Source: an uncultured Paracoccaceae bacterium (GTDB lineage: Bacteria; Pseudomonadota; Alphaproteobacteria; Rhodobacterales; Rhodobacteraceae). From it: a stretch of DNA of 64,000 nt. The stretch lies in the NCBI GenBank assembly GCA_947487205.1, contig CANKVU010000003.1, positions 1 to 64,000 on the forward strand, in the 5' to 3' direction. Made by a program: the position numbers and the translations under genes. This document shows positions 1-64,000 of the stretch, piece after piece. Every line of letters starts with the position of its first letter. The first letter of the stretch is position 1. Below the pieces are notes generated by a model, which was given only the letters and a program-made list of their open reading frames with translations, ran no database searches and had not been told where the DNA came from.

Positions 1-40
1 AGAGATCAGACATGTCACCGCTCTGTTTTCGCGCGATGAA

Positions 41-988
41 TCATGCCCCTCCGCTGCAATCAATGGGTCCTGACCCTAGGACCGGTCTCGAGAGCATGGT
101 CCTGTCGAAACCCGTCTTGGCCGAGGCCATTTCCATCGCGACGAGGCCGTGCCAGAGCCACCGGAGGGCAGTACGGATGTGCTTGATCCGGGCGTCGCCG
201 ACGGGGGTCTTGTCGACCTCGCGCGCCTCGGTGCCAAACATCGCCACGGACTGACCGGTGGACAGCTGGCCAATATAGGTTTCCATCAGTTCGGCGAATT
301 CAGGGTGGAGTGGCGGGACGACACGCATGGTCGGCTGGACCAGGCCGGACAGCTCCTCCGGCGAGACATTGGGGAGCAGATCCATCGGGACCATGTTGGA
401 GCCGCGCAGACTGTTCAACTTGATCACGCCCTTGATCACCGCGGCGATCGTCTTGTCCGGTAGACCGGGAGCGAAGTCCCGGATCTTCCCGGCGGTCAGG
501 GCCGCGATCGAGATTCCGCGACGCCGGCACTGGTTGGCCAGCGATATCACCGAAAAGATCTCGAAATTCCCGAAGATTTCGGGATTGTCCCGCTGGCCTG
601 AAAGATAGGCGAGAAGGTCGGCCCAGTCGTCATCGCACATGTGGAAGGCAGCGGGCGCCTCTCGCGCGCGGGTGACGACGTCGAGGATCGAGGCGTATTC
701 CTTCGCCCATTTCCGGGCGTCCTTCTTGTTCTTCAGCCCGCTGCGTACGAGGAGAGTCCCGCCCTCGAGGCTGTGGTCGACGAAGTACTCGAGATCGGAG
801 CGACTGGCGGGCAGGTCCTCGGGGGACGTGATGCCGTAGGCCCAGAAGATCTTCCTTGCCTTGTTCAGCGCGGCCCGCTTGTGCGCCTTGGTGCCTTCCG
901 ATTTCCAGACGTCGTTGAAGGCTCCTCGCTTGAGCTCCGCCAGGATGTGCGAGGGCGCGACGACAGGGTCGATTTCGATGTCGAACAT
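41..988 (-). CDS. Hypothetical protein, possible truncated integrase
   Basis: This 315-residue protein is not firmly recognised. It is rich in Lys, Arg and Trp and mostly helical in appearance. The first ~120 residues (KARKIFWAYGI, LEYFVDHSLEGG, KKDARKWAKEYASILD) resemble the core-binding domain of tyrosine recombinases. No R...HxxR...Y catalytic set is present; the C-terminus stops shortly after an HIRTALRWLWHGL helix, so if it is an integrase it has lost its catalytic half. It lies on the same strand as, and downstream of, another orphan gene, and 1.1 kb from a tRNA-Ser. It could equally be an intact accessory protein of unknown function. Confidence 0.5.
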   Translation of the reverse strand: MFDIEIDPVVAPSHILAELKRGAFNDVWKSEGTKAHKRAALNKARKIFWAYGITSPEDLPASRSDLEYFVDHSLEGGTLLVRSGLKNKKDARKWAKEYASILDVVTRAREAPAAFHMCDDDWADLLAYLSGQRDNPEIFGNFEIFSVISLANQCRRRGISIAALTAGKIRDFAPGLPDKTIAAVIKGVIKLNSLRGSNMVPMDLLPNVSPEELSGLVQPTMRVVPPLHPEFAELMETYIGQLSTGQSVAMFGTEAREVDKTPVGDARIKHIRTALRWLWHGLVAMEMASAKTGFDRTMLSRPVLGSGPIDCSGGA

Positions 989-1234
989 AGGGTTTTCCAG
1001 TTTTGTGTTCTGTTTCAGTTTGGTGAGTGATGGGAGCGGGCCGCTGCTCCTCCGAAAATCGATCCGGAGCGCAGCCCGAACGGGGCTGGGGGGGGGCTGT
1101 TTGAGGCGGACAGGCTGTCGGACCCTCGAACCAGGTCCGACAAGATGTCGGAGTCGATTTGGGGCGCAGCAGCGGTCGGCAGATCGACATGCAAGCGCGG
1201 GATACCGCGACGCCCGGATGGGGTTTGCGCGGGA

Positions 1235-1825
1235 TCATGGGCTCGCCGCTCCGGCGGAGCCGCTAACGCCGCGGCAGAGTTCGAGCGTTGGGCGAAACCG
1301 ATGCAGTTTCCCGATCCGGATCGAGGAAACCGTCCTGCCGGTCAGTTCGCGGTAGTATTTCGTGCGATCACGGGTGGTCTCATCGCAGACCAGAGTCCGC
1401 CACTCATCCAGGGAGAGGAGGTCGCCGCACAGGATCGTCCGGTCATCGTCCGTGGCGGAAATCCAGGCGACGAGCGGATCGCGAAAGCCCTCGCACAGGA
1501 GTACGTCTGTCAGAGGAACGAGACGGTGTTTTTCCGGTCCGGGATCGACCCCGTTCCTGCGCAGGATCTTTCGCACGCTGTCCGGCCCGGCCTTCCAGCG
1601 AGATCCTATCTGCTTCTTCGACAGATCGGGGAACGGGGACCGTTGCAGTCGCAGGGCGAGTACTCGTGTCGCGCTGGCGCTACGTGGCGTGAGCCCCACT
1701 TCCGCGATGTCGGTCTGCCGCAGCGGCTTGGCAGGGGAAGGAGTGGACGCGGGCGGGTCCTCGGTGCATGTCCCCGCGTGCGCCCCGCGCTTCTGTAGAC
1801 GCGAATGGTCGCTGTCGTGCGTCAT
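1235..1825 (-). CDS. Hypothetical protein with HTH-like segment
   Basis: This 196-residue protein is not recognised. The segment around residues 70-95 (LSKKQIGSRWKAGPDSVRKILRRNGV) reads like a helix-turn-helix of the kind found in recombinases and transposon-associated proteins. The first ~50 residues are low-complexity, so the true start may be further in. It is co-oriented with the 41-988 gene, 246 bases upstream of it, and both may belong to one decayed mobile element. Coding status is less certain than for most genes here. Confidence 0.4.
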   Translation of the reverse strand: MTHDSDHSRLQKRGAHAGTCTEDPPASTPSPAKPLRQTDIAEVGLTPRSASATRVLALRLQRSPFPDLSKKQIGSRWKAGPDSVRKILRRNGVDPGPEKHRLVPLTDVLLCEGFRDPLVAWISATDDDRTILCGDLLSLDEWRTLVCDETTRDRTKYYRELTGRTVSSIRIGKLHRFRPTLELCRGVSGSAGAASP

Positions 1826-2075
1826 GTCCGGCCATCCCCAGGCAAGAGGGGGGCCATTCGCCGGCCAGAATGCGGGAGTGAGAGCCGGATTTCCCCGATG
1901 GGCGCGGCCGAAAAGAAATGCTTGACTACCGCTCTGGTGGCGGACAATCGATGATAAACACGCTCAGGGAGTTGACAGAATCTTGCCAGAAACCGGTGCC
2001 ATCCGGTGCCTTTCAGTGCCATTTCAGGGGTTTGAACCCCGACAGGGCCGGCCCGGAAGTCTTTGGAATTTCGGC

Positions 2076-2105
2076 TTGTATTCCTTGGGCTTGCGCGTCT
2101 ATACC
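2076..2105 (+). promoter_or_regulatory. Candidate promoter of tRNA-Ser
   Basis: TTGTAT at 2076-2081 and TCTATA/TATACC at 2098-2105 form a plausible sigma-70 pair with a 16-18 base spacer. They end about 8 bases before the mature tRNA 5' end, the expected place for a tRNA promoter. Confidence 0.4.
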
Positions 2106-2112
2106 CGTCGGC

Positions 2113-2202
2113 GGTGACGTGGCCGAGTGGTCGAAGGCGCTCCCCTGCTAAGGGAGTAGACGGGAAACCGTCTCGAGGGTTCGAATCCCTTCGTCACCGC
2201 CA
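2113..2202 (+). tRNA. tRNA-Ser(GCT)
   Basis: A 90-base cloverleaf with acceptor GGTGACG pairing with CGTCACC, discriminator G and an encoded CCA at 2200-2202. The anticodon GCT is at 2147-2149 in the loop CTGCTAA. The long variable arm (GTAGACGGGAAACCGTCTC) is typical of serine tRNAs, and the T-arm has GGTTCGAATCC. It reads the AGC/AGU codons. tRNA-Ser genes are common integration targets, which fits the accessory-looking genes beside it. Confidence 0.97.
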
Positions 2203-2230
2203 CTTGCCCTCGCGAAAGCGTTCTCCCGAC

Positions 2231-2250
2231 CCGGCTGCGGCCGGATTTTC
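2231..2250 (+). terminator. Candidate terminator after tRNA-Ser
   Basis: A short GC stem CCGGC-TGCG-GCCGG is followed by ATTTTC, 28 bases after the tRNA end. The stem is only 5 bp, so this is tentative. Confidence 0.4.
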
Positions 2251-2639
2251 TCGGTGTTTTCGAGGGTTGTGCGGGAGGGGCTGAGCACTTGTCCCGGTGC
2301 GAGGAGGCTCGGAAGCGGTCTCTCTGGGCCCATATTCTCCGGACCTCATGACTGCGCAGTTTTGGTGAATAGCTTGCAACTATCCGAAATTTAACGTTTT
2401 TCCGAGGCCCCACCTGAACACTTCGATGTCAGTGGCGTTCGTGAAAAAGGAACCGGGATCGAGTATTCAACAGGCGGATCATCGCCTTGCTGCGCTGGAT
2501 CAATCAGCGGGAAGAGCCGGCGTCTTCACCTTCTCTTATGTGTGCCAAAGCCTCGTTCTCACCGAGTCCGAACGTGTCACCTAGGTTCTTAGGAAGTGAG
2601 GACATTGCCCGAACGCGGCGTATGACGAGATCATCGCCA
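2251..2639. other. Non-coding stretch, no gene seen
   Basis: About 390 bases between the tRNA-Ser terminator and an IS21 remnant. It is locally AT-richer around 2380-2400 and has short open frames without recognisable product or ribosome binding site. It is probably decayed mobile-element sequence. Confidence 0.4.
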
Positions 2640-2760
2640 CGGCCGTCAAACGCTCGCTTTGGTTTCCGGCAGCGACGATGTCGCAACGACGTGTGAGGCG
2701 GTCGAGCGGAGCGGTCGTCATCTTTCCGTCTCCCAGCAGGTCCGCCCAGCAGATCCACCG
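2640..2760 (-). pseudogene. IS21-family IstB C-terminal remnant
   Basis: Reading the minus strand gives GDGKMTTAPLDRLTRRCDIV followed by AAGNQSERL. This matches the well-known IstB C-terminal pattern ([21 protein letters not shown]...), from the ATPase helper of IS21-family transposition. The upstream P-loop region and the partner IstA are absent, and the match fades on both sides, so this is a small fossil rather than a functional element. It adds to the evidence that the neighbourhood of tRNA-Ser has received mobile DNA. Confidence 0.5.
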
Positions 2761-2984
2761 CAGCGGGACGGCCTTGTGGAGCCCGGGCACCTCGACCACC
2801 TCGGTGATCGCCAAGCCGCTCGTCCGGGTGCGATCCACGGCCTAGGGCATGAAATCATCGGGGAATCACGCCGCGCCTCGCGCTCCGTCGGGCACCTCTC
2901 TTCTGGGTCGAGAGCCTGTGAGGGGTGTCCGCCCAAGCGGGGGCAGGGTCACAACCGAATGGCGCCGCTTGCGCGGGGTGATCG

Positions 2985-4067
2985 TCAATGAGCGTGGGGT
3001 GCGAGGGTCTCGTGCGTGTGGGGCGTAGCGTGGTTGGCGTCGAACCAGGCTTGGGCTTCCGCCTTGGCCTTCTCAAGCTGCGGCGGCGCCAATCGTGTCT
3101 CCGTGGCCCCCCGCATGAGATGCGCTTCGGCGTGCCCGCCATTGGCGGCCAGGTTGAACCATTTATGCGCCTGCACGAAGTCCTGCGGAGCGCCCGTCCC
3201 CTCGAACCTCATGAGCCCCAGATAGTACATGGCCTTGTGGTTCCACCGCGCGGCGGCCTTGGAGAAGTAGTCCACCGCCTTTACGGGGTCCGCGGATCCG
3301 GCAAGGCCGCGCATGTGGATGAAGCCGGCATCGACCTGGGCGTCGAGGAAGCCATGATCGGCCGCCTGTTCGAAATGAGCCAGGGCCGCCCCCATGTCCA
3401 CCGGGAGGCCGTCGCCGTAGAGATAGATCTCCCCCAGGCGGTAGGAGCTCTCGGCGAGGCCGCGATCGGCGGCGGCTTCGTACCAGGTCGCCGCCTTCGG
3501 CACGTTTTTCCTGGTGTACTGACCCGATTGCAGGAAAGTGCCGATGCGGTGCATCGCCGGCGGAAAGCCAGCCTCGGCCGCGGTCTGGATCGCCTCGACC
3601 GCCGCCGCGGGGTCCGAGGGCTTATCCTCCAGTTCCATCTCGCCGGCGAAGTAAGCCCCCTCGGCACTGCCCCGCTCCGCGGCGCGCCGGAAATACGCGA
3701 TCGCCTGATCCCGGTCAGGGTGCACGATCTCGCCCATCCCGGTGCGGTGAATGTGCCCGAGGCTCACGAGCGCATTCGGATTGTCCTGCTCGGCGGCCTT
3801 GCGAAACCATGCGAGGGCCTGTCCCAGATCCGCCTCCCCGAGGGCGCCGGAGAGATAAAGCCCCGCGAGATTGCTCTGGGCCGCCGGATTCCCGTCCTCG
3901 GCCAGCCGGGACCAGATTTCCCGCGCTTCTTCCGCGTCGCCCGACCGCAAGGCCGCGAGGGCGGCGTCGGATTGCCCCCCGGACTCATTGGCCGGGGCGG
4001 AAAGTGGCCAAACGACGAGGAGGATCCCACCAAGGAGGCAAAGTGGTGCGCGAAGATACCTGCCCAT
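2985..4067 (-). CDS. Secreted Sel1-repeat (TPR-like) protein
   Basis: A 360-residue protein with an N-terminal signal peptide (residues ~1-27, cleavage after a ...LSAPAN-like stretch). At least seven Sel1-like repeats follow, each with an A..W/Y[FY]..AA..G...A...LG core (for example ALAWFRKAAEQDNPNALVSL and AHKWFNLAANGGHAEAHLMR). Sel1 proteins usually act as scaffolds in envelope or signalling complexes, with no enzymatic activity. The C-terminus is His-rich (HATPHTHETLAPHAH), which might bind metal. The start has a GGAAG-type Shine-Dalgarno. It is divergent from the GMC dehydrogenase genes across ~165 bases. The partner is unknown. Confidence 0.88.
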   Translation of the reverse strand: MGRYLRAPLCLLGGILLVVWPLSAPANESGGQSDAALAALRSGDAEEAREIWSRLAEDGNPAAQSNLAGLYLSGALGEADLGQALAWFRKAAEQDNPNALVSLGHIHRTGMGEIVHPDRDQAIAYFRRAAERGSAEGAYFAGEMELEDKPSDPAAAVEAIQTAAEAGFPPAMHRIGTFLQSGQYTRKNVPKAATWYEAAADRGLAESSYRLGEIYLYGDGLPVDMGAALAHFEQAADHGFLDAQVDAGFIHMRGLAGSADPVKAVDYFSKAAARWNHKAMYYLGLMRFEGTGAPQDFVQAHKWFNLAANGGHAEAHLMRGATETRLAPPQLEKAKAEAQAWFDANHATPHTHETLAPHAH

Positions 4068-4233
4068 TCCGATCTTCCCTTCCGTTCCGTGATGTCATCG
4101 CTTCACGGGTCGCGACGCGATGTACGGCTCCCTTGTCGACTTGGCAAACTTGGTTGAAAACTGTCCAGTAATTTCTCTCTGTAGGTGTTCTCTCGTGAGA
4201 CATGGCCGGCCTCCGTCCCCACGGCGCATCTGG

Positions 4234-4713
4234 ATGCTGACACGCCGGCATCTCATGCTGGCGCTTCCCGCCCTGGGGATCGCCAGCCGTGGGACGGCCG
4301 AACTCGATCTCGCCGCGCCGCGACTCCGGTCAACGCTCGGCGCCTTTGTCGACGTGATCGTTCCCCCAGATGCCACGCCGGGCGCATCCGGGCTGGGCCT
4401 CCACGACGCGCTCCTCGCCATGGCCCCCGGGCGGCCGAACTATCCGGCCCTCCTGTCCGAGGGCACCGCCTGGCTGGACGAGAGCGCGGGAGGGAACTTC
4501 GCCACGGCCCATCCGAAACAGCAGCAGGGTGTGGTCGAGATCGCTTTTGCGGCGAAGCCCGGCACGCTGCCCCGCGTCTTCGCCGAGTTCCTGCGGCAGG
4601 ACATCATGCGACTCTACTACGCGAACCCCCTGTCCTGGACGGGTCTGATCGACGGTCCGCCGCAGCCCATGGGATATCTCGACGCGCATCTGCCTCCGGG
4701 ATTTCATCCGTGA
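4234..4713 (+). CDS. Gluconate 2-dehydrogenase subunit 3-like small subunit
   Basis: From the ATG at 4234 the product is 159 residues, opening MLTRRHLMLALPALGIASRG, a short Tat-type signal. An in-frame upstream ATG at 4120 would bury the signal, so I chose 4234. The body (FVDVIVPPDATPGASGLGLHDALL, then FAEFLRQDIMRLYYANPLSWTGLI) matches the small subunit that accompanies membrane-bound or periplasmic GMC dehydrogenases such as gluconate 2-dehydrogenase. It presumably carries the signal-less catalytic subunit through the Tat pathway. Its stop overlaps the GTG start of the GMC gene, so the two are translationally coupled. Confidence 0.82.
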   Translation: MLTRRHLMLALPALGIASRGTAELDLAAPRLRSTLGAFVDVIVPPDATPGASGLGLHDALLAMAPGRPNYPALLSEGTAWLDESAGGNFATAHPKQQQGVVEIAFAAKPGTLPRVFAEFLRQDIMRLYYANPLSWTGLIDGPPQPMGYLDAHLPPGFHP

Positions 4714-6344
4714 ACGATGTCCTCGTGATCGGTGCCGGCGCTGGCGGCGGTGCCGCCGCCTATGCGCTCTGCCGGGCGGGACTGACGGTCACGCTTCTCG
4801 ATGCGGGCCCGACCTACGATCCGGCCATCGACTATCGCCTCGACGAGCCGGATTGGGAAAGCCCGTTTCCCGCGAAGGTGCCGTCCGAAATCTTCTATAC
4901 AATGGCCCAGCTGCAGGAACTGTCTTCGGAACACGATGACCTGCGGTCCTGGAACCACATCACCGGCCGCTGGAATCCCGGCCCTCGGCGCCTCTCCTCC
5001 GGGTATCACCATGTCCGGGGGGTGGGCGGCAGCACGCTGCATTATACCGGCGAAGCGCATCGCTTGCACCCGCGTGCCCTTCGCGTTGCCAGCCTGACCG
5101 GGTCCGGAACCGATTGGCCGATCGACTACGAAGCGCTGGAGCCGTTCTACGCCGAGGCCGAACGGATCGTCGGCGTGGCAGGCATCGCCGAGCCGTCCCG
5201 ACCGCGCTCCGCGCCCTACCCGCAGCCGCCCCATCCTCCGGGATATGCCAGCCAGGCGCTGCGCCGCGGGTTCGACCGCCTGGGCCTCTCGACCTCCCCC
5301 AATTCGCTCGCGATCCTCTCCGAGGCCCGGGGCACCCGTCCGCCGTGCAACGGCTGCAACGGCTGCCTGCGCGGCTGCCCCATCGGCGACAAGGGCAGCG
5401 CGGACGTGACGTTCATTCGTCAAGCCCTCGCCACCGGGCGCTGCACGATCCGCCCTGATTGCGAGGCGCTCCTGCTGGAAACCGGAACGGACGACCGCAT
5501 CACCGGTTTGGTCGTCGCGGAGGGGGGTGTGCGACGGCGACTGACTGCGCCTTACATCGTCCTTGCCGCGGGCGCCGTTCAGACACCACGGCTCCTGCTC
5601 AACTCCGCGGGACCGGCGGCCCCCGAGGGGGTGGCGAACGAGTCGGGCGAGGTGGGGCGGAACTTCATGGAGACGCTGGTCTGGACCAGCAGCGCCCTTC
5701 ACCCCGACAATCTCGGCAGCCATCGCGGTCGACCGGTCGACATGATCACCTGGGACCTGAACGCGCCGGATGCCGTCCCCGGTCACGCCGGTGGCTTCCG
5801 CTTCGGCCCGGCCCAGGCCGAGAGCGACCTCGTCGGCCCGATCGCTTACGCGACCCGCGTCGTCGCGGGTTGGGGGGCGGATCACAAGCGGCGGATGCGC
5901 GAGTCCTTCGGACGGGTCTTGTCCGTCGCGGGGCTCTGCGAGAGCTTTCCGCATCCCGGATCCCGCGTGGACCTTGCCGAGGAACTCGACGCCCACGGCT
6001 TGCCCAAACCGCGCATCCACAGCCATCTCGATGATGCCGCGATCGAGCGGATCCGGTTCATGGCCCGAACCTGCCGGTCCATTCTCGAGGGCGCCGGTGC
6101 CGGCGCCATCTTCGAGGAGCTGGGGACCTACGACCTCTTCTCCAGCACGCATGTCTTCGGCACCTGCCGCATGGGCGCCGATCCGGCGGCCTCCGTCGTC
6201 GATCCATGGTGCCGGTCCCATCGCTGGCGGAACCTGTCCATCCTGGACGCGAGCGTTTTCCCGAGTTCCGGCGGCGGGGAATCCCCGGCGCTGACGATCC
6301 AGGCCCTGGCCCTCCGGGCGGCCCGCCGCATCGCCGCGCGCTAG
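4710..6344 (+). CDS. GMC-family FAD dehydrogenase, catalytic subunit
   Basis: 544 residues from a GTG that overlaps the preceding stop. The N-terminal dinucleotide-binding motif is VIGAGAGGGAAAYALCRAG. The GMC C-terminal region holds STHVFGTCRMG and the ILDASVFPSSGGGESPALTI block. Near residue 215 is a tight cysteine cluster, CNGCNGCLRGCP, which in gluconate/sorbitol-type dehydrogenases probably binds an iron-sulfur centre. The enzyme should oxidise an alcohol, sugar or sugar acid in the periplasm and pass electrons to a cytochrome. No cytochrome c subunit is encoded next to it, so the acceptor is elsewhere. The open frame continues upstream only because of high GC. Confidence 0.88.
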   Translation: MNDVLVIGAGAGGGAAAYALCRAGLTVTLLDAGPTYDPAIDYRLDEPDWESPFPAKVPSEIFYTMAQLQELSSEHDDLRSWNHITGRWNPGPRRLSSGYHHVRGVGGSTLHYTGEAHRLHPRALRVASLTGSGTDWPIDYEALEPFYAEAERIVGVAGIAEPSRPRSAPYPQPPHPPGYASQALRRGFDRLGLSTSPNSLAILSEARGTRPPCNGCNGCLRGCPIGDKGSADVTFIRQALATGRCTIRPDCEALLLETGTDDRITGLVVAEGGVRRRLTAPYIVLAAGAVQTPRLLLNSAGPAAPEGVANESGEVGRNFMETLVWTSSALHPDNLGSHRGRPVDMITWDLNAPDAVPGHAGGFRFGPAQAESDLVGPIAYATRVVAGWGADHKRRMRESFGRVLSVAGLCESFPHPGSRVDLAEELDAHGLPKPRIHSHLDDAAIERIRFMARTCRSILEGAGAGAIFEELGTYDLFSSTHVFGTCRMGADPAASVVDPWCRSHRWRNLSILDASVFPSSGGGESPALTIQALALRAARRIAAR

Positions 6345-6503
6345 GGCAAGATTGTGTCGCCGGTTGTGACCGCGAGATTCGTCAACGGTTTGTTAACCAT
6401 GCCGACGGCTACCTTGCCGCGGGCCCGGTGCCGTCAGGCGCCTCCCCGACCAGAGGCGACGGCAGGGGGCCGGACCGGGTCGATCATGCTTGAAAGAATT
6501 TCA

Positions 6504-9500
6504 ATGAAGACCCGCGTCACCACAGCAAGTCTCGCCACGCTCCTGGCCACCGTCTCCACCCCGGCGCTGGCGGGCCACCTCTTCACCCAGAACACGAACA
6601 ACACGCCCACCTGGATCCAGGCCGGTCAGGGGGTCCGCATCGACCAGACCCGGATGGAAGGTGCCTTCGGCGGGGGCCAGATCAGCATCAATTTCGCCCC
6701 GAATGCGACGCCGCCGGCAAAGGCCGATACGACGACGAGCGACTGGTGGTCCTGGAGTGCCGGGGACGTCCTGCGGTTCACCGTACCCACCGATAGCGGC
6801 GACCTCAGCACCACGATCGGCTACGACACCGATCCGTCCTGCACCTACGACATTTGCGGCCCATCTTCCGGGGGAAGCTACTTCTCGACGAGCCTTCCCG
6901 TGATCGGCACCAGCAACCTCGCCCTCGGCCAGACGGAGGTCAGCGAGACGACGCCTTTGATATGGACGCTGGAAGCTCTTGCCGGTGAGTTCTCCCTGGC
7001 CGGCTATCGCATTTACTTTCCCAACGGCACTCTCAACGGTACCGGGCCGCCCCCCTTTGACCAGAGCAGCGTCGTCGACAGCGGCGATCTCGGCGGGGCC
7101 ACGACGCCCGATATCGACACGTCGCAGGGCAGCTACCTGCTAAGCGATCTCGATGCCGGGAATGTCACCAGTACTTTCGAGGGCGGGACACTCACGGTCG
7201 ACGCCCCCGCCGATACGGGGGCGAACTTCGTCGTCAATGCGGCCGGCGGCACCATCGACACGAACGGCTTCGCGACGACCATCTCGGGCCAACTCTCCGG
7301 GGCCGGAACGTTCACCAAGGCCGGGGAAGGGACGCTGGTCCTGAGCGCCGAGAACAGCCATGCCGGTGGCACCACGGTCACGGGCGGCACCCTCGCGGTC
7401 TCGTCGAACGGCAAGCTCGGCGCTGCCTCCGGCGTCCTCACCCTCGATGGGGGCACGCTCGGCAACACCGCCTCCTTCGACCTCGCCCGCCCGGTCATTC
7501 TCGGAGCAGCTGGCGGAACCATCCGGACCGGGGAAACTCTCCAAGTCTCCGGCGCGATCTCTGGCACGGGGACCTTGTCCAAGGCCGGGGATGACTCACT
7601 CGTCCTGAGCGGCGCCAACAGCTATTCCGGCGGCACCGTCGTGAGCGGCGGCTCGGTCGTCGCCTCGTCGAACGCCAACCTCGGCGCTGCCTCCGGCGCC
7701 CTCACCCTCGATGGGGGCACGCTCGGCAACACCGCCTCCTTCGACCTGGCGCGTCCGGTCGTCCTCGGTACGTCCGGGGGATCCTTCCGGACCGACGAGG
7801 ATCTCGGTGTCTCCGGGACGATATCCGGCCTGGGCGCTCTTGCGAAATCGGGCGACGGCACGCTCGTCCTGACCGGCGAGAATACCTATGACGGCGGGAC
7901 ATCGGTGACGGCCGGCACGCTCGTCGTGGACTCCGACGCCGGTCTCGGCGCCGACACGGGCATCCTTGCCCTGGACGGCGGTGCCTTCAGAGGGCTCGGC
8001 AGCTTCGACCTCTCGCGCCCGCTCGCAATCGGCACCGGGGGTGGCCGGCTGGAAACCGGAGACGACGCGCTTCTGTCCGTGGCGGGACCGGTCGGCGGTA
8101 CGGGCGATCTGACAATCTCCGGTAACGTGGCTTTTGGCGGCGCCGGCTTCTCCCATTCCGGATCCTTGAGGCTGACCGACGGCCTCCTGGTCCTGAATGG
8201 CGACGTCACCTCTTCGACCATCACGACCGACCGCGAGACGTTGATCGGGGGCGCCGGCAATCTGGCGGGCAGCCTCGACGTCGCGGGCACTTTGTCACCC
8301 GGCAACTCCCCGGGCACGATGACCGTGGGGGGCGACGTGACCCTGGCCCCGACCGCGACCGCGCGGTTCGAGATCGACGGACGGGCCTATGACCCCGATG
8401 GGGGCGCGGGCACCTATGACAGGCTGGTCCTGACGGGGCCGGACACCGTCTTCACCGCCGCGGGCACGGTCGCGCCCGTCCTGCGTGGCATTCCCGGAGC
8501 GGCGACGAACAGCTTCACGCCGATCATCGGCGACGGCTTCCGGGTCGTCACAACCGCAAACGACACGGGAATTGCCGGCGCATTCGCCGATATCGCTCAG
8601 CCCGAGGATGGACTTGCCGAAGGGCAGCGTTTCGCCGTCCGGTACGGCGGCGACTATATCGACCTCGTCGTGGCGCCCACATCCTTCCTCGCCTTCGCGG
8701 CGCCGCTTGAAAACGACAATATCGAGGCCGCCGCAGAGGCCGTTGACCGGATCGTCGCGCGCGGTGAGCCCGAGGCGCAACCGCTCCTGACCGGCGTCCT
8801 CGGTCTGGCTCCGGGGCCGCTCGTCGTCGCCCTCGAACAGACCTCGGGCGAGATCCATGCCTTTGCGCTCGACGCGGCCCAGACGGGCATCACGCGCTCC
8901 GCGCAGACCCTCGGCGACACGGTCAGCACCAAGCCGAGAGGCGAGGCATGGTGGGTCGATGCCAACGGGACCTGGGACGAAAGTGCCCCCACCGCCTCCG
9001 GCTCCGCGTTCGATGACACCGCCGGTCACCTCATGGTCGGTCGCGATCTCTATCGTACGGCCGCTGTCGATGCGGGCGTCGCCTTCGGCTACGCCACCCA
9101 CGACCTCGACACGGAGTTCGGGGCCGGCGCCGACGTGGAAACCTATCTGCTCGCGGCCTATGGTGTCGCCGAGTACGGCAACCTCACCTTCGACACGATG
9201 CTGGGGGCCTCCTGGTCGGACCTTGATACCACGCGCGATCTCGATCTCTCGACCGGCAGCTACGGCGCTCGCGGCTCGGGCGACGTCACCTCGGCCATCC
9301 TCGGCCTCGGGATCAGTCACCGCCATGCGCTCGGGGCGGCTTTCGAGGGCCGCGCATGGGCCCGCCTTGTTGCTACGTCCCTGAATGCGGACGGCTACGA
9401 CGAAACCGGCACGGACATCGCGGATCTCGCCGTCGACGACGCCGGAGAAGAGCGCGCGATCGCAAGCCTCGGCTATGAACTGAGCCGCAGCTTCGGCTCG

Positions 9501-9740
9501 GGGGCATGGACCCTCGGCCTCGGCGTCGAGGACAGTTCGGGTCGTCCCGACAGGGGTCTTTCGCTCCTGGGTGAGACATGGAGCGTTTCGGCCGCGGAGC
9601 GCGATACGATCGGCTTCGCGACGGCGGGCCTGCTGGTCCGCCCTTCGGACAACGCATCCCTCCAGGTCGATGTCCAGGTCCGCGAGGGTAACGGCTGGGA
9701 CAGCCGCAGCATCGGAGCCGCCTACAGCGTCCGCTGGTAA
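6504..9740 (+). CDS. Autotransporter with passenger-associated strand repeats
   Basis: 1078 residues from the ATG at 6504, which gives a clean signal peptide (MKTRVTTASLATLLATVSTPALA); an ATG at 6486 is the alternative. Residues ~24-260 form a unique N-terminal domain. Three 88-residue repeats with the signature G.G.L.K.G.GTLVL.G.N.Y.GGT.V..GTL follow, the beta-helix type seen in passenger-associated transport repeats. The final ~270 residues are an autotransporter beta-barrel, ending in an aromatic residue (YSVRW) as outer-membrane proteins do. It is a type V secretion, surface-exposed protein, with adhesion or aggregation the usual role. No protease motif is seen. The gap of 159 bases from the GMC gene suggests its own promoter. 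Confidence 0.9.
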   Translation: MKTRVTTASLATLLATVSTPALAGHLFTQNTNNTPTWIQAGQGVRIDQTRMEGAFGGGQISINFAPNATPPAKADTTTSDWWSWSAGDVLRFTVPTDSGDLSTTIGYDTDPSCTYDICGPSSGGSYFSTSLPVIGTSNLALGQTEVSETTPLIWTLEALAGEFSLAGYRIYFPNGTLNGTGPPPFDQSSVVDSGDLGGATTPDIDTSQGSYLLSDLDAGNVTSTFEGGTLTVDAPADTGANFVVNAAGGTIDTNGFATTISGQLSGAGTFTKAGEGTLVLSAENSHAGGTTVTGGTLAVSSNGKLGAASGVLTLDGGTLGNTASFDLARPVILGAAGGTIRTGETLQVSGAISGTGTLSKAGDDSLVLSGANSYSGGTVVSGGSVVASSNANLGAASGALTLDGGTLGNTASFDLARPVVLGTSGGSFRTDEDLGVSGTISGLGALAKSGDGTLVLTGENTYDGGTSVTAGTLVVDSDAGLGADTGILALDGGAFRGLGSFDLSRPLAIGTGGGRLETGDDALLSVAGPVGGTGDLTISGNVAFGGAGFSHSGSLRLTDGLLVLNGDVTSSTITTDRETLIGGAGNLAGSLDVAGTLSPGNSPGTMTVGGDVTLAPTATARFEIDGRAYDPDGGAGTYDRLVLTGPDTVFTAAGTVAPVLRGIPGAATNSFTPIIGDGFRVVTTANDTGIAGAFADIAQPEDGLAEGQRFAVRYGGDYIDLVVAPTSFLAFAAPLENDNIEAAAEAVDRIVARGEPEAQPLLTGVLGLAPGPLVVALEQTSGEIHAFALDAAQTGITRSAQTLGDTVSTKPRGEAWWVDANGTWDESAPTASGSAFDDTAGHLMVGRDLYRTAAVDAGVAFGYATHDLDTEFGAGADVETYLLAAYGVAEYGNLTFDTMLGASWSDLDTTRDLDLSTGSYGARGSGDVTSAILGLGISHRHALGAAFEGRAWARLVATSLNADGYDETGTDIADLAVDDAGEERAIASLGYELSRSFGSGAWTLGLGVEDSSGRPDRGLSLLGETWSVSAAERDTIGFATAGLLVRPSDNASLQVDVQVREGNGWDSRSIGAAYSVRW
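7299..8096 (+). repeat. Three tandem 264-bp repeats in autotransporter
   Basis: In-frame units start at 7299, 7563 and 7827. Units one and two are nearly identical at DNA level around 7420-7485 and 7684-7749 (same GLAASG / TLDGGTLGNTASFDLARP coding), while unit three has diverged. The first two therefore look like a recent duplication and can expand or contract by slipped recombination. Confidence 0.85.
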
Positions 9741-9994
9741 GGCAACCCCTCCGCAAACCGGATCGGCGGCGGTCGTGACGATCGCCGCGCACCTGTCCGA
9801 CATGCACCGCGGGACGGGCGCGGCGTGCACCTTGTTCCGGCGCCGATCTCCTCGGCTGCAGCGGAGGGCGGCATCGCGCGGCGACAAAGGTCGGCCGAGC
9901 GGGACGAAGCGTCCTTCAACAAATGATGGAATGCGAACCGCCCTTCCATCCGGCCTCGAAATACGGCCGCGCCATGCGGCAGACGGTGTACCGG

Positions 9995-10877
9995 TCAAGG
10001 CAGGCGCTTCGCCCCGCCCCTCGGATCGTCGATGAAGGCGCGGAGCGGCGGGGGGCGTGACAGCGTCCGGATAGGACAGCATGTATCGATCCTCCGCGGG
10101 GCGCCATTCGGATAGCACGACCCTGAGCCGCTCCGAGTCCAGTCGTTGGGCGACGGCATCTTACAGGGCATAGGCGACGCCGAGGCCGGCATCGGCGGCG
10201 ATGGAGAGGGCCATGCGATCGACGGTGAGCGCGCCCGGCACGACCATCTCCATCGTCTCGCTCTTTCGCGCGAACTCCCAGTCATGGCGCGTCCGCGGGG
10301 CATGCGGATGCAGGCATGCTTTCAAGGTCCCGGGGATGCGCCGGCGTGCCGTGGGCGGCCGGATAGGCGGGAGAGGCGACGGTGACGGAGCGGAACACCG
10401 GGCCGATGGGCACGCCGATCTTGTCGGCAGCTGCCGTCGATCCGAGGCGGCTTCCCGCGTCGCAGCCCTCCGCCACGATGTCGACCATCCGGTCCTCCAG
10501 CCCCAGGTCGATCTCCACGCCCGGATGGAGCGCCGCGCAGTCCGGAATGACGCGCTCCACGAGATGCAGCGCCGCCGAGAACGGCGCGTCGATGCGCAGC
10601 GGTCCTGCGAACCCGGTTCCGCGGCGCGGCGAAGGCGGCGTCGAGATGCGTGACGGAGGCGCGCGACCTCCTCGAGGAAGGTCGTGCCCGCCGGGGTGCG
10701 GCGCTCGCTTCGTGTGGTTCGGTGGAACAGGCGCGGCCCGAGGTCGCGTGCGAGCGCGTTGACCGCGTGGCTGACCGTCGAGGCCGCGAGGTCCAGGCGC
10801 CGGCCCGCGGCGCGGAAGCTGCCCGTCCCGGCCACCGCCAGCGCGATGCGGAGATCCCCGAGCGTCGGCTCGGTCAT
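9995..10877 (-). pseudogene. Degenerate LysR-family regulator
   Basis: The minus-strand start MTEPTLGDLRIALAVAGTGS leads into a normal LysR HTH (FRAAGRRLDLAASTVSHAVNALARDLG...LFHRTTR). The frame shifts near 10630. The effector-domain homology (PLRIDAPFSAALHLVERVIP and GVEIDLGLEDRMVDIVAEG) continues in another frame, returns to the first frame near 10300 (ALTVDRMALSIAADAGLGVAYAL), meets a stop at 10160 and ends in a further frame as LRAFIDDPRGGAKRLP. At least three disruptions make it non-functional. It is head-to-head with a dead short-chain dehydrogenase, so both partners of one regulator-target unit have decayed together. Confidence 0.8.
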
Positions 10878-10979
10878 TGGGGCGCGATCTCGACCGGCCT
10901 GTGGGTCCGGCGCGGCGTTCCCGTGCGTGTCTGCGGTCCCAATCTCTCCGGCAATGACGGAAAGACAAGGAGAACCCAA

Positions 10980-11445
10980 TGACCAAGACATGGCTCATCG
11001 GGTGCGAATTCGGGCGTCGGCAGATTGATGACCGATGCCCTGATCGACAGCGGACACAGCGTCGCGGCCCTGGTCCGCCGCCCGAGACGATAACCGACTT
11101 CGCCGAGACGGCGGCGGGTCGCCTGCACGTCCCGCATCCTGCAGGTCTTTTCTGAAGGCGGGCGGATCGCCTATCCGGGCTTCTCGACCTGCCATGCCAG
11201 CGCGTGGGGTCAGGAGGGCTTCGTCGAGGCAATGGCCCCGGAGGTGGCGCCGTTCGGGATGGAGATGTGCCTGATCGAGCCCGGCCCCACGGGCACGAAC
11301 GTCGTCAGCGGCATCGACATGGGAAAGCCCCCGCCGGATCACGCAGCGCGTGCCGAGGTGCCGGACCTGCCGCTGGGCGAGCCCATCGGCAGCGTCGCCT
11401 GGGACATATCGACCGGGAGATGCGCGCGCGGATGGAGGTGCTGAA
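10980..11445 (+). pseudogene. Degenerate short-chain dehydrogenase/reductase
   Basis: The start MTKTWLIG is followed after a frameshift by GRLMTDALIDSGHSVAALVRRP, the Rossmann N-terminus of an SDR. A large internal stretch is missing. Homology resumes as QVFSEGGRIAYPGFSTCHAS, then WGQEGFVEAMAPEVAPFGME and EPGPTGTNVVSGID, the catalytic and C-terminal part of SDRs. The active-site YxxxK has become HASAW. It is divergent from the dead LysR gene, a classic target-regulator arrangement. Confidence 0.75.
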
Positions 11446-11780
11446 CGGCCAGCGCACCCAAGCCAATGCGTGCGACCAGGCGGACGGGGCGTCATCATGA
11501 CGAGCCCGAACAGGAAGATCGGCCGTGAGCAGGCACGAATGAGGGGCCCCGAGGGCAGACCGGAGGACGAAATCTTACCTCTGCGGATACCGGCCTGCTG
11601 CCGCGGGTCCGTGACCTGATCCGGATCGGCGCGGGCGTTATCGCGGAAGAACCTCGCCGCCATGGTGGAGTTCTTCACCCGAATTTACGCCGTGACGGCC
11701 CACTCATCGTCGAGGTGCCGGACGTAGGTCAAAGCCAATACCGCAGACCGACCGGCACGCATACGCGGCACAATCCCGGG
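11446..11780. other. Intergenic remnant, no gene recognised
   Basis: 335 bases between the dead SDR and the GntR regulator. Short frames on both strands lack ribosome binding sites and recognisable products. It is probably further debris from the same decayed locus. Confidence 0.4.
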
Positions 11781-12434
11781 TCAGGACATGACCGAGAGAC
11801 TGCTCTCGCGGGCGGCGCGGACATGCGCGCGCATCGCCTCCTCGGCGGCACCGGGGTTGCGAGCTTTGAGCTGTGCGATGATGTCGAAGTGCTCCTTCAG
11901 CGCCTGATCTGCGCGGCCCGGCTTTCGGGAGGACCGGAGCCTGTGAATGCGAAGCTGGTAATAGACTTCGTTGAGCAGGATGCGCTGGATGTTCTCGCAA
12001 TTCGACGCCCTGGCGATGGCGATATGGAAATCCTCGTCGGGGCTGCGCTGCCGATAGACGCTCTGTCCGGATTCCGCGATGTCGGATGAATCGCGCAGCA
12101 GCAGCGCTTCGAGCTCGTCGACGAAGTTGTCGGGTGCGAACTCGGCGGCCAGCCGCGCGGCCATGCCCTCGAGCGCCTCGCGCAGGTAGTAGAGCTGCCG
12201 CAATTCGGTCTGACCGAAACTGATCACGCGGACCCCGATGCGCGGCACGCGCGAGACGAGGCGCCCTTCAAGACGGTGGAGCGCCTCCCGGACGGGTCCG
12301 CGACTGATGCCGAGGCGCCTTGCGAGCTCCGCCTCGGAGATCTTCTGCCCCGGTTCGAACTCGCCGGAGATGATGGCTTCGACGACCCGCTCGAAGGCTT
12401 CGGACGCGAGCGAGGTTCCGACAATTCTGTCCAT
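11781..12434 (-). CDS. GntR-family (FCD/FadR) transcriptional regulator
   Basis: 217 residues. The N-terminal winged helix shows the GntR signature (IISGEFEPGQKISEAELARRLGISRGPVREALHRLE, residues ~20-57). The all-helical FCD effector domain follows (DEDFHIAIARASNCENIQRIL and a late HFDIIAQLKARN), which usually binds a carboxylate through a metal held by Asp/His residues. It is divergent from the catabolic operon starting at 12659. It most likely binds the inverted repeat at 12572-12589 and its partial copy at 21706-21723, and releases them when the pathway substrate or an intermediate is present. The ligand is unknown. Confidence 0.92.
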   Translation of the reverse strand: MDRIVGTSLASEAFERVVEAIISGEFEPGQKISEAELARRLGISRGPVREALHRLEGRLVSRVPRIGVRVISFGQTELRQLYYLREALEGMAARLAAEFAPDNFVDELEALLLRDSSDIAESGQSVYRQRSPDEDFHIAIARASNCENIQRILLNEVYYQLRIHRLRSSRKPGRADQALKEHFDIIAQLKARNPGAAEEAMRAHVRAARESSLSVMS

Positions 12435-12571
12435 ACGGGCACTCTGTCTGGTGTGGATTTCGGCGCGGGCAACCGGATGACGGCGTGTCCGATCCCTGCG
12501 CGACGATCTCCGATTTCAACTTCTGGATACCATCGAAGGGCGTCGCCTGTCGATCTGTAATCGGTTTTTGG

Positions 12572-12589
12572 TAAACTGTTGACAGTTTA
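12572..12589. promoter_or_regulatory. Inverted-repeat operator over -35 of catabolic operon
   Basis: TAAACTGT-TG-ACAGTTTA is an 8-bp perfect dyad. A consensus -35 hexamer TTGACA (12579-12584) sits inside it, with a weak -10 TATCCC at 12602-12607 after a 17-base spacer. A repressor bound here would block RNA polymerase. It lies between the GntR gene and the pathway operon. The left half is repeated exactly at 21706-21713. Confidence 0.7.
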
Positions 12590-12658
12590 TCGGGCGCGGG
12601 CTATCCCTCCGGCAAGCGGCCGAACCTCCGCGTGCCGACACAACCGACGGATGACGAG

Positions 12659-13525
12659 ATGAAGAATACCGAGAAACTGAAAGCCCTGGCCGGCGAGCGT
12701 CGGGCGATCAGTGTGCCCGGAGCCGCGAACGGCATGTTCGCCCGCGTCATCGAGGATCTCGGCTTTGACGCGGTCTATGCCACCGGTGCGGGCATCGCGA
12801 ACATGTCTCTGGGTGCGCCGGATGTGGGCCTCACGACCGTCACCGAAGTCGCGAAGGCCGTGGCGGACATGGCCGACGCGGTCGACCTTCCGATCATCGT
12901 CGATGCCGATACCGGCTTCGGGAACGCGGTGAACACGGTCCGCACCGTACGCCTCCTGGAGCGGGCAGGGGCCGCCGCGATCCAGATCGAGGATCAGGTC
13001 TTTCCCAAGAAATGCGGCCACTTCTCCGGCAAGGCGGTGATCCCCCGATCCGAGATGGTGCAGAAGGTCCGCGCGGCGGTGGACACGCGCCAGAACGACA
13101 GCCTGATGATCATCGCCCGGACCGACGCGCGCGCGGTCGAGGGGCTCGATGCGGCCATCGATCGCGCGCATGCCTATATCGAGGCAGGCGCCGACATGAC
13201 GTTCGTCGAGGCGCCCCAGGATTTCGGAGAGCTGGCCCGGATCGGCCGCGAGCTTCCGGTGCCGCAGGTGGCCAATATCGTCTTCGGCGGGCGCACGCCG
13301 GACCCGGGCCGCGACGTGCTGGCCGAGAACGGGTTCGGCTTCGTCCTCTATGCCAATGCCGCGCTGCAGGCGGCGCTCAGGGCCTCGCGGGAGGTGCTCG
13401 GCGCGCTGAAGGAAGACGGCTCCCTCGACCGGGTGTCTGACCGGCTGGCCTCGTTCGAGGAGCGGCAGACCACCGTGGACAAGAAGACGTGGGATGCGCT
13501 CGAGGAGAGATACAATGACGACTGA
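12659..13525 (+). CDS. Isocitrate lyase/PEP mutase superfamily C-C lyase
   Basis: 288 residues from the ATG at 12659; a GTG at 12632 is a possible longer start. Superfamily motifs are VDADTGFGN (metal site), IQIEDQ and FPKKCGHFSGK. The Cys in KKCGH is the general acid of lyases such as isocitrate, methylisocitrate and 2,3-dimethylmalate lyase and is absent from PEP mutases, so cleavage of a 2-hydroxy-dicarboxylate to two shorter acids is the likely reaction. It is the first gene of a seven-gene operon and may perform the terminal carbon-skeleton cleavage. Exact substrate is unknown. Confidence 0.88.
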   Translation: MKNTEKLKALAGERRAISVPGAANGMFARVIEDLGFDAVYATGAGIANMSLGAPDVGLTTVTEVAKAVADMADAVDLPIIVDADTGFGNAVNTVRTVRLLERAGAAAIQIEDQVFPKKCGHFSGKAVIPRSEMVQKVRAAVDTRQNDSLMIIARTDARAVEGLDAAIDRAHAYIEAGADMTFVEAPQDFGELARIGRELPVPQVANIVFGGRTPDPGRDVLAENGFGFVLYANAALQAALRASREVLGALKEDGSLDRVSDRLASFEERQTTVDKKTWDALEERYNDD

Positions 13526-14207
13526 CACCCGGCGCCCGTGGGACGGGATCATCGGCGAGGACGAGCTGCGCGCCTACGAGGCGGCCGGGTTCGGCGCCCC
13601 AACGGGCCTCGGCACGCGCCCCGCGCTTCTGATCATCGATGTCCAGTACCGCACCGTCGGCACCGAGCCGAAGCCGTTCTTCGAGGCGGTGAAGGAATTC
13701 CCGACAGCGTGCGGGCAGGTCGGCTGGGACGCGGTCGCGAACATCGCGCGGATCCTCAAGGTGTTCCGCGAGAACGGGTGGCCGGTCCTCTATCCCTACG
13801 TCGCGCCGAAGGAGCGCTTCGATGTCGGGCGGCTGGCCGAGAAGGTTCCGGCCCTCATGGGCGTGGCGGCCAAGGGCTACGAGTTCGTTCCGGACGTGGC
13901 CCCCGCCGAGGCGGACATCCTGCTGCCTAAAAAGCATCCCAGCGCGTTCTTCGGCACGCCCCTGGCGAGCTACCTGATCGACCTCGGCGCCGACTCGCTC
14001 GTCGTCACGGGGTGCACGACAAGCGGCTGCGTCCGCGGCTCGGTCGTGGACGCCTTCGCCTACAACTTCCATGTGACGGTGCCGCAGGACGCGGTCTACG
14101 ACCGGTCGAGCACCTCCCATGCCGTGAACCTGTTCGACATGGCCTCGAAATACGCGGACGTGATGCCCACCGACGCTGTGATCGACGCCCTGGCCGAGGT
14201 CGGCTGA
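13515..14207 (+). CDS. Isochorismatase-family amidohydrolase
   Basis: 230 residues; the ATG at 13515 overlaps the previous gene by 11 bases and has a strong GAGGAGAG ribosome site. The cysteine-hydrolase triad is visible: Asp42 in LLIIDVQ, Lys in LLPKKHPSAFFGT, and the nucleophilic Cys in VTGCTTSGCVRGSVVDAF. TTSGCVR is typical of the N-carbamoylsarcosine amidase / maleamate amidohydrolase branch, rather than isochorismatases proper. It should release ammonia, or ammonia plus CO2, from an amide or carbamoyl intermediate. The position inside the operon fits a ring-opened amide substrate. Confidence 0.88.
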   Translation: MTTDTRRPWDGIIGEDELRAYEAAGFGAPTGLGTRPALLIIDVQYRTVGTEPKPFFEAVKEFPTACGQVGWDAVANIARILKVFRENGWPVLYPYVAPKERFDVGRLAEKVPALMGVAAKGYEFVPDVAPAEADILLPKKHPSAFFGTPLASYLIDLGADSLVVTGCTTSGCVRGSVVDAFAYNFHVTVPQDAVYDRSSTSHAVNLFDMASKYADVMPTDAVIDALAEVG

Positions 14208-14251
14208 CCCCGGATCAACCGCCGATACCGCACCCGACGAGGAGAGCCCGC

Positions 14252-15625
14252 ATGACCGACGACGTCGATTTCCTGGTGATCGGAGCGGGCGCCTGCGGGC
14301 TCTGCGCCGCCATCGCGGCCACCGATGCCGGCCTGAGCGCCGCCATCGTGGAGAAGACCGACCGCCCGGGGGGGAACTCGGCCCTCAGCACGGGGTCCGT
14401 CCCCGCGGCGGGGTCCCGTTTCCAGAGGGAGGCGGGCATCGAGGACGACGCCGAGACCTATTTTCGGGATCTCATGGCGATCGCGGGCGAGACCGACGAC
14501 CCGGACCTGGTGCGCCGCATGACCGAGGTCTCGGCGGAGACCGTGGAATGGCTGGTGGACTCGGTCAAGGCCCGGATGGAGCTGGTGACCGCCTACAAGC
14601 ATATCGGCCATTCCGTCCCGCGCCTGCATGCTCCGAAATCCCGCCGGGGACGGGACCTCGTCGATGACCTCGAGCGCGCGGTGGAGGAACGCGACATCCC
14701 GCTCGCCGTGGGCAACGCCGTCAAGCGGCTCATCGTCGAGGGGGGGCGGGTCGCCGGCGCGGTCATCGACACCGGGAATGGCGAGGAGGTGGAGTTCCGC
14801 GCCGGCGCGACCCTCCTGGCGCTGAACGGCTTCGGCGCGAACCGAAAGCTGGTCGAGCGGTTCACCCCCGAGATCGCCGGAGCCCAGTATTTCGGCGCCG
14901 CCGGGTCCGACGGCGAGGCGGTCGAGTGGGGCGAGGCCCTGAACGCCCGGCTCGTGAACATGGAGGCCTATCAGGGATACGCCGCGGTCGCCGATCCGCA
15001 TGGCAGCATCCTGTCCTGGACCACGATCGAGAAGGGCGGCGTCCTTCTCGGGGGTGACGGCGCCCGGTTCGGCGACGAAAGCCTAGGCTATTCGGCCTTC
15101 GCCAGGCACGTGCTGGCCCAGGGCGCCTATGCCTATGCGATCTTCGATCGGCGCATCTTCGAGATCGCGATGCAGGAGGACGAGTTCGCCGAACTGCACG
15201 CGCATGGCGGCCTGAAGACCGGCGCCACGGTGGCGGAGGTGGCCCGCGCCCAGGATCTGGACGGTGATGCCGCCGAGGCGGCCGTGGCCGAGTACAACGC
15301 CGCCGCCGAGGCCGGAGAGGCCGACCGGTTCGGCCGGAGGGCGTTCGGCCTCGCCCCTCTGGAGGCGCCATTCTATTCCTGCCGCACCGTTCCGGCGCTG
15401 TTTCATACCCAGGGCGGCCTGAAGGTCGATGCGGACGCGCGGGTCCTGCGCAACGACGGCCGGCCCATCCCCGGCCTGTTCGCCGGCGGCGGTGCGGCGG
15501 CGGGCATCAGCGGGCGGGCCGGCGCGGGCGGCTATGCGTCGGGGAATGGATTGTTGACGGCCGTCGCGCTGGGCCGCCTCGCGGCACTCGCCGCCGCGGA
15601 CGATCTCGCGAAAGTCGAGGCATGA
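14252..15625 (+). CDS. FAD-dependent fumarate-reductase-like oxidoreductase
   Basis: 457 residues, ribosome site GAGGAGAG 5 bases ahead of the ATG. The N-terminal FAD motif is FLVIGAGACGLCAAIAATDAGL and GGNSALSTG continues it. A C-terminal FAD contact is GLFAGGGAAAGISGRAGAGGYASGNGLL. This is the FAD_binding_2 fold of fumarate reductases, flavocytochrome c and 3-ketosteroid dehydrogenases, which insert or remove a C=C bond next to a carbonyl or carboxylate. No heme, FMN or Tat motif is present, so it is cytoplasmic. In this operon it may reduce or desaturate the linear acid formed after amide hydrolysis. Confidence 0.87.
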   Translation: MTDDVDFLVIGAGACGLCAAIAATDAGLSAAIVEKTDRPGGNSALSTGSVPAAGSRFQREAGIEDDAETYFRDLMAIAGETDDPDLVRRMTEVSAETVEWLVDSVKARMELVTAYKHIGHSVPRLHAPKSRRGRDLVDDLERAVEERDIPLAVGNAVKRLIVEGGRVAGAVIDTGNGEEVEFRAGATLLALNGFGANRKLVERFTPEIAGAQYFGAAGSDGEAVEWGEALNARLVNMEAYQGYAAVADPHGSILSWTTIEKGGVLLGGDGARFGDESLGYSAFARHVLAQGAYAYAIFDRRIFEIAMQEDEFAELHAHGGLKTGATVAEVARAQDLDGDAAEAAVAEYNAAAEAGEADRFGRRAFGLAPLEAPFYSCRTVPALFHTQGGLKVDADARVLRNDGRPIPGLFAGGGAAAGISGRAGAGGYASGNGLLTAVALGRLAALAAADDLAKVEA

Positions 15626-17007
15626 GCCTCCTGGACGACCTTCTTGCCGCGACGGAGGGGGTCGCCTCGCTTCCCCCCGAGGTCGAGGCGGCGGCGTCCA
15701 GCCACCTGGTCGATATCGTCGGCGTCGCGTTCGCCGCAGCCCGCACTTCGGCAGGTGCCCCGTGGCGGCGTTATGCCGGGACGATCGCGGTGGGTGGGTG
15801 CGGCAGTTCGGTGATCGGCACCGGGACGACCGCGCCGGCGGCCGACGCGGCGCTGGTCAACGGCGGCTTGATGCACAGCCTCGAATACGACGATACCCAT
15901 ACCGGAGCCATCGCGCACGGATCGGCGGTTCTCGCCTCGACGGCCATCGCCGTGGGCGAGGCCGAAGGACGGACCGGTCGCGCCGTCCTTGCCGCGTACG
16001 CGGTCTGGTACGAGGTCCTGATCCGCCTGGGGCTGTCCGCGGCCGGCGGCTTTCAGGCACGGGGGTTCCAGCTGACATCGGTTGGGGGCGCGCTCTGCGC
16101 GGCGGGCATCGCGGCGACGCTCAAGGGGCTCGATCGCGGCGGGGTGGCGAACGCGGTGGGCATCGCGCTCAGCCAGGCGTCGGGCGTCTTCGCCTTCCTG
16201 TCCAACGGGGCGACGGTCAAGTCGATGCATCCCGGATGGGCCGCGCATTCCGGGATCAAGGCGGCCGAGATGGCCGCGGCCGGGTTGACGGGGCCCGACC
16301 GGCACTTCGACGACCCGTTCGGCCTGTTCCGGGTCTTCGCCGGGGATGCCGAAGGCGCCGACCGCTTCGCCGGCCATGTCGCCGATCTGGGTCACCGCTG
16401 GCATCTGCCGGAGGTGGCGTTCAAGTTCGTGCCGTGCTGCCACTACATCCACCCCTTCGTCGAGGCCGCCCGTGAATTGACGCGGGACGGCCCGCGCGCC
16501 GAGGCGATCGGCGCGATCCGCCTGTTCGTGCCGGAGGGCGCGGCCCCGATCGTGTGCGATCCGTGGGACGCGAAATGCCGGGCCACCGGACACGCCGCGC
16601 GCTGGAGCCTTCCGGTGGTGGTGGCGATGCAGATCGTGGACGGCGCCGTGGGCCTGGAAAGTTTCGAGCGGGCGCCCCGCCAGGGGGTCTTCGACCTGGC
16701 GGACCGCACCACGTGGCGACCGCTCGAGAACAGCCGGTTTCCCGAGCGGTTCGACGCCAGGATCGAGATCGACGGCCCCGGCGGCGACACGCGCACGCTC
16801 CGGATCGACGACGTCTACGGCAACGCGTCGCGACCGCCGTCGGAGGCCGCCATCCTCGCCAAGTTCCACGACAATCTCGGGCCCATGGTCGACCCGGGCC
16901 GAGCCAGCCGGCTTGCCGGCGCGTTGCGCGGCATGGGCGGCCTGGACGATCTGGGCCCCGTCCGCGCCTTGCTGGCCGGCATTTCCGCACTGGAGGCACA
17001 GGAATGA
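15622..17007 (+). CDS. MmgE/PrpD-family protein (first copy)
   Basis: 461 residues; ATGA overlap with the FAD gene. The family signature is visible in DIVGVAFAAARTSAGAPWRRY, NGGLMHSLEYDDTHTGAIAHGSA, SGVFAFLSNGATVKSMHPGWAAHSGIKAAEM and FKFVPCCHYIHPFVEAA. MmgE/PrpD enzymes include 2-methylcitrate dehydratase, cis-aconitate decarboxylase and iminodisuccinate epimerase, all acting on polycarboxylic acids. Here it may hydrate, dehydrate or isomerise the carbon skeleton upstream of the lyase. A second, divergent paralogue sits at 24745-26115 in the transporter operon. Confidence 0.9.
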   Translation: MSLLDDLLAATEGVASLPPEVEAAASSHLVDIVGVAFAAARTSAGAPWRRYAGTIAVGGCGSSVIGTGTTAPAADAALVNGGLMHSLEYDDTHTGAIAHGSAVLASTAIAVGEAEGRTGRAVLAAYAVWYEVLIRLGLSAAGGFQARGFQLTSVGGALCAAGIAATLKGLDRGGVANAVGIALSQASGVFAFLSNGATVKSMHPGWAAHSGIKAAEMAAAGLTGPDRHFDDPFGLFRVFAGDAEGADRFAGHVADLGHRWHLPEVAFKFVPCCHYIHPFVEAARELTRDGPRAEAIGAIRLFVPEGAAPIVCDPWDAKCRATGHAARWSLPVVVAMQIVDGAVGLESFERAPRQGVFDLADRTTWRPLENSRFPERFDARIEIDGPGGDTRTLRIDDVYGNASRPPSEAAILAKFHDNLGPMVDPGRASRLAGALRGMGGLDDLGPVRALLAGISALEAQE

Positions 17008-18395
17008 CACACGATCTGCTGATCACCGGGGCCGACGCCATCCTGCCGGGCGCGGGGCGCATGCGCTGCGACATCGCGGTGACGGAGGGCAGGATCGCGG
17101 CGATCCTCGCCCCCGGCAGCAAGGCCGAGGCCGCCGAGACGCTCGCGGCGGACGGGCGCCTCGTCATTCCCGGCGTGATCGACGGGCATCTGCACCTGGG
17201 CCACGGCACGTCCATCGCCCGCCCGCAGGTCCCCGAGGATGCCGACCGCGAGACCGCCGCGGCCGCGCTCGGCGGGGTGACCTGCATGATCCCCTATCTC
17301 ATGTCCACCGGTCCCTATTCCGAGATCTTCGACGAGGTCGTCTCCGTCACGCAGGCGGGCGCCCGGATCGACTTCGGATATCATCCCATTGTCTCCACCG
17401 AGGACCAGTTGTCCGAGGTGCCGCTCTACATCACCGAATACGGCGCCCCGACGCTCAAGATCTTCATGAACAACCGGGGTGGCGAGGGGGAACGGCTCGG
17501 CCTGCCCGACATCGACGACGGCTTTCTCTACCGGCTGGCCGAACAGGCCGCGCGGCATGGCGGGATGGTCAACCCGCACCCCGAGGCCATCGAGGTGGCG
17601 TGGACGTTGCGGGCCCGCGCGATGGACGCCGACCCCGAGGGAACGGGCGGACTGGCCGCCTGGAACGCGACCCGACCCGGGTTCATCGAGGGCGACGCCG
17701 TGCAGCGCGCCGCGTACCTGGCCAACCGGGCGGGCGCCCCGGTCTACATCGTCCACACCTCCTCGACCGAGGCGCTGGAGGCGGCCCTGGCGCGGCGACG
17801 GGCCGGCGATGTCGTGCATCTCGAAACCTGCCCGCACTACCTAACGCACGACGTGACGTGGGACGGCGGCACGGTCGGTAAGATCAATCCGCCCCTGCGC
17901 CACGCAGGGGACCGGGAGCGCCTGTGGCGGGCGATCCATGACGGGGACATCGACACCGTGGCCACGGACCACGTCCACCGCGACATCGGCTCGAAGGAGG
18001 GCGGGATCTGGAAGGCCTCGCCCGGGTGCCCCGGCATGGAGACGCTGCTGCCGGTCATGCTGACGGAGGGATACCGCAACCGCGGCGTGCCGCTCGAGCG
18101 GATCGTCGAGCTGCTCTGCGAGACGCCCGCCCGGCTGATGGGCCTGTCCGACCGGAAGGGCCGGATCGCCGTGGGGCTCGATGCGGATCTGGCGATCATC
18201 GACCTCGACGCCGAATATACCTTCGGGCGCGAGGACGTGGTGTCCTCGGCCGGCTACTCGATCTACGAAGGCTGGACGCTCCGGGGAAAGGTGACGGACA
18301 CGTTCGTCCGCGGTCGCGGCGTGGTGCGGGGCGGCGCGCTGGTCGAGGGGGCCGCGGGCACGGGCCGCTACCAGCACCGCATCCTGGGGCGCTGA
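17004..18395 (+). CDS. Dihydropyrimidinase/hydantoinase-like amidohydrolase
   Basis: 463 residues; ATGA overlap with the preceding gene. The metal ligands of the dinuclear amidohydrolase family are intact: His62 and His64 in GVIDGHLHLGHG, the carbamylated Lys in APTLKIFMNN, His in MVNPHPE, His in YIVHTSSTEALE, and Asp in TVATDHVHRD. C-terminal GLDADLAIIDLD packing is typical. These enzymes open cyclic amides such as dihydropyrimidines, hydantoins, allantoin or (enamidase) a partially reduced nicotinate ring. It is a strong candidate for the ring-opening step of this operon, though the ring substrate cannot be told from sequence. Confidence 0.9.
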   Translation: MTHDLLITGADAILPGAGRMRCDIAVTEGRIAAILAPGSKAEAAETLAADGRLVIPGVIDGHLHLGHGTSIARPQVPEDADRETAAAALGGVTCMIPYLMSTGPYSEIFDEVVSVTQAGARIDFGYHPIVSTEDQLSEVPLYITEYGAPTLKIFMNNRGGEGERLGLPDIDDGFLYRLAEQAARHGGMVNPHPEAIEVAWTLRARAMDADPEGTGGLAAWNATRPGFIEGDAVQRAAYLANRAGAPVYIVHTSSTEALEAALARRRAGDVVHLETCPHYLTHDVTWDGGTVGKINPPLRHAGDRERLWRAIHDGDIDTVATDHVHRDIGSKEGGIWKASPGCPGMETLLPVMLTEGYRNRGVPLERIVELLCETPARLMGLSDRKGRIAVGLDADLAIIDLDAEYTFGREDVVSSAGYSIYEGWTLRGKVTDTFVRGRGVVRGGALVEGAAGTGRYQHRILGR

Positions 18396-18396
18396 G

Positions 18397-19392
18397 ATGG
18401 GAACGCCGTCGCCACGGGTCGCGCTGATCGGATGCGGCGGCACGATCTCGACACGTGCCTCCGGGCCGTTCGACACGCTCGACTATCCCGAGAGCGGCAC
18501 GAAACTGAACGCCGCGGACGTGCTCGACGCGATGCCCGAGCTCGCCACCATCGCGGATGTCAGCCCCATACCGTTCCGGGAGGTGGGGTCGAGCAAGATC
18601 GGACCCGACGATTGGCTCTCCCTGGCGCGGACGGTTCAGGCGACGCTCGACGCCGATCCCGACCTGGCCGGCGTGCTGATCCTGCACGGAACCGCGACGC
18701 TCGAGGAAACCGCCTTCTTCCTCGACCTGACGCTGCGGAGCGACCGTCCCGTTGTACTGGTGGGCGCGCAGCGTCCCTTGCGAACCATCGGCACCGACGC
18801 CGTCTCGAACGCGGCCGCGGCGTTCAGGACGGCCATCTCCCCCGCTGCGCGCGACCGCGGCGTGATGGTGGTCCTCAACGACGAGATCCATGCGGCGCGC
18901 GACGTGTCGAAACGCTCGACCTACCGGTTGCAGGCCTTCGCCTCCGGGGCCTACGGCCCCCTCGGCGTGGTCGACTCGGATCGCGTCGTCTTCCATCGCC
19001 GCCCGGATCGGTCGGCCCCACGCTTCGATCCGGCGCGGATCGACGTGCTCCCACGCGTCGACGTTCTCTATGCCGTGGGCGGTGGCGACGGCGTGATGGT
19101 ACGCGCCTGTCTCGACGCCGGTGCGCGGGGCCTCGTTTCCGCCGGGTTCGCGCCCGGCATGACCGCTCCCGCGGAACGGGAGGCGCTGAACATGGCGGCG
19201 GGACGGGGTATCGCCATCGTGCAATGCAGTCGCGCGGGCAGCGGACGCGTGGCGCGGCGCCAGGCCTTGGTCCGCGACGGCTGGATCGCGGGCGGCGATC
19301 TGCCGCCGCACAAGGCGCGCATCCTCCTCATGCTCGGTCTGACGCGCACCTCCGACCCCGGGCGCCTGCAACAGCTTTTCGACGAGGTCTGA
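18397..19392 (+). CDS. Asparaginase-fold amidohydrolase, altered substrate site
   Basis: 331 residues, no signal peptide, one base after the previous stop. It is collinear with bacterial type II L-asparaginases: nucleophile Thr16 in GCGGTIST, second-site Thr99 in HGTATLEET, and Lys in NDEIHAARDVSK. The residues that hold the substrate alpha-amino group differ: the usual HGTDT Asp is Ala100, the GSQ Gln is Ser, and the later Glu is replaced by Leu in VARRQALVRDG. The hydrolytic machinery is kept but amino-acid recognition is probably lost, suggesting a half-amide of a plain dicarboxylic acid as substrate. Identification of the fold is firm; the substrate is inferred. Confidence 0.9.
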   Translation: MGTPSPRVALIGCGGTISTRASGPFDTLDYPESGTKLNAADVLDAMPELATIADVSPIPFREVGSSKIGPDDWLSLARTVQATLDADPDLAGVLILHGTATLEETAFFLDLTLRSDRPVVLVGAQRPLRTIGTDAVSNAAAAFRTAISPAARDRGVMVVLNDEIHAARDVSKRSTYRLQAFASGAYGPLGVVDSDRVVFHRRPDRSAPRFDPARIDVLPRVDVLYAVGGGDGVMVRACLDAGARGLVSAGFAPGMTAPAEREALNMAAGRGIAIVQCSRAGSGRVARRQALVRDGWIAGGDLPPHKARILLMLGLTRTSDPGRLQQLFDEV

Positions 19393-19393
19393 C

Positions 19394-20287
19394 ATGGAAC
19401 TGCGCGCCCACGACCGCTACGACTACATTCCGCTTCCCGACCGGCCCGATTATTCCTGGCCCGGCGGCAAGCGCCTGGCCTTCTGCCTGTGCAACAACCT
19501 GGAGATCTTTGCCTATCGCGAGGGGCTGGGGTCGGACAGCGCGGTTCTCGGCGCGCCGCAGACCCACCGCAACTTTGCCTGGCGCGATTACGGCAACCGC
19601 GTCGGACAATGGTATCTGTTCGACCTGCTCGACGAGTTCGACCTGCCCGCCTCCCACAACACCAATTCGGGCCTGCTCGCGGCCTGCCCGCAGATCCTCG
19701 ACCGGATCCGCGCGCGGGGCGACGAGATCGTCGGCCACGGACGGACCAACGGCGAACGCCAGGACGATCGCGGAGAAGCCGAGGAGCGGGCGCTGATCGC
19801 GCAGGCGACCGAGGAGCTCGTGGCGCAGATCGGGACCCAGCCCAAGGGATGGATGGGGCCGTACTTCGCCCAGAGCGAGGTGACGCTCGACCTCCTGGCC
19901 GAGGCGGGCTACCGGTTCATGCTGGACTGGCCGGCCGACGACCAGCCCTTCTGGATGCGGACGCGATCCGGGCCGATCATGTCGGTGCCGTATTCCGTCG
20001 AGCTGAACGATTCCCCCGCGATGGTCTTCCGGCAGGAAAGCGCGATGTCCTTCGAGCGGATGATCGTCGACCAGTTCGACGAGATGCTGCACCAGTCCCG
20101 CAAGCGGCCGCTGGTCTTCACCCTCGTGACGCATCCGTTCGTCTTCGGCCATCCCTACCGCCTGCGTGCGCTGCGCCGGGCGCTTACCCACGTCATGCAG
20201 CACCGGGAGGATCTCTGGATCACGACCGTCGGCGGGGTCCACGATCACTGCGCCGGGCTGCCGGCCGGGATCGTGCCGGGCAGCTGA
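19394..20287 (+). CDS. Polysaccharide-deacetylase-fold hydrolase (PuuE/imidase-like)
   Basis: 297 residues, start one base after the previous stop. The length and motifs match the PuuE allantoinase branch of the NodB fold: CLCNNLEIFAYREG replaces the metal-binding TFDDG, SHNTNSGLLAACPQIL follows, and EIVGHGRTNGE replaces the HSxxH motif. The classic Asp-His-His metal triad of deacetylases is therefore incomplete. Members of this branch hydrolyse cyclic amides such as allantoin, and I recall that bacterial cyclic-imide hydrolases also fall here. Being last in the operon with two amidases, it is a second candidate for ring opening. Sugar deacetylation is unlikely. Confidence 0.85.
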   Translation: MELRAHDRYDYIPLPDRPDYSWPGGKRLAFCLCNNLEIFAYREGLGSDSAVLGAPQTHRNFAWRDYGNRVGQWYLFDLLDEFDLPASHNTNSGLLAACPQILDRIRARGDEIVGHGRTNGERQDDRGEAEERALIAQATEELVAQIGTQPKGWMGPYFAQSEVTLDLLAEAGYRFMLDWPADDQPFWMRTRSGPIMSVPYSVELNDSPAMVFRQESAMSFERMIVDQFDEMLHQSRKRPLVFTLVTHPFVFGHPYRLRALRRALTHVMQHREDLWITTVGGVHDHCAGLPAGIVPGS

Positions 20288-20291
20288 CGGA

Positions 20292-21650
20292 TCAGGCCCG
20301 GCGCGCCTTGAGGACATAGATCCGGCGCCGGTGCCGCCAGGGGCCCCGGCTCAGCCCGGCATCGTGGCCCGGGGCCAGTCCGATCCCCGCCTCGTCCACG
20401 ATCTCGAACCGGTCGGCCACGGCCATGCGGACGGTCCGGCTCGGCAGGGGAACGAACGGCCCCTGCAACGGAACCTGTCCGCGGCTTTCCACGTCGCGCC
20501 ATTCCCGTCCGTACCGGGAGGTCATGTTCCGCGTGCCGGCCAGCACCGTTCCGCCCGGCTTGAGGACGCGGCGGGCCTCGTCGAGAATGCCGGCAAGATC
20601 GGGCACCTGCTCCAGGGATTGCGGGAAATAGACGATATCCAGGCTGCCATCGTCGAAGGGCAGCTTGCCCGCTTCCGCGCGCAGGAACGCGGTGCCCTCG
20701 CGCTCCATGCCCTCGCTCCGAAGCCGTTCGCGGATGAAGGAGAGGTTGTTCTCGGACAGCTCCACGACGTTCAGCCGGGCATCGGGCGGAAGGCGGCGCA
20801 GCAGCTCCACGGTCGTGGTGCCGCCCCACGGCATGATCTCGGCGACGCTGGCAGCGGGAGCTACCGGGCCAAGCACGTCCAGTTCCCGCGCTGTGGCGTC
20901 CCCGTGCCGGGCCGAGACGAACACGCCCGGCGTCGGGGACTTGGCCCAGACGGAGTAGCCCCGGAAATCGGCGAGCTGATCCCAGCCCCACTTCGCGGGG
21001 TCCCACTCGGCGAACGGATTGTCATGGTTGGCGATCCGGTCGGCGGGATAGCTGTCGGCGGGTTTCACGGGATAGATCGTATGGGCCGGACGCTCGAAGC
21101 GGCCGAAGGACATGATCGTCTCGTCGGGCCGGCGCGGTGCCTTCATGGCCGGCGCGGTTTCCCCGGCGCGGCCGATCGCCAACGCGCCCAGGATCTCGAA
21201 GATTTCGGGGATCCCAAGCATCTCGCGGAGCGCGCCATGGTCTCCGACGCCCGCATTCCAGATGCCCGAATACCCCCGCAGGTGGGTGCTCAGCAGCATG
21301 TGATAGCCCGCCGCGCCGACCGACTGCACGACGGAATAGTTCCGGTGCGCCCAGCCTTTCTGGAACGTGAGGTAGATCAGGGCGCCGCACTCGGCGAAAT
21401 GGGGGTTGCCGCCGGCGATGTCGCGGGCCCGCCGCAGCGCATCGCGGTCGGTGACCACGACGAAGTGCCATTGCTGCTGGTTGCACGAGGACGGTGCCTG
21501 GGTGCCGTCGCGCACGATGCGGCGGATCACCTCCTCCTCCATCGGCCGCCCGTCGAAGACGCGACAGGAGCGGCGGGAGGACAGGCGGTCGAGGATCTCC
21601 TCCGCCTCGGTGGGGAGCGTATGGGCTGCTTCGAGAGCTTTTCCGGTCAT
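20292..21650 (-). CDS. Nitroreductase-methyltransferase fusion protein
   Basis: 452 residues. Residues ~20-205 are a nitroreductase-family FMN domain (SSRRSCRVFDGRPMEEEVIRRI..APSSCNQQQWHFVVV and GALAIGRAGE). Residues ~245-440 are a class I SAM methyltransferase-like domain (SVAEIMPWGGTTTVELL, NVVELSENNLSFIRERL, DIVYFPQSLEQVPDLAGILDEARRVLKPGGTVLAGTR). Its glycine-rich motif I is degenerate. The join is continuous with no frameshift. The gene is divergent from the TRAP operon and shares its operator, and converges 4 bases from the pathway operon end. The combined function is unknown; reduction then methylation of one aromatic or heterocyclic compound, or a sensing role, are both possible. Confidence 0.85.
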   Translation of the reverse strand: MTGKALEAAHTLPTEAEEILDRLSSRRSCRVFDGRPMEEEVIRRIVRDGTQAPSSCNQQQWHFVVVTDRDALRRARDIAGGNPHFAECGALIYLTFQKGWAHRNYSVVQSVGAAGYHMLLSTHLRGYSGIWNAGVGDHGALREMLGIPEIFEILGALAIGRAGETAPAMKAPRRPDETIMSFGRFERPAHTIYPVKPADSYPADRIANHDNPFAEWDPAKWGWDQLADFRGYSVWAKSPTPGVFVSARHGDATARELDVLGPVAPAASVAEIMPWGGTTTVELLRRLPPDARLNVVELSENNLSFIRERLRSEGMEREGTAFLRAEAGKLPFDDGSLDIVYFPQSLEQVPDLAGILDEARRVLKPGGTVLAGTRNMTSRYGREWRDVESRGQVPLQGPFVPLPSRTVRMAVADRFEIVDEAGIGLAPGHDAGLSRGPWRHRRRIYVLKARRA

Positions 21651-21705
21651 GACGATTTCCCTCGCGCTTTGCTGCCGCCTTCATTGACAGGACGGGACTT
21701 CAGTG

Positions 21706-21723
21706 TAAACTGTTAACAGATAG
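21706..21723. promoter_or_regulatory. Second copy of the GntR-type operator
   Basis: TAAACTGT-TA-ACAGATAG repeats the left half of the 12572-12589 site exactly; the right half keeps ACAG-T. The core TGTTAACA is a perfect palindrome. A -35-like TTAACA (21713-21718) lies inside it, with TCGAAT (21735-21740) as a possible -10 after 16 bases, reading toward the TRAP operon. It also lies upstream of the divergent nitroreductase fusion, so both could be controlled from it. Confidence 0.55.
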
Positions 21724-21798
21724 CAGAACCGACCTCGAATGTCGGTCGCGAACTACGACCCGGCAACCGGGCGTCCCACCGAAACAGAAGGACAAACG

Positions 21799-22809
21799 AT
21801 GCTCAGCAGGTTGGTCACGAACACTATTCTGGTCACGGCGCTCGGCGCCGGTGCGGCCCAGGCGCAGGAATTCCGGCTGAACTGGGGCCATTACCTGGCG
21901 AACGGTCCCTTCCTCGAGGTCGAGGACGAATTCATCGCCGCGGTCAAGGAGCGCACCGATGGCCGCGTCGAGTTCAACGTGGTCTATTCCGGCGGATTGG
22001 GTTCGGGTGACGAGTTGCTGACGCTGGCCGGCCGCGGTGCGGTGGATATTGCCTCGGTCGTGCCGGGCTATTACGCGAACCAGCTCCTGTTCGCGAAGGC
22101 GCTGCAGATCCCGTTCGTCTTCGATTCGCCCGCCGAAGCCATCGAGGTCGCCGAATATTCCTACGACAACATTCCCGCCTTCCAGGAAGAGCTCGCGCAG
22201 CTGCGCGTGCGCCGGCTGTTCCACCAGCCGCTCGGGTCGTACTACTTCGCCGGGCCCTCGGACGAGTGTCAGACGCTCGAAGGGCTGCAGGGCAAGAAGG
22301 TCCGCACGTTCGGGTCGGACATCCCCAAGATGATGGACGCAGTCGGTGCGGTGCCGCAATCGGTGCCCGCCGGCGACCAGTACGAGGCGCTCGAACGGGG
22401 CACCCTCGACTATGCCTTCGTGAATGTCGGCAATATCGAAGCCTACCGCCTCTACGAGCCGGGTCCGAACCTGTGCGGCCCGGCGCTGTCGATGGCCGGC
22501 CACATGGTCGTCGTCGGCGAGCGGGCGTGGCAGCGCCTTCCCGAGGACATCCAGACGATCATCCTGGAAGAAGCCGACAAGGCCCAACAGCGCTATGTCG
22601 AGTGGGTCGACGCCAGCGAGGCCCAATCGGCCGAGGCCGTCGAGGCCGCGGGCGCGACGATCCACGAGTACAGCGCGGAACAGCTGCGGCAGTGGGACGA
22701 CGCCGCGCCGGACATGCTCGCCCAATGGGTCGAAGAGCTCGAAGGCCGCGGTCAGGGCGAGGCGGCGCGGGAAACCGCTGATGCCTGGCGCGACCTGACG
22801 GCCGACTGA
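21799..22809 (+). CDS. TRAP transporter substrate-binding protein (DctP type)
   Basis: 336 residues from the ATG at 21799, preceded by AGAAGGAC. Signal peptide MLSRLVTNTILVTALGAGAAQAQ. The DctP fold is visible in RLNWGHYLANGPFLEVEDEFIAAVKERTDGRVEFNVVYSGGLGSGDELL, ALQIPFVFDSPAEA and LEGLQGKKVRTFGSDIPKMMDAVGAVPQSVPAGDQYEALERGTLDYAF. It captures an organic acid in the periplasm for the sodium-driven DctQM permease encoded next. Being under the same operator as the degradation operon, it probably imports the pathway substrate. The usual ligand-binding Arg is probably the one in KKVRTFG. Confidence 0.92.
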   Translation: MLSRLVTNTILVTALGAGAAQAQEFRLNWGHYLANGPFLEVEDEFIAAVKERTDGRVEFNVVYSGGLGSGDELLTLAGRGAVDIASVVPGYYANQLLFAKALQIPFVFDSPAEAIEVAEYSYDNIPAFQEELAQLRVRRLFHQPLGSYYFAGPSDECQTLEGLQGKKVRTFGSDIPKMMDAVGAVPQSVPAGDQYEALERGTLDYAFVNVGNIEAYRLYEPGPNLCGPALSMAGHMVVVGERAWQRLPEDIQTIILEEADKAQQRYVEWVDASEAQSAEAVEAAGATIHEYSAEQLRQWDDAAPDMLAQWVEELEGRGQGEAARETADAWRDLTAD

Positions 22810-22868
22810 CCCGGCGATCCATGCCGCTCCACCGCGCGGACGGCCTGCAGGGCCGACCGCGTACCGGT

Positions 22869-23393
22869 ATGACGGAGACTGAGATGCTGGACCGCGCACA
22901 ACGGATCATAGAGCGACTGGCGTTCCTGGCGGTGTTGCTGGGCGGCGCCGGCCTGCTGCTGTCGATGTTCCTGGGCATGGGCGACGTGATCGGCTCGCTC
23001 TTCAACCGGCCCCTGCCCGGGGCGCTCGAAGTCACGGAAAGCACGATGGTGCTGATCGTGTTCGGCGGGCTGGCCTACGCGCAGATCCGGCGGCGGCATC
23101 TGCGGGTGGAGCTTGCCTATCTCCAGGCCGGGCCCAGACTGCGCTCGACGATGGACATCGTGGCCTCGCTCAGCGGGCTGGTCTTCTTTTCCCTGCTGAC
23201 GTGGCAGGCCTACAACGAGGCGATCTTCGCCTACCAGATCGGCGAATCCACCTCCGGCCTCGTACGTTTCCCGCTGCTGCCCGCCCGCATCGCCGTCGTC
23301 GTGGGGTCGGGTCTCTTCATCGTTCAACTCTGCCTCGACCTGCTGAAGGACATCGTCTCCTTCGGCCGGCCGAAGGAATTCGAGCTGGGCTGA
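22869..23393 (+). CDS. TRAP transporter small permease (DctQ type)
   Basis: About 174 residues from the ATG at 22869; the ATG at 22884 has a better GGAG spacing and would remove five residues. Four predicted membrane helices (LAFLAVLLGGAGLLLSMFLG, STMVLIVFGGLAYAQI, IVASLSGLVFFSLLTWQA and a final IAVVVGSGLFIVQLCLDLL) match DctQ topology. It sits between the binding protein and large permease genes and forms the membrane complex with the latter. Confidence 0.88.
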   Translation: MTETEMLDRAQRIIERLAFLAVLLGGAGLLLSMFLGMGDVIGSLFNRPLPGALEVTESTMVLIVFGGLAYAQIRRRHLRVELAYLQAGPRLRSTMDIVASLSGLVFFSLLTWQAYNEAIFAYQIGESTSGLVRFPLLPARIAVVVGSGLFIVQLCLDLLKDIVSFGRPKEFELG

Positions 23394-23425
23394 ACCGCCC
23401 GCCTTCCCGACAAGAGGTTCCCGAC

Positions 23426-24727
23426 GTGTTCGACCCCGTGACGGCTGCACTCATCGTCATCGCCGTAGTCGCGATCCTCCTCGTCTCGGGGGCCCATATC
23501 GGTATCTCTCTGGGCCTTGGCGGACTTCTCGGCATGACGCTGACCATCGGCACCGCCGCCGCGATGGCGCAACTGGCCACGGTGCCCTTCAGCACCACGA
23601 ACTCCTTCACCCTCGCGGTCATTCCGCTCTTCATCCTGATGGGGTCTCTGGCCACCCAGGCGGGATTGACGACCGAGCTCTACCACGCCGCGTACAACTG
23701 GGTGTCCCGTCTGCCCGGGGGGCTGGCGATGACGACGACGATCGCCTCGGCCGCCTTCGGCGCGGCATCCGGATCGACCATCGTGAACGCCGCGGTCTTC
23801 ACGCGCATGGCGATGCCCGAAATGACGAAGCTCGGCTATTCCAAGCGGCTGTCGGCGGGCTCCATCGCCGCGTCTGGCACGCTGGCGGCCATGATTCCGC
23901 CGAGCGTGTTGATGGTGATCTACGCGATCATCACCGAGCAATCCGTCGGCATCCTCCTGATCGCGGGTCTCGTGCCCGGCCTACTGACGGCAATCGTGTT
24001 CCTGGTCGGCATCTACGTCATGGTCCGGCGCAACCCCGAGATCGCGCCCCGCCCCGCCAAGCCGATCCCGATGTCCGAGAAGCTCGCCTCGCTCAAGAAC
24101 GTCTGGGGCATCGTCCTCTTGTTCGGATTGGTGATCGGCGGCATCTACGGCGGTTTCTTCGTGCCGACCTATGCCGGGGCGGTCGGCGCCTTCATGATCG
24201 TGATCCTGAAGCGGCGTGCAAGTCCGGGCGTCCTGGCCGAAACGTTCCGGGACGCGGTGCTGACCAGTTCGACCATCTTCCTGGTGATCATCGGGGGCAT
24301 GCTGTTCGCGCGTTTCCTGACCTATACCGGCCTTGTCTCGACCGTGTCGGAAACGGTCCTGGCCTTCGGGTTGCCGCCCTTCGCCTATCTGATGGCCTTC
24401 GCGCTGCTGTTCCTGATCCTGGGCATGTTCATCGAGCCCATCGCGATCATGATCATGACGCTGCCGGTCATGTTCCCGGTCATGACCGAAGTCGGCTACG
24501 ATCCCGTCTGGCTCGGCGTCATCGCGGTGAAGATGGCCGAGATATCGCTCATCACGCCACCTGTGGGCCTGAACGTCTATGTGGTGCGAAGCGCCTCTCC
24601 GGTGCCGCTGAGCCTCGGGGATGTCTTCAGGGGTGTCGCGCCGTTCATCGGCTTGGAGGCCCTCGTGCTCATGTTGCTGATCCTGTTCCCCGAGATCGCG
24701 ACCTTCCTGCCCTCCATCGCCGGCTGA
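23426..24727 (+). CDS. TRAP transporter large permease (DctM type)
   Basis: 433 residues from a GTG preceded by AAGAGG. Around twelve hydrophobic helices carry the DctM signatures (NSFTLAVIPLFILMGSLATQAG, FGAASGSTIVNAAVFTRMAMPEM, AASGTLAAMIPPSVLMVIYAIITEQSVG, EISLITPPVGLNVYV). It catalyses sodium-coupled substrate uptake. The frame stays open upstream into the DctQ gene but with no family homology, so the GTG is the sensible start. Confidence 0.92.
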   Translation: MFDPVTAALIVIAVVAILLVSGAHIGISLGLGGLLGMTLTIGTAAAMAQLATVPFSTTNSFTLAVIPLFILMGSLATQAGLTTELYHAAYNWVSRLPGGLAMTTTIASAAFGAASGSTIVNAAVFTRMAMPEMTKLGYSKRLSAGSIAASGTLAAMIPPSVLMVIYAIITEQSVGILLIAGLVPGLLTAIVFLVGIYVMVRRNPEIAPRPAKPIPMSEKLASLKNVWGIVLLFGLVIGGIYGGFFVPTYAGAVGAFMIVILKRRASPGVLAETFRDAVLTSSTIFLVIIGGMLFARFLTYTGLVSTVSETVLAFGLPPFAYLMAFALLFLILGMFIEPIAIMIMTLPVMFPVMTEVGYDPVWLGVIAVKMAEISLITPPVGLNVYVVRSASPVPLSLGDVFRGVAPFIGLEALVLMLLILFPEIATFLPSIAG

Positions 24728-24744
24728 CACCCCAAGGAGCTGCC

Positions 24745-26115
24745 ATGACGACGAGCGCCCCGCTCCACGACCACCTTCGCGCTCTGGTGGCGTGGTCCTC
24801 CGGCCTGGCTCCGGACGCGATACCGGAGGACGTGCGGCGGCGGGCGGGCCTCATCCTGTGGGACGATTTCGGCGCGTTGCTGGCGGCGCGGTCGGAACCC
24901 GAGATCGTCGCCCTGCGCCGCAAGATCGCCGAAAGCGGCGGGCGCGCCGAGGCCACGGTGTTCGATGGCGGTGCCGTCCGGACCGACCGGTACAGCGCCG
25001 CGCTGGGCAACGGTTGCGCGGCCGACTGGTGCGAACTGGACGGCGGCTTCCGCCCGGTCGTGTGCCATGCCGCGCTCTACGTCCTGCCGGCCCTGCTCGC
25101 CGAGGCCGAAGCGACCGACGCGCGGGTCGACGACCTGCTGGCGGCCCTGGTCGTCGGCTACGAGACCGTGGCCCGCGTCGCACGGGCGTTCACCTTCCCG
25201 GCGCTGACGCTCCATCCGCATGGCGGTCTCGCCACGATCGGCGCGGCGGCGGCCGTCGCGCACCTGCGGGGCCACGATCCCGCGATCCGCCTCCGGGCCC
25301 TCACCGGTGCCGCCACGATGGTCTTCCCGGGGCCCTTCGGACACGCCGTCGAGGGCGCGCTGATCCGCAACGTCTGGCCGGGCCATTGCGCTCAAACCGG
25401 CATGCGGGCCGTCGATTGGGCGGAAATCGGGATTGGCGGCACGTCATCGAGCCTGTCCGACGTGTTCTGCGGGATTTTCGGAGCCAGCGCCGCGCCCCAC
25501 GCCCTGTCTTCCGACCTCGGAACGGATTGGGCCATGACCGACGGCTATCACAAGATGCACGCGTGCTGTCAGTACGCGCATTCGACGGTCGAGGCGATCC
25601 AGGCCGCTCTGGAGGCCCGCGACACCCCCCCTGGGGTCGGCGACATCGCCGATATCCGCGTCGAGACCCACGACAAGGCGCTCAAGCTCGACAATGCGGC
25701 GCCGGCGACTACCCTCGCCGCGAAGTTCTCGATGCAGCATGTCGCGGCCGCGTCCCTTCTCACGGGATCGGCGGATGCCGACGCGTTTCATGCCGACACG
25801 CTCGCGGCCCCCGCATTCGATACCCTGCGCAAGATCGTCACGCTGGCGCCGTTCGGGCCTGCTCTTCCCCCGCCGCATGACCGTCCGGCCCGTGTCACCA
25901 TACGGTTGCGCGACGGAACGGTCCTGCAAGGCGAGTGCCTGAGCGCCCGTGGGGGACCGGATCGCCCCTTCGGCGACGACGAAATTCGCGAGAAGGGCCG
26001 CCGCCTCATCGAGGCCGCCTACCCGAACGCCAGCTCGTGCATGGCGCCGATCCTCCATGGCGATGCCGGCGATCTCCGCTGGGCACGGCTGGTGGCCGAG
26101 CTCACCTCGAGCTGA
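24745..26115 (+). CDS. MmgE/PrpD-family protein (second copy)
   Basis: 456 residues, AAGGAG ribosome site, 17 bases after the TRAP large permease, so part of the transporter operon. Family marks: ILWDDFGALLAARSEPEIVAL, ALGNGCAADWCELDGGF, HPHGGLATIGAAAAVAHLRG, ALIRNVWPGHCAQTGMRAVDWAEIG and MHACCQYAHSTVEAIQAAL. Only distantly similar to the copy at 15622-17007: the Asp-Asp of the LEYDDTH motif is ELDGGF here. The two copies probably act at different steps or on different stereoisomers of the pathway acid. Confidence 0.88.
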   Translation: MTTSAPLHDHLRALVAWSSGLAPDAIPEDVRRRAGLILWDDFGALLAARSEPEIVALRRKIAESGGRAEATVFDGGAVRTDRYSAALGNGCAADWCELDGGFRPVVCHAALYVLPALLAEAEATDARVDDLLAALVVGYETVARVARAFTFPALTLHPHGGLATIGAAAAVAHLRGHDPAIRLRALTGAATMVFPGPFGHAVEGALIRNVWPGHCAQTGMRAVDWAEIGIGGTSSSLSDVFCGIFGASAAPHALSSDLGTDWAMTDGYHKMHACCQYAHSTVEAIQAALEARDTPPGVGDIADIRVETHDKALKLDNAAPATTLAAKFSMQHVAAASLLTGSADADAFHADTLAAPAFDTLRKIVTLAPFGPALPPPHDRPARVTIRLRDGTVLQGECLSARGGPDRPFGDDEIREKGRRLIEAAYPNASSCMAPILHGDAGDLRWARLVAELTSS

Positions 26116-26174
26116 GAGGGCGCAGCCGGTCCGGCGATCCGTCCCTGGCGGCGGATCGGCCGAAGCGCGCGGCC

Positions 26175-27119
26175 TCAGACGACCGGGGTCAGGAGGGGGG
26201 CGCCGCTCAACTGGGCCCGGAGATTGGCCACCACCAGATCGCCCATCGCCCGTCGCGTCTTGTGGCTGGCGCTGCCCTGGTGGGGCATGAGCACCACGTT
26301 CTCGAGCGCGCGCAGCCGCTCCGGGACGCGGGGCTCGTCGGCGAAGACATCGAGCGCCGCGCCGCCGAGCCGGCCCTCCGCCAGCAGATCGACCATCGCC
26401 GGCTCGTCCACGAGCGAACCGCGCGCCACGTTCACGAGGCAGCCCTCCGCGCCGAGCTCCTCCAGAACCCGCCGGCTGACGATGCCCTCGGTCTCGGGGG
26501 TTCCGGGGGCGACGAGGACCAGCCAGTCGACATCCCGCGCCATGGCCGCGAGATCGCCGTAATAGGCATAGGGCTCGTCGACCTGTTCGGTCCGGCCGTG
26601 ATAGACCACCCGCATCTTCATCGCCTGCAGCCGCGTCGCGATGGTCTTGCCGATGCGGCCAAGCCCCAGGATGCCGACGCGGCGCCCGGTCAGCTCGGCC
26701 GTCAGGGGCATGGTCCCGTCCCGCTCCCACCGCCCGTCGCGGACATAGCGGTCGGATTGCGGCACGCGGTGGCAGAGCGCCAGCATCAGCGCCAGCGCGA
26801 CCTCGGCCACGCAATCGTTCAGGACATCGGGCGTGTTGGTGACCCGCACGCCCGCCGCCCGCGCCGCGTCCACGTCGATCGCGTCGTATCCCACCCCGAA
26901 GGAGGCGATGAGCTCCAGCTTGGGCAGCGCCTCGATCACCGCGGCCGGGCACCCCGTGCCGCCGCCGGTCACGACGTACCGCGTGGACGGGGCCAGATCC
27001 TCCAGCATCGCGCCGGCATCTTCGGCCTCCCAGTAGCGGTGGATCGTGACGATCTCGTCCAGGCGATCCTGGACGTGATCGTTGATCGGGCTCATCAGCA
27101 GGCAATCGGGTTTCGTCAT
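26175..27119 (-). CDS. D-isomer-specific 2-hydroxyacid dehydrogenase
   Basis: 314 residues. The NAD-binding motif is GRRVGILGLGRIGKTIATRLQAM; the catalytic trio is the Arg in VNVARGSLVDE, the Glu in DVFADEPRVPE and the His in VVLMPHQGSASHKTR. It interconverts a 2-keto acid (glyoxylate, hydroxypyruvate or similar) and its D-hydroxy acid in the cytoplasm. It is the last gene of the ABC transporter operon and converges with the second MmgE/PrpD gene. Confidence 0.9.
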   Translation of the reverse strand: MTKPDCLLMSPINDHVQDRLDEIVTIHRYWEAEDAGAMLEDLAPSTRYVVTGGGTGCPAAVIEALPKLELIASFGVGYDAIDVDAARAAGVRVTNTPDVLNDCVAEVALALMLALCHRVPQSDRYVRDGRWERDGTMPLTAELTGRRVGILGLGRIGKTIATRLQAMKMRVVYHGRTEQVDEPYAYYGDLAAMARDVDWLVLVAPGTPETEGIVSRRVLEELGAEGCLVNVARGSLVDEPAMVDLLAEGRLGGAALDVFADEPRVPERLRALENVVLMPHQGSASHKTRRAMGDLVVANLRAQLSGAPLLTPVV

Positions 27120-27164
27120 GGCGTCCTTCGTGTATCCGATGGGGTCCCGCGCGGGGCGAGAGGG

Positions 27165-28055
27165 TCAGCCGGGCGACCGGGGTTCCAGCAGCCGGATCAT
27201 CTCCGACATGTCCGCCGCGCCGAGGCCCATCCGCATCAGGATGCGGTGGATCTCCGTCACGGCCGAGGTGAGGGGAAGCGGCGTGCGGGATTTGCCCGCG
27301 AAACGCTGCAGCGTTTCCAGGTCCTTCATCATGTTGTCGATCCGCCCCGTGGGCGCGTGGTCGCGCCGGGCGAACTTGCCCATGTATTCCTGCAGGATCG
27401 CGGAATCCCCGCGGCCGCCCGCCAGCGCGGCGGGAATGCGGGCCGCGTCGATCCCCGCATCCTCGGCCACCACCACCGCTTCGGCGACGCCCTGGAACAG
27501 GAGGCCGCAGAACAGCTGGTTGATGAGCTTGGTGGCCTGGCCGGCGCCCGAGTGGCCCATATGGGTGTAATTGGCGCACAGGTGGTCCATGACCGTCCGG
27601 CCCGCCTCCACATCCGCGGCCTCGCCGCCGGCCATGACCGTCAGCCGCCCCTCGCGCGCGCCCGGCGCCCCGCCCGAAAGCGGGCAGTCGATCCAGCCGG
27701 CGCCGGTCTCGGCGCGCAGCCGCTCCGCCATGGCCCTCGTGGCACCGGGGTCGATGGACGACATGTCGATCAGGAGCGCATCGCCGCCCAGGCCCTCGGC
27801 CACGCCGCCCGCGCCGAAGACGGCTTCCTCCACCACCTCGGCATAGGTGAGGCAGAGGATCACGAACCGCGCCCCGGCGGCCGCGTCGACGGGCCGCGAG
27901 ACGGTGCGGGCCCCGAGGTCCGAGAGCGGTTCGAGCCGTTCCGGCGACCGGTTCGCGACGGCGACATCGAGCCCGGCCGACAGGAGCCGTTCGGCGATCG
28001 CCGTCCCCATGATCCCGGCGCCGACGATGCCGACGCGCAAGGTCTCATCTGCCAT
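27165..28055 (-). CDS. 3-hydroxyisobutyrate dehydrogenase-family reductase
   Basis: 296 residues from the ATG at 28055, which has GGGAGGGA upstream; an in-frame ATG five codons earlier has no such site. Motifs: RVGIVGAGIMGTAIAERLLSAG (NAD(P) binding), substrate-binding IDCPLSGGAPGAREGRLTVMAGG, and catalytic Lys in HSGAGQATKLINQLF. The family reduces or oxidises beta-hydroxy acids (3-hydroxyisobutyrate, tartronate semialdehyde, 2-hydroxymethylglutarate). Encoded between the ABC ATPase and a 2-hydroxyacid dehydrogenase, it probably handles the imported compound. Confidence 0.9.
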   Translation of the reverse strand: MADETLRVGIVGAGIMGTAIAERLLSAGLDVAVANRSPERLEPLSDLGARTVSRPVDAAAGARFVILCLTYAEVVEEAVFGAGGVAEGLGGDALLIDMSSIDPGATRAMAERLRAETGAGWIDCPLSGGAPGAREGRLTVMAGGEAADVEAGRTVMDHLCANYTHMGHSGAGQATKLINQLFCGLLFQGVAEAVVVAEDAGIDAARIPAALAGGRGDSAILQEYMGKFARRDHAPTGRIDNMMKDLETLQRFAGKSRTPLPLTSAVTEIHRILMRMGLGAADMSEMIRLLEPRSPG

Positions 28056-28079
28056 TGCGTCCCTCCCCATCCATGGCGC

Positions 28080-28871
28080 TCAATGGCTGATCTGGCCCAG
28101 GAACGCGCTCGTCCGCTTGTGCTTCGGTGCGTCGAAGAACGCGTCCGGGGGCGCCGTCTCGACGATCTCGCCCCGGTCCATGAAGATCACCCGATCCGCC
28201 ACCTTGCGCGCGAAGCTCATCTCGTGGGTGACGACCAGCATCGTCATCCCCTCCTGCGCGAGGTCGATCATGGTGTCGAGGACCTCCTTGACCATCTCGG
28301 GGTCGAGCGCCGATGTCGGCTCGTCGAACAGCATGAGCTTCGGGTTCATGCACAGCGCCCGCGCGATGGCGACCCGCTGCTGCTGACCGCCCGACAATTC
28401 GGCGGGATACTTCTCGGCCTGCTCGGGGATACGCACGCGCTCGAGGTAATGGCGCGCCCGCCTCTCGGCCTCGGCCCGGTCGACGCCGCGGACCTTGCGC
28501 GGCGCAATCGAGCAATTCTCCAGCACCGTCATGTGCGGGAACAGGTTGAATTGCTGGAACACCATGCCGACCTCGCGGCGCACCTTCTCGACGTTCTTCC
28601 GCCCCGCCGTCAGCTCGATCCCGTCCACGAAGATGCGCCCCTGCTGGACCGGTTCGAGCCTGTTCATGCAGCGGATCAGGGTGGACTTCCCCGAGCCGGA
28701 GGGGCCGCAGATCACGATCCGCTCCCCCCGCGCGACCTCCAGGTCGATGTCCTTGAGCGCCTGGAAGCTGCCGAACCACTTGCCGACGCCCTCCATGCGC
28801 ACGGCGGGCGGCCCGTCGCCGCCCGCTTGAGGCGCGCTCGGCGCCGATGCCGGCTCGCCGCTACTCGGCAT
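28080..28871 (-). CDS. Polar amino-acid-type ABC transporter ATPase
   Basis: 263 residues. Walker [11 protein letters not shown]-loop [16 protein letters not shown], signature [32 protein letters not shown] (Walker B) and H-loop VVTHEMSFA are all present, in the GlnQ/HisP pattern. It powers the two permeases encoded upstream. It overlaps the end of the substrate-binding protein gene by 11 bases. Confidence 0.94.
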
Positions 28872-29691
28872 AATAGTCGAGCGCCTCCTGCGCGCTGGAC
28901 GTGGTCCGCACGAAATCCGGCAGCGGCGCGTCGAGCCATTTCTCGTGGATGGCGTTCAGCTCGCCGTTTTCCTTCATCCGGGCCAGGAAGTCGTCGAGAT
29001 ACGCCGTCAGCTCGTCGGATTGCGGATGCACGGCGATGCCCTGCATCTGCCGGGCGAGGTCGAACTTGGTGTCGAACCGGTCCGGCGCCATGCCCTCCAG
29101 TTCGGCGATGACCGTGTTCGACGCCCCGATCAGCGGTACCTGGCCCGAGACCAGGGCCTGGACCGCTGAGGCGTCGTCGTCGAAGCGCTGGATGGTCGCG
29201 TCGTCCGGCGCCACCGCCGTCAGGGCGTTGTCCTGCGTGCTGGCGCGCGCGACCCCGATCGTCTGCCCCGACAGGTCCGCGGGGTCGGAAATCTCGAGAC
29301 CCCCATCGCCGTAGAGGGAGATGCTGATCCCGGCATAGGGCGCGGAATAATCGACCCGCTCGGCCCGCTCCGGCGTGATGCCGAGAGAGGCGACCTCCAG
29401 ATCGACGCGGTTGCTGAGCAGATAGGGGATGCGGTTCGGACCCGTGACCGCCACGAGGTTCACCTCGACGCCCATGTCCTCGGCCAGGAGTTTCGCCACG
29501 TCCGCGTCGTAGCCATCGGGCTGGCCCTGCTGGTTGATGATCCCGAACGGCGGGAAGTCCACGAGCATGCCGATATTGACCGTGCCGCGCTCCTGGATCT
29601 CCTCGGGCGTGGTCTGGGCCGCCGCGGTTCCGCCCAGCCCGAGGCAGATCCCGGCCGCCACGAGCGTCATCCGGATCGAGTTGTGCTTCAT
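28861..29691 (-). CDS. ABC transporter substrate-binding protein, amino-acid type
   Basis: 276 residues from the ATG at 29691 (GGAGGATGACCCG ahead). Signal peptide [21 protein letters not shown] with cleavage near AAAQ. The family-3 solute-binding fold is visible: [47 protein letters not shown] and [27 protein letters not shown]. Usual ligands are polar amino acids and relatives; the LEVASLG in place of the common D[LA]I..G.T is a small deviation. It is the third gene from the operon start. Confidence 0.92.
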
Positions 29692-29724
29692 CGGGTCATC
29701 CTCCATCGTGTTCCCGGTTCGACG

Positions 29725-30381
29725 TCACCGCGCCGCGATCCTGGCGAAGCGGCGCTCCATGCGGCGCGCGACAAGCGACAGCGGCCAGCAGATCGCGAAA
29801 TAGACCAGCGCCACCAGCCCGAAGACCATGAACGGCTCGTAGGTCGCGTTGTTGATGATCTGTCCGGCGCGCGTCAGCTCCACGAAGCCGATGATCGAGG
29901 CGAGCGAGGTCACCTTGATCAGCTGCACCGCGAACCCCACCGTGGGCGCCACCGCGATCCGCGCCGCCTGGGGCAGGACGATGTGGCGCATCCGCATGCC
30001 GTAGCGCAGGCCGAGCGCCCAGGACGCCTCCGTCTGGCCGCTGGGGACCGCCTGGATGCAGCCACGCCAGATCTCGCCCAGGAAGGCGCTCGCATGAAGG
30101 GTCAGCGCGATCGCCGCGGCGGTCAGGGGCGCCACGTCGACCCCGAAGATCGTGATGCCGAAGAACACCAGGAAAAGCTGCATCAGCGGCGGCGTGCCCT
30201 GGAAGAAGCGGATGAAGACCATCGCCGCGCCCGCCAGCCACCGGCTAGGCGAGATCCGCGCCATGGCGACCAGAAGGCCGCCCACCGACCCGCCGGCGAA
30301 GGCGATCGCCGAGAGGACGAGCGTCCAGCGCGCGGCCATGAGGATGAAGACGACCTCGTCTGGACCGAACTCGCGGATCAT
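29725..30381 (-). CDS. ABC transporter permease, amino-acid type (2)
   Basis: 218 residues with five or so membrane helices and the binding-protein-dependent permease loop (EIWRGCIQAVPSGQTEASWALGLRYGMRMRHIVLPQA, the EAA motif that contacts the ATPase). It starts 7 bases after the stop of the partner permease, so the two are co-translated and form a heterodimeric channel. Confidence 0.92.
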   Translation of the reverse strand: MIREFGPDEVVFILMAARWTLVLSAIAFAGGSVGGLLVAMARISPSRWLAGAAMVFIRFFQGTPPLMQLFLVFFGITIFGVDVAPLTAAAIALTLHASAFLGEIWRGCIQAVPSGQTEASWALGLRYGMRMRHIVLPQAARIAVAPTVGFAVQLIKVTSLASIIGFVELTRAGQIINNATYEPFMVFGLVALVYFAICWPLSLVARRMERRFARIAAR

Positions 30382-30388
30382 GGCGTCC

Positions 30389-31060
30389 CTACCGGCTCAG
30401 GGGATAGGAGAAGGCGACCCGGTGGATCGTCGCGAAGAGGGCCGAGAAGCCCAGCGACATCACGAGGTAGATCGCCGTGATGACGAGGTAGATCTCGAAG
30501 CTGGCGAAGGTCTGCGCGTTGATGTCGTTGCCCGTCGCGGTCAGGTCGTTGGCCGAGATCACCGATACCACGCTCGTGCTGAGGAAGAGGAAGATGAACT
30601 GGCTCGTCAGCGCCGGATAGACCGTCCTCAGCGCCGGCATGAAGACCACGTGGCGGAATATCTGCAGCCGGGACATGGCGAGCGCGGTGCCGGCCTCCGT
30701 CTGCCCCTTGGGGATCGCCTCGATCCCGGCGCGCAGGATCTCGATGGCGTAGGCGGTCACGTTGATGACCAGCGCCACCAGCGCGGCCACATTGGGAGAG
30801 AAGCGGATGCCGAGCGCGGGCAGCCCGAAGAAGATGAAGAAGATCTGCACGATGAAGGGCGTGTTGCGGATGATCTCGACATAGGCGGCGATCAGCCATT
30901 GGACCGGCGTCGGCCCCGCCGTCCGCCCCCAGACCCCGAGCACCGCGACGATGAGGCCGAGCGCCATCGCCCCGAACGAGAGCTGCAGGGTCACCCATGC
31001 GCCGCTCAGCAGGTCGGGCCACCGCGCGAAGACGGGCGCGAAATCGAGATTGTAGTTCAC
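30389..31060 (-). CDS. ABC transporter permease, amino-acid type (1)
   Basis: 223 residues from a GTG at 31060 with GGGAGGGG ahead; earlier in-frame codons give a non-family extension. HisM/GlnP-like helices (GAWVTLQLSFGAMALGLIVAVLG, IIRNTPFIVQIFFIFFGLP) and the EAA loop EILRAGIEAIPKGQTEAGTALAMSRLQIFRHVVFMPAL are clear. It is the first gene of a six-gene operon: two permeases, binding protein, ATPase, and two dehydrogenases. Confidence 0.92.
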   Translation of the reverse strand: MNYNLDFAPVFARWPDLLSGAWVTLQLSFGAMALGLIVAVLGVWGRTAGPTPVQWLIAAYVEIIRNTPFIVQIFFIFFGLPALGIRFSPNVAALVALVINVTAYAIEILRAGIEAIPKGQTEAGTALAMSRLQIFRHVVFMPALRTVYPALTSQFIFLFLSTSVVSVISANDLTATGNDINAQTFASFEIYLVITAIYLVMSLGFSALFATIHRVAFSYPLSR

Positions 31061-31606
31061 CGACCCCTCCCGTCCTGCGCCGCGGGGGCGCACGCGACGC
31101 GGCGCGAGGGCGCCGGTTCCGCCGCGTTCGGATCGATCTAAGAAGGCTTGGCGCGTCGTGTCAACGCCGGTCTCGGCACCCCGCCGGTGGTCCGGACGCG
31201 CCCCGGACGACCAGCGCCGCGCTCACTCGTGCGGCCCGGCGGGGCCTCGGGATCGCCGGGGCGGAGGAGCAGCAGACGCGCCGCTGCCGCGCCGATCGGG
31301 GCGGCCCGGTTCTCGACGCCGGTCGACATGGGATGGCGAGATGCGCCTCGCGCACGTCCTCGGCCCTGGCCACGGACACGTCCCGCCCGACGCGCGACCC
31401 CTTCAGAAGGCTCATCTCGACCACGTGGTCGAGGCAGGCGATGGCGGCCCCCGGATCCGCCGCGCCCCGCATCTCGGCGGCCAGCGCGCGCCCGCGGCAG
31501 CGCGCCAGGCGACGCAGGGTGACGCGCGTCGTCCGATCAAGGCGGCTGTGCGTCATGGCCTGCACGTCCATTCGGTTTCGCCGGAATCGGGACGGCGCCG
31601 CGGCCC
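31061..31606. other. Intergenic stretch before ABC operon
   Basis: About 545 bases. The minus strand carries an open frame from an ATG at 31571 to about 31161 (MDVQAMTHSRLDRTTRV, later CLDHVVEMSLLKGSRVGRDV). Part of it looks protein-like, but it turns into Arg/Pro-rich low-complexity sequence and matches nothing I know. It may be a small or decayed gene. The ABC operon promoter must lie near 31070-31140. Confidence 0.35.
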
Positions 31607-32524
31607 CTAGCGGTCCGAGGGGTCCCGGGCGACGCCCGACCGCACGATCTGGATGAACGCGGCGGCCGCCGGGGACAGGGTGCGGCCGCCGCGCCGCACC
31701 AGGCCGATGCGGCGCTTGGCGCCGAAATCGGCGATCTCGCGGCGGACGAGGTCGCCGGTATTCGTCACCGGCAGCGTCAGCGTCGGCAGGGCCGTCACGC
31801 CCAGGCCGGCCGCGACGAGCGCGCCGGCGGTCGCTAGGTGCGCCACCTCGAAGCGCGGCGAGAGGGACGCGCCGATGCGGAGGCAGGCGGCGTCGATCAG
31901 TTCGCGCACGCTCGTGCCCTCGGCCATGGCGATGAACGGCATGGCGACGATCTCGGACCAGGCATAGGGCCGCATCTGCGACAGCGGGCCGCCGGGATGC
32001 CCGACCGCGACGAACTCGTTGTTCATGATCGGCTGGAAATCGAGCCGCGAGCGGGTGGAAAGGGTGCCGGCGGTGAAGCCGAGATCCGCGACGCCGCTCT
32101 CCACCGCCTCGATCACGCCGCCCGAGAGCGCGTCGATGATGCGAAGGTCGACCTCGGGATGGGCGGCGGTGAAGGTTTGCAGCAGCCCCGGCAGCAGGCC
32201 CTGCGTCACCGAGGGCAGGCCCGCGATCGTCAGCCGGCCCCGGCGGGCCGAGACATGCGCCTCGAACTCGGCCATGCCGTCCTCGGCGGTGTTGAGCACC
32301 CGCCGCGCGATCCCGGCGAAGATCCGCCCCGAGACGGTGACGGCGACATTGCGGGTGTCGCGGTCGAAGAGCCGGGTGCCGAGCCGCGCCTCGAGCCCGG
32401 TGATCTGCCGCGACAGCGCCGAGGGCGATATGCCGAGCGCCGTGGCCGCCGCGCGGAACGATCCCGCCTCGTCCAGGGCGGTCACGGCGCGAAAGTCGGT
32501 CAGGGCAATATTGTTGATCTCCAT
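31607..32524 (-). CDS. LysR-family transcriptional regulator
   Basis: 305 residues from the ATG at 32524. N-terminal HTH: LTDFRAVTALDEAGSFRAAATALGISPSALSRQITGLEARLGTRLFDRDTRNVAVT. The effector domain follows (RGRLTIAGLPSVTQGLLPGLLQTFTAAHPEVDLRI; late ALVAAGLGVTALPTLTL). It is divergent from the TAXI-TRAP/AtuA operon with 98 bases between, so it most likely activates that operon in response to the transported compound. It may also influence the ABC operon that lies downstream on its own strand. Confidence 0.92.
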   Translation of the reverse strand: MEINNIALTDFRAVTALDEAGSFRAAATALGISPSALSRQITGLEARLGTRLFDRDTRNVAVTVSGRIFAGIARRVLNTAEDGMAEFEAHVSARRGRLTIAGLPSVTQGLLPGLLQTFTAAHPEVDLRIIDALSGGVIEAVESGVADLGFTAGTLSTRSRLDFQPIMNNEFVAVGHPGGPLSQMRPYAWSEIVAMPFIAMAEGTSVRELIDAACLRIGASLSPRFEVAHLATAGALVAAGLGVTALPTLTLPVTNTGDLVRREIADFGAKRRIGLVRRGGRTLSPAAAAFIQIVRSGVARDPSDR

Positions 32525-32548
32525 GCATCTATAATCGACAGGAATGCA
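32524..32548. promoter_or_regulatory. Candidate LysR-controlled promoter of TAXI-TRAP operon
   Basis: A perfect -10 hexamer TATAAT at 32530-32535 (plus strand) has no good -35 partner at the right distance, as is common for activator-dependent promoters. TGCAT (32524-32528) and ATGCA (32544-32548) flank it as an inverted repeat that also covers the LysR start codon, which would allow autoregulation. Confidence 0.35.
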
Positions 32549-32622
32549 CTTCACGCAACAGACCTCTTGGCCGATGCTGAACCCACGTCCCCCGACGGGG
32601 GCACGCGATCTGGGAGGACATC

Positions 32623-33585
32623 ATGAAGACGATACTCGGCGCCCTTGCCGGTGCGACGCTTCTTGCGGCACCCGCGGCGGCGCAGGACCAGGACCTGCTG
32701 ATCGGGTCGACCTCGGCCTCGTCCAGCCATTACGGCTATTTCGTCGCCGTCGGACAGCTCGTCAACGAGGCCGCGGAGGGACTCTCGGCCTCGGTGGTCG
32801 AGACCGGCGCGACGCTCGACAACATCCGGCGGATGTCGCGCGACCAGATCGACCTCGGCCTCGTGACGACGAACACCGCGCAGCACGCCTATGCCGGCAC
32901 GGACGATTTCGAAGGCAACTGCCAGGACCTGCGGCTCCTCTGGGTCTATACCAATGCGCCGCAGAACGTGATCGTGCGTGCCGATGCCGGCGTCGACAGC
33001 CTCGACGGTCTGGAGGGCGTCCGCTTCAACCCCGGTATCCGGGGATCGGCGACGGAGAGCACGACCGAGGCGGTGTTCGAGACGCTGGGACTCACGGCCG
33101 ATTACGCCCGCGGCTCGACCACCGACGTGGTGGACCAGATCAAGGACAACCGCGTGGCCGGATACGTCAAGTCGGGCGCGGGCGAGAAGCTCGACGGATC
33201 GACGATGGACATCGCGACCTCGATCGACATCCAGGTGTTGGGCCTGACGCCGGACCAGGCCGACACGCTGCGCGCCGAGATGCCCGATATCTCGGTCGTG
33301 GACATCCCCGAGGGCGCCGCCGAGGGCGTCCCGGCCTATACCACCTGGGCCTTCGGGGTGGGCGTCGCGGCGCCCTCCTCGATGGACGAGGAGACGGCCT
33401 ACCGGATCGTCTCGGCGGTCATGGCCGAGGAGAGCGCGCAGGCGAACGCGATGGCGAGCATCGCCGACAGCGACCTCGCGCAGATGACGCTCGATTACGG
33501 CACCATCCCGCTCCACCCCGGCGCCGCGCGCTGGTTCGAGGAGCACGGCCACGAGATCCCCGAGAAGCTGCAGCCCGAAGGGTGA
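32623..33585 (+). CDS. TAXI-family TRAP transporter binding protein
   Basis: 320 residues, ribosome site GGGAGGA. Signal peptide MKTILGALAGATLLAAPAAAQ. The TAXI family is shown by the opening LLIGSTSASSSHYGYFVAVGQLVNEAAEGLSASVVETGATLDNIRRMSRDQIDLGLVTTNTAQHAY and by DGLEGVRFNPGIRGSATESTTEAVFETLGL. It delivers an unknown solute (glutamate and other carboxylates in studied members) to the fused permease encoded 4 bases downstream. Its ligand should be the compound handled by the AtuA-type protein in the same operon. Confidence 0.9.
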   Translation: MKTILGALAGATLLAAPAAAQDQDLLIGSTSASSSHYGYFVAVGQLVNEAAEGLSASVVETGATLDNIRRMSRDQIDLGLVTTNTAQHAYAGTDDFEGNCQDLRLLWVYTNAPQNVIVRADAGVDSLDGLEGVRFNPGIRGSATESTTEAVFETLGLTADYARGSTTDVVDQIKDNRVAGYVKSGAGEKLDGSTMDIATSIDIQVLGLTPDQADTLRAEMPDISVVDIPEGAAEGVPAYTTWAFGVGVAAPSSMDEETAYRIVSAVMAEESAQANAMASIADSDLAQMTLDYGTIPLHPGAARWFEEHGHEIPEKLQPEG

Positions 33586-33589
33586 TCCG

Positions 33590-35449
33590 GTGACACTCGC
33601 GCGCATCCAGAAGGCGCTGGCGCTGCTCGTGGGCGCCTTCGTGTTCTACACCGCCGCGACCGGCCCCTTCGAGGGGCTGGTCCAGCGGGCGATTTTCCTG
33701 GCGCTCGTCTGCTGCCTGGGCTTCGCGCTCTATCCCCTGGGGCGAGGGACCCCGTGGCGGACGGTGGGGCTGGCCGTCGACCTCGCCCTGGCGGCCGTCA
33801 CCTTCGCGGCCTGCGGCTACGTGGTCTGGAACTACGAGACGATCATGGGCTCGCTGCCCTGGGCCACGCCGCTCGACATGGCACTGACGGCGGGGCTCGT
33901 GGCCGCCGTCCTCGAACTGGGGCGGCGCACGGTGGGGCTGATCTTTCCGGTGCTTGTCCTGATCGGGCTCTGCTACGCGCTCCTGGGCGATAGGCTGCCC
34001 GGCGCGCTGGGCCATCGCGGTTTCGACGTGGCCTTCGTGACCGAGACGGTTTTCCTCGGCGATCTCGGCATCTGGGGGATGCTGACGGGGGTGGCCGCGA
34101 CCGTCATCGCGGCCTTCGTCCTCTTCGGCGCACTGCTCCTGCATACCGGGGGCGGGCAGGCGTTCATGGATTTCGCGATGCGGGTCGGCGGCCGCCAGCC
34201 GGGCGGCGCGGCCAAGATAGCCACCATCGCCTCGGGCCTCTTCGGCATGATCTCCGGCTCCGCCGTCGCCAATGTCGCGACCACCGGAAACTTCACCATC
34301 CCGATGATGATCCGCCTCGGCTATCCGCGCCCCTTCGCGGCGGCGGTGGAGGCGGTCGCCTCGACGGGCGGGCAGATCGCGCCGCCGATCATGGGCGCCG
34401 CCGCCTTCGTCATGGCCGAGATCCTCGGCATGTCCTACTGGACCATCATCACCGGCGCGATCCTGCCCGCGATCCTGTTCTACGTCTCGGTCTTCGTGAC
34501 CGTGCATTTCGTGGCGCTGCGCCGCGGCCTCGCCGTCCTGCCCGAGGACGAGATGCCGGCCTGGAGCACCGTCCTCGCGCCGCGCCACGTCCTGCCCATC
34601 GTCTTCGCCCTGGGGGGGCTCGGCATCGGCATCTGGCTCGGCCGGTCGATCGCCACCTCGGCCTTCTACGGAATCGTCGGCCTGCTGATCGCGTTCTTCG
34701 CGACCCAGGCGGGCCGCCTGCCGTTGCGCGAGATGGCCGGGCGGCTCCTGGCCGGGCTCGAGGACGCGGGCAAGGGCATGGTCATCATCGGCGTGCTCCT
34801 GGCCGGCGCGCAGGTCCTCGTCTCGATGATCAACCTCACGGGGATCGGCGTGACGCTGTCCTCGATGATCGTCGATCTGGCCGGTGATTCGACCGTCCTC
34901 GTCGCGCTGATCGTGGGCCTCGTCTGCCTGATCATGGGAATGGGCCTGCCGACGACGGCCGCCTACGTCCTCGTCGCCGCCGTGCTGGCGCCGGCGTTGA
35001 CGGCCGTCGGCGTGGCGCCCCTCTCGGCGCATCTCTTCGTCTTCTACTTCGCCACCATCTCGGTCATCACGCCGCCGGTCTGCGTGGCGGTCTTCGTGGG
35101 GGCGGGCATCGCCGAGACCAACTGGCTGCCCGCGGCGGGGCAGGCGGTGCGGCTCGGCGCGGTCACCTATGTCGTGCCGTTCCTGCTGCTCCTCTATCCC
35201 GGGATGACGATGCAGGGCACGGTGCTCGACATCGTCGAGGCGGTGTTCGCGGGTCTTGCGCTCGTGATCGCGATTCCGGCGCTGCTGTCCGGCGCGAAGC
35301 TGACCGGCCGGCGCGCGGCCGATACCGCACTCCTGATGCTGGTCATCCTCCTCGCGATCTGGCCGCACCCGGTCACGCCCTTCGTGGCGCTCGCCATCCT
35401 GGCCGGCGCGCGCGTTCTGGGCCGTACCAGAGGGGAGGCGCTGGCATGA
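33590..35449 (+). CDS. TRAP transporter fused 4TM/12TM permease
   Basis: 619 residues from a GTG, 4 bases after the binding protein stop. The N-terminal ~200 residues hold the DctQ-like helices; the rest is DctM-like (GLFGMISGSAVANVATTGNFTIPMMIRLGYPRPFAAAVEAVASTGGQIAPPIMGAAAFVMAE; MGMGLPTTAAYVLVAAVLAPAL). Fused permeases are the normal partner of TAXI binding proteins. About 16-18 membrane segments are expected in total. Confidence 0.92.
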   Translation: MTLARIQKALALLVGAFVFYTAATGPFEGLVQRAIFLALVCCLGFALYPLGRGTPWRTVGLAVDLALAAVTFAACGYVVWNYETIMGSLPWATPLDMALTAGLVAAVLELGRRTVGLIFPVLVLIGLCYALLGDRLPGALGHRGFDVAFVTETVFLGDLGIWGMLTGVAATVIAAFVLFGALLLHTGGGQAFMDFAMRVGGRQPGGAAKIATIASGLFGMISGSAVANVATTGNFTIPMMIRLGYPRPFAAAVEAVASTGGQIAPPIMGAAAFVMAEILGMSYWTIITGAILPAILFYVSVFVTVHFVALRRGLAVLPEDEMPAWSTVLAPRHVLPIVFALGGLGIGIWLGRSIATSAFYGIVGLLIAFFATQAGRLPLREMAGRLLAGLEDAGKGMVIIGVLLAGAQVLVSMINLTGIGVTLSSMIVDLAGDSTVLVALIVGLVCLIMGMGLPTTAAYVLVAAVLAPALTAVGVAPLSAHLFVFYFATISVITPPVCVAVFVGAGIAETNWLPAAGQAVRLGAVTYVVPFLLLLYPGMTMQGTVLDIVEAVFAGLALVIAIPALLSGAKLTGRRAADTALLMLVILLAIWPHPVTPFVALAILAGARVLGRTRGEALA

Positions 35450-36774
35450 CCATCCGGATCGGCGCCGGTGCCGGCTTCGCGGGCGACCGGATCGAGCCTG
35501 CGGTGGATCTCGCCGAACGCGGCGGGCTCGACTTCCTCGTCTTCGAATGCCTGGCCGAGCGGACCATCGCGCTCGCCCAGCCAGCGAAGCTCGCCGATCC
35601 TTCCGCCGGCTACGACCGGATGCTGGAGCGGCGGATGCGCGCGGTTCTCGGCCCCTGCCGGCGAAACGGCACCCGGATCGTCTCGAACATGGGCGCGGCG
35701 AACCCGGTCGCGGCGGCGGAGAAGGTGCGCGAGGTCGCCCGCGATCTGGGCCTCTCCGGGCTGAAGGTGGCGGCGGTCACCGGCGACGACGTGCTCGACC
35801 GCGCGGGCGATCTCGACCTCGCCGAGACCGGCTGCACGGCGGCGGAGCTGGGCGACCGGCTCGTCTCGGCCAACGCCTATATCGGCGCGGCCTCGCTTGC
35901 CGCGGCGCTCGATGCCGGGGCGGACGTGGTCATCTGCGGCCGCGCGTCGGATCCGGCGCTGTTCCTCGGCCCGCTGATCCACAGCTTCGGCTGGGCGGCG
36001 GAGGATTGGGACCGGCTCGGCAAGGGCACGCTGGTCGGCCACCTTCTGGAATGCGCGGCGCAGATCACCGGCGGCTATTTCGCCGATCCCGGCGCCAAGG
36101 ACGTGCCCGACCTCGCCCGGATCGGCTTCCCGCTGGCGGAGGTGGAGGAGACGGGCGACGCGGTCGTCACGAAGCTCGACGGGACCGGCGGGATGGTCAC
36201 GCGCGCTACCTGCATCGAACAGCTTCTCTACGAGATCCACGACCCCGCCGCGTATGTGCAGCCGGACGTGATCGCCGATTTCTCCGGCGTCCGGTTCGAG
36301 GAGGTGGGCCGCGACCGCGTGGCCGTCACCGGGGCCACCGGCCGCCCGGCGAGCGGGCGGCTGAAGGTCTCGGCCGGCTACCGCGACGGCTGGATCGGCG
36401 AGGGCCAGATCTCGTATGCAGGCCCCGGCTGCGTGGCGCGGGGCCGGCTCGCCATCGACCTGATCGCGGCGCGGCTGGCGGCCCGGAACGGCGAGATCGT
36501 GGAACACCGGGGCGAGCTGATCGGCTGGGACGCGGTGGCCGGACCGGCCCCGCGCGGGACGCCCGAGCCGCCCGAGGTGCGGATGCGCTATGCCGCCCGC
36601 TGCCGGTCGCGGGACACGGCGGCCATCGTCGCCGAGGAGGTCGAGGGCCTCTATCTCTGCGGCCCCTCGGGCGGCGGCGGGGCCACGGGGCGGGTCCGCG
36701 AGGTGGTCGGCATCGCCTCGGGCCTGCTGCCGGCGGGCCTGGTCGAAACCTCGTTCACGCTCTCGGAGGCCTGA
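35446..36774 (+). CDS. AtuA-family (DUF1446) protein
   Basis: 442 residues; ATG overlaps the permease stop. The AtuA family signature is clear: RIGAGAGFAGDRIEPAVDLAERGGLDFLVFECLAERTIALAQ, IVSNMGAANPVAAA, ANAYIGAASLAAALDAGADVVICGRASDPALFLGPLIH and the Gly-rich GPSGGGGATGRVREV near the C-terminus. The family was named for acyclic terpene utilisation in Pseudomonas but its reaction is not established. The neighbouring transporter and small partner suggest a two-subunit lyase or isomerase acting on the imported acid; that is inference. Confidence 0.88.
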   Translation: MTIRIGAGAGFAGDRIEPAVDLAERGGLDFLVFECLAERTIALAQPAKLADPSAGYDRMLERRMRAVLGPCRRNGTRIVSNMGAANPVAAAEKVREVARDLGLSGLKVAAVTGDDVLDRAGDLDLAETGCTAAELGDRLVSANAYIGAASLAAALDAGADVVICGRASDPALFLGPLIHSFGWAAEDWDRLGKGTLVGHLLECAAQITGGYFADPGAKDVPDLARIGFPLAEVEETGDAVVTKLDGTGGMVTRATCIEQLLYEIHDPAAYVQPDVIADFSGVRFEEVGRDRVAVTGATGRPASGRLKVSAGYRDGWIGEGQISYAGPGCVARGRLAIDLIAARLAARNGEIVEHRGELIGWDAVAGPAPRGTPEPPEVRMRYAARCRSRDTAAIVAEEVEGLYLCGPSGGGGATGRVREVVGIASGLLPAGLVETSFTLSEA

Positions 36775-36775
36775 G

Positions 36776-37081
36776 ATGAAGCTCGGCGACATCGCGCATG
36801 TGCGGACCGGCGACAAGGGCGACACGTCGAACATCGCGGTCGTCGCGTTCCGCGAAGCGGACTGGCCCAGGCTCGAGGCGGCGCTCACGCCCGCCCGGGT
36901 CGCGCGGTTCCTGGGCGGGCTCGACGCCGCCGACGTGTCGCGCTACGCGCTGCCCCAGCTTCACGCGCTGAACTTCGTGATCCGCGGCGCGCTGGCGGGG
37001 GGCGTCACGCGCTCCCTCGCGCTCGACGCGCACGGCAAGTGCCGGGGCGCGACGCTGCTGGCCCTCGACATCCCCGAATAG
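36776..37081 (+). CDS. Small partner subunit of AtuA-family protein
   Basis: 101 residues, one base after the AtuA stop. It opens MKLGDIAHVRTGDKGDTSNI, with the conserved R(S/T)GDKG motif and ARFLGGLDAADVSRYALPQLHALNFVIRGALAGGVTRSLALDAHGK, matching the short domain that in other bacteria is fused to, or encoded right after, AtuA-family proteins. It is probably a structural or catalytic partner. No function is known. Confidence 0.85.
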   Translation: MKLGDIAHVRTGDKGDTSNIAVVAFREADWPRLEAALTPARVARFLGGLDAADVSRYALPQLHALNFVIRGALAGGVTRSLALDAHGKCRGATLLALDIPE

Positions 37082-37106
37082 TCCGCCCGACGCGCGGCCG
37101 GCCGCG

Positions 37107-38885
37107 TCAGAGGGGCCAGATCAGCGGGATGAGCAGGCAGGCGGTGATGCCGGTGACGATGTTGAGCGGCAGCCCGATCCGGGTGAAGTCGGTGAACCTG
37201 TAGCCGCCGGGGGCATAGACCATCGTGTTCGTCTGGTAGCCGATCGGCGTCGCGAAGGCGAGCGTGGCCGCGAACATGACCGCCACCACCAGCGGTCGCG
37301 GATCGAGCCCCAGCGTCTGCCCGAGCGTGATCGCGACCGGCGTCACGATCACCGCCACGGCGTTGTTCGACAGCAGCTCGGTCAGCACCTGGGTCAGGAA
37401 ATAGAGCACGAACAACACCGCCAGGGGCGGCAGGCCCGACAGCCAGGGCACGAGCGCGTCGACGAGCATCTGCGCCGCGCCGGAGCGGTCCATCGCCTCT
37501 CCGACCACCAGCATGGCGAGGATGAGCAGGATGAGCGGCGCGCTGATCGTCGCATAGGCCTCCTGCGGTTCCAGGGTGCGGCTGACCAGCAGCACCACGA
37601 CGCCCAGCATGGCGAGGATCTGGATCGGGGCGATGTCGAGCGCGGCGAACACCACGATCCCCAGCACCACGGCCAGGACCAGCGGCGCGCGCCCGCGCCG
37701 GTACGGGCGATCGGTCGGTGCGCTGAAATCGGCCAGGCGCATGTCGGCGGCGAGGCGGCGGATGTCGTCCGGCGCCCCTTCGAGCAGCAGGGTGTCGCCG
37801 ATCCGGATCACCACGTCGTCGAGCTGGCGCGCGATGTTGCGGCCGCGCCTGTGGACCGCGAGCGGATAGACGCCATAGCGCCGCCGCAGCCGCAACTGGC
37901 CGAGCGAGCGCCCGATCATCCGGCATTCGGGCAGGATCAGCGTCTCGACCGTGGTGGCGCGGGTCGAGGCGACGCGGTCGACCAGGGCGACGCTGCCGGC
38001 CTCCTTCAGCCCCAGCAATTCGGGCATCTCCGTCTTCAGCACCACGCGGTCGCCGGCGGCGAGCGTCACCTGCGGCATCTCGCGGCGCAGGCTGCGGTCG
38101 CCCCGGATCACGTCGACGAGCCGCATCCCCTCGCGGCGAAAGATCGCGACCCCGTTCGCCGCCGCGCCGATCAGCGGCGAGCCCTCGGGCACGACCACTT
38201 CGGTGAAGTATCTCGGCCGCTTGCGGGGCCCGAGCAGGTCGGCCGCGGTCTCGCGGTCGGGCAGGAACGGCGGCACCAGCAGCCACATCGCGGCGAACCC
38301 CACGAGCCCGACCGCGAGGCCCAGCGGGGCGATCTCGAACAGGCCGAACGGCGCCAGGCCCTGCGCCCGCGCCACCCCGTCCACGAGGATGTTGGTGGAG
38401 GTTCCGATCATCGTGATCATCCCCCCGAGCACGGTCTGGTAGGAGAGCGGGATCAGCAGCTTGGAGGGCGACACCCCCATGGTCCGGGCGAGCTGGACCG
38501 TCACCGGGATCATCACCGCCACGAGCGGCGTGTTGTTGGTGAAGGCCGAGGCGGCGCCGACGACGAGGCCGACGCCGCAGATCACCAGCACCCTGCGTTC
38601 GGCGGCCCGCCGCGAGACGTACCACGCGAAGCTGCCGATCACCCCGGTCCGCACCAGCCCGGCCGAGACCACGAACATCGCCGCGATGGTCCAGGGCGCG
38701 GGGTTGGCGAAGGTGTCGAGCACCCCGTCGGGCGGGACGAGGCCCAGGACGACGACGGCGGCCGCGCCCAGCATCGCCGTCACCTCGACCGGGAACACCT
38801 CCAGCACGAAGAGCACGAACATCGCGGCCAGGACGGCGAGCGTCAGCCAGGCGGGCAGCGCCTCCGACGCGGCAAGGCCGCTCAT
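37107..38885 (-). CDS. SLC13-family permease with RCK_C (TrkA_C) domains
   Basis: 592 residues from the ATG at 38885; upstream in-frame residues are Arg/Pro-rich and not family-like. Two bundles of membrane helices flank a cytoplasmic pair of TrkA_C domains (residues ~205-375: EVVVPEGSPLIGAAANGVAIFRREGMRLVDVIRGDRSLRREMPQVTLAAGDRVVLKTEM and GDTLLLEGAPDDIRRLAADM). SNNAVAVIVTPVAITLGQ and FTNNTPLVAVMIPV are the SLC13/ArsB hairpins. It is a sodium-driven anion transporter for sulfate or carboxylates. It stands alone, converging with the AtuA operon. Confidence 0.9.
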   Translation of the reverse strand: MSGLAASEALPAWLTLAVLAAMFVLFVLEVFPVEVTAMLGAAAVVVLGLVPPDGVLDTFANPAPWTIAAMFVVSAGLVRTGVIGSFAWYVSRRAAERRVLVICGVGLVVGAASAFTNNTPLVAVMIPVTVQLARTMGVSPSKLLIPLSYQTVLGGMITMIGTSTNILVDGVARAQGLAPFGLFEIAPLGLAVGLVGFAAMWLLVPPFLPDRETAADLLGPRKRPRYFTEVVVPEGSPLIGAAANGVAIFRREGMRLVDVIRGDRSLRREMPQVTLAAGDRVVLKTEMPELLGLKEAGSVALVDRVASTRATTVETLILPECRMIGRSLGQLRLRRRYGVYPLAVHRRGRNIARQLDDVVIRIGDTLLLEGAPDDIRRLAADMRLADFSAPTDRPYRRGRAPLVLAVVLGIVVFAALDIAPIQILAMLGVVVLLVSRTLEPQEAYATISAPLILLILAMLVVGEAMDRSGAAQMLVDALVPWLSGLPPLAVLFVLYFLTQVLTELLSNNAVAVIVTPVAITLGQTLGLDPRPLVVAVMFAATLAFATPIGYQTNTMVYAPGGYRFTDFTRIGLPLNIVTGITACLLIPLIWPL

Positions 38886-39112
38886 GGTGCGCGCCGGGGC
38901 AGGCGGGGACCGGGCCGGGTGCGGTGGCGCACCGTCGCGGGGGCCATGCGCCGCGCGGCGGCGGGACGACGGACGGGCCCGGCCTGGCCGGGAGGGATGG
39001 CGGACATCGTGGCGCACCCGCAAAGTTGTGACCGATCACCTAGGCCCGCCGCGCGGCGCGCGCAATAGGATCGTCGCGCGGCGCGCGATGGGCTCCGGCA
39101 GGGCGCGCGCCC

Positions 39113-39988
39113 TCAGCCGGCCGTCGCCCGCCGCCGCGCCCGCAGGAGCGTGAAGATGCCCGCCGAGACGACGATCGCCGCGCCGATCGCCACGTTGCGC
39201 TCCAGCGTCTCGCCCAGCACGTAGACGCCGATGAAGGCCGCGAAGACGAGCTGGAGGTAGGCGAAGGGCTGCACCGCGCTCGCCTCGGCGATCTCGTAGG
39301 CCTTGATCAGGCAGAAATGCCCCACCGCCGCCGAGACGCAGAGCGTGGACATCCAGATCCAGTCGGCGGCCGCCATCGGCTCCCACAGCCACAGGCCCGG
39401 GGGGGTCAGGACGACCGCGCCCGCGACCCCGGTCCAGAAGAACGAGGTCGCGGCGCTGTCCTGCCGGGCCACGTAGCGCGTCAGCAGCCCGTAGAGCGCG
39501 AAGCAGAGCGCCGCGGCCAGCGCCACCAGCGCGGCGGGGGTGAAGACGCCGGTGCCGGGCTGCAGGACCACCAGGATGCCCACGAAGCCGATGCCGATCG
39601 CGCTCCAGCGCCGCCAGCCGACCGTCTCGCCCAGGACCGGACCGGAGAGCGCGGCGATCAGCAGCGGATAGCAGGCGAAGACGGCATGGGCGTGGACGAG
39701 GCCCAGCAGCACGAAGCCCGCGACCATGATGCAGACCTCGGCCGCCAGCAGCACGCCGCGAAAGATCTGCACCGCGGGCTGGGCGGTGCGGGCGGCGGCG
39801 CGGATGCCGCCGGCATGGCGTGCCGCGACCGTGATCACGAAGGCCGCGAAGAACCAGTAGCGGATCATGATCACCATGATCGTGTTGTATTCCGCCGCCA
39901 GGTGGCGAGAGATCGCGTCCTGAACGGCGAAGATGAAGGTCGTCAGCACCATCAGCAGGATGCCGGCGCGGGTGTTCTGTTCGGTCAT
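39113..39988 (-). CDS. DMT-superfamily (EamA) transporter
   Basis: 291 residues with ten predicted membrane helices in two EamA repeats (ILLMVLTTFIFAVQDAISRHL... and ALVALAAALCFALYGLLTRYVARQDS...). Typical of small-molecule exporters. Its ATG overlaps the stop of the mnmD-like gene, so they are translated together. Substrate unknown. The C-terminal tail (RARRRATAG) is positively charged and cytoplasmic. Confidence 0.9.
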   Translation of the reverse strand: MTEQNTRAGILLMVLTTFIFAVQDAISRHLAAEYNTIMVIMIRYWFFAAFVITVAARHAGGIRAAARTAQPAVQIFRGVLLAAEVCIMVAGFVLLGLVHAHAVFACYPLLIAALSGPVLGETVGWRRWSAIGIGFVGILVVLQPGTGVFTPAALVALAAALCFALYGLLTRYVARQDSAATSFFWTGVAGAVVLTPPGLWLWEPMAAADWIWMSTLCVSAAVGHFCLIKAYEIAEASAVQPFAYLQLVFAAFIGVYVLGETLERNVAIGAAIVVSAGIFTLLRARRRATAG

Positions 39989-40641
39989 CCGAGCTGTCCG
40001 CGGGTCATGTGTCGCTTGCGCCCGTATCCCGGAACGCGGGTCACGTCGAATCCGGCCGCCGCCAGGGCGCGGCGGACATGGCCGGCGGCGGTATAGGTCG
40101 CGAAACTGCCGCCCCGAACGGTGTGCCGCGCCACCTCCGCCATCAGCCCCGCCGACCACAGGCCGGGGTTGCGCGCCGGGGCGAAGCCGTCGAGGAACCA
40201 TGCATCGGCCCGCCCCTCCCAGGCCGGCAGGGTGTCCCCGGCCGGGCCCGCGACGATCCTCAGGTCGAGGCCGGGGAGGGCGGCGCCGCGCCCCGTCCAG
40301 CCCGCGAGGAGTTCGGCCGACAGGGGGGCGAGCGCGGGAAAGCCGGCATGGGCGCGGGCCATCTCGGCCGGGGTCAGCGGATGCGCCTCGAACGAGGTGA
40401 AGCGCAGCACCCCCCGGACCCCGGCGGCGCGGAACGCGGCCAGCGCGGCGAGCGCGTTCAGCCCGGTGCCGAAGCCCAGCTCGGCCACGTGGAAGCCGTC
40501 GCGGAACCGCGCGGGCAGGTCGTTGCCGGCCAGGAAGGTGTGGCGCGCCTCGGCCAGGCCGTCCTCGAGCGAGTAATAGGGATCGTCGTAACGCCGCGAG
40601 ACCGGCACCCGGTCGCGCCAGGCGATGTCGTGCTCTTCCAT
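39985..40641 (-). CDS. mnmD: MnmD-type tRNA wobble-uridine methyltransferase
   Basis: 218 residues. It contains the MnmC-N/MnmD marks: RYDDPYYSLEDGLAEARHTFLAGNDLPARF, the SAM motif FHVAELGFGTGLNALAALAAF, FTSFEAHPLT and ADAWFLDGFAPARNPGLWS. It should methylate nm5s2U34 to mnm5s2U34 in tRNAs for Lys, Glu and Gln. In E. coli this domain is fused to an FAD oxidase as MnmC; here it is a separate gene, divergent from an FAD oxidase gene 48 bases away. Confidence 0.88.
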   Translation of the reverse strand: MEEHDIAWRDRVPVSRRYDDPYYSLEDGLAEARHTFLAGNDLPARFRDGFHVAELGFGTGLNALAALAAFRAAGVRGVLRFTSFEAHPLTPAEMARAHAGFPALAPLSAELLAGWTGRGAALPGLDLRIVAGPAGDTLPAWEGRADAWFLDGFAPARNPGLWSAGLMAEVARHTVRGGSFATYTAAGHVRRALAAAGFDVTRVPGYGRKRHMTRGQLG

Positions 40642-40689
40642 CGCGGTCCGTCCTGCTCCAAGGGGGTGCAGAAGCACGGGAGCGGGGCG

Positions 40690-41724
40690 ATGGCAAGCGA
40701 GGTCACGATCAGGGGGGCCGGGATCTTCGGGCTGACGCTGGCCTGGACGATGCTGGACCGGGGCGCGCGCGTCACCGTGGTCGATCCCGCGGGGCCGGGC
40801 GCCGGCGCCTCGGGCGGCGTGGTGGGCGCGCTCGCCCCGCATGTGCCCGAGGCCTGGGACGCGGTGAAGGCGCTGCAATTCGACAGCCTGATCGGCGCGG
40901 AGGCGTTCTGGGCCGAGGTGTCGCGCGCCGGCGGCGGCGATCCGGGCTATGCCCGGACCGGCCGGCTGCAGCCCCTCGGCGACGACGCGGCGGTCGCGCG
41001 GGCGCGGGCGCGGGCGGCGGGGGCCGCGCGGCACTGGCAGGGCCGGGCGGCGTGGCGGGTGGTCGTGGCGCCGTCCGGGTGGGGGCCGGTCTCGCCCACC
41101 GGTCTCGTGGTCCACGACACGCTCGCGGCGCGGATCGACCCGGCCCGCGCGGTGGCCGCGCTGGTGGCGGCGATCCGCGCCCGCGGCGGCACCGTCGCGG
41201 CCGCCGCCCCCGACCGGGGCGCGGTGGTCTGGGCCACCGGGGCGGCGGGGCTCGCGGACCTGTCCGCCGCGCTGGGCCGCGAGGTCGGGCGGGCGGTCAA
41301 GGGGCAGGCGGCGGCCCTGGCCCATGCCGCCCCCGGGGCGCCGCAGGTCTTCGCCGGCGGGCTGCACGTCGTCCCCCATGCCGACGGGACGACCGCGATC
41401 GGCTCGACGACCGAGCGCGATTTCGACGATCCGGGGTCGACCGATGCGGGGCTCGACGACGTGATCGCGCGGGCGCGCGCGGCGGTGCCGGCGCTGGCCG
41501 CGGCCCCGGTCCTGCGGCGCTGGGCGGGCCTGCGGCCGCGCGCGCGGACGCGGCGGCCGGTGCTGGGCGCCTGGCCGGGGCGGCCCGGCCATTTCGTCGC
41601 CAATGGCGGCTTCAAGATCGGCTTCGGCGTGGCGCCGGGGGTCGCCGGGCTGATGGCCGATCTGGTGCTCGAGGGCCGCGACGCGATCCCCGGGGCGCTG
41701 CGGCTGGAGGCGGCCCTGCGCTGA
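40690..41724 (+). CDS. FAD-dependent oxidase (DAO fold), MnmC-C-like
   Basis: 344 residues. N-terminal Rossmann motif VTIRGAGIFGLTLAWTMLDRGARVTVVDPAGPGAGASGG; C-terminal DAO block RRWAGLRPRARTRRPVLGAWPGRPGHFVANGGFKIGFGVAPG. Its position divergent from mnmD suggests it supplies the MnmC(o) step, oxidising cmnm5U34 to nm5U34, but the general fold is shared by glycine and D-amino-acid oxidases, so that role is inferred from context. It is one of the most GC-rich genes in the window. Confidence 0.82.
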   Translation: MASEVTIRGAGIFGLTLAWTMLDRGARVTVVDPAGPGAGASGGVVGALAPHVPEAWDAVKALQFDSLIGAEAFWAEVSRAGGGDPGYARTGRLQPLGDDAAVARARARAAGAARHWQGRAAWRVVVAPSGWGPVSPTGLVVHDTLAARIDPARAVAALVAAIRARGGTVAAAAPDRGAVVWATGAAGLADLSAALGREVGRAVKGQAAALAHAAPGAPQVFAGGLHVVPHADGTTAIGSTTERDFDDPGSTDAGLDDVIARARAAVPALAAAPVLRRWAGLRPRARTRRPVLGAWPGRPGHFVANGGFKIGFGVAPGVAGLMADLVLEGRDAIPGALRLEAALR

Positions 41725-41736
41725 GCGGGGCCGCGC

Positions 41737-42990
41737 TCAGCGCAGGGCGCGGCCCTTCACGATCGCGTCCCGGCCCCAGCGGGCGCGGATCGCGTCGGTC
41801 GCCCGTTCCGCCCGGGCGCGCGCCGCGGCCTGCGGGTCGAGCAGGTCGCCGTATCCGTCCGCCTCCGCCGCCGGCCCGATCTCGGACAGGCCCACGCCCA
41901 GAAGGCGGAACGGCCCCTCGCCGGCCACCGGATCGAAGAGGGCGCGCGCCTCGCGGTAGATGCGGTCGGCGATCTGGGTGGGCTCGTCGAGCGCATGGCG
42001 CCGCGTCAGGATCCGGTGATCGGCGCGCTTGAGCTTCAGCGTCACCACCCGGCCCGCCCGCGCCTTCGCCTTGAGCCGGCCCGCGACCTTCTCGGACAGG
42101 CGCCAGACATGGCCGTCGAGGATGTCGGGATCGGCGGTGTCCTCGTCGAACGTGGTCTCGTTCGACATGCCCTTGACGGGGGCGTTGGCGGTGACGCGGC
42201 GCAGGTCCTCGCCGCGGGCGAGGTGCCACAGCCGGCTGCCCATGCCGCCGAACCGGGCGTGCAGGTCGCGCTCCTCCCAGCGGCGCAGGTCGGCGAAGGT
42301 GCGGATGCCGGCGCGCTCCAGCGCGCCGCGCCCGACCGCGCCCACGCCCCAGATCAGCGACACCGGCCGGGGGGCGAGGAACGCCATCGTCTCGGCCCGC
42401 CCGATCACCGAGAAGCCGCGCGGCTTTTCCAGGTCCGACGCGATCTTGGCCAGGAACTTGTTGTGGCTGAGCCCGATCGAGCCGCCGATCCCCAGTTCCG
42501 CCTGCATCCGCCGCACCAGGCGGGCCAGCATCACCGCCGGGGGGGCCCCGTGCAGCCGCGCGGTGCCGGTCAGGTCCAGGAACGCCTCGTCGAGCGACAG
42601 CGGCTCCACCGAGGGCGTCAGGTCCGCCATCATCGCCCGGATCTGGCGCGAGACCTGCGAATAGACCTCGAATCGCGGCTTAACGATCGTGGCCTCCGGA
42701 CACAGCTTCAGCGCCTTGAACATCGGCATCGCCGACCGCACGCCCTTGATCCGGGCGATGTAGCAGGCGGTGGTCACGACGCCGCGGCTGCCGCCGCCCA
42801 CGATCACCGGCTTGTCGCGCAACGAGGGGTCGTCGCGCTTCTCGACGCTGGCATAGAAGGCGTCGCAATCCATGTGGGCGATGGAGAGGTCGAACAATTC
42901 GGGATGCGCCACGACGCGCGGCGACCGGCAGGCGGGGCAGCGGGCCCCGCCGTCGAAGGTCGCCAGGCAATCGCGGCACATCGCGGGCAT
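41737..42990 (-). CDS. dinB: DNA polymerase IV (Y family)
   Basis: 417 residues. An N-terminal zinc ribbon (CRDC...CPAC, residues ~5-21) is added before the palm domain. Catalytic carboxylates are in IAHMDCDAFYASVEKRDDPSLRDKPVIVGGGSRGVVTTACYIAR and SVEPLSLDEAFLDLTGTARLHG. The helix-hairpin (LIWGVGAVGRGALERAGIRTFADLRRW) and little-finger domain follow. It performs error-prone bypass synthesis. It is head-to-head with a NUDIX gene with only 29 bases between start codons. Confidence 0.93.
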   Translation of the reverse strand: MPAMCRDCLATFDGGARCPACRSPRVVAHPELFDLSIAHMDCDAFYASVEKRDDPSLRDKPVIVGGGSRGVVTTACYIARIKGVRSAMPMFKALKLCPEATIVKPRFEVYSQVSRQIRAMMADLTPSVEPLSLDEAFLDLTGTARLHGAPPAVMLARLVRRMQAELGIGGSIGLSHNKFLAKIASDLEKPRGFSVIGRAETMAFLAPRPVSLIWGVGAVGRGALERAGIRTFADLRRWEERDLHARFGGMGSRLWHLARGEDLRRVTANAPVKGMSNETTFDEDTADPDILDGHVWRLSEKVAGRLKAKARAGRVVTLKLKRADHRILTRRHALDEPTQIADRIYREARALFDPVAGEGPFRLLGVGLSEIGPAAEADGYGDLLDPQAAARARAERATDAIRARWGRDAIVKGRALR

Positions 42991-43019
42991 GGCGCCAATC
43001 TAGGCCATGGAGGGCGCGC

Positions 43020-43457
43020 GTGACAGAGGGCTTCGACGGCGCGAAGGTCGCGATCCTGACGGCGGGGCGGGTGGTCGCGCTCGCCCGCGACGACCGGCCC
43101 GGCATTCCCTGGCCGGGGATGTGGGACCTGCCCGGCGGCGCGCGCGAGGGGACGGAGACGCCCCTCGCCTGCGCGCTCCGCGAGCTGCGCGAGGAGACGG
43201 GGCTGATCCTGGCGCCCGGCCGCCTGCGCCACGGCGCGCGCCATGTCCGGGCGGGCCGGGCGACGTGGTTCTTCGGGGCGGTCTGGCCCGGCCTCGAGGC
43301 CCGCGACCTGCGCCTCGGGGCGGAGGGCCGGGCGCTGGTGTTGATGCCGGCGGCCACGTTCGCCGCACATCCCCGCGCGATCCCGCATCTGGCGGCGCGG
43401 CTGCGCGCCTGGCTCGACTATTCCGCCGCCAGCGCCCGGTCGGCGCCCCGCACCTGA
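43020..43457 (+). CDS. NUDIX hydrolase
   Basis: 145 residues from a GTG. The NUDIX box is GGAREGTETPLACALRELREETGLIL (residues ~41-66), matching GX5EX7REUXEEXGU. It probably hydrolyses a nucleoside diphosphate derivative; a nucleotide-sanitising role would suit its pairing with dinB. Its end overlaps the convergent N-formylglutamate amidohydrolase gene by 40 bases. Confidence 0.88.
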   Translation: MTEGFDGAKVAILTAGRVVALARDDRPGIPWPGMWDLPGGAREGTETPLACALRELREETGLILAPGRLRHGARHVRAGRATWFFGAVWPGLEARDLRLGAEGRALVLMPAATFAAHPRAIPHLAARLRAWLDYSAASARSAPRT

Positions 43458-44293
43458 TCGCAGATCCGCGCCACCACCCGGTCGAGCCGCGCCTTGACGC
43501 CGGCGAAGCCCGCATGCGGCGCCACGCGCGCCTCGTCCATGTAGAGGGCGCGGTCGATCTCCACCTGGATCACGTGGCGGCCGCGCGCGGGGCGGCCGTA
43601 ATGCTGCGCGGTATAGGCCCCGGCGAAGGGGGTGTTGCGCGACACCGCGAACCCCGCCGCGGCAAAGGCGTCCTCCACCGCCGCGACGATCCCGGCCTCG
43701 GCCGCCGCGCCGTAGCGGTCGCCCAGCACCACGTCGGGCCGCCGGTCCGGGGCCATGCCGTCCAGCGCCTCGTGGGGCATCGAATGGCAGTCGATCAGGA
43801 CGGCCCGGCCGAATCGGGCCACCCGCTCGTCGAGCAGCCGCTCCAGCGCGGCGTGGTAGGGTTGCCAGACATCGCGGATGCGCGCCTCGGCCTCGGCCTC
43901 GGGGATCTTGCCGCGATAGATCGCCCGCCCCCCCGACACGACCCGCGGCACCACGCCCAGCCCCGAGGCGACGCGGGGATTGTGGGGGCCGCGCCGCAAC
44001 CCCTCGATCAGCGCGGGGTCGAGGTCGTCGGGACCGCGGTTCAGGTCTATCCAGGCGCGGGGCAGCCGGGCGGCCAGGAGCGCGGCCCCGCAGGACGGCG
44101 CGCTGCCGAAGAGCGTGTCGACGAACGCATCCTCGGACGAGCGCAGCTCGTGCGGGAGCAGCACCGACCGCTCCAGCAGCGCGTCCGGATAGAGGCACCC
44201 GGAATGCGGCGAGGCGAAGACCGCGGCGGTCGCCGGGCCGGACGGGGCATGGAGGTCGTAGGCGCGCAGGGTCATGTCAGCCGGCGGGATCAT
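43418..44293 (-). CDS. N-formylglutamate amidohydrolase family protein
   Basis: 291 residues (an ATG six codons in, at 44275, is an alternative start). Family marks: VFASPHSGCLYPD, DAFVDTLFGSAP, RAWIDLNRGPDDLD, YHAALERLLDERVARFGRAVLIDCHSMPHE with the metal-binding DCHS, and QVEIDRALYMDE. The activity is usually hydrolysis of N-formyl-L-glutamate in histidine breakdown, but no hut genes are near, so the exact substrate is open. Confidence 0.9.
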   Translation of the reverse strand: MIPPADMTLRAYDLHAPSGPATAAVFASPHSGCLYPDALLERSVLLPHELRSSEDAFVDTLFGSAPSCGAALLAARLPRAWIDLNRGPDDLDPALIEGLRRGPHNPRVASGLGVVPRVVSGGRAIYRGKIPEAEAEARIRDVWQPYHAALERLLDERVARFGRAVLIDCHSMPHEALDGMAPDRRPDVVLGDRYGAAAEAGIVAAVEDAFAAAGFAVSRNTPFAGAYTAQHYGRPARGRHVIQVEIDRALYMDEARVAPHAGFAGVKARLDRVVARICDQVRGADRALAAE

Positions 44294-44321
44294 GGGCGCA
44301 TAAATGGCGTTCGGAAAGGCC

Positions 44322-44350
44322 TTGAACAGCCGGGCGCGACCTTTTATAGA
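44322..44350 (+). promoter_or_regulatory. Promoter of tRNA-Val
   Basis: TTGAAC (44322-44327) and TATAGA (44345-44350) are separated by exactly 17 bases, each one or two mismatches from sigma-70 consensus. They lie ~50 bases ahead of the tRNA, allowing a short 5' leader. Confidence 0.6.
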
Positions 44351-44401
44351 CCGCGCACCGTTCCGGGGGCCCGTGCCCGCGGGAAGGACATGTGGCGATC
44401 C

Positions 44402-44476
44402 GGGCGGTTAGCTCAGCGGTAGAGCACTTCGTTGACATCGAAGGGGTCACTGGTTCGATCCCAGTACCGCCCACCA
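44402..44476 (+). tRNA. tRNA-Val(GAC)
   Basis: A 75-base tRNA: acceptor GGGCGGT pairs with ACCGCCC, discriminator A and encoded CCA at 44474-44476. The anticodon GAC is at 44434-44436 in loop TTGACAT; the T-arm has GGTTCGATCCC. It reads GUC/GUU valine codons. Confidence 0.97.
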
Positions 44477-44570
44477 TCGCCGAACAGGACTTCGCCGCCG
44501 GCCCCCGCGGGCCGGCAGAACCGCAATGCAAGGCGCGAGCCCCGCGCCGCGACAGATGGGAGAGAGCGAC

Positions 44571-44696
44571 ATGAAGGTGCGCAACTCGCTTCGCTCGCTG
44601 AAAGCCCGCCACCGGGATTGCCGCGTGGTGCGCCGCAAGGGCCGCGTCTACGTCATCAACAAGACGCAGCGCCGGTTCAAGGCCCGTCAGGGCTGA
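44571..44696 (+). CDS. rpmJ: 50S ribosomal protein L36
   Basis: 41 residues, [20 protein letters not shown] and [21 protein letters not shown], preceded by GGGAGAGAG. It is the C-minus form: the zinc-binding CxxC..C..H set is missing apart from one Cys, as is usual in Alphaproteobacteria. It stands alone after tRNA-Val and is followed by a strong terminator. Confidence 0.95.
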
Positions 44697-44726
44697 CAGC
44701 CCCGACTTTTGCGACCGCAAGATGTG

Positions 44727-44760
44727 CCCCGGTGCCCCCGCACCGGGGCTTTCTCGTCTT
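44727..44760 (+). terminator. Rho-independent terminator after rpmJ
   Basis: A 9-bp perfect stem CCCCGGTGC-CCCC-GCACCGGGG (44727-44748) is followed by CTTTCTCGTCTT, 30 bases after the rpmJ stop. Confidence 0.8.
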
Positions 44761-44879
44761 GGGAGAAAGCAGGCCGGGGCCATCCGTGCTTATCCGCCGA
44801 TCCCCGGGGGGCCGTCTTGGTCCGGTGAAGAAACGCGTGATAAGCGGATCGCGCATTTCTGGATGGGGCCCCGTGATTC

Positions 44880-46649
44880 GTGACCGACAAGACACCTCTT
44901 TCCGCGGCGTATGGACGATTCCGCTCCGTGCTCCTGACGACGGTCGCGTTCAGCTTCTGCATCAACCTGCTGCTCTTCGTCGGGCCGCTCTACATGCTGC
45001 AGATCTATGACCGGATCCTGTCCAGCCGGAACGAGAACACGCTGGTCGCCATCTCGGTCATCGCCGTCGGGCTGCTCGTCTCCTACGGGCTGCTCGAATT
45101 CGTGCGCGCGCGGCTGCTGGCGCGGGCGGGGATGCATTTCGACGAGGCCCTGAGCGAGGACGTCTATCGCCGCATCCTGCGCCAACAGGCCGCCAACCCG
45201 GGCAGCCCGCTGCCGGTCAGCGTGTCCGACGTGGGCAAGCTGCGCGACTTCATGGCCGGGCAGGGCATCATCGCCTTCTTCGACGCGCCCTGGGTGCCGC
45301 TGTTCCTGGCGCTGTGCTTCCTGTTCCATCCGGCGCTGGGCGCGGTGGCCACGGCCGGGGCGGTGATCATCTTCGGGCTGGCGCTGACCAACGAGCTGAT
45401 CACCCGCAAGCATCTGCAGAACGGCGCCCAGGCGTCGCAGGGCGCAAGCCGGGCGTTCCATTCCACGCTCCAGAACGTCGAGGTGATCCGCGCCATGGGC
45501 ATGGAGCGCAACCTCCACGGCCGGTGGCAGCAGCGCCACGACGAGATGCTGGAGCACCAGGGCCGCGCCTCGGGCCGGTCGGGCGCGATCCTGTCGGCGT
45601 CGAAATTCATCCGCTCGACGGTGCAGATCTCGATCCTGGGGGTGGGCGCCTACCTGGTGCTGCAGCGCCAGATCTCGCCCGGGATCATGATCGCGGCCTC
45701 CATCATCATGGGCCGCGCGCTCGCCCCCGTCGAGCAGGCCGTGGGCCAGTGGAAGCATTTCGTTGCCGCGCGGCAGGCCCATCACCGGCTGAAGCAGCTC
45801 TTTGCCGCGGTGCCGGACGAGGCCGAGCGGGTCGAGATGCCGGCGCCGCGCGGCGCGCTCGCGGCGGGCCGGCTGGTCGCGACCATCCCGGGAACCCGCG
45901 ACGTGCTGCTCCGGAACGTCGATTTCGCGATCGAGCCGGGCGAGACGCTGGCCATCATCGGGCCGAGCGGCTGCGGCAAGTCGACCCTGGTGCGCCACCT
46001 CGTCGGCGCCTCGCAGCCCGCCTCCGGCACGGTGCGGCTCGACGGGACGGACATGCGCCACTGGCGGCCCGAGCAGCTGGGCCGGCACCTGGGCTACCTG
46101 TCGCAGGACGTGAACCTCTTTCGCGGCACGGTGGCCGAGAACATCGCCCGGTTCGACGCCCGCGCCACCGATGCCGAGATCGTCGCGGCGGCGCAGCTCT
46201 CGGGCGCGCACGAGATGATCCAGGCGCTTCCGCAAGGCTATGCGACCGAGATCGGCGAGGGCGGCGCGGGGCTGTCGGGGGGGCAGCGCCAGCGCCTGGG
46301 GCTGGCCCGTGCGGTGTTCCGGATGCCCAGCCTGGTGGTGCTGGACGAGCCCAATTCCAACCTCGATTCGGTCGGCGAGCAGGCCCTCGTCGCCTGCATC
46401 CGGACGCTGAAGGAGGCCGGCACGACCGTCCTTCTGGTGACCCACCGCGCCAACCTTCTGACGCTGAGCGACCGCACGCTGATGCTGCGCGACGGCATGG
46501 TCGAGAAGTTCGGCCCCACGCGCGAGGTCTTCGCCCCGGCGCCCAAATCCGTCCCCGAATCCGTGCCCGGGCCCGCGCGCGCGGCCGACCGGCCCGGGCC
46601 CGCGGCGCCGTCCCGGCGCCTGAGCCTGCCGCAGACATCGGCCTACTGA
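44880..46649 (+). CDS. Type I secretion ABC transporter/permease (PrtD/AprD type)
   Basis: 589 residues from a GTG. An ABC exporter membrane domain of six helices (LLTTVAFSFCINLLLFVGPLYMLQIYDRILSSRNENTL at the start is typical of PrtD-like proteins) is followed by a nucleotide-binding domain: Walker A GPSGCGKST, signature LSGGQRQRLGLARAVF, Walker B LVVLDEPNSNLD, H-loop VTHRAN. No N-terminal C39 peptidase domain is present. A Pro/Ala-rich tail closes it. With the HlyD-like gene downstream it should export a C-terminal-signal protein such as an RTX protease or lipase. No substrate gene lies next to it. Confidence 0.92.
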   Translation: MTDKTPLSAAYGRFRSVLLTTVAFSFCINLLLFVGPLYMLQIYDRILSSRNENTLVAISVIAVGLLVSYGLLEFVRARLLARAGMHFDEALSEDVYRRILRQQAANPGSPLPVSVSDVGKLRDFMAGQGIIAFFDAPWVPLFLALCFLFHPALGAVATAGAVIIFGLALTNELITRKHLQNGAQASQGASRAFHSTLQNVEVIRAMGMERNLHGRWQQRHDEMLEHQGRASGRSGAILSASKFIRSTVQISILGVGAYLVLQRQISPGIMIAASIIMGRALAPVEQAVGQWKHFVAARQAHHRLKQLFAAVPDEAERVEMPAPRGALAAGRLVATIPGTRDVLLRNVDFAIEPGETLAIIGPSGCGKSTLVRHLVGASQPASGTVRLDGTDMRHWRPEQLGRHLGYLSQDVNLFRGTVAENIARFDARATDAEIVAAAQLSGAHEMIQALPQGYATEIGEGGAGLSGGQRQRLGLARAVFRMPSLVVLDEPNSNLDSVGEQALVACIRTLKEAGTTVLLVTHRANLLTLSDRTLMLRDGMVEKFGPTREVFAPAPKSVPESVPGPARAADRPGPAAPSRRLSLPQTSAY

Positions 46650-46670
46650 GCCGGCAAGGAGAGCAGATCC

Positions 46671-47981
46671 ATGGCCACGTTCCGATCCACCCGGCCGCTG
46701 ACCCTGGCCGGGTTCACCATCATCTTCATGACCTTCGGCGTGTTCGGCGGCTGGGCGACGGTGGCGCGGCTCGACAGCGCCGTGATCGCGCCCGGAACCG
46801 TGTCGATCGAGGGCAACCGCAAGGTGATCCAGCACCTGGAGGGCGGCATCGTCGAGGAGATCCTCGTCGCCGAGGCCGACCGGGTGGAAAAGGGCGATGT
46901 CCTCGTGCGCCTGACCGCGATCGAGGCGGGATCGAACCTTGATGTCATCGCCACGCGGCTGGCGGTGGCCGGCATCACCGAGGCCCGCCTGCTGGCCGAG
47001 CGGAACCTGGCCGAGGCGTTCGAGCCGCCGGCCAGGCCCGACGCGGCGCCGGACGGGGACGGGGACGAGGACGGGGACGTGGCGCAGGCGATCGCGGACC
47101 AGCGCGATGTCTTTGCCGACCGCCTGTCGCTGCTGCAATCCAGGACCGACATCCTGACCGCGCGGATCGGCCAGTCCCGCGAACAGGTCGCGGGGCTCGA
47201 GCAGCAGCGCGACGCGCTGGCCAAGCGGCTGGAGAATTACGAGGAGATGCTGGCGCGGATGCGCGAGGGCGGCGATCGCGGGCTGGTGCAGAAGAACGTC
47301 ATCGCCGAACGCGAGGACGTGCTGATCCAGATCGAGGCCGATCTGGGCCGGGCGGTGTCGCAGATCGCGCAGGCCCGCAACGAGATCGGCTCCACCGAGC
47401 TGGAGATCCTGCAGGCCCGGCAGCAATACCGCGAACGGGCGAGCCGCGAACTGGAAGAGATCCGCGCCGAGATCAGCGAGCTGGAGGAACGCCGCAAGGT
47501 CGCCGGCGACGTGCTGCGGCGCACCGAGATCCGCGCGCCCTCGCCCGGGACCATCCAGAACCTGCAGATCCACACCGTGGGTGCGGTGGTCCGCCCGGGC
47601 GAGGACCTGATGGAGCTGGTCCCCGAGGACGGCAACCTGGTCGTCAATGCCCGGGTCTCGCCCGTCGACATCGACAGCGTCGCCCCGGACCTGACCACCG
47701 AGATCCGCTTCCCGGCGATCCAGGGCCGCCTGACCCCGGTCATGCTGGGCGAGGTGGGGTCGGTGTCGAACGACGTGATCACGCCCGAGACGGCCAACGC
47801 CGAGCCCTATTACCTGGCCCGGATCGACGTGTCCGACATCGACGTGCCCGACGCGGTGCGCGGCCGCATTGCCGCCGGAATGCCGGTCGAGGCGGTGATC
47901 GTCACCGGTGAACGCCGCGTCGTCGATTACCTGGCCGCGCCGCTGATGGACGCGGTGCGAAAGAGCATGGTCGAGGAATAG
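46671..47981 (+). CDS. HlyD-family type I secretion adaptor
   Basis: 436 residues, 21 bases after the ABC gene. One membrane helix (residues ~10-32, LAGFTIIFMTFGVFGGWATV) anchors it. Then come a lipoyl-like half (VIQHLEGGIVEEILVAEADRVEKGDVLVRL), long coiled-coil helices (residues ~125-290) and the second lipoyl half with beta-barrel (EIRAPSPGTIQNLQIHTVGAVVRPGEDLMELVPEDGNLVVNARVSPVDIDSV). The family bridges the inner-membrane ABC exporter to TolC. A short acidic insertion, DGDGDEDGD, near residue 125 is unusual. Confidence 0.93.
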   Translation: MATFRSTRPLTLAGFTIIFMTFGVFGGWATVARLDSAVIAPGTVSIEGNRKVIQHLEGGIVEEILVAEADRVEKGDVLVRLTAIEAGSNLDVIATRLAVAGITEARLLAERNLAEAFEPPARPDAAPDGDGDEDGDVAQAIADQRDVFADRLSLLQSRTDILTARIGQSREQVAGLEQQRDALAKRLENYEEMLARMREGGDRGLVQKNVIAEREDVLIQIEADLGRAVSQIAQARNEIGSTELEILQARQQYRERASRELEEIRAEISELEERRKVAGDVLRRTEIRAPSPGTIQNLQIHTVGAVVRPGEDLMELVPEDGNLVVNARVSPVDIDSVAPDLTTEIRFPAIQGRLTPVMLGEVGSVSNDVITPETANAEPYYLARIDVSDIDVPDAVRGRIAAGMPVEAVIVTGERRVVDYLAAPLMDAVRKSMVEE

Positions 47982-47986
47982 GGCCA

Positions 47987-48010
47987 TCCCCCCGCCCATG
48001 GGCGGGGGGA
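47987..48010. terminator. Bidirectional terminator-like palindrome
   Basis: A 24-base perfect palindrome (C6/GCCC arms around CATG) sits 5 bases after the HlyD stop and 7 bases before the ald stop on the other strand. It can fold on either transcript, but there is no T-run. Confidence 0.55.
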
Positions 48011-48017
48011 AACGCGA

Positions 48018-49130
48018 TCACAGGACGGCCTGCGGCTCCACCGCGTCGCGGTCCTGTGCCTGGCCCACGGGCATGTTCGTCAGCCGCCCGGCATGGACGT
48101 TGAGGCCCGCGGCCAGGTGCGGATCGTCCTGGCAGGCCTTCTTCCAGCCCTTGTCGGCGATCGACAGCATGAACGGCATCGTCGCGTGGCCGAGCGCCTG
48201 GGTGGAGGTGCGCGGCACCGCGCCCGGCATGTTGGCCACGCAGTAATGCATGATCCCGTCGACCTCGAAGGTCGGGTCCTGGTGGGTGGTGGGCGTCGAG
48301 GTCTCGAAGCAGCCCCCCTGGTCGATGGCCACGTCCACCAGCACCGCGCCCCGCTGCATCGAGGACAGCTGGTCGCGCATGATCAGCTTCGGCGCGGCGG
48401 CGCCGGGGATCAGCACCGCGCCGATCACCATGTCGGCCCCGGCGACGAGGTCCGCCGTGCCGGTGGCCGAGGCATAGGCGGTCTTGAAGGTCGAGCCATA
48501 GACATCGTCGATGTAGCGCAGGCGCGGCAGCGAGCGGTCGAGCACGACGACGTTCGCGCCCATCCCGGCCGCCACGCGCGCCGCGTTCAGCCCCACGACG
48601 CCGCCGCCGATCACCACGATCCGGGCGGGAAAGACGCCGGGCACGCCGCCCATCAGGACGCCGCGGCCGCCATTGGCCTTCTGCAGGGTATAGGCCCCGG
48701 CCTGGGGCGCCAGCCGTCCCGCCACCTCGGACATCGGGGCCAGCAGCGGCAGGCCGCCGCTGCGATCGGTCACCGTCTCGTAGGCGATGCAGGTGGCGCC
48801 GCTTTCCAGCAGGTCGTCGGTCTGCGCCCGGTCGGGGGCGAGGTGCAGGTAGGTGAACAGGATCTGCCCCTCGGACAGCATCTTGCGCTCCGCCGCCTGG
48901 GGTTCCTTCACCTTCACGATCATCTCGGCGGTGTCGAAGACCTCCTCGGCGGTGGGGACGATCCGCGCGCCGGCGGCCTCGTAATCGGCGTCGGGATATC
49001 CCGCGCCCTCCCCGGCGCCGGACTGGATCGTCACCTCGTGGCCGTGGGTCACCGCCTCGGCGGCGGCGGTGGGCGTCAGGCCCACGCGGAATTCCTGTGC
49101 CTTGATCTCGGTCGGGCAGCCGATCTTCAT
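48018..49130 (-). CDS. ald: Alanine dehydrogenase
   Basis: 370 residues from the ATG at 49130, which has a perfect AAAGGAGG six bases before it. N-terminus [20 protein letters not shown]; substrate-binding Lys in [11 protein letters not shown], His in [13 protein letters not shown] motif [30 protein letters not shown]-terminal [19 protein letters not shown]. It interconverts L-alanine and pyruvate plus ammonia with NAD. It is divergent from an Lrp-type regulator, which commonly controls it in response to alanine. Confidence 0.95.
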
Positions 49131-49265
49131 GGACAACCTCCTTTGTCTGCCGGTTGGGCAATGGTATGTTCGAACGGTGCGAAGACGAGTGCAAAGATCG
49201 CGATCCCGGCCGCCGCACCCGAAAGGTCATTGCGCGAATCCCGCGACTGGCCGAAGATCCTGCGA

Positions 49266-49727
49266 ATGATCCCCCTGGACGAGACCGATCGGCGCATCCT
49301 GCGCCGCTTGCAGCGCGACGGGCGCCTGTCGAACGCCGAGCTGAGCGAGGCGGTGTCGCTGTCGGCCTCGGCGTGTCACCGCCGCGTGGCGCGGCTGGAA
49401 CTGGCCGGGGTCATCGACCGCTACGTGGCCCTGCTCGACCGCAACGCGCTGGGGCGGCGGACCACCGTCTTCGTCGAGATCACGCTGGCCGGGCAATCCG
49501 ACGGCGCCTTCGACGCGTTCGAGGCCGCCGTCGCGCGGATCCCCGAGGTGCTGGAATGCCACCTGATGGCGGGGACCGCCGATTACCTGCTGAAGGTGGT
49601 GGTGGCCGATGCCGAGGATTTCGCCGCGCTGCACCGCCGCACGCTGGCCCGCCTTCCGGGGGTGGCGCAGATGACCTCCAGCTTCTCGCTGCGGCGCGTG
49701 CGCGAGACGACCGAGATCCCGGTCTAG
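49266..49727 (+). CDS. Lrp/AsnC-family transcriptional regulator
   Basis: 153 residues. N-terminal HTH (LDETDRRILRRLQRDGRLSNAELSEAVSLSASACHRRVARLELAGVI) and a C-terminal RAM effector domain (VFVEITLAGQSDGAFDAFEAAVARIPEVLECHLMAGTADYLLKVVVADAEDFAAL). It likely senses alanine or another amino acid and regulates the divergent ald gene over the 135-base gap. An upstream TTG start is possible because the ribosome site for the ATG is weak. Confidence 0.92.
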   Translation: MIPLDETDRRILRRLQRDGRLSNAELSEAVSLSASACHRRVARLELAGVIDRYVALLDRNALGRRTTVFVEITLAGQSDGAFDAFEAAVARIPEVLECHLMAGTADYLLKVVVADAEDFAALHRRTLARLPGVAQMTSSFSLRRVRETTEIPV

Positions 49728-50602
49728 CGCGCGACCCGGTCGGCCACCGCGTCGAGCGCTGCGCGCGCCTCGGGCAGGATATCGGGCCAGAGCGGCCACA
49801 GGTGCCACAGCCCCGGCCAGGTCCGCAGCGTCACGTCCGCCCCGGCGAGGCTCGCCGCGCGGGCCAGGAGCAGGCCGTCATCCTGCAGAATCTCCGCCCC
49901 CGCGGTCAGGATCAGGGTCGGCGGCAGCACCGACAGGTCGCCCAGGAGCGGCGAGACCTCGACATCGCGGGGATCGGCGTCGCCGAAGGCCATGCGCGCG
50001 AAGCCCCGGTCGCCGGCGTCGTCGTTCATCAGGTCGCTCGTGCGCTCCCTGGTCGTCGATCGCCCCGTCCGGTCGGTATTGGGCGAGATCAGCGCCAGGC
50101 CCGAGACGCGGCCGGGGCGCCGCATGGCCAGGATCAGCGCCAACTGGCCGCCGACGCTGTCGCCGATCACCGGCACGGCGCCCGGCAGCGCGTCGAGGAC
50201 CGCCAGGCAGGCGTCGCGCTGGGCCGGCCAGGGCCGTTCCGGGGCCAGCGGATAGTCTGGCACCACGATCCGGCACGCCGCCACGCGGGCCACGTGGCGC
50301 ACCGCGGCGGCATGGGTGTCGGGGGAGCCCAGGACGAGGCCGCCGCCATGCAGCCACAGCGCCGGCGGAGCGCCCTCGGGCCCCGCGACGCCGCATGGCA
50401 CGCCCCCGATCGTCCGGCGGGGCAGCGGCGGGGCCGGCGGAAAGAGGCTGGCGAAGGCCGTCCGAATCGCCTCCGGCGGGCCGGACATGTCGGTGTCGGC
50501 GATTCGCCGCATAAGGCCGTCCCGGGTGGTCGGGAAGCCGCCGGAGGGCGGGGAAGAATCGGGGGAAAGGGGCGATCCGGTGCCGGATTCTGCGTTCGCC
50601 AT
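49724..50602 (-). CDS. Alpha/beta hydrolase (hormone-sensitive-lipase family)
   Basis: 292 residues. The HSL oxyanion motif is ALWLHGGGLVLGSPDTHAA; the nucleophile is in IGDSVGGQLALIL; acid and His are expected in the late PTLILTAGAEILQDDG and WPGLWHLWPLWPD segments. It should hydrolyse short-chain esters. Its end overlaps the Lrp gene stop by 4 bases. A 9-bp inverted repeat lies just ahead of its start codon. Confidence 0.9.
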   Translation of the reverse strand: MANAESGTGSPLSPDSSPPSGGFPTTRDGLMRRIADTDMSGPPEAIRTAFASLFPPAPPLPRRTIGGVPCGVAGPEGAPPALWLHGGGLVLGSPDTHAAAVRHVARVAACRIVVPDYPLAPERPWPAQRDACLAVLDALPGAVPVIGDSVGGQLALILAMRRPGRVSGLALISPNTDRTGRSTTRERTSDLMNDDAGDRGFARMAFGDADPRDVEVSPLLGDLSVLPPTLILTAGAEILQDDGLLLARAASLAGADVTLRTWPGLWHLWPLWPDILPEARAALDAVADRVAR

Positions 50603-50608
50603 GCGTCA

Positions 50609-50630
50609 GACCTGTCTAAAAAGACAGGTC
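50609..50630. promoter_or_regulatory. Perfect inverted repeat before esterase start
   Basis: GACCTGTCT and its exact complement AGACAGGTC are separated by AAAA. The right edge for the minus-strand gene is 7 bases upstream of its ATG. The size and sequence resemble TetR-family operators; as RNA it would also bury the start region in a hairpin. Confidence 0.5.
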
Positions 50631-50726
50631 GGCGTCGGCAAATTTTCACCCAGCCATAAGGTGTAATCGGCTAGATTGACGGTGCGCCAAGTGCGCAGGG
50701 CGGGGTACGTACTTTCGATCACCTAT

Positions 50727-51068
50727 TCATTTTCCTCCGCCTTTAACGTCCTCGCCCTGACGGCGCGTGCGGAAGTAGAGATAGAGCGGCAAGCCGCAGC
50801 TGACCCCGATGCAGAATGTCGCGGGAATGGCCACGAGGCGCAGCCGGTCTTTCCAAGTGTCGCGGTCGAGCAAGATCCAGACCGTCAGGGTCACGGCGGC
50901 GATCGTCAGGTCCCAGACCAGCCCGGTGGTGGATGCGTTCACGTACCAGGCGTCGATCAGGTCCCCCAGGCCGTTGCCCTCCGCCATGTAGGTCAGGAAC
51001 CAGGCCATGGGGTGGATCGCCCCCCAGAGGGCGAGGGCGAGGAAGACGAAGGGCAGAGCGCGAGTCAC
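50727..51068 (-). CDS. DUF2834 membrane protein
   Basis: 113 residues from a GTG that overlaps the stop of the lipoprotein gene. Three membrane helices: LPFVFLALALWGAIHPMAWFLTY, GLVWDLTIAAVTLTVWILLD and LVAIPATFCIGVSCGLPLYLYFRTRR. The pattern ALWGAIHPM..F..Y is that of DUF2834 proteins, whose function is unknown. It is the last gene of argH-lipoprotein-DUF2834. Confidence 0.82.
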   Translation of the reverse strand: MTRALPFVFLALALWGAIHPMAWFLTYMAEGNGLGDLIDAWYVNASTTGLVWDLTIAAVTLTVWILLDRDTWKDRLRLVAIPATFCIGVSCGLPLYLYFRTRRQGEDVKGGGK

Positions 51069-51217
51069 GATCCGCCGACGACGCCGAACGCGCCCTCGCC
51101 CGAGATGTCGATGGCCACCCCGGTGCCGGAGGTCCCGATCCCGGGCGTGACCTCCTCGGGGGCGGCCTCCTGACCGCAGGCGGACAGCAGGAGCAGCACA
51201 AGCAGCGCGCGTCTCAT
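51065..51217 (-). CDS. Small lipoprotein
   Basis: 50 residues: [14 protein letters not shown] then [20 protein letters not shown]. The lipobox LLSAC gives a mature lipoprotein of only ~37 residues. Its ATG overlaps the argH stop and its TGA overlaps the next GTG, so all three genes are translationally coupled. The small size of this gene makes it easy to miss. The function is unknown. Confidence 0.72.
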
Positions 51218-52605
51218 GTCGGGCGGCTCCTCCACCGGGCGATCTGGTCCCGCACGTTCGCGGGCGCGGTGCCGCCCCAGGATGTGCGGCTGGCGACCGA
51301 ATTGTCCACGCCGAGCACGTCATAGACCCCCTCGGTGATGGCGCCGTGGACCTCCTGCAGTTCCGCCAGCGTCAGGTCGGGCAGGTCGCGGCCGGTCCGT
51401 TCCGCCAGCGCCACCAGCGTTCCGGTGACGTGGTGGGCTTCCCGAAAGGGCAGGCCGGCCTCGCGCACCAGCCAGTCGGCCAGGTCGGTGGCGGTCGAGA
51501 ATCCGTGCCCGGCGGCGGCACGGAGCGCGTCGGGGTTGGCGGCCATGTCGGCGACCATGCCGGTCATCGCGGCAAGGCTCAGCATCAGCGTGTCGGCGGC
51601 GTCGAAGACCTGCTCCTTGTCCTCCTGCATGTCCTTCGAATAGGCGAGCGGCAGGCCCTTCATCACCATCAGGAGCGCCGATTGCGCGCCGAAGATGCGC
51701 CCGATCTTGGCGCGGATCAGCTCGGCGGCGTCGGGGTTCTTCTTCTGCGGCATGATCGAGGAGCCGGTGGAGAAGCGGTCCGACATGGCGACGAAGCGGA
51801 ACTGCGCCGAGGACCAGATCACCAGCTCCTCGGCCAGCCGTGACAGGTGCATGGCGCAGATCGAGGCCGACGACAGGAAGTCGAGCGCGAAGTCCCGGTC
51901 AGAAACGGCGTCGAGCGAATTGCCGCAGGGCCGGTCGAAGCCGAGCGCGGCGGCGGTCGCCTCGCGGTCGATCGGGAAGGAGGTGCCGGCCAGGGCGGCG
52001 GCGCCCAGCGGGCATTCGTTCATCCGCGTCCGCGCGTCGCGGAACCGCGAGACGTCGCGCGACAGCATCTCGACATAGGCCAGCATGTGGTGGCCCCAGG
52101 TGACGGGCTGCGCGGTCTGGAGGTGGGTGAAGCCCGGCATCACCCAGTCCGCGCCCTGCTCCGCCTGGTCGAGGAGCGCCCCCTGCAGGGCGACGATTCC
52201 CTCGACCGCCTCGTCGCAACGTTGCCGCGTCCAGAGGCGGAAATCGGTCGCCACCTGGTCGTTGCGGGAGCGGGCGGTGTGCAGCCGCCCGGCGGCGTCG
52301 CCGATCAGCTCGCGCAGGCGGGCCTCCACGTTCATGTGGATGTCCTCGAGCGCAGCGGAGAAGCGGAACGTGCCACCCTCGATCTCTGACAAGACGGTGA
52401 GAAGGCCTTTCCGGATCTCCTCGGCGTCTTTATCGGTCAGGATGCCCTGCGCGGCGAGCATCGCGGCATGGGCGCGGGAGCCCTCGATGTCCTGGGGCGC
52501 GAGCCGGCGGTCGTACCCGATCGAGGCGTTGATCGCCTCCATGATCGCGTCGGGGCCACCGGCGAAGCGGCCGCCCCACATGGCGTTCGAGGCGCTGTCG
52601 GACAT
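51214..52605 (-). CDS. argH: Argininosuccinate lyase
   Basis: 463 residues from the ATG at 52605 (an upstream in-frame ATG adds four residues). N-terminus [20 protein letters not shown]; family signature [20 protein letters not shown] holds the catalytic Ser loop; [13 protein letters not shown] and [14 protein letters not shown] are also conserved. It splits argininosuccinate into arginine and fumarate, the last step of arginine synthesis. It is divergent from the TlpA-like gene. Confidence 0.96.
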
Positions 52606-52633
52606 GGGGATGCACACCTTTTCGGAGGGATCG

Positions 52634-53167
52634 ATGAAAGCTCTTGCCGCCGTCCTTTATCTGGGCCTCGTCACCGCTGCAAACGCGCAGGGCGCCGTGG
52701 GGGAGGTCCCGCTGGAGGGGGACATGCGCAAGCTCGCCGTCCATGAAACGTCCCGCGAGACGCCCGACATCGCCATGCAGACGCCGGACGGGCGTCACGT
52801 CACCCTGGAGGAGTTCCGCGGCAAGCCGGTGATCCTGAACTTCTGGGCGACCTGGTGCGCGCCCTGCCGCGAGGAGATGCCGGCGCTCGACGCCGTGGCG
52901 GCCGACGGCGAGGTGGCGGTGGTCACCCTCGCCACGGGGCGCAACACGATCGACGGGATCGAGCGCTTCTTCGAGGAAGAGGGGATCGAGAACCTGCCGA
53001 TCCTGCTCGACCCCTCGCAGGAGGCGGCGCGGGCGATGTCGGTGCTGGGCCTGCCGGTCACGGTGCTGCTCGACGCCGAGGGGCGAGAGGTGGCCCGCCT
53101 GACCGGCGGCGCCGACTGGGCCGGGCCGGAGGCGGCCCGCGTGCTGGAGGCGCTGGGCGGATCTTGA
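52634..53167 (+). CDS. TlpA-like thioredoxin-fold thiol oxidoreductase
   Basis: 177 residues, ribosome site GGAGGG. Signal peptide or anchor [19 protein letters not shown]. The redox motif is [17 protein letters not shown], with cis-Pro in [11 protein letters not shown]. It is a periplasmic thiol-disulfide reductase of the TlpA/ResA group, often serving cytochrome c or cytochrome oxidase assembly. It is divergent from argH, a pairing I recall in Rhodobacterales. Confidence 0.92.
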
Positions 53168-53217
53168 CACCGCGCCCGGCGCGCCCACATAGCGCCGGTC
53201 CTTTCCCCGGAGGTCCC

Positions 53218-53586
53218 ATGGACCCTGTCGCCCCGATCCTCGTCGCCGCCGCCGCGTTCGGCGGCTATATCGGGTTCTTCCGCAATCGGCGGCGCCTGAA
53301 CGACACCCGCACGGTCGAGGCCGCCTGGCTGGCGAGCTATCCCGGCGACGAGATCCGGCGCAGCGTCGTGTCGGAGGACGGCCGCGCGGGGCTGGTGGAG
53401 ACCTCCTGGGGCACCGGCCTGGTCTGCCGTGGCGGCAGCGTCGCCCGCAGGCTCGACCACGCGCGGACCGATCTGGACGAGAGCGGCCTGCTGATCCGTC
53501 TTCCCGATCTCGACGCGTCGCGCATCCACCTGCAGCTGGACCCGGCGCAGGCGGCGCTCTGGCAGGAACGCATCGAACGGGATTGA
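53218..53586 (+). CDS. Hypothetical membrane-anchored protein
   Basis: 122 residues, good GGAGG ribosome site. One N-terminal membrane helix (APILVAAAAFGGYIGFF) then a soluble domain of ~95 residues (TWG TGLVCRGGSVARRL, LLIRLPDLDASRIHLQLDPAQAALW) that looks like a small beta-rich fold. It is not recognised. It is 50 bases downstream of the TlpA-like gene and may be co-transcribed. Confidence 0.65.
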   Translation: MDPVAPILVAAAAFGGYIGFFRNRRRLNDTRTVEAAWLASYPGDEIRRSVVSEDGRAGLVETSWGTGLVCRGGSVARRLDHARTDLDESGLLIRLPDLDASRIHLQLDPAQAALWQERIERD

Positions 53587-53724
53587 GGCCGGGGCCTACC
53601 GGCCGCGCCGGGATCGCCCCCCCCCCGGCGCGCGAATGTCCACCCCGCGGAGGCGACGCCGCCCCCGGCCCGGTGGGCCGGGAGCGGCGGCGACCGGCGG
53701 TTCGTCGGGCCATCGCCCTGCGCG

Positions 53725-53736
53725 GTGTCGCGACAC
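53725..53736. promoter_or_regulatory. Palindrome upstream of alkaline phosphatase
   Basis: GTGTCGCGACAC is a perfect 12-bp palindrome 114 bases ahead of the phosphatase start. It may be a regulator site; no matching regulator gene is adjacent. Confidence 0.25.
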
Positions 53737-53849
53737 GAAACTGTAAGGGTCCCTTCGCGGCATTGTCACCTCACGCTGGGAGACGTGCAACCGCAGCTTG
53801 CGAGCCTTGCCTCGCATGCCGCGTGTTCTGCCAAATTGTGAGATCGACA

Positions 53850-55331
53850 ATGAGATTCCCGATGTCCCGCCGCGCCCTCCTCGCGGCCTCCGTCACCGCC
53901 TTCGTCCTCCCCGTGGCCGCCGGGGCCGCCACGATCGGGGAGGCCAAAAACGTCATGATGTTCATCTCCGACGGCGCCTCCTGGGGCGCGTGGGACATGG
54001 CCAGCTATTACGAGTACGGCGAGACCGGCCGGCAGGCCTACGACGAGTTCGACACCAAGCTCGGCATGACCACCGGTTCGGCCTCCACCGACCGGCCCTA
54101 CATCCCCGAGGCCGCCTGGGACGACACGCCGACGGGCGACGAAGACTATTTCCAAGGCTACAAGCGTATCAAGGACGGCGCCACCGACAGCGCCGCGGCC
54201 GGGACGGCGCTCGCGACGGGGACCAAGACGCTCAACGGACGCATCAATGTCGGACCCGACGGCGAGAAGCTCCCCTTCCTCAGCCAGGCGATGAAGGCGG
54301 CCGGCAAGGATGTGGGCGTGGTCTCCAGCGTGCCGTTCAGCCACGCCACCCCGGCCGCCTTCGGGGCGCAGAACATCGACCGCAACAATTACCAGGAGAT
54401 CGCCGGCCAGATGATCAACGAGGGCACCCTCGACGTGATCATGGGCGGCGGCAATCCGAACTTCGACGGCAGCGGACGCCGCCTGGACGAGGCCAATTAC
54501 AACCGGATCTCGGAGGCCGACTGGGCCGCGCTCAACGGCGACGACGCGCCGATGACCCTGATCCAGACGCGGGAGGAGTTCGAGGCCCTCGCCAACGGAT
54601 CGCGCGAGATCGACGGCCGGGTGATCGGCCTTCCCCAGGTGGGCGACACGCTCCAGGTCAATCGCGATCCGGACGTGGTCGGCGCCGACCCGTCGAACCC
54701 GACCGGCGTGGCCTTCGTCGAGGGCGTCCCGACCCTCGAGATGATGACCCAGGGGGCGCTGCAGCAGCTCGGCGACAACGAGGACGGCCTGTTCCTGATG
54801 GTCGAGGGCGGCGCCGTGGACTGGGCCGCGCATGCCAACAGCACCGGCGGCATCATCGAGGAACAGATGGATTTCAACGCCGCCGTCGCGGCGGGCGTGG
54901 ACTGGGTCGAGGCGGAATCGTCCTGGGACGAGACGCTGATGCTCGTCCTGACCGATCACGGCAACGGCATGCCCATGGGTCCGAATTCCGACGAGATCTC
55001 CTTCCAGCCGATCGCGAACAACGGCCAGGGGAACCTGCCGGGCGTCCTGTGGCATACGGGCGGCCATACGACCGAGAACACCCTCTTCTGGGCGCAGGGC
55101 GCGGGGTCGGAGATGTTCGCCGACCGGATCGTCGGCACCGATCCCTATCTGACCTCCATCCTCGGCTTCAACGACGGCAGCTACTTCGACAACACCGCCG
55201 TCTCCGGGGTCGTCTCGGCGGCGGTCGGCGTGGACGATCCCGCGCCGGTCCCGCTTCCGGCCACGTTCTGGCTCCTGGCGCCGGCCTTCGGCATCCTCGG
55301 CGGCATCCGCCGGCTGAGCCGCCGCGGCTGA
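53850..55331 (+). CDS. Alkaline phosphatase with VPLPA C-terminal sorting signal
   Basis: 493 residues from the ATG at 53850 (ATG at 53862 possible). A signal peptide (MSRRALLAASVTAFVLPVAAGA) leads into the phosphatase domain: metal site MMFISDGASWG, nucleophile Ser in DGATDSAAAGTALATG, VVSSVPFSHATPAAFGA, LMVEGGAVDWAAHAN, VLTDHGNG and VLWHTGGHTTEN. It should release phosphate from organic esters outside the cytoplasm. The last 27 residues are VPLPA, a hydrophobic helix and RRLSRRG, the VPLPA-CTERM sorting tag read by an exosortase. No exosortase gene is in the window. Confidence 0.92.
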   Translation: MRFPMSRRALLAASVTAFVLPVAAGAATIGEAKNVMMFISDGASWGAWDMASYYEYGETGRQAYDEFDTKLGMTTGSASTDRPYIPEAAWDDTPTGDEDYFQGYKRIKDGATDSAAAGTALATGTKTLNGRINVGPDGEKLPFLSQAMKAAGKDVGVVSSVPFSHATPAAFGAQNIDRNNYQEIAGQMINEGTLDVIMGGGNPNFDGSGRRLDEANYNRISEADWAALNGDDAPMTLIQTREEFEALANGSREIDGRVIGLPQVGDTLQVNRDPDVVGADPSNPTGVAFVEGVPTLEMMTQGALQQLGDNEDGLFLMVEGGAVDWAAHANSTGGIIEEQMDFNAAVAAGVDWVEAESSWDETLMLVLTDHGNGMPMGPNSDEISFQPIANNGQGNLPGVLWHTGGHTTENTLFWAQGAGSEMFADRIVGTDPYLTSILGFNDGSYFDNTAVSGVVSAAVGVDDPAPVPLPATFWLLAPAFGILGGIRRLSRRG

Positions 55332-55852
55332 GCGGCCCGATAGGGAAAAGGGGGCTCCCGGTCGCGGAGCCTCCTGCCACGGGGCCGCGATCCGGGTTTC
55401 CGACTGTCCATGCATGAACGGCGAACGGAAAGGCGGCCATCGCCTAGACCGGACTTCTTCCCGCTCCGAACGGGGTCACGTATCGCTTCGGCGATTGTCC
55501 TCGGGCACGGGAAACGCGGTTGCGCCTGCCGCGCCGGCGCTGCGGCAGGCGCTCGACCGGGCGGTGCGACGGACCGATCCGCGGCGAGATGATCGCGGAG
55601 GCGACCCGGGGAAAGCAGCGCGGCGCGGCTTTCGGGGTTTGCGGTGGCGGACGTTCGCCTTGTCCCGCGCCTCCGGCACGTGGCGCCAGTGCGGGGTGGG
55701 TGCGGGTCGCGATCGTTCCCGGCCGGTCCGGCCGATCGGCGTCGCGGCGATCCGTTCCGCCCTGCCTGTCGAAGGCCGCACCGACGATCCCGCCCGTGGG
55801 CACGTCGCCGGCCCGGTGAGCGCCGCGTCGATCCGGGCCGCGCGGGGCGGGG
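55332..55852. other. Intergenic stretch, no convincing gene
   Basis: About 520 bases between the phosphatase and the convergent aminotransferase. A weak hairpin GGCTCC...GGAGCC (55352-55370) may end the phosphatase transcript. Frames on both strands are Arg/Pro-rich, overlap each other and resemble nothing known; I see no gene. Confidence 0.45.
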
Positions 55853-56710
55853 TCAGAGCGCGGCCTTGCGGCTCTCCTCGATGTAGATCTCGCGCAGGCG
55901 GCGGGCGACGGGGCCGGGGGTGCCGTCGGCGACCGGGCGGCCGTCGATCTCCACCACCGGCATGACGAAGGCGGAGGCGGAGGTGACGAAGGCCTCGTCG
56001 GCGGATTGCGCCTCCTCGACGGTGAAGGGGCGCTCCTCGACCGTCATCTGCGCTTCGCGGGCGAGGCGCAGGACGGCGGCGCGGGTGATGCCGTGCAGGA
56101 TCTCGGAGCCGAGCTGGCGGGTCACGATCACGCCGCCCCTGACGATGTAGGCGTTGTTCGACGTGCCTTCGGTCACGGCGCCGTCCTCGACCATCCAGGC
56201 GTCGTCGGCGCCCTGCTCCCGGGCCGCCATCTTGGCCATCGAGGGGTAGAGGAGCTGCACCGTCTTGATGTCGCGGCGGCCCCAGCGCAGGTCGGGGCAG
56301 GTCGCGACCTTCAGCCCCGTGCGGGCGGCGGGGGCGTCGGCCAGGCCCGGCTTCGACTGGGTGAAGAGGACCACCGTCTGCGGCGTGTCCGGATCGGGAT
56401 AGGCGAAGTCGCGGTCGGCCGCGCCGCGCGTGATCTGAAGGTAGATCAGACCGTCCTCGATGCCGTTCTCGACCGTCAGGCGGCGCATCACCTCGAGCAG
56501 GGCGTCGCGGGAGAGCGGCACCGGCATCGCGAGCTCCGACAGGGAGCGTTCGAGGCGCTGGGCGTGGCCGTCGAAATCGACCAGCCGGCCGCCCAGCACG
56601 CTCACCACCTCGTAGACCGCGTCGGCGAACAGGAAGCCGCGGTCGAAGACCGAGATCGTCGCCTCGGCCTCGGGCAGGAACTCTCCGTTGACGTAGACGG
56701 TGCGGGGCAT
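55853..56710 (-). CDS. Class IV aminotransferase, D-amino-acid transaminase-like
   Basis: 285 residues from the ATG at 56710. The fold-IV PLP enzyme marks are RTVYVNGEFLPEAEATISVFDRGFLFADAVYEVV, catalytic Lys in WGRRDIKTVQLLYPSMAK, EGTSNNAYIV and the phosphate-binding HGITRAAVL. The opening and the DRGFLFADAVYEVV block favour D-alanine aminotransferase over branched-chain transaminase or aminodeoxychorismate lyase. It would supply D-Glu or D-Ala or degrade D-amino acids. Confidence 0.9.
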   Translation of the reverse strand: MPRTVYVNGEFLPEAEATISVFDRGFLFADAVYEVVSVLGGRLVDFDGHAQRLERSLSELAMPVPLSRDALLEVMRRLTVENGIEDGLIYLQITRGAADRDFAYPDPDTPQTVVLFTQSKPGLADAPAARTGLKVATCPDLRWGRRDIKTVQLLYPSMAKMAAREQGADDAWMVEDGAVTEGTSNNAYIVRGGVIVTRQLGSEILHGITRAAVLRLAREAQMTVEERPFTVEEAQSADEAFVTSASAFVMPVVEIDGRPVADGTPGPVARRLREIYIEESRKAAL

Positions 56711-56863
56711 GGGCGGGCTCCTCGGGGGTGTCGCCACCGGGTGTCGGACGAAGCGCGGGGCGGGTCAAGCGCCGGCGATTCCCGCCAGGGCGGTGTTGCG
56801 TCGCGGGCAGGAACATTCTAACTCTCGCCGCGACGCAGAAGAAACATTGTTGCGAGGACATCC

Positions 56864-57823
56864 ATGTCGTTCCGAATCCAGCCCGCCCCGCCCGCGCGTC
56901 CCAATCGCTGCCAGCTGTTCGGGCCGGGATCGCGGCCCGCGATCTTCGAGAAGATGGCCGGGTCGGCGGCGGATGTCATCAACCTCGACCTGGAGGACAG
57001 CGTCGGGCCCGACGACAAGGCCGAGGCGCGCAAGAACATCGTCCAGGCGATCGGCGACGTGGATTGGGGCGACAAGCACCTGTCGGTCCGGATCAACGGG
57101 CTCGACACGCCCTACTGGTACCGCGACGTGGTGGACCTGCTGGAGGGCGCCTCGGACCGGCTGGACCAGATCATGATCCCCAAGGTCGGCAACGCCGCCG
57201 ACCTCTACGCCGTGGACGCGCTGGTCACGGCGGTGGAGGCGGCGCGGGGGCGGACGAAGCGCATCGCCTTCGAGGTGATCATCGAGACCGCCGCCGGCCT
57301 GTCGAACGTGCACGAGATCGCGGGCGCGACGCCGCGGCTGCAGGCGATGAGCCTGGGCGCGGCCGATTACGCCGCCTCGATGGGGATGGCGACGACGGGG
57401 ATCGGGGGCACGCAGGAGAATTACTACATGCTCCGCGAGGGGCAGAAATACTGGGGCGATCCCTGGCACTGGGTGCAGACGGCGATCGTCGCGGCGTGCC
57501 GGACCCACGGCGTCCTGCCGGTGGACGGGCCGTTCGGCGACTTCTCGGACGAAGAGGGGTTCCGCGCGCAGGCGCTGCGCTCGGCCACGCTGGGGATGGT
57601 GGGCAAATGGGCGATCCATCCCAAGCAGGTGGCGCTGGCCAACGAGGTGTTCACGCCCACCGAGGAAGCCGTGGCCGAGGCGCGCGAGATCCTGGAGGCG
57701 ATGGAGCAGGCCCAGCGCGACGGCCAGGGCGCCGCGACCTACAAGGGGCGGCTGGTGGACCTGGCCTCGATCCGGCAGGCCGAGGTGATCGTGCGGCAGA
57801 GCGAGATGATCGCGGGGCGCTGA
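56864..57823 (+). CDS. mcl1: L-malyl-CoA/beta-methylmalyl-CoA lyase
   Basis: 319 residues, the length and sequence pattern of Rhodobacter sphaeroides Mcl1: FRIQPAPPARPNRCQLFGPGSRPAIFEKMAGSAADVINLDLEDSVGPDDK, FEVIIETAAGLSNVHEIA (catalytic Glu/metal site), LGAADYAASMGMATTGIGG and WAIHPKQVALANEVF. It cleaves beta-methylmalyl-CoA to glyoxylate and propionyl-CoA and condenses or cleaves malyl-CoA in the ethylmalonyl-CoA pathway of acetate assimilation. It is alone here, divergent from the aminotransferase. Confidence 0.93.
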   Translation: MSFRIQPAPPARPNRCQLFGPGSRPAIFEKMAGSAADVINLDLEDSVGPDDKAEARKNIVQAIGDVDWGDKHLSVRINGLDTPYWYRDVVDLLEGASDRLDQIMIPKVGNAADLYAVDALVTAVEAARGRTKRIAFEVIIETAAGLSNVHEIAGATPRLQAMSLGAADYAASMGMATTGIGGTQENYYMLREGQKYWGDPWHWVQTAIVAACRTHGVLPVDGPFGDFSDEEGFRAQALRSATLGMVGKWAIHPKQVALANEVFTPTEEAVAEAREILEAMEQAQRDGQGAATYKGRLVDLASIRQAEVIVRQSEMIAGR

Positions 57824-57906
57824 GGTCGGCGCGGGGCGCGGGGACCCCGCCGGTCACGCGGGGGTGGAGCGCGTCCCCCGTGCCGCCGGACGGATCGGCC
57901 CGCGCG

Positions 57907-59211
57907 TCATTCCGCCGAGATCAGGTGGAAGAAGGTGCCGGTGACATGGCCGCGCCGCGATCCCGTCTCGGGGACGGGGGTGCCGTCGGCATCGGCGACG
58001 CGCGCGAGCGGCGGGTCGGGCATGTCGAGGATCGTGGAATAGTGGAATTCGTGGCCGCGGAGCGCGGCGCCGGGGGCGAGGCCCGGCATCGGCTCCAGAA
58101 GCTCGGCGCGGCGGTAGCCCAAGTGGAACTTGCGCTTTTCGTAGCTGGTGGCGAGGCCGAGAAGGCCCGCCATGCGGTGGGTCGTGCCGTCCTTGTCGGT
58201 CAGGCTCTGCCCCAGGGCCATGTAGCCGCCGCATTCGCCGTGGACGGGGCGGGTCTCGGCATGGGCGCGCAGGCCCGCGCGGAAGGTCTGGGCCGCGGCG
58301 AGGCGGCCGGCATGGAGCTCGGGGTAGCCGCCCGGCAGCCAGACGAGGTCGGCGCCGGGGTCGGGGGCCTCGTCGGCCAGCGGCGAGAAGGGCAGGATCT
58401 CGGCCCCCGCGGCGCGCCAGCCCTCCAGGAGGTGCGGATAGGTGAAGGAGAAGGCCGCGTCGCGGGCGAGCGCGATGCGCTGCGCCGGGGGCGCGGGCAG
58501 GGCGCCGCCCGCCACGCCGGCGGTGCCGGTGGCGGCGGCGCGGATCGCGGCGAGGTCGACGTGATCGCGCAGGAAGGTGGCGTAGCCGGCGATGGCGGCG
58601 TCGAGATCGGGATGCTCCACGGCCTGGATGAGGCCCAGATGACGTTCGGGCAGCGCGAGGTCCCCGCGCCGGGGCAGGACGCCCAGGACGGTCAGGCCCG
58701 CATGCTCCATCCCGAGCCGGATCAGCCGTTCGTGCCGGGGCGAGGCCACGCGGTTCAGGATCACCCCGGCGATGGCGAGGTCGGGGCGGTAGGCGGCGAA
58801 GCCCATGGCGGTGGCGGCGGCCGATTGCGCCTGTCCGCCCGCGTCGATCACCAGCACGACGGGCCAGCCCATGCGGGCCGCCGTCTCGGCCGAGGCGCCG
58901 AAGCCGGCGCGCCCCCGCGTGGCGACGCCGTCGTAGAGGCCCATGGAGCCCTCGGCCACGCAGATGTCGGCGCCGGTGGCCCGGGCGGCGATGGCGGCGA
59001 GGAGGTCCTCGCCCATCGCCCAGGTGTCGAGGTTGAAGGAGGGCCGCCCGCTGGCGGCCAGGTGGAAGGCCGGGTCGATGTAGTCGGGGCCGGACTTGAA
59101 GGGCTGGACCGTCAGGCCGTCCTCGGCCAGCGCGCGCAGGAGGCCCAGCATGACGGTGGTCTTGCCGGTGCCGGAGGCGGGGGCGGAGACGAGGAGGCCG
59201 GGGGGGAGCAT
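57907..59211 (-). CDS. cobB: Hydrogenobyrinic acid a,c-diamide synthase
   Basis: 434 residues from the ATG at 59211. N-terminal P-loop VSAPASGTGKTTVMLGLLRAL, DADICVAEGSMGLYDGV-like ATPase block (ADICVAEGSMGLYDG), and C-terminal glutamine amidotransferase with the nucleophile Cys in PVHGECGGYMALG and His in GHEFHYSTI. It amidates the a and c side chains of hydrogenobyrinic acid. Last gene of the cobL-cobE-cobM-cobB set. Confidence 0.94.
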   Translation of the reverse strand: MLPPGLLVSAPASGTGKTTVMLGLLRALAEDGLTVQPFKSGPDYIDPAFHLAASGRPSFNLDTWAMGEDLLAAIAARATGADICVAEGSMGLYDGVATRGRAGFGASAETAARMGWPVVLVIDAGGQAQSAAATAMGFAAYRPDLAIAGVILNRVASPRHERLIRLGMEHAGLTVLGVLPRRGDLALPERHLGLIQAVEHPDLDAAIAGYATFLRDHVDLAAIRAAATGTAGVAGGALPAPPAQRIALARDAAFSFTYPHLLEGWRAAGAEILPFSPLADEAPDPGADLVWLPGGYPELHAGRLAAAQTFRAGLRAHAETRPVHGECGGYMALGQSLTDKDGTTHRMAGLLGLATSYEKRKFHLGYRRAELLEPMPGLAPGAALRGHEFHYSTILDMPDPPLARVADADGTPVPETGSRRGHVTGTFFHLISAE

Positions 59212-59252
59212 GCGCGGACCTTCGGGATCGGGGGACGGGGGAGGCGGCGCGA

Positions 59253-60047
59253 TCACGCGTCGCCGGGGGTCCAGCCGGACCAGGGGCTGTCGGCCGATTG
59301 CGGTCGATAGCGGCGGTCGTAATCGGCGGCGTAGAGGCGCGATTCGGCGAAGTCGGCCGCGCCTAGCGCCGGGCCGACGAGGATCAGGGCGGTGCGGGTC
59401 ACCGACGGGTCGAGCCGCGCCTCGACCGTGGAAAGCGTGGCGCGCAGGATCGATTCGTCCGGCCAGGAGGCGCGGAAGACGACCGCCACGGGGCAGTCGG
59501 GCCCGTAGGCGGGGGCGAGGTCGGCAACGACCCCCGCGAGGTTGCCGATGGACAGGTGGATCGCCAGCGTGGCGCCGGTGGCCGCGAAATTCGCGAGGCT
59601 TTCGCCCGCCGGCATCGAGGAGGCGCGGCCGGGCGTCCGGGTCAGGACCACCGATTGCGCCACGCCCGGCAGGGTGAGCTCGGCGCCGAGCGCGGCGGCG
59701 GCGGCTGCGAAGGACGGCACGCCCGGGGTGACGGTGTAGGGGATGGAGAGGGCGTCGAGGCGGCGGATCTGTTCCCCCATGGCCGACCAGACGGAGAGGT
59801 CGCCGGAATGGAGCCGCGCGATGTCCTGCCCCCGGTCGTGGGCGGCGCGGATCTCGGCCAGGATGGCGTCGAGGTCGAGGGGCGCGGTGTTCACCACCCG
59901 GGCGCCGGGCGGGCAATGGTCCAGCACCGCCTCGGGCACGAGGCTGCCGGCATAGAGGCAGACCGGGCAGGCGGCGATCAGGTCGCGGCCGCGCAGCGTC
60001 AGGAGGTCGGGGGCGCCGGGGCCGGCGCCGATGAAGTGGACGGTCAT
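59253..60047 (-). CDS. cobM: Precorrin-4 C11-methyltransferase
   Basis: 264 residues from the ATG at 60047, overlapping the cobE stop. Corrin methyltransferase fold: [57 protein letters not shown] and [25 protein letters not shown]. It adds the C11 methyl group from SAM. Confidence 0.94.
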
Positions 60048-60421
60048 GGATCGGGTCCTCGGGCTATCGCGCAGGTGGCCATGCGGTCGGCGGAGATGCA
60101 ACGGGGCGCGACGAGCACCGCGCCCGGACCGGCGGCGGCCAGCGCGGCGGCCTCGGCCACGCTGCCGGTGGCGTGGCTGCGGCGCGCGGCCTCGGACCGG
60201 GTCGGGGTGTCCTGGGCCGAGAGGGCGGCGGGATCGACCGCCCGGAGCGGCCGGTCGAGCGCCCGGGCGAGGGCGCGGATCGGCGCGGCGCCGGCCTTGG
60301 CGGCGGCCGTGGCCAGCAGGTCGGGCGCCGCCCCGGTGCGGTCGAGCGCGTCGCGCAGGCTGTCGGCGGAGGCGCCGCCGCGGAACCCGAACCCCGCGAC
60401 GATCACAGCGTGACGCTCCAT
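60044..60421 (-). CDS. cobE: Cobalamin biosynthesis protein CobE (CbiG C-terminal-like)
   Basis: 125 residues. It matches the CbiG C-terminal domain: [25 protein letters not shown], then a variable middle and [46 protein letters not shown]. It overlaps cobL by 19 bases upstream and cobM by 4 downstream. Its exact role is uncertain; it has been proposed to handle corrin intermediates. Confidence 0.87.
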
Positions 60422-61593
60422 TGCACGAGCGGATAGGCCGCCGCCCAGCCGTGGAACCGGCCGACCGGCTGCGGCCGTTCGGCGCGCAGGCGCAGCAGGT
60501 CGCCGCCCAGGCGCCGATGCGCGTCGAGCACCAGCGCCTCGGTCTCGAGCGTCACGGCGTTGGAGACGAGCCGCGCGCCGGGGGCGAGCTGGGCCAGCCG
60601 CTCGATCAGCGCCGCCGTCAGGCCGCCGCCGACGAAGATCGCGTCCGGTCGGGGCAGGCCGGACAGCGCCTCGGGCGCGCGGCCCTCGACCACGCTCAGG
60701 CGGTCCTGTCCGAGGGCGGCGGCGTTGCGGCGGATGCGGCCGGCCCGGTCGGGGCGGATCTCGACCGTCGTGGCCTCGAGCGAGGGATGGGCCAGGAGCC
60801 ATTCGATCGCCACGGCGCCCGACCCGCCGCCGATGTCCCAGAGCCGCTCGCCGGGCCGCGGGGCGAGCGCCGCCAGGGTCAGCGCCCGGACCGGGGACTT
60901 GGTGATCTGCCCGTCATGCTCGAACACCGCCTCGGCCCGGCCGGGCACGAGGGCGAGCGCGGCGCCGGGGCCGCGCACCTCGATCGCGGCGGCGACGGGG
61001 CCGGCGGGGGGGCGTGCGCCGGGAAGGTCGCGCGCGGCGGCGATCCGTTCGCGCGGCCCGCCCAGCGCCGCGAGCACGGTGACGCGGCTGTCGCCGAAGC
61101 CGGCCCCGTCGAGATAGGCCAGGAGGGCGGCGACCGCGTCGCCGTCGCGCAGCGTCGCGAGAAGCCGCGCGCCCGGCGCGAGGTGGGGGCGCAGGCGCGA
61201 CAGCGGCGCGGCGTGGAGCCCCAGGCAGGGCACCGTCTCGAGCGGCCAGCCGAGGCGCGCGGCGGCGAGCGAGAACACCGACGGCCCGGGCAGCGCGCGC
61301 CATTCGCCGGGGTCCAGCTCGCGGGCGATGACGCTGCCGGCGCCGAACCAGAACGGGTCGCCCGAGGCGAGCGCGACCGTGGGGCGCCCGCGCTGCGCCA
61401 GGAGGAGGGGAAGCCCGTCGCGGAAGGGCACCGGCCAGGCGATGCGCGTGCCGCCCCCGCCGGGGACGAGGGCGAGGTGGCGGGGCGGACCCATGACGAT
61501 CTCGGCCGCGTCGAGGGCCGCGCGCGCGGCGGTCGAGAGGCCCGCCGCGCCGTCCTCTCCGACGCCGAGGATGGTGAGCCAGGGGGCGCTCAC
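60403..61593 (-). CDS. cobL: Precorrin-6Y C5,15-methyltransferase (decarboxylating)
   Basis: 396 residues. It is the fused CbiE-CbiT form. N-terminal methyltransferase: [35 protein letters not shown] and [13 protein letters not shown]-terminal CbiT domain: [45 protein letters not shown]. It methylates C5 and C15 and decarboxylates the C12 acetate. It is divergent from cobK across 86 bases. Confidence 0.94.
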
Positions 61594-61679
61594 GGGCGGC
61601 GATCCGGGCGGCCGGCGGTGGGCGGCGCGCCACGCGCCGTCTTGTCCCCCGCCGCGGCTTCGGCCAGAGGGGCGGGGCG

Positions 61680-62435
61680 ATGGGAACGGCGCCCCATATC
61701 CTGATCCTCGGCGGCACGACCGAGGCGACCGCGCTCGCCCGCGCCCTGGCGGCGCGGGGGATGCGCGCCACCCTGTCGCTCGCCGGACGGGTGGCGCGGC
61801 CGGCGCCGCAGCCGGTGCCGCTGCGCGTGGGGGGATTCGGCGGCGCGGCGGGCCTGGCGCGCCACCTTGCCGCGCACGAGATCACCCACCTGGTCGACGC
61901 GACCCATCCCTTCGCCGCGCAGATGAGCCGGAACGCCGTCGCCGCGTCGCGCGCGGTGGGCGTGCCGCTGGTGGCGCTGACGCGGCCGGCATGGCGTCCC
62001 GGGCCGGGCGATCGCTGGCAGGTGGTGGCGGACATGGCGGGCGCCGCCGCAGCGCTGGAGGGGCCGCCGCGCGGCGTCTTCCTTGCCGTGGGGCGGATGC
62101 ATCTGGGCGATTTCGCGGGCCGTCCGCAGCACCGCTACGTGCTGCGGCTGGTCGATCCGCCGGAGGGGCCGCTGCCGCTCCGTGCCGCGCATGTCGAGAT
62201 CGCCCGCGGCCCCTTCACCGAGGCGGCGGACCGGGCGCTGCTGGCGCGGCACCGCGTCGACCTGGTGGTGTCGAAGAACGCCGGCGGCACGGGCGCGCGG
62301 GCCAAGATCGACGCGGCCCGCGCGCTGGGCCTGCCGGTGGTCATGATCGACCGCCCCGCCCTGCCCGAGCGGCGCGAGCTGCACGCGGCCGACGCGGTGA
62401 TCGACTGGATTCACGGCACCGACCGTGGCGTGTAG
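61680..62435 (+). CDS. cobK: Precorrin-6A reductase
   Basis: 251 residues. Marks: ILILGGTTEATALARALAARGMRATLSLAGR, VDATHPFAAQMSRNAV, FLAVGRMHLGDF and DLVVSKNAGGTGARAKIDAARALGLPVVMIDRP. It reduces precorrin-6A with NADPH. It is the only cob gene here on the plus strand, lying between cobL and cobJ, and its last 25 bases overlap the end of cobJ. Confidence 0.94.
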   Translation: MGTAPHILILGGTTEATALARALAARGMRATLSLAGRVARPAPQPVPLRVGGFGGAAGLARHLAAHEITHLVDATHPFAAQMSRNAVAASRAVGVPLVALTRPAWRPGPGDRWQVVADMAGAAAALEGPPRGVFLAVGRMHLGDFAGRPQHRYVLRLVDPPEGPLPLRAAHVEIARGPFTEAADRALLARHRVDLVVSKNAGGTGARAKIDAARALGLPVVMIDRPALPERRELHAADAVIDWIHGTDRGV

Positions 62436-63145
62436 ACGAACCGGCCCACCTGCCGCGTCGTCGAGGCGCCGACGAGGACCATGGTCCGCATGTCGGCCAT
62501 TTCGGGCCGCGCCTGCGAGAGCGGGACCACGCGGATCTCCTCCTCGGGGGTGGTGACGGCGCGGGCGAAGATCACCAGCCGGTCGTCGGCGCAGACCTCG
62601 GACAGGATGGCGAGGGCGCGGGCGAAGCCGTCGGGCCGCGCGCGCGAGCGGGGGTTGTAGAAGGCCATGGCGAGGTCGGCCTCGGCGGCGAGGCGCAGGC
62701 GCCGCTCCACCAGGCTCCACGGCTTGAGGTTGTCGCTGAGGTTCAGGGCGCAGAAATCGTGCCCGAGCGGCGCCCCGACGCGCGCCGCCGCCGCCAGCAT
62801 CGCGGTGATGCCGGGGATCACGGCGATGTCGAGATCGAGCGCCGCCGGGTCGGCCTCCACCGCCTCGAAGACGGCGCTGGCCATGGCGAAGACGCCCGGA
62901 TCGCCGGAGGAGACGACGGCCACCTGCCCGCCGCCGCGCGCCAGTTCCAGCGCGTGATCGGCGCGCTCCCGCTCCACGCGGTTGTCGCTCGCATGCTTGC
63001 GCTGCCCGGGGCTGTCGGGGATGCGGTCCACATAGGGGCCGTAGCCGACGATGTCGGTCGCCTGGGCCATGATGGCCTGCGCCTCGGGGGTGATCATGCC
63101 GTCGCATCCCGGCCCCAGCCCGACGATCCGTACCCAGCCGCTCAT
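62411..63145 (-). CDS. cobJ: Precorrin-3B C17-methyltransferase
   Basis: 244 residues from the ATG at 63145, overlapping the cobI stop. Family marks: VRIVGLGPGCDGMITPEAQAIMAQATDIVGYGPYVDRI, VAVVSSGDPGVFAMASAVFEAVE, AVIPGITAMLAAAARVGAPLGHDFCALNLSDNLKPW and AFYNPRSRARPDGFARAL. It methylates C17 and drives ring contraction. Confidence 0.95.
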   Translation of the reverse strand: MSGWVRIVGLGPGCDGMITPEAQAIMAQATDIVGYGPYVDRIPDSPGQRKHASDNRVERERADHALELARGGGQVAVVSSGDPGVFAMASAVFEAVEADPAALDLDIAVIPGITAMLAAAARVGAPLGHDFCALNLSDNLKPWSLVERRLRLAAEADLAMAFYNPRSRARPDGFARALAILSEVCADDRLVIFARAVTTPEEEIRVVPLSQARPEMADMRTMVLVGASTTRQVGRFVYTPRSVP

Positions 63146-63867
63146 GGCCTGCGCCCCCGTCCGTGGACCAGCACGATGGAGAAGTAGGGGGGGATGCGGT
63201 CCGGCGCTTCGTCGAGGCGCATCACGCATTGCTCGGCCATCGCGGCGCATTCGACGAGCCAGGCCCGGTCGGAGAGCCCGGCGGCGGCCAGCGCGCGGCG
63301 CACCTTGCCGATGTTGCGGCCGATCTTCATCACCACCAGCGCGTCGGCGTCGCGCATCCGCGCCGCCAGCACCTCTTCGGGCAGGGTCGCCATGACGACC
63401 GTCATCACGTCGTCGCCCCAGGTGATCGGCTGCCCGCTGGCCGTCCAGGCCGCCGACATGCCGGTGATCCCGGGCACGACCTCGACGGCCACGTCGCCGC
63501 GCAACCGTTCGTAGAGATGCATGAAGCTGCCGTAGAAGAACGGGTCGCCCTCGCAGGGGACGATCACGTCGGCGCCCGTGGCGGTCACGGCGAGGAGGCG
63601 GGCGCGGCATTCGTCGTAGAAGGCCGACAGGCAGCCGTTATAGGCCGCGTCCTCGAGCGGGATCTCGGTGGTGACGGGGTATTCCATCGCGATCTCGACC
63701 GCGGCGGGGGCCAGCATCCCGTCGATCAGCGTCCGGGCCCGCCCCGCGCGGCCCTTCTTGCGGAAATAGGCGAGGTGGCGGGCGCCGCGGACCAGCCGGT
63801 CGGCGCGCACGCTCATCAGGTCCGGGTCGCCGGGGCCGAGGCCGACGCCGATCACCCGGCCGCTCAT
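63142..63867 (-). CDS. cobI: Precorrin-2 C20-methyltransferase
   Basis: 241 residues from the ATG at 63867. Marks: RVIGVGLGPGDPDLMSVRADRLVRGARHLAYFRKKG, VIVPCEGDPFFYGSFMHLYERL and EVVPGITGMSAAWTASGQPITWGDDVMTVVMATL. It methylates C20 of precorrin-2. ATGA overlaps both with cobJ downstream and cobH upstream. Confidence 0.95.
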   Translation of the reverse strand: MSGRVIGVGLGPGDPDLMSVRADRLVRGARHLAYFRKKGRAGRARTLIDGMLAPAAVEIAMEYPVTTEIPLEDAAYNGCLSAFYDECRARLLAVTATGADVIVPCEGDPFFYGSFMHLYERLRGDVAVEVVPGITGMSAAWTASGQPITWGDDVMTVVMATLPEEVLAARMRDADALVVMKIGRNIGKVRRALAAAGLSDRAWLVECAAMAEQCVMRLDEAPDRIPPYFSIVLVHGRGRRP

Positions 63868-64000
63868 TCCGCGCGGCTCGCGATGGCGTTGATCGCGGCC
63901 ACGGTGATCGCCGATCCGCCCAGCCGTCCCTCGACCACGATCGCGGGGGCGGGGCGGTCGGACCACAGCGCCTGCTTCGATTCCGCGGCGCCGACGAAGC
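63864..64000 (-). CDS. cobH: Precorrin-8X methylmutase (C-terminal part, cut by window edge)
   Basis: The last 45 codons are visible, ending just inside the cobI start. FVGAAESKQALWS and a late VEGRLGGSAITVAAINAI match the CobH/CbiC C-terminus (VGFVGAAESK.AL, GRRGGSA). It moves the C11 methyl to C12, giving hydrogenobyrinic acid. The gene continues beyond 64000, so only this fragment was read. Confidence 0.85.
   Translation of the reverse strand, partial: FVGAAESKQALWSDRPAPAIVVEGRLGGSAITVAAINAIASRAE

What the first reader, a model, noticed from the sequence alone, without database searches (positions are those of the whole stretch)
11781..26115. Regulated catabolic cluster for an unidentified cyclic amide, imide or ureide
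Two operons share an operator-like sequence and a divergent GntR/FCD regulator. They combine two ring-opening candidates (dihydropyrimidinase-like, PuuE/imidase-like), two ammonia-releasing amidases (isochorismatase fold, asparaginase fold), an FAD C=C reductase-like enzyme, two MmgE/PrpD proteins, a KKCGH-type C-C lyase, and a TRAP importer. No characterised pathway that I know contains this set. The logic import -> ring opening -> deamidation -> reduction/hydration -> lyase cleavage is inferred; it resembles, but does not equal, nicotinate or cyclic-imide breakdown.
Basis: partly seen in the sequence, partly recalled or inferred. Interest (0 to 1): 0.78.

Follow-up and report, generated by a model that had tools for sequence, protein, structure and literature searches.

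The report
Regulon for breaking down cyclic imides
A rare bacterial gene set, switched by its own regulator, appears to import small ring-shaped nitrogen compounds, open the ring, strip off the nitrogen and cut the remaining carbon acid into food molecules; the exact compound is not yet known.

Summary
Window 11781-26115 encodes a GntR/FCD regulator, a PrpB-like lyase, two ring-opening hydrolases, two half-amide amidase-like enzymes, a FAD enzyme, two MmgE/PrpD proteins and a TRAP importer. All 13 genes match in 5 of 80 named relatives, the fusion in 21 of 80. The operator is real: two sites in the 4.18-Mb genome, one before each operon; 45 distinct sites in 26 related loci (21 with at least one; shuffles 0-2) and none in 56 other loci with a similar imidase-like gene. 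Relatives swap steps: a LeuD-aconitase fusion stands where one MmgE/PrpD gene normally is, amidase-signature genes where the asparaginase is missing, and one locus adds a HyuAB, LeuCD and second-lyase module. Best reading: a cyclic-imide pathway (ring opening, deamidation, redox adjustment, hydration, cleavage to pyruvate plus an acid). All reactions are inferred and the substrate is unproven. Hematinic acid, a tetrapyrrole fragment, fits well because its ring-opened acid is a one-carbon homologue of 2-methylaconitate; citrazinate-like imides and ureides remain rivals.

The parts
11781..12434 (-). REG: GntR/FCD regulator, proposed ligand-responsive regulator of both operons
   Evidence: FCD 71.5 bits, GntR 58.1 bits; orthologues 44-89% in related clusters
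12572..12589 (.). Operator 1, TAAACTGTTGACAGTTTA, in the REG/LYA intergenic region
12659..13525 (+). LYA: PrpB/ICL-superfamily C-C lyase with KKCGH
   Evidence: TIGR02317 292.9 bits, below cut-off 354.4; residues; alignments
13515..14207 (+). ISO: isochorismatase-fold half-amide amidase, maleamate-amidase-like
   Evidence: PDB 3ot4/3uao 103.8 bits; Asp, Lys and Cys of the usual triad (recalled) in at least 95% of 24 aligned sequences, one of them a duplicate
14252..15625 (+). FAD: FAD_binding_2 oxidoreductase of the urocanate/fumarate reductase family, altered active site
15622..17007 (+). MMG1: MmgE/PrpD protein, proposed hydratase; its place is taken by a LeuD-aconitase fusion in L125
17004..18395 (+). 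DHP: dihydropyrimidinase/allantoinase-type cyclic amidohydrolase
   Evidence: TIGR03178 259.7 bits (cut-off 357.85), TIGR02033 228.5 (cut-off 393.25); PDB 1gkr 205.2 bits
18397..19392 (+). ASN: asparaginase-fold amidase with the amino-binding Asp (recalled role) replaced by Ala; proposed succinamate-type amidase
19394..20287 (+). PUU: PuuE/imidase-like (polysaccharide-deacetylase fold) ring-opening hydrolase
   Evidence: TIGR03212 97.1 bits, cut-off 424.6; 80 best relatives kept of 317
20292..21650 (-). NTRMT: nitroreductase domain fused to a methyltransferase domain, conserved marker of the cluster
21706..21723 (.). Operator 2, TAAACTGTTAACAGATAG, in the NTRMT/DCTP intergenic region
21799..22809 (+). 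DCTP: TRAP solute-binding protein
   Evidence: PF03480 119.9 bits for the longer ORF 21739-22809
22821..23393 (+). DCTQ: TRAP small membrane subunit (true start may be further inside)
   Evidence: PF04290 74.7 bits
23426..24727 (+). DCTM: TRAP large membrane subunit (GTG start inferred)
   Evidence: PF06808 247.2 bits for the longer ORF 23201-24727; start
24745..26115 (+). MMG2: second MmgE/PrpD protein, cis-aconitate decarboxylase/IDS-epimerase relative

Best explanation
This is a two-operon, GntR-controlled regulon that imports and breaks down a cyclic imide (or a small family of imides and lactams) whose carbon skeleton is a substituted maleate or succinate. Proposed order: the TRAP system imports the compound; REG senses it or an intermediate and leaves the AACTGTTNACAGTT operators; PUU and DHP open the ring to a half-amide; ISO (maleamate-like) and ASN (succinamate-like) release ammonia; FAD and/or the nitroreductase half of NTRMT set the C=C oxidation state; MMG1 and/or MMG2 hydrate (or epimerise) the resulting aconitate-like acid; LYA cleaves the hydroxy-acid to pyruvate (or glyoxylate) plus a carboxylic acid. 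Shown here: gene content, shared operator, conservation, altered residues. Inferred: every reaction, its order, and that REG is the protein that binds the operator. My most likely concrete substrate is hematinic acid or related tetrapyrrole-derived imides: its ring-opened acid is 2-methyl-homoaconitate, whose hydrate LYA would split to pyruvate and glutarate (my chemical inference, about 1 in 5).
For: Operator: no other copy in 4.18 Mb than the two here; 47 hits in 27 core loci, which are 45 distinct sites in 26 distinct loci, 21 with at least one, against 0, 2 and 2 hits in three Markov shuffles of the 27 loci and 0 in 56 other PUU loci. Sites also lie between LYA and AtuA-like or extra PuuE-like genes, and before an amidase gene in L044. 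Co-occurrence: 13 genes in 5 of 80, NTRMT in 21 of 80; LYA at 56-66% in 12 of 14 genomes searched whole. Swaps: MMG1's place held by a LeuD/DmdB-like + aconitase fusion in L125, whose genome has no MMG1 relative above 33%; ASN not found and an amidase-signature gene present in L041-L045, L047 and L125; a HyuAB + LeuCD + lyase + FAD module beside the cluster in L062. ISO's best structure is 3ot4/3uao, recalled as maleamate amidohydrolase. ASN's D90-equivalent is Ala in 11 of 11 copies: window, 6 loci of this cluster and 4 of the Hoeflea-type loci. TcuB within 4 of 80 named loci, 0.09 expected, though only L039 of the four is this cluster. The nitroreductase half resembles a cyclodipeptide C-C oxidase, 9exv, TM 0.85 by target length. 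Mo-hydroxylase + PUU loci, 7 of 14 with an ISO- or ASN-like gene, fit imides as PUU substrates.
Against: No enzyme of the set has been assayed, and none of the 10 proteins scanned reaches an NCBIfam cut-off. ISO matches N-carbamoylsarcosine amidohydrolase almost as well (95.8 against 103.8 bits), so a ureide is not excluded. FAD lacks the aligned catalytic arginine of its relatives. MMG1 is not universal: the genomes of L043, L047 and L050 have no relative above 35%, and no replacement hydratase was seen in those loci. LeuC and LeuD of L062 pass the leucine-biosynthesis cut-offs, so they may be ordinary biosynthetic genes. Three of the four TcuB cases lie in Mo-hydroxylase loci, not in this cluster. 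The ASN control is imperfect: 3 of 9 other asparaginases that could be aligned also lack that Asp. 5 of 24 named core loci, and L038, show no operator site at the threshold used. L045 has NTRMT beside ISO without TRAP, FAD or MmgE/PrpD genes in the locus. No tetrapyrrole-specific gene was recognised in the cluster, so the hematinic-acid proposal rests on chemistry only. NTRMT has no proven role in the scheme.
Confidence: 0.57

Rival explanations
1. The substrate is a six-membered imide of the citrazinate (isonicotinate-derived) type, or a tricarballylate imide. PUU and ISO would give aconitate monoamide and then aconitate or tricarballylate.
For: 14 named loci join a PUU relative to a CoxL-type Mo-hydroxylase gene, 7 of them with an ISO- or ASN-like gene; many have two large subunits, which would fit two ring hydroxylations next to N before ring opening. 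TcuB lies in three of these and in L039, and in the L180 region of another core genome. The isonicotinate route through citrazinate is recalled.
Against: No Mo-hydroxylase gene was seen in the window's cluster; its dedicated hydratases and lyase would be redundant if the product were aconitate itself.
Confidence: 0.18
2. The substrate is a ureide, hydantoin or dihydropyrimidine: DHP opens the ring and ISO acts as an N-carbamoyl amidase.
For: DHP is closest to hydantoinases and allantoinases; ISO's second-best structure is an N-carbamoylsarcosine amidohydrolase.
Against: No M20-type carbamoylase or hydantoin racemase seen among the cluster genes scanned; two MmgE/PrpD proteins and a C-C lyase have no place in ureide routes that I know; ASN is not explained.
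Confidence: 0.14
3. A simple imide such as succinimide, maleimide or citraconimide is used, with citramalate-type cleavage at the end.
For: Same enzyme logic; ISO resembles maleamate amidase (identity recalled).
Against: Extra ring openers, FAD enzymes and lyases beside the cluster in relatives, and TcuAB near L039 and L180, suggest bulkier, carboxylated substrates.
Confidence: 0.11

Closest known systems
Aerobic nicotinate pathway, maleamate step (NicF)
   Same: Isochorismatase-fold amidase for an unsaturated half-amide; ISO best match is 3ot4/3uao (identity with NicF recalled)
   Different: No pyridine hydroxylase, dioxygenase or maleate isomerase was seen in the cluster genes scanned; here the ring is opened by imidase-like hydrolases
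Methylcitrate cycle (PrpD, PrpB)
   Same: MmgE/PrpD hydratase family plus PrpB-family lyase
   Different: No PrpC among the cluster genes scanned; LYA below the PrpB cut-off and MMG1 at 28.1 bits against a PrpD cut-off of 950
Anaerobic nicotinate fermentation end, dimethylmaleate hydratase and 2,3-dimethylmalate lyase (recalled)
   Same: Substituted maleate, hydration, PEP-mutase/ICL-type lyase giving pyruvate; the L125 fusion weakly matches a LeuD/DmdB-family model, 48 bits, cut-off 108.95; LYA matches 2,3-dimethylmalate lyase 3fa3 at 146 bits
   Different: Reached here through imide hydrolysis; MmgE/PrpD rather than Fe-S hydratase in the window
Microbial cyclic imide degradation (imidase plus half-amidase; recalled)
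   Same: Ring opening then half-amide hydrolysis
   Different: Regulated import, redox enzymes, hydratases and lyase added
Tricarballylate utilisation (TcuA/TcuB)
   Same: TcuB genes lie near two clusters of this kind (L039, L180) and three Mo-hydroxylase loci; L039 and L060 pass the model
   Different: Not part of the window cluster; the genome's TcuB is on another contig

Membership tests
2-methylisocitrate lyase PrpB | Curated model TIGR02317 cut-off | tested here: not met
   292.9 bits, cut-off 354.4
2-methylisocitrate lyase PrpB | K(K/R)CGH motif of the C-C lyase class | tested here: met
   KKCGH 117-121; Lys, Cys and His checked in 14 of 14 aligned lyase rows, one a duplicate; PrpB itself reads KRCGH
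2-methylisocitrate lyase PrpB | Pro at the position of PrpB P236 (numbering recalled) | tested here: not met
   Ala in 9 of 9 LYA rows; Pro in the 5 second-lyase rows, 4 distinct
L-asparaginase | Catalytic Thr, Thr and Lys | tested here: met
   T16, T99, K172; the first Thr not covered in L039
L-asparaginase | Asp that holds the alpha-amino group (D90; role recalled) | tested here: not met
   Ala in 11 of 11; control Asp in 6 of the 9 alignable of 13 other hits
Allantoinase PuuE | TIGR03212 cut-off | tested here: not met
   97.1 bits, cut-off 424.6
Allantoinase AllB / dihydropyrimidinase | TIGR03178 and TIGR02033 cut-offs | tested here: not met
   259.7 against 357.85 and 228.5 against 393.25
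Fumarate/urocanate reductase (FccA/UrdA) | Catalytic Arg in the TRD/RRD stretch (role recalled) | tested here: not met
   Aligned stretch reads GYSAFA in the window; GYS in at least 95% of 24 aligned rows
Maleamate amidohydrolase NicF | Asp-Lys-Cys triad of the isochorismatase fold (recalled) | tested here: met
   IDVQYR, LPKKHPS, TSGCVR conserved
Maleamate amidohydrolase NicF | Activity on maleamate | not testable with these tools
   needs an assay
Methylcitrate dehydratase PrpD | NCBIfam PrpD cut-offs | tested here: not met
   28.1 bits against 950 for MMG1; 18 against 575 for MMG2
Methylcitrate cycle operon | 2-methylcitrate synthase PrpC in the cluster | tested here: not met
   no citrate-synthase-family match among the cluster genes scanned
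Imidase (cyclic imide hydrolase) | Hydrolysis of a cyclic imide | not testable with these tools
   no imidase model was matched

The most novel reading that the evidence does not exclude
The regulon is a bacterial route for mineralising tetrapyrrole fragments: hematinic acid and alkylmaleimides left by chlorophyll, bilin and heme breakdown are opened, deamidated, hydrated as aconitate homologues and cleaved by methylisocitrate-lyase-like enzymes. The extra modules in relatives (HyuAB, LeuCD, second lyase) would then handle the different side chains.
Probability: 0.22. Interest if true: 0.85.

Novelty: new variant of a known kind. Interest (0 to 1): 0.6.

Why it matters
If right, this is a nearly complete and testable pathway for cyclic imides. 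Its operator marks the member genes in other species, so the pathway can be tracked across genomes and its substrate found by screening one binding protein or one regulator. If the hematinic-acid reading holds, it would show how bacteria finish the recycling of chlorophyll and heme nitrogen; the one search on this (12 of 14 papers listed, titles and abstract starts) showed no such bacterial route. It also suggests roles for MmgE/PrpD, PuuE-like and nitroreductase-methyltransferase proteins.

Tried and rejected
Considered and rejected: methylcitrate cycle (no PrpC among cluster genes, scores far below cut-offs); nicotinate cluster (only the amidase-like part present); membership of the downstream 2-hydroxyacid dehydrogenase / ABC genes (not conserved with the unit). 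No sign of plasmid carriage: no match for NTRMT in 72,556 plasmid records.

Led nowhere: paper searches for imidase/maleimide (20 of 50 listed), dimethylmaleate (27, 20 of 25), isonicotinic/citrazinic acid (33, 12 of 24), hematinic acid with bacteria (34, 12 of 14), isonicotinate with citrazinate (39, none), cyclic imide (59, 12 of 125), TcuB with imide (60, 8 of 8), and combinations of the enzyme names (61 and 63, none) showed no matching pathway in titles and abstract starts. One paper, PMC7318184, was looked into by passages only. The library holds only open-licence PMC papers, so absence there is weak evidence. Class- and phylum-wide searches for NTRMT found 2 of 385 and 1 of 398 genomes, each count including the window's own. 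Fold search of the NTRMT model (mean pLDDT 77.9, pTM 0.67) supported the two domains but gave no substrate.

Weak points: my gene caller for loci is crude (ORFs chosen by GC frame and length) and failed on L038; some labels used in scripts (TctC, CitE, CaiB, MFS) are by eye. The core loci were chosen from gene content before the operator scan, and L038, which has several of the genes, was left in the other group. One of the 27 loci, L129, is the same DNA as L068, so 47 hits are 45 distinct sites; the conservation rows hold the same duplicate. The reversed-sequence control for the operator gave 4 hits in the 24 named core loci. The Q59 and E283 positions of ASN vary too much in the control to be used.


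Full report
WHAT IS THERE. One gene was missed: 20292-21650 on the minus strand encodes a nitroreductase domain followed by a methyltransferase domain, and it sits between the two operons.

IT IS A CONSERVED UNIT. A scan of one genome per species with the PuuE-like protein found 317 relatives and returned the best 80 as named loci. Matches to all 13 genes (each over more than half its length) occur in 5 of 80: Roseivivax isoporae (L036), Actibacterium (L037), Aliihoeflea (L039), Falsigemmobacter (L040) and a Salinarimonadaceae MAG (L058). The fusion gene matches in 21 of 80. A second layout with most of the core genes in another order occurs in Thalassobaculum fulvum (L047), BAL199 (L042), a Paracoccus MAG (L057) and others. 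In 14 genomes searched whole for the lyase, 12 have it at 56-66% identity, mostly outside the first 20-kb locus; the exceptions are those of L082 (43%) and L066 (45%), and in L044's genome the match is in pieces, one with a stop. The unit is rare: the fusion gene is in 2 of 385 class genomes and 1 of 398 phylum genomes, the window's own counted in both. In the genus only the window's own genome of 14 has a PuuE-like protein above 52% identity.

IT IS A REGULON. AAACTGTTNACAG, drawn from the two window sites, has no third copy in the 4.18-Mb genome. Allowing two mismatches, AACTGTTGACAGTT gives 47 hits in 27 core loci against 0, 2 and 2 in three dinucleotide Markov shuffles, and 0 in the other 56 named loci that carry a PuuE-like relative. 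One of the 27 loci repeats another, so the distinct count is 45 sites in 26 loci, 21 of which have at least one. Of the 24 named core loci 19 have a site; the reversed, uncomplemented control gives 4 hits in those 24. The sites sit where promoters should be: between NTRMT and DCTP, between REG and LYA, between ISO and PUU, and beside AtuA-like, extra PuuE-like and, in L044, amidase genes. That REG itself is the protein that binds is inferred from its position next to a site.

WHAT THE RELATIVES TELL ABOUT THE CHEMISTRY. (a) In L125 the place between FAD and DctM is held not by MMG1 but by a 689-residue fusion of a LeuD/DmdB-like part and an aconitase-family part, and that genome has no MMG1 relative above 33%. 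A swap between unrelated hydratase families argues that MMG1 hydrates or dehydrates an aconitate-like acid. Against this, the genomes of L043, L047 and L050 also lack an MMG1 relative above 35% and no replacement was seen in their loci. (b) L062 carries, beside the core, LeuC and LeuD, caprolactamase-like HyuA/HyuB, an isochorismatase-like gene, a second PrpB-like lyase and a second FAD protein: the same logic with other enzymes. LeuC and LeuD pass the leucine-biosynthesis cut-offs, so they may be ordinary. (c) In L174 (BAL199) and L176 (T. fulvum) a module of FAD, HyuA and second lyase lies directly beside LYA, REG, DHP, NTRMT and the TRAP genes. (d) ASN is not found, and an amidase-signature gene is present, in L041-L045, L047 and L125 (Pfam check on L041 only). 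(e) TcuB, of the tricarballylate dehydrogenase pair, lies in 4 of 80 named loci: L039 of this cluster, and L060, L071 and L073 of the Mo-hydroxylase kind. From 38 of 149 family genomes with one copy each, 0.09 would be expected. A fifth case is L180, in the genome of L057. Only the L039 and L060 proteins were tested against the curated model, and both pass. The expectation uses the density in the window's family although some loci come from other families. (f) 14 named loci join PUU relatives to CoxL-type Mo-hydroxylase genes, 7 of them with an ISO- or ASN-like gene and 2 with an amidase-signature gene, as expected if PUU-type enzymes open imides made by hydroxylating a ring next to nitrogen.

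WHAT THE SEQUENCES TELL ABOUT EACH STEP. ISO has its best solved relative in 3ot4/3uao (103.8 bits), which I recall as maleamate amidohydrolase; N-carbamoylsarcosine amidohydrolase is close behind (95.8 bits). ASN keeps the catalytic Thr, Thr and Lys but has Ala for the Asp that, as I recall, holds the amino group of asparagine. This holds in 11 of 11 copies: the window, L036-L040 and L058, and L048, L051, L071 and L073 of the Hoeflea type. Among 13 other asparaginase hits from 61 family genomes, 9 could be aligned: 6 have Asp, 2 Gly and 1 Ser. A half-amide without amino group is therefore likely but not proven as its substrate. LYA has KKCGH and keeps the Phe, Glu and Asn positions of PrpB, but has Ala for a Pro in 9 of 9 rows, and scores below the PrpB cut-off. 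The Phe is shared by petal death protein too, so it does not single out methylisocitrate lyase. FAD aligns best with urocanate reductase (181.6 bits), but the stretch that holds the catalytic Arg of those enzymes reads GYS in the cluster family; direction and substrate are open. MMG1 and MMG2 are nearest to cis-aconitate decarboxylase, IDS epimerase and, for MMG1, a Bacillus IRG1 protein. NTRMT was modelled at moderate confidence. Foldseek's first hit is a nitroreductase (4dn2); the nitroreductase half also matches a cyclodipeptide C-C oxidase (9exv, TM 0.85 by target length, 28% identity). The methyltransferase half has an invariant WGGT where I would expect a glycine-rich SAM motif (expectation recalled).

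HOW IT MOST LIKELY WORKS. Import by TRAP; ring opening by PUU (unsaturated ring) and DHP (saturated ring); ammonia release by ISO and ASN respectively; redox adjustment by FAD and NTRMT; hydration by MMG1 and/or MMG2; cleavage by LYA. The pairing of each opener with an amidase is inference. A dedicated hydratase and lyase make most sense if the diacid is not an ordinary TCA intermediate. Hematinic acid meets this: ring-opened, it is 2-methyl-homoaconitate, one carbon longer than the substrate of the methylcitrate-cycle enzymes, and LYA would give pyruvate and glutarate. It also bears the carboxylate that TRAP binding proteins usually want (recalled). In passages of PMC7318184 hematinic acid was found in leaves in similar amounts to other chlorophyll products; maleimides were cited from earlier work in senescent leaves and lake sediments but were not detected in that study. 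The substrate is a hypothesis, at about 0.22; no tetrapyrrole gene was recognised nearby.

RIVALS. A citrazinate/isonicotinate-type imide explains TcuB and the Mo-hydroxylase loci but not the hydratases and lyase. A ureide explains DHP and perhaps ISO but not the rest. A simple imide explains the core but not the extra modules.

VERDICT. It is a new combination of known enzyme families with strong comparative support for one regulon and an unproven substrate.

Noticed in passing
31607-36774: A separate group: LysR regulator, NMT1-like binding protein, fused TRAP-type DctM protein and an AtuA (PF07287, 510 bits) protein. A distant AtuA relative lies beside the cluster's operator in L125, L046 and others, but this window copy has no such site.
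   Followed up: partly
26175-31093: 2-hydroxyacid dehydrogenase, 3-hydroxyisobutyrate-dehydrogenase-like protein and an ABC transporter with a family-3 binding protein just downstream; the four genes tested are not conserved with the cluster.
   Followed up: partly
L121 (own genome, contig C37): Another group with two MmgE/PrpD proteins, a LYA relative (35%) and a DctQM/NMT1-like transporter: a second lyase/MmgE pairing in the same genome.
   Followed up: no
L053, L060, L067, L071 and relatives: Groups of Mo-hydroxylase large subunits, CoxM, CoxS, a PuuE-like protein and in some an amidase, with TcuB in three: a candidate pyridine-carboxylate (isonicotinate-like) pathway.
   Followed up: partly
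L078-L100 (Roseomonas group): PuuE-like proteins (57-61%), often in pairs, with a TctC-type binding protein and a CitE-like protein (both named by eye), without the rest of the cluster: perhaps another cyclic-amide route.
   Followed up: no
20292-21650: Methyltransferase half of NTRMT has WGGT in place of a glycine-rich SAM motif; in 12 aligned orthologues W275, G276, G277 and T278 never vary.
   Followed up: partly
6354-9740: Autotransporter with passenger-associated-transport repeats (PF12951, PF03797) upstream of the cluster.
   Followed up: no
L123 (own genome, contig C19): A second PuuE-like protein (42-43%); no other cluster gene was labelled in its 19-kb surroundings apart from an ABC ATPase.
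   Followed up: no
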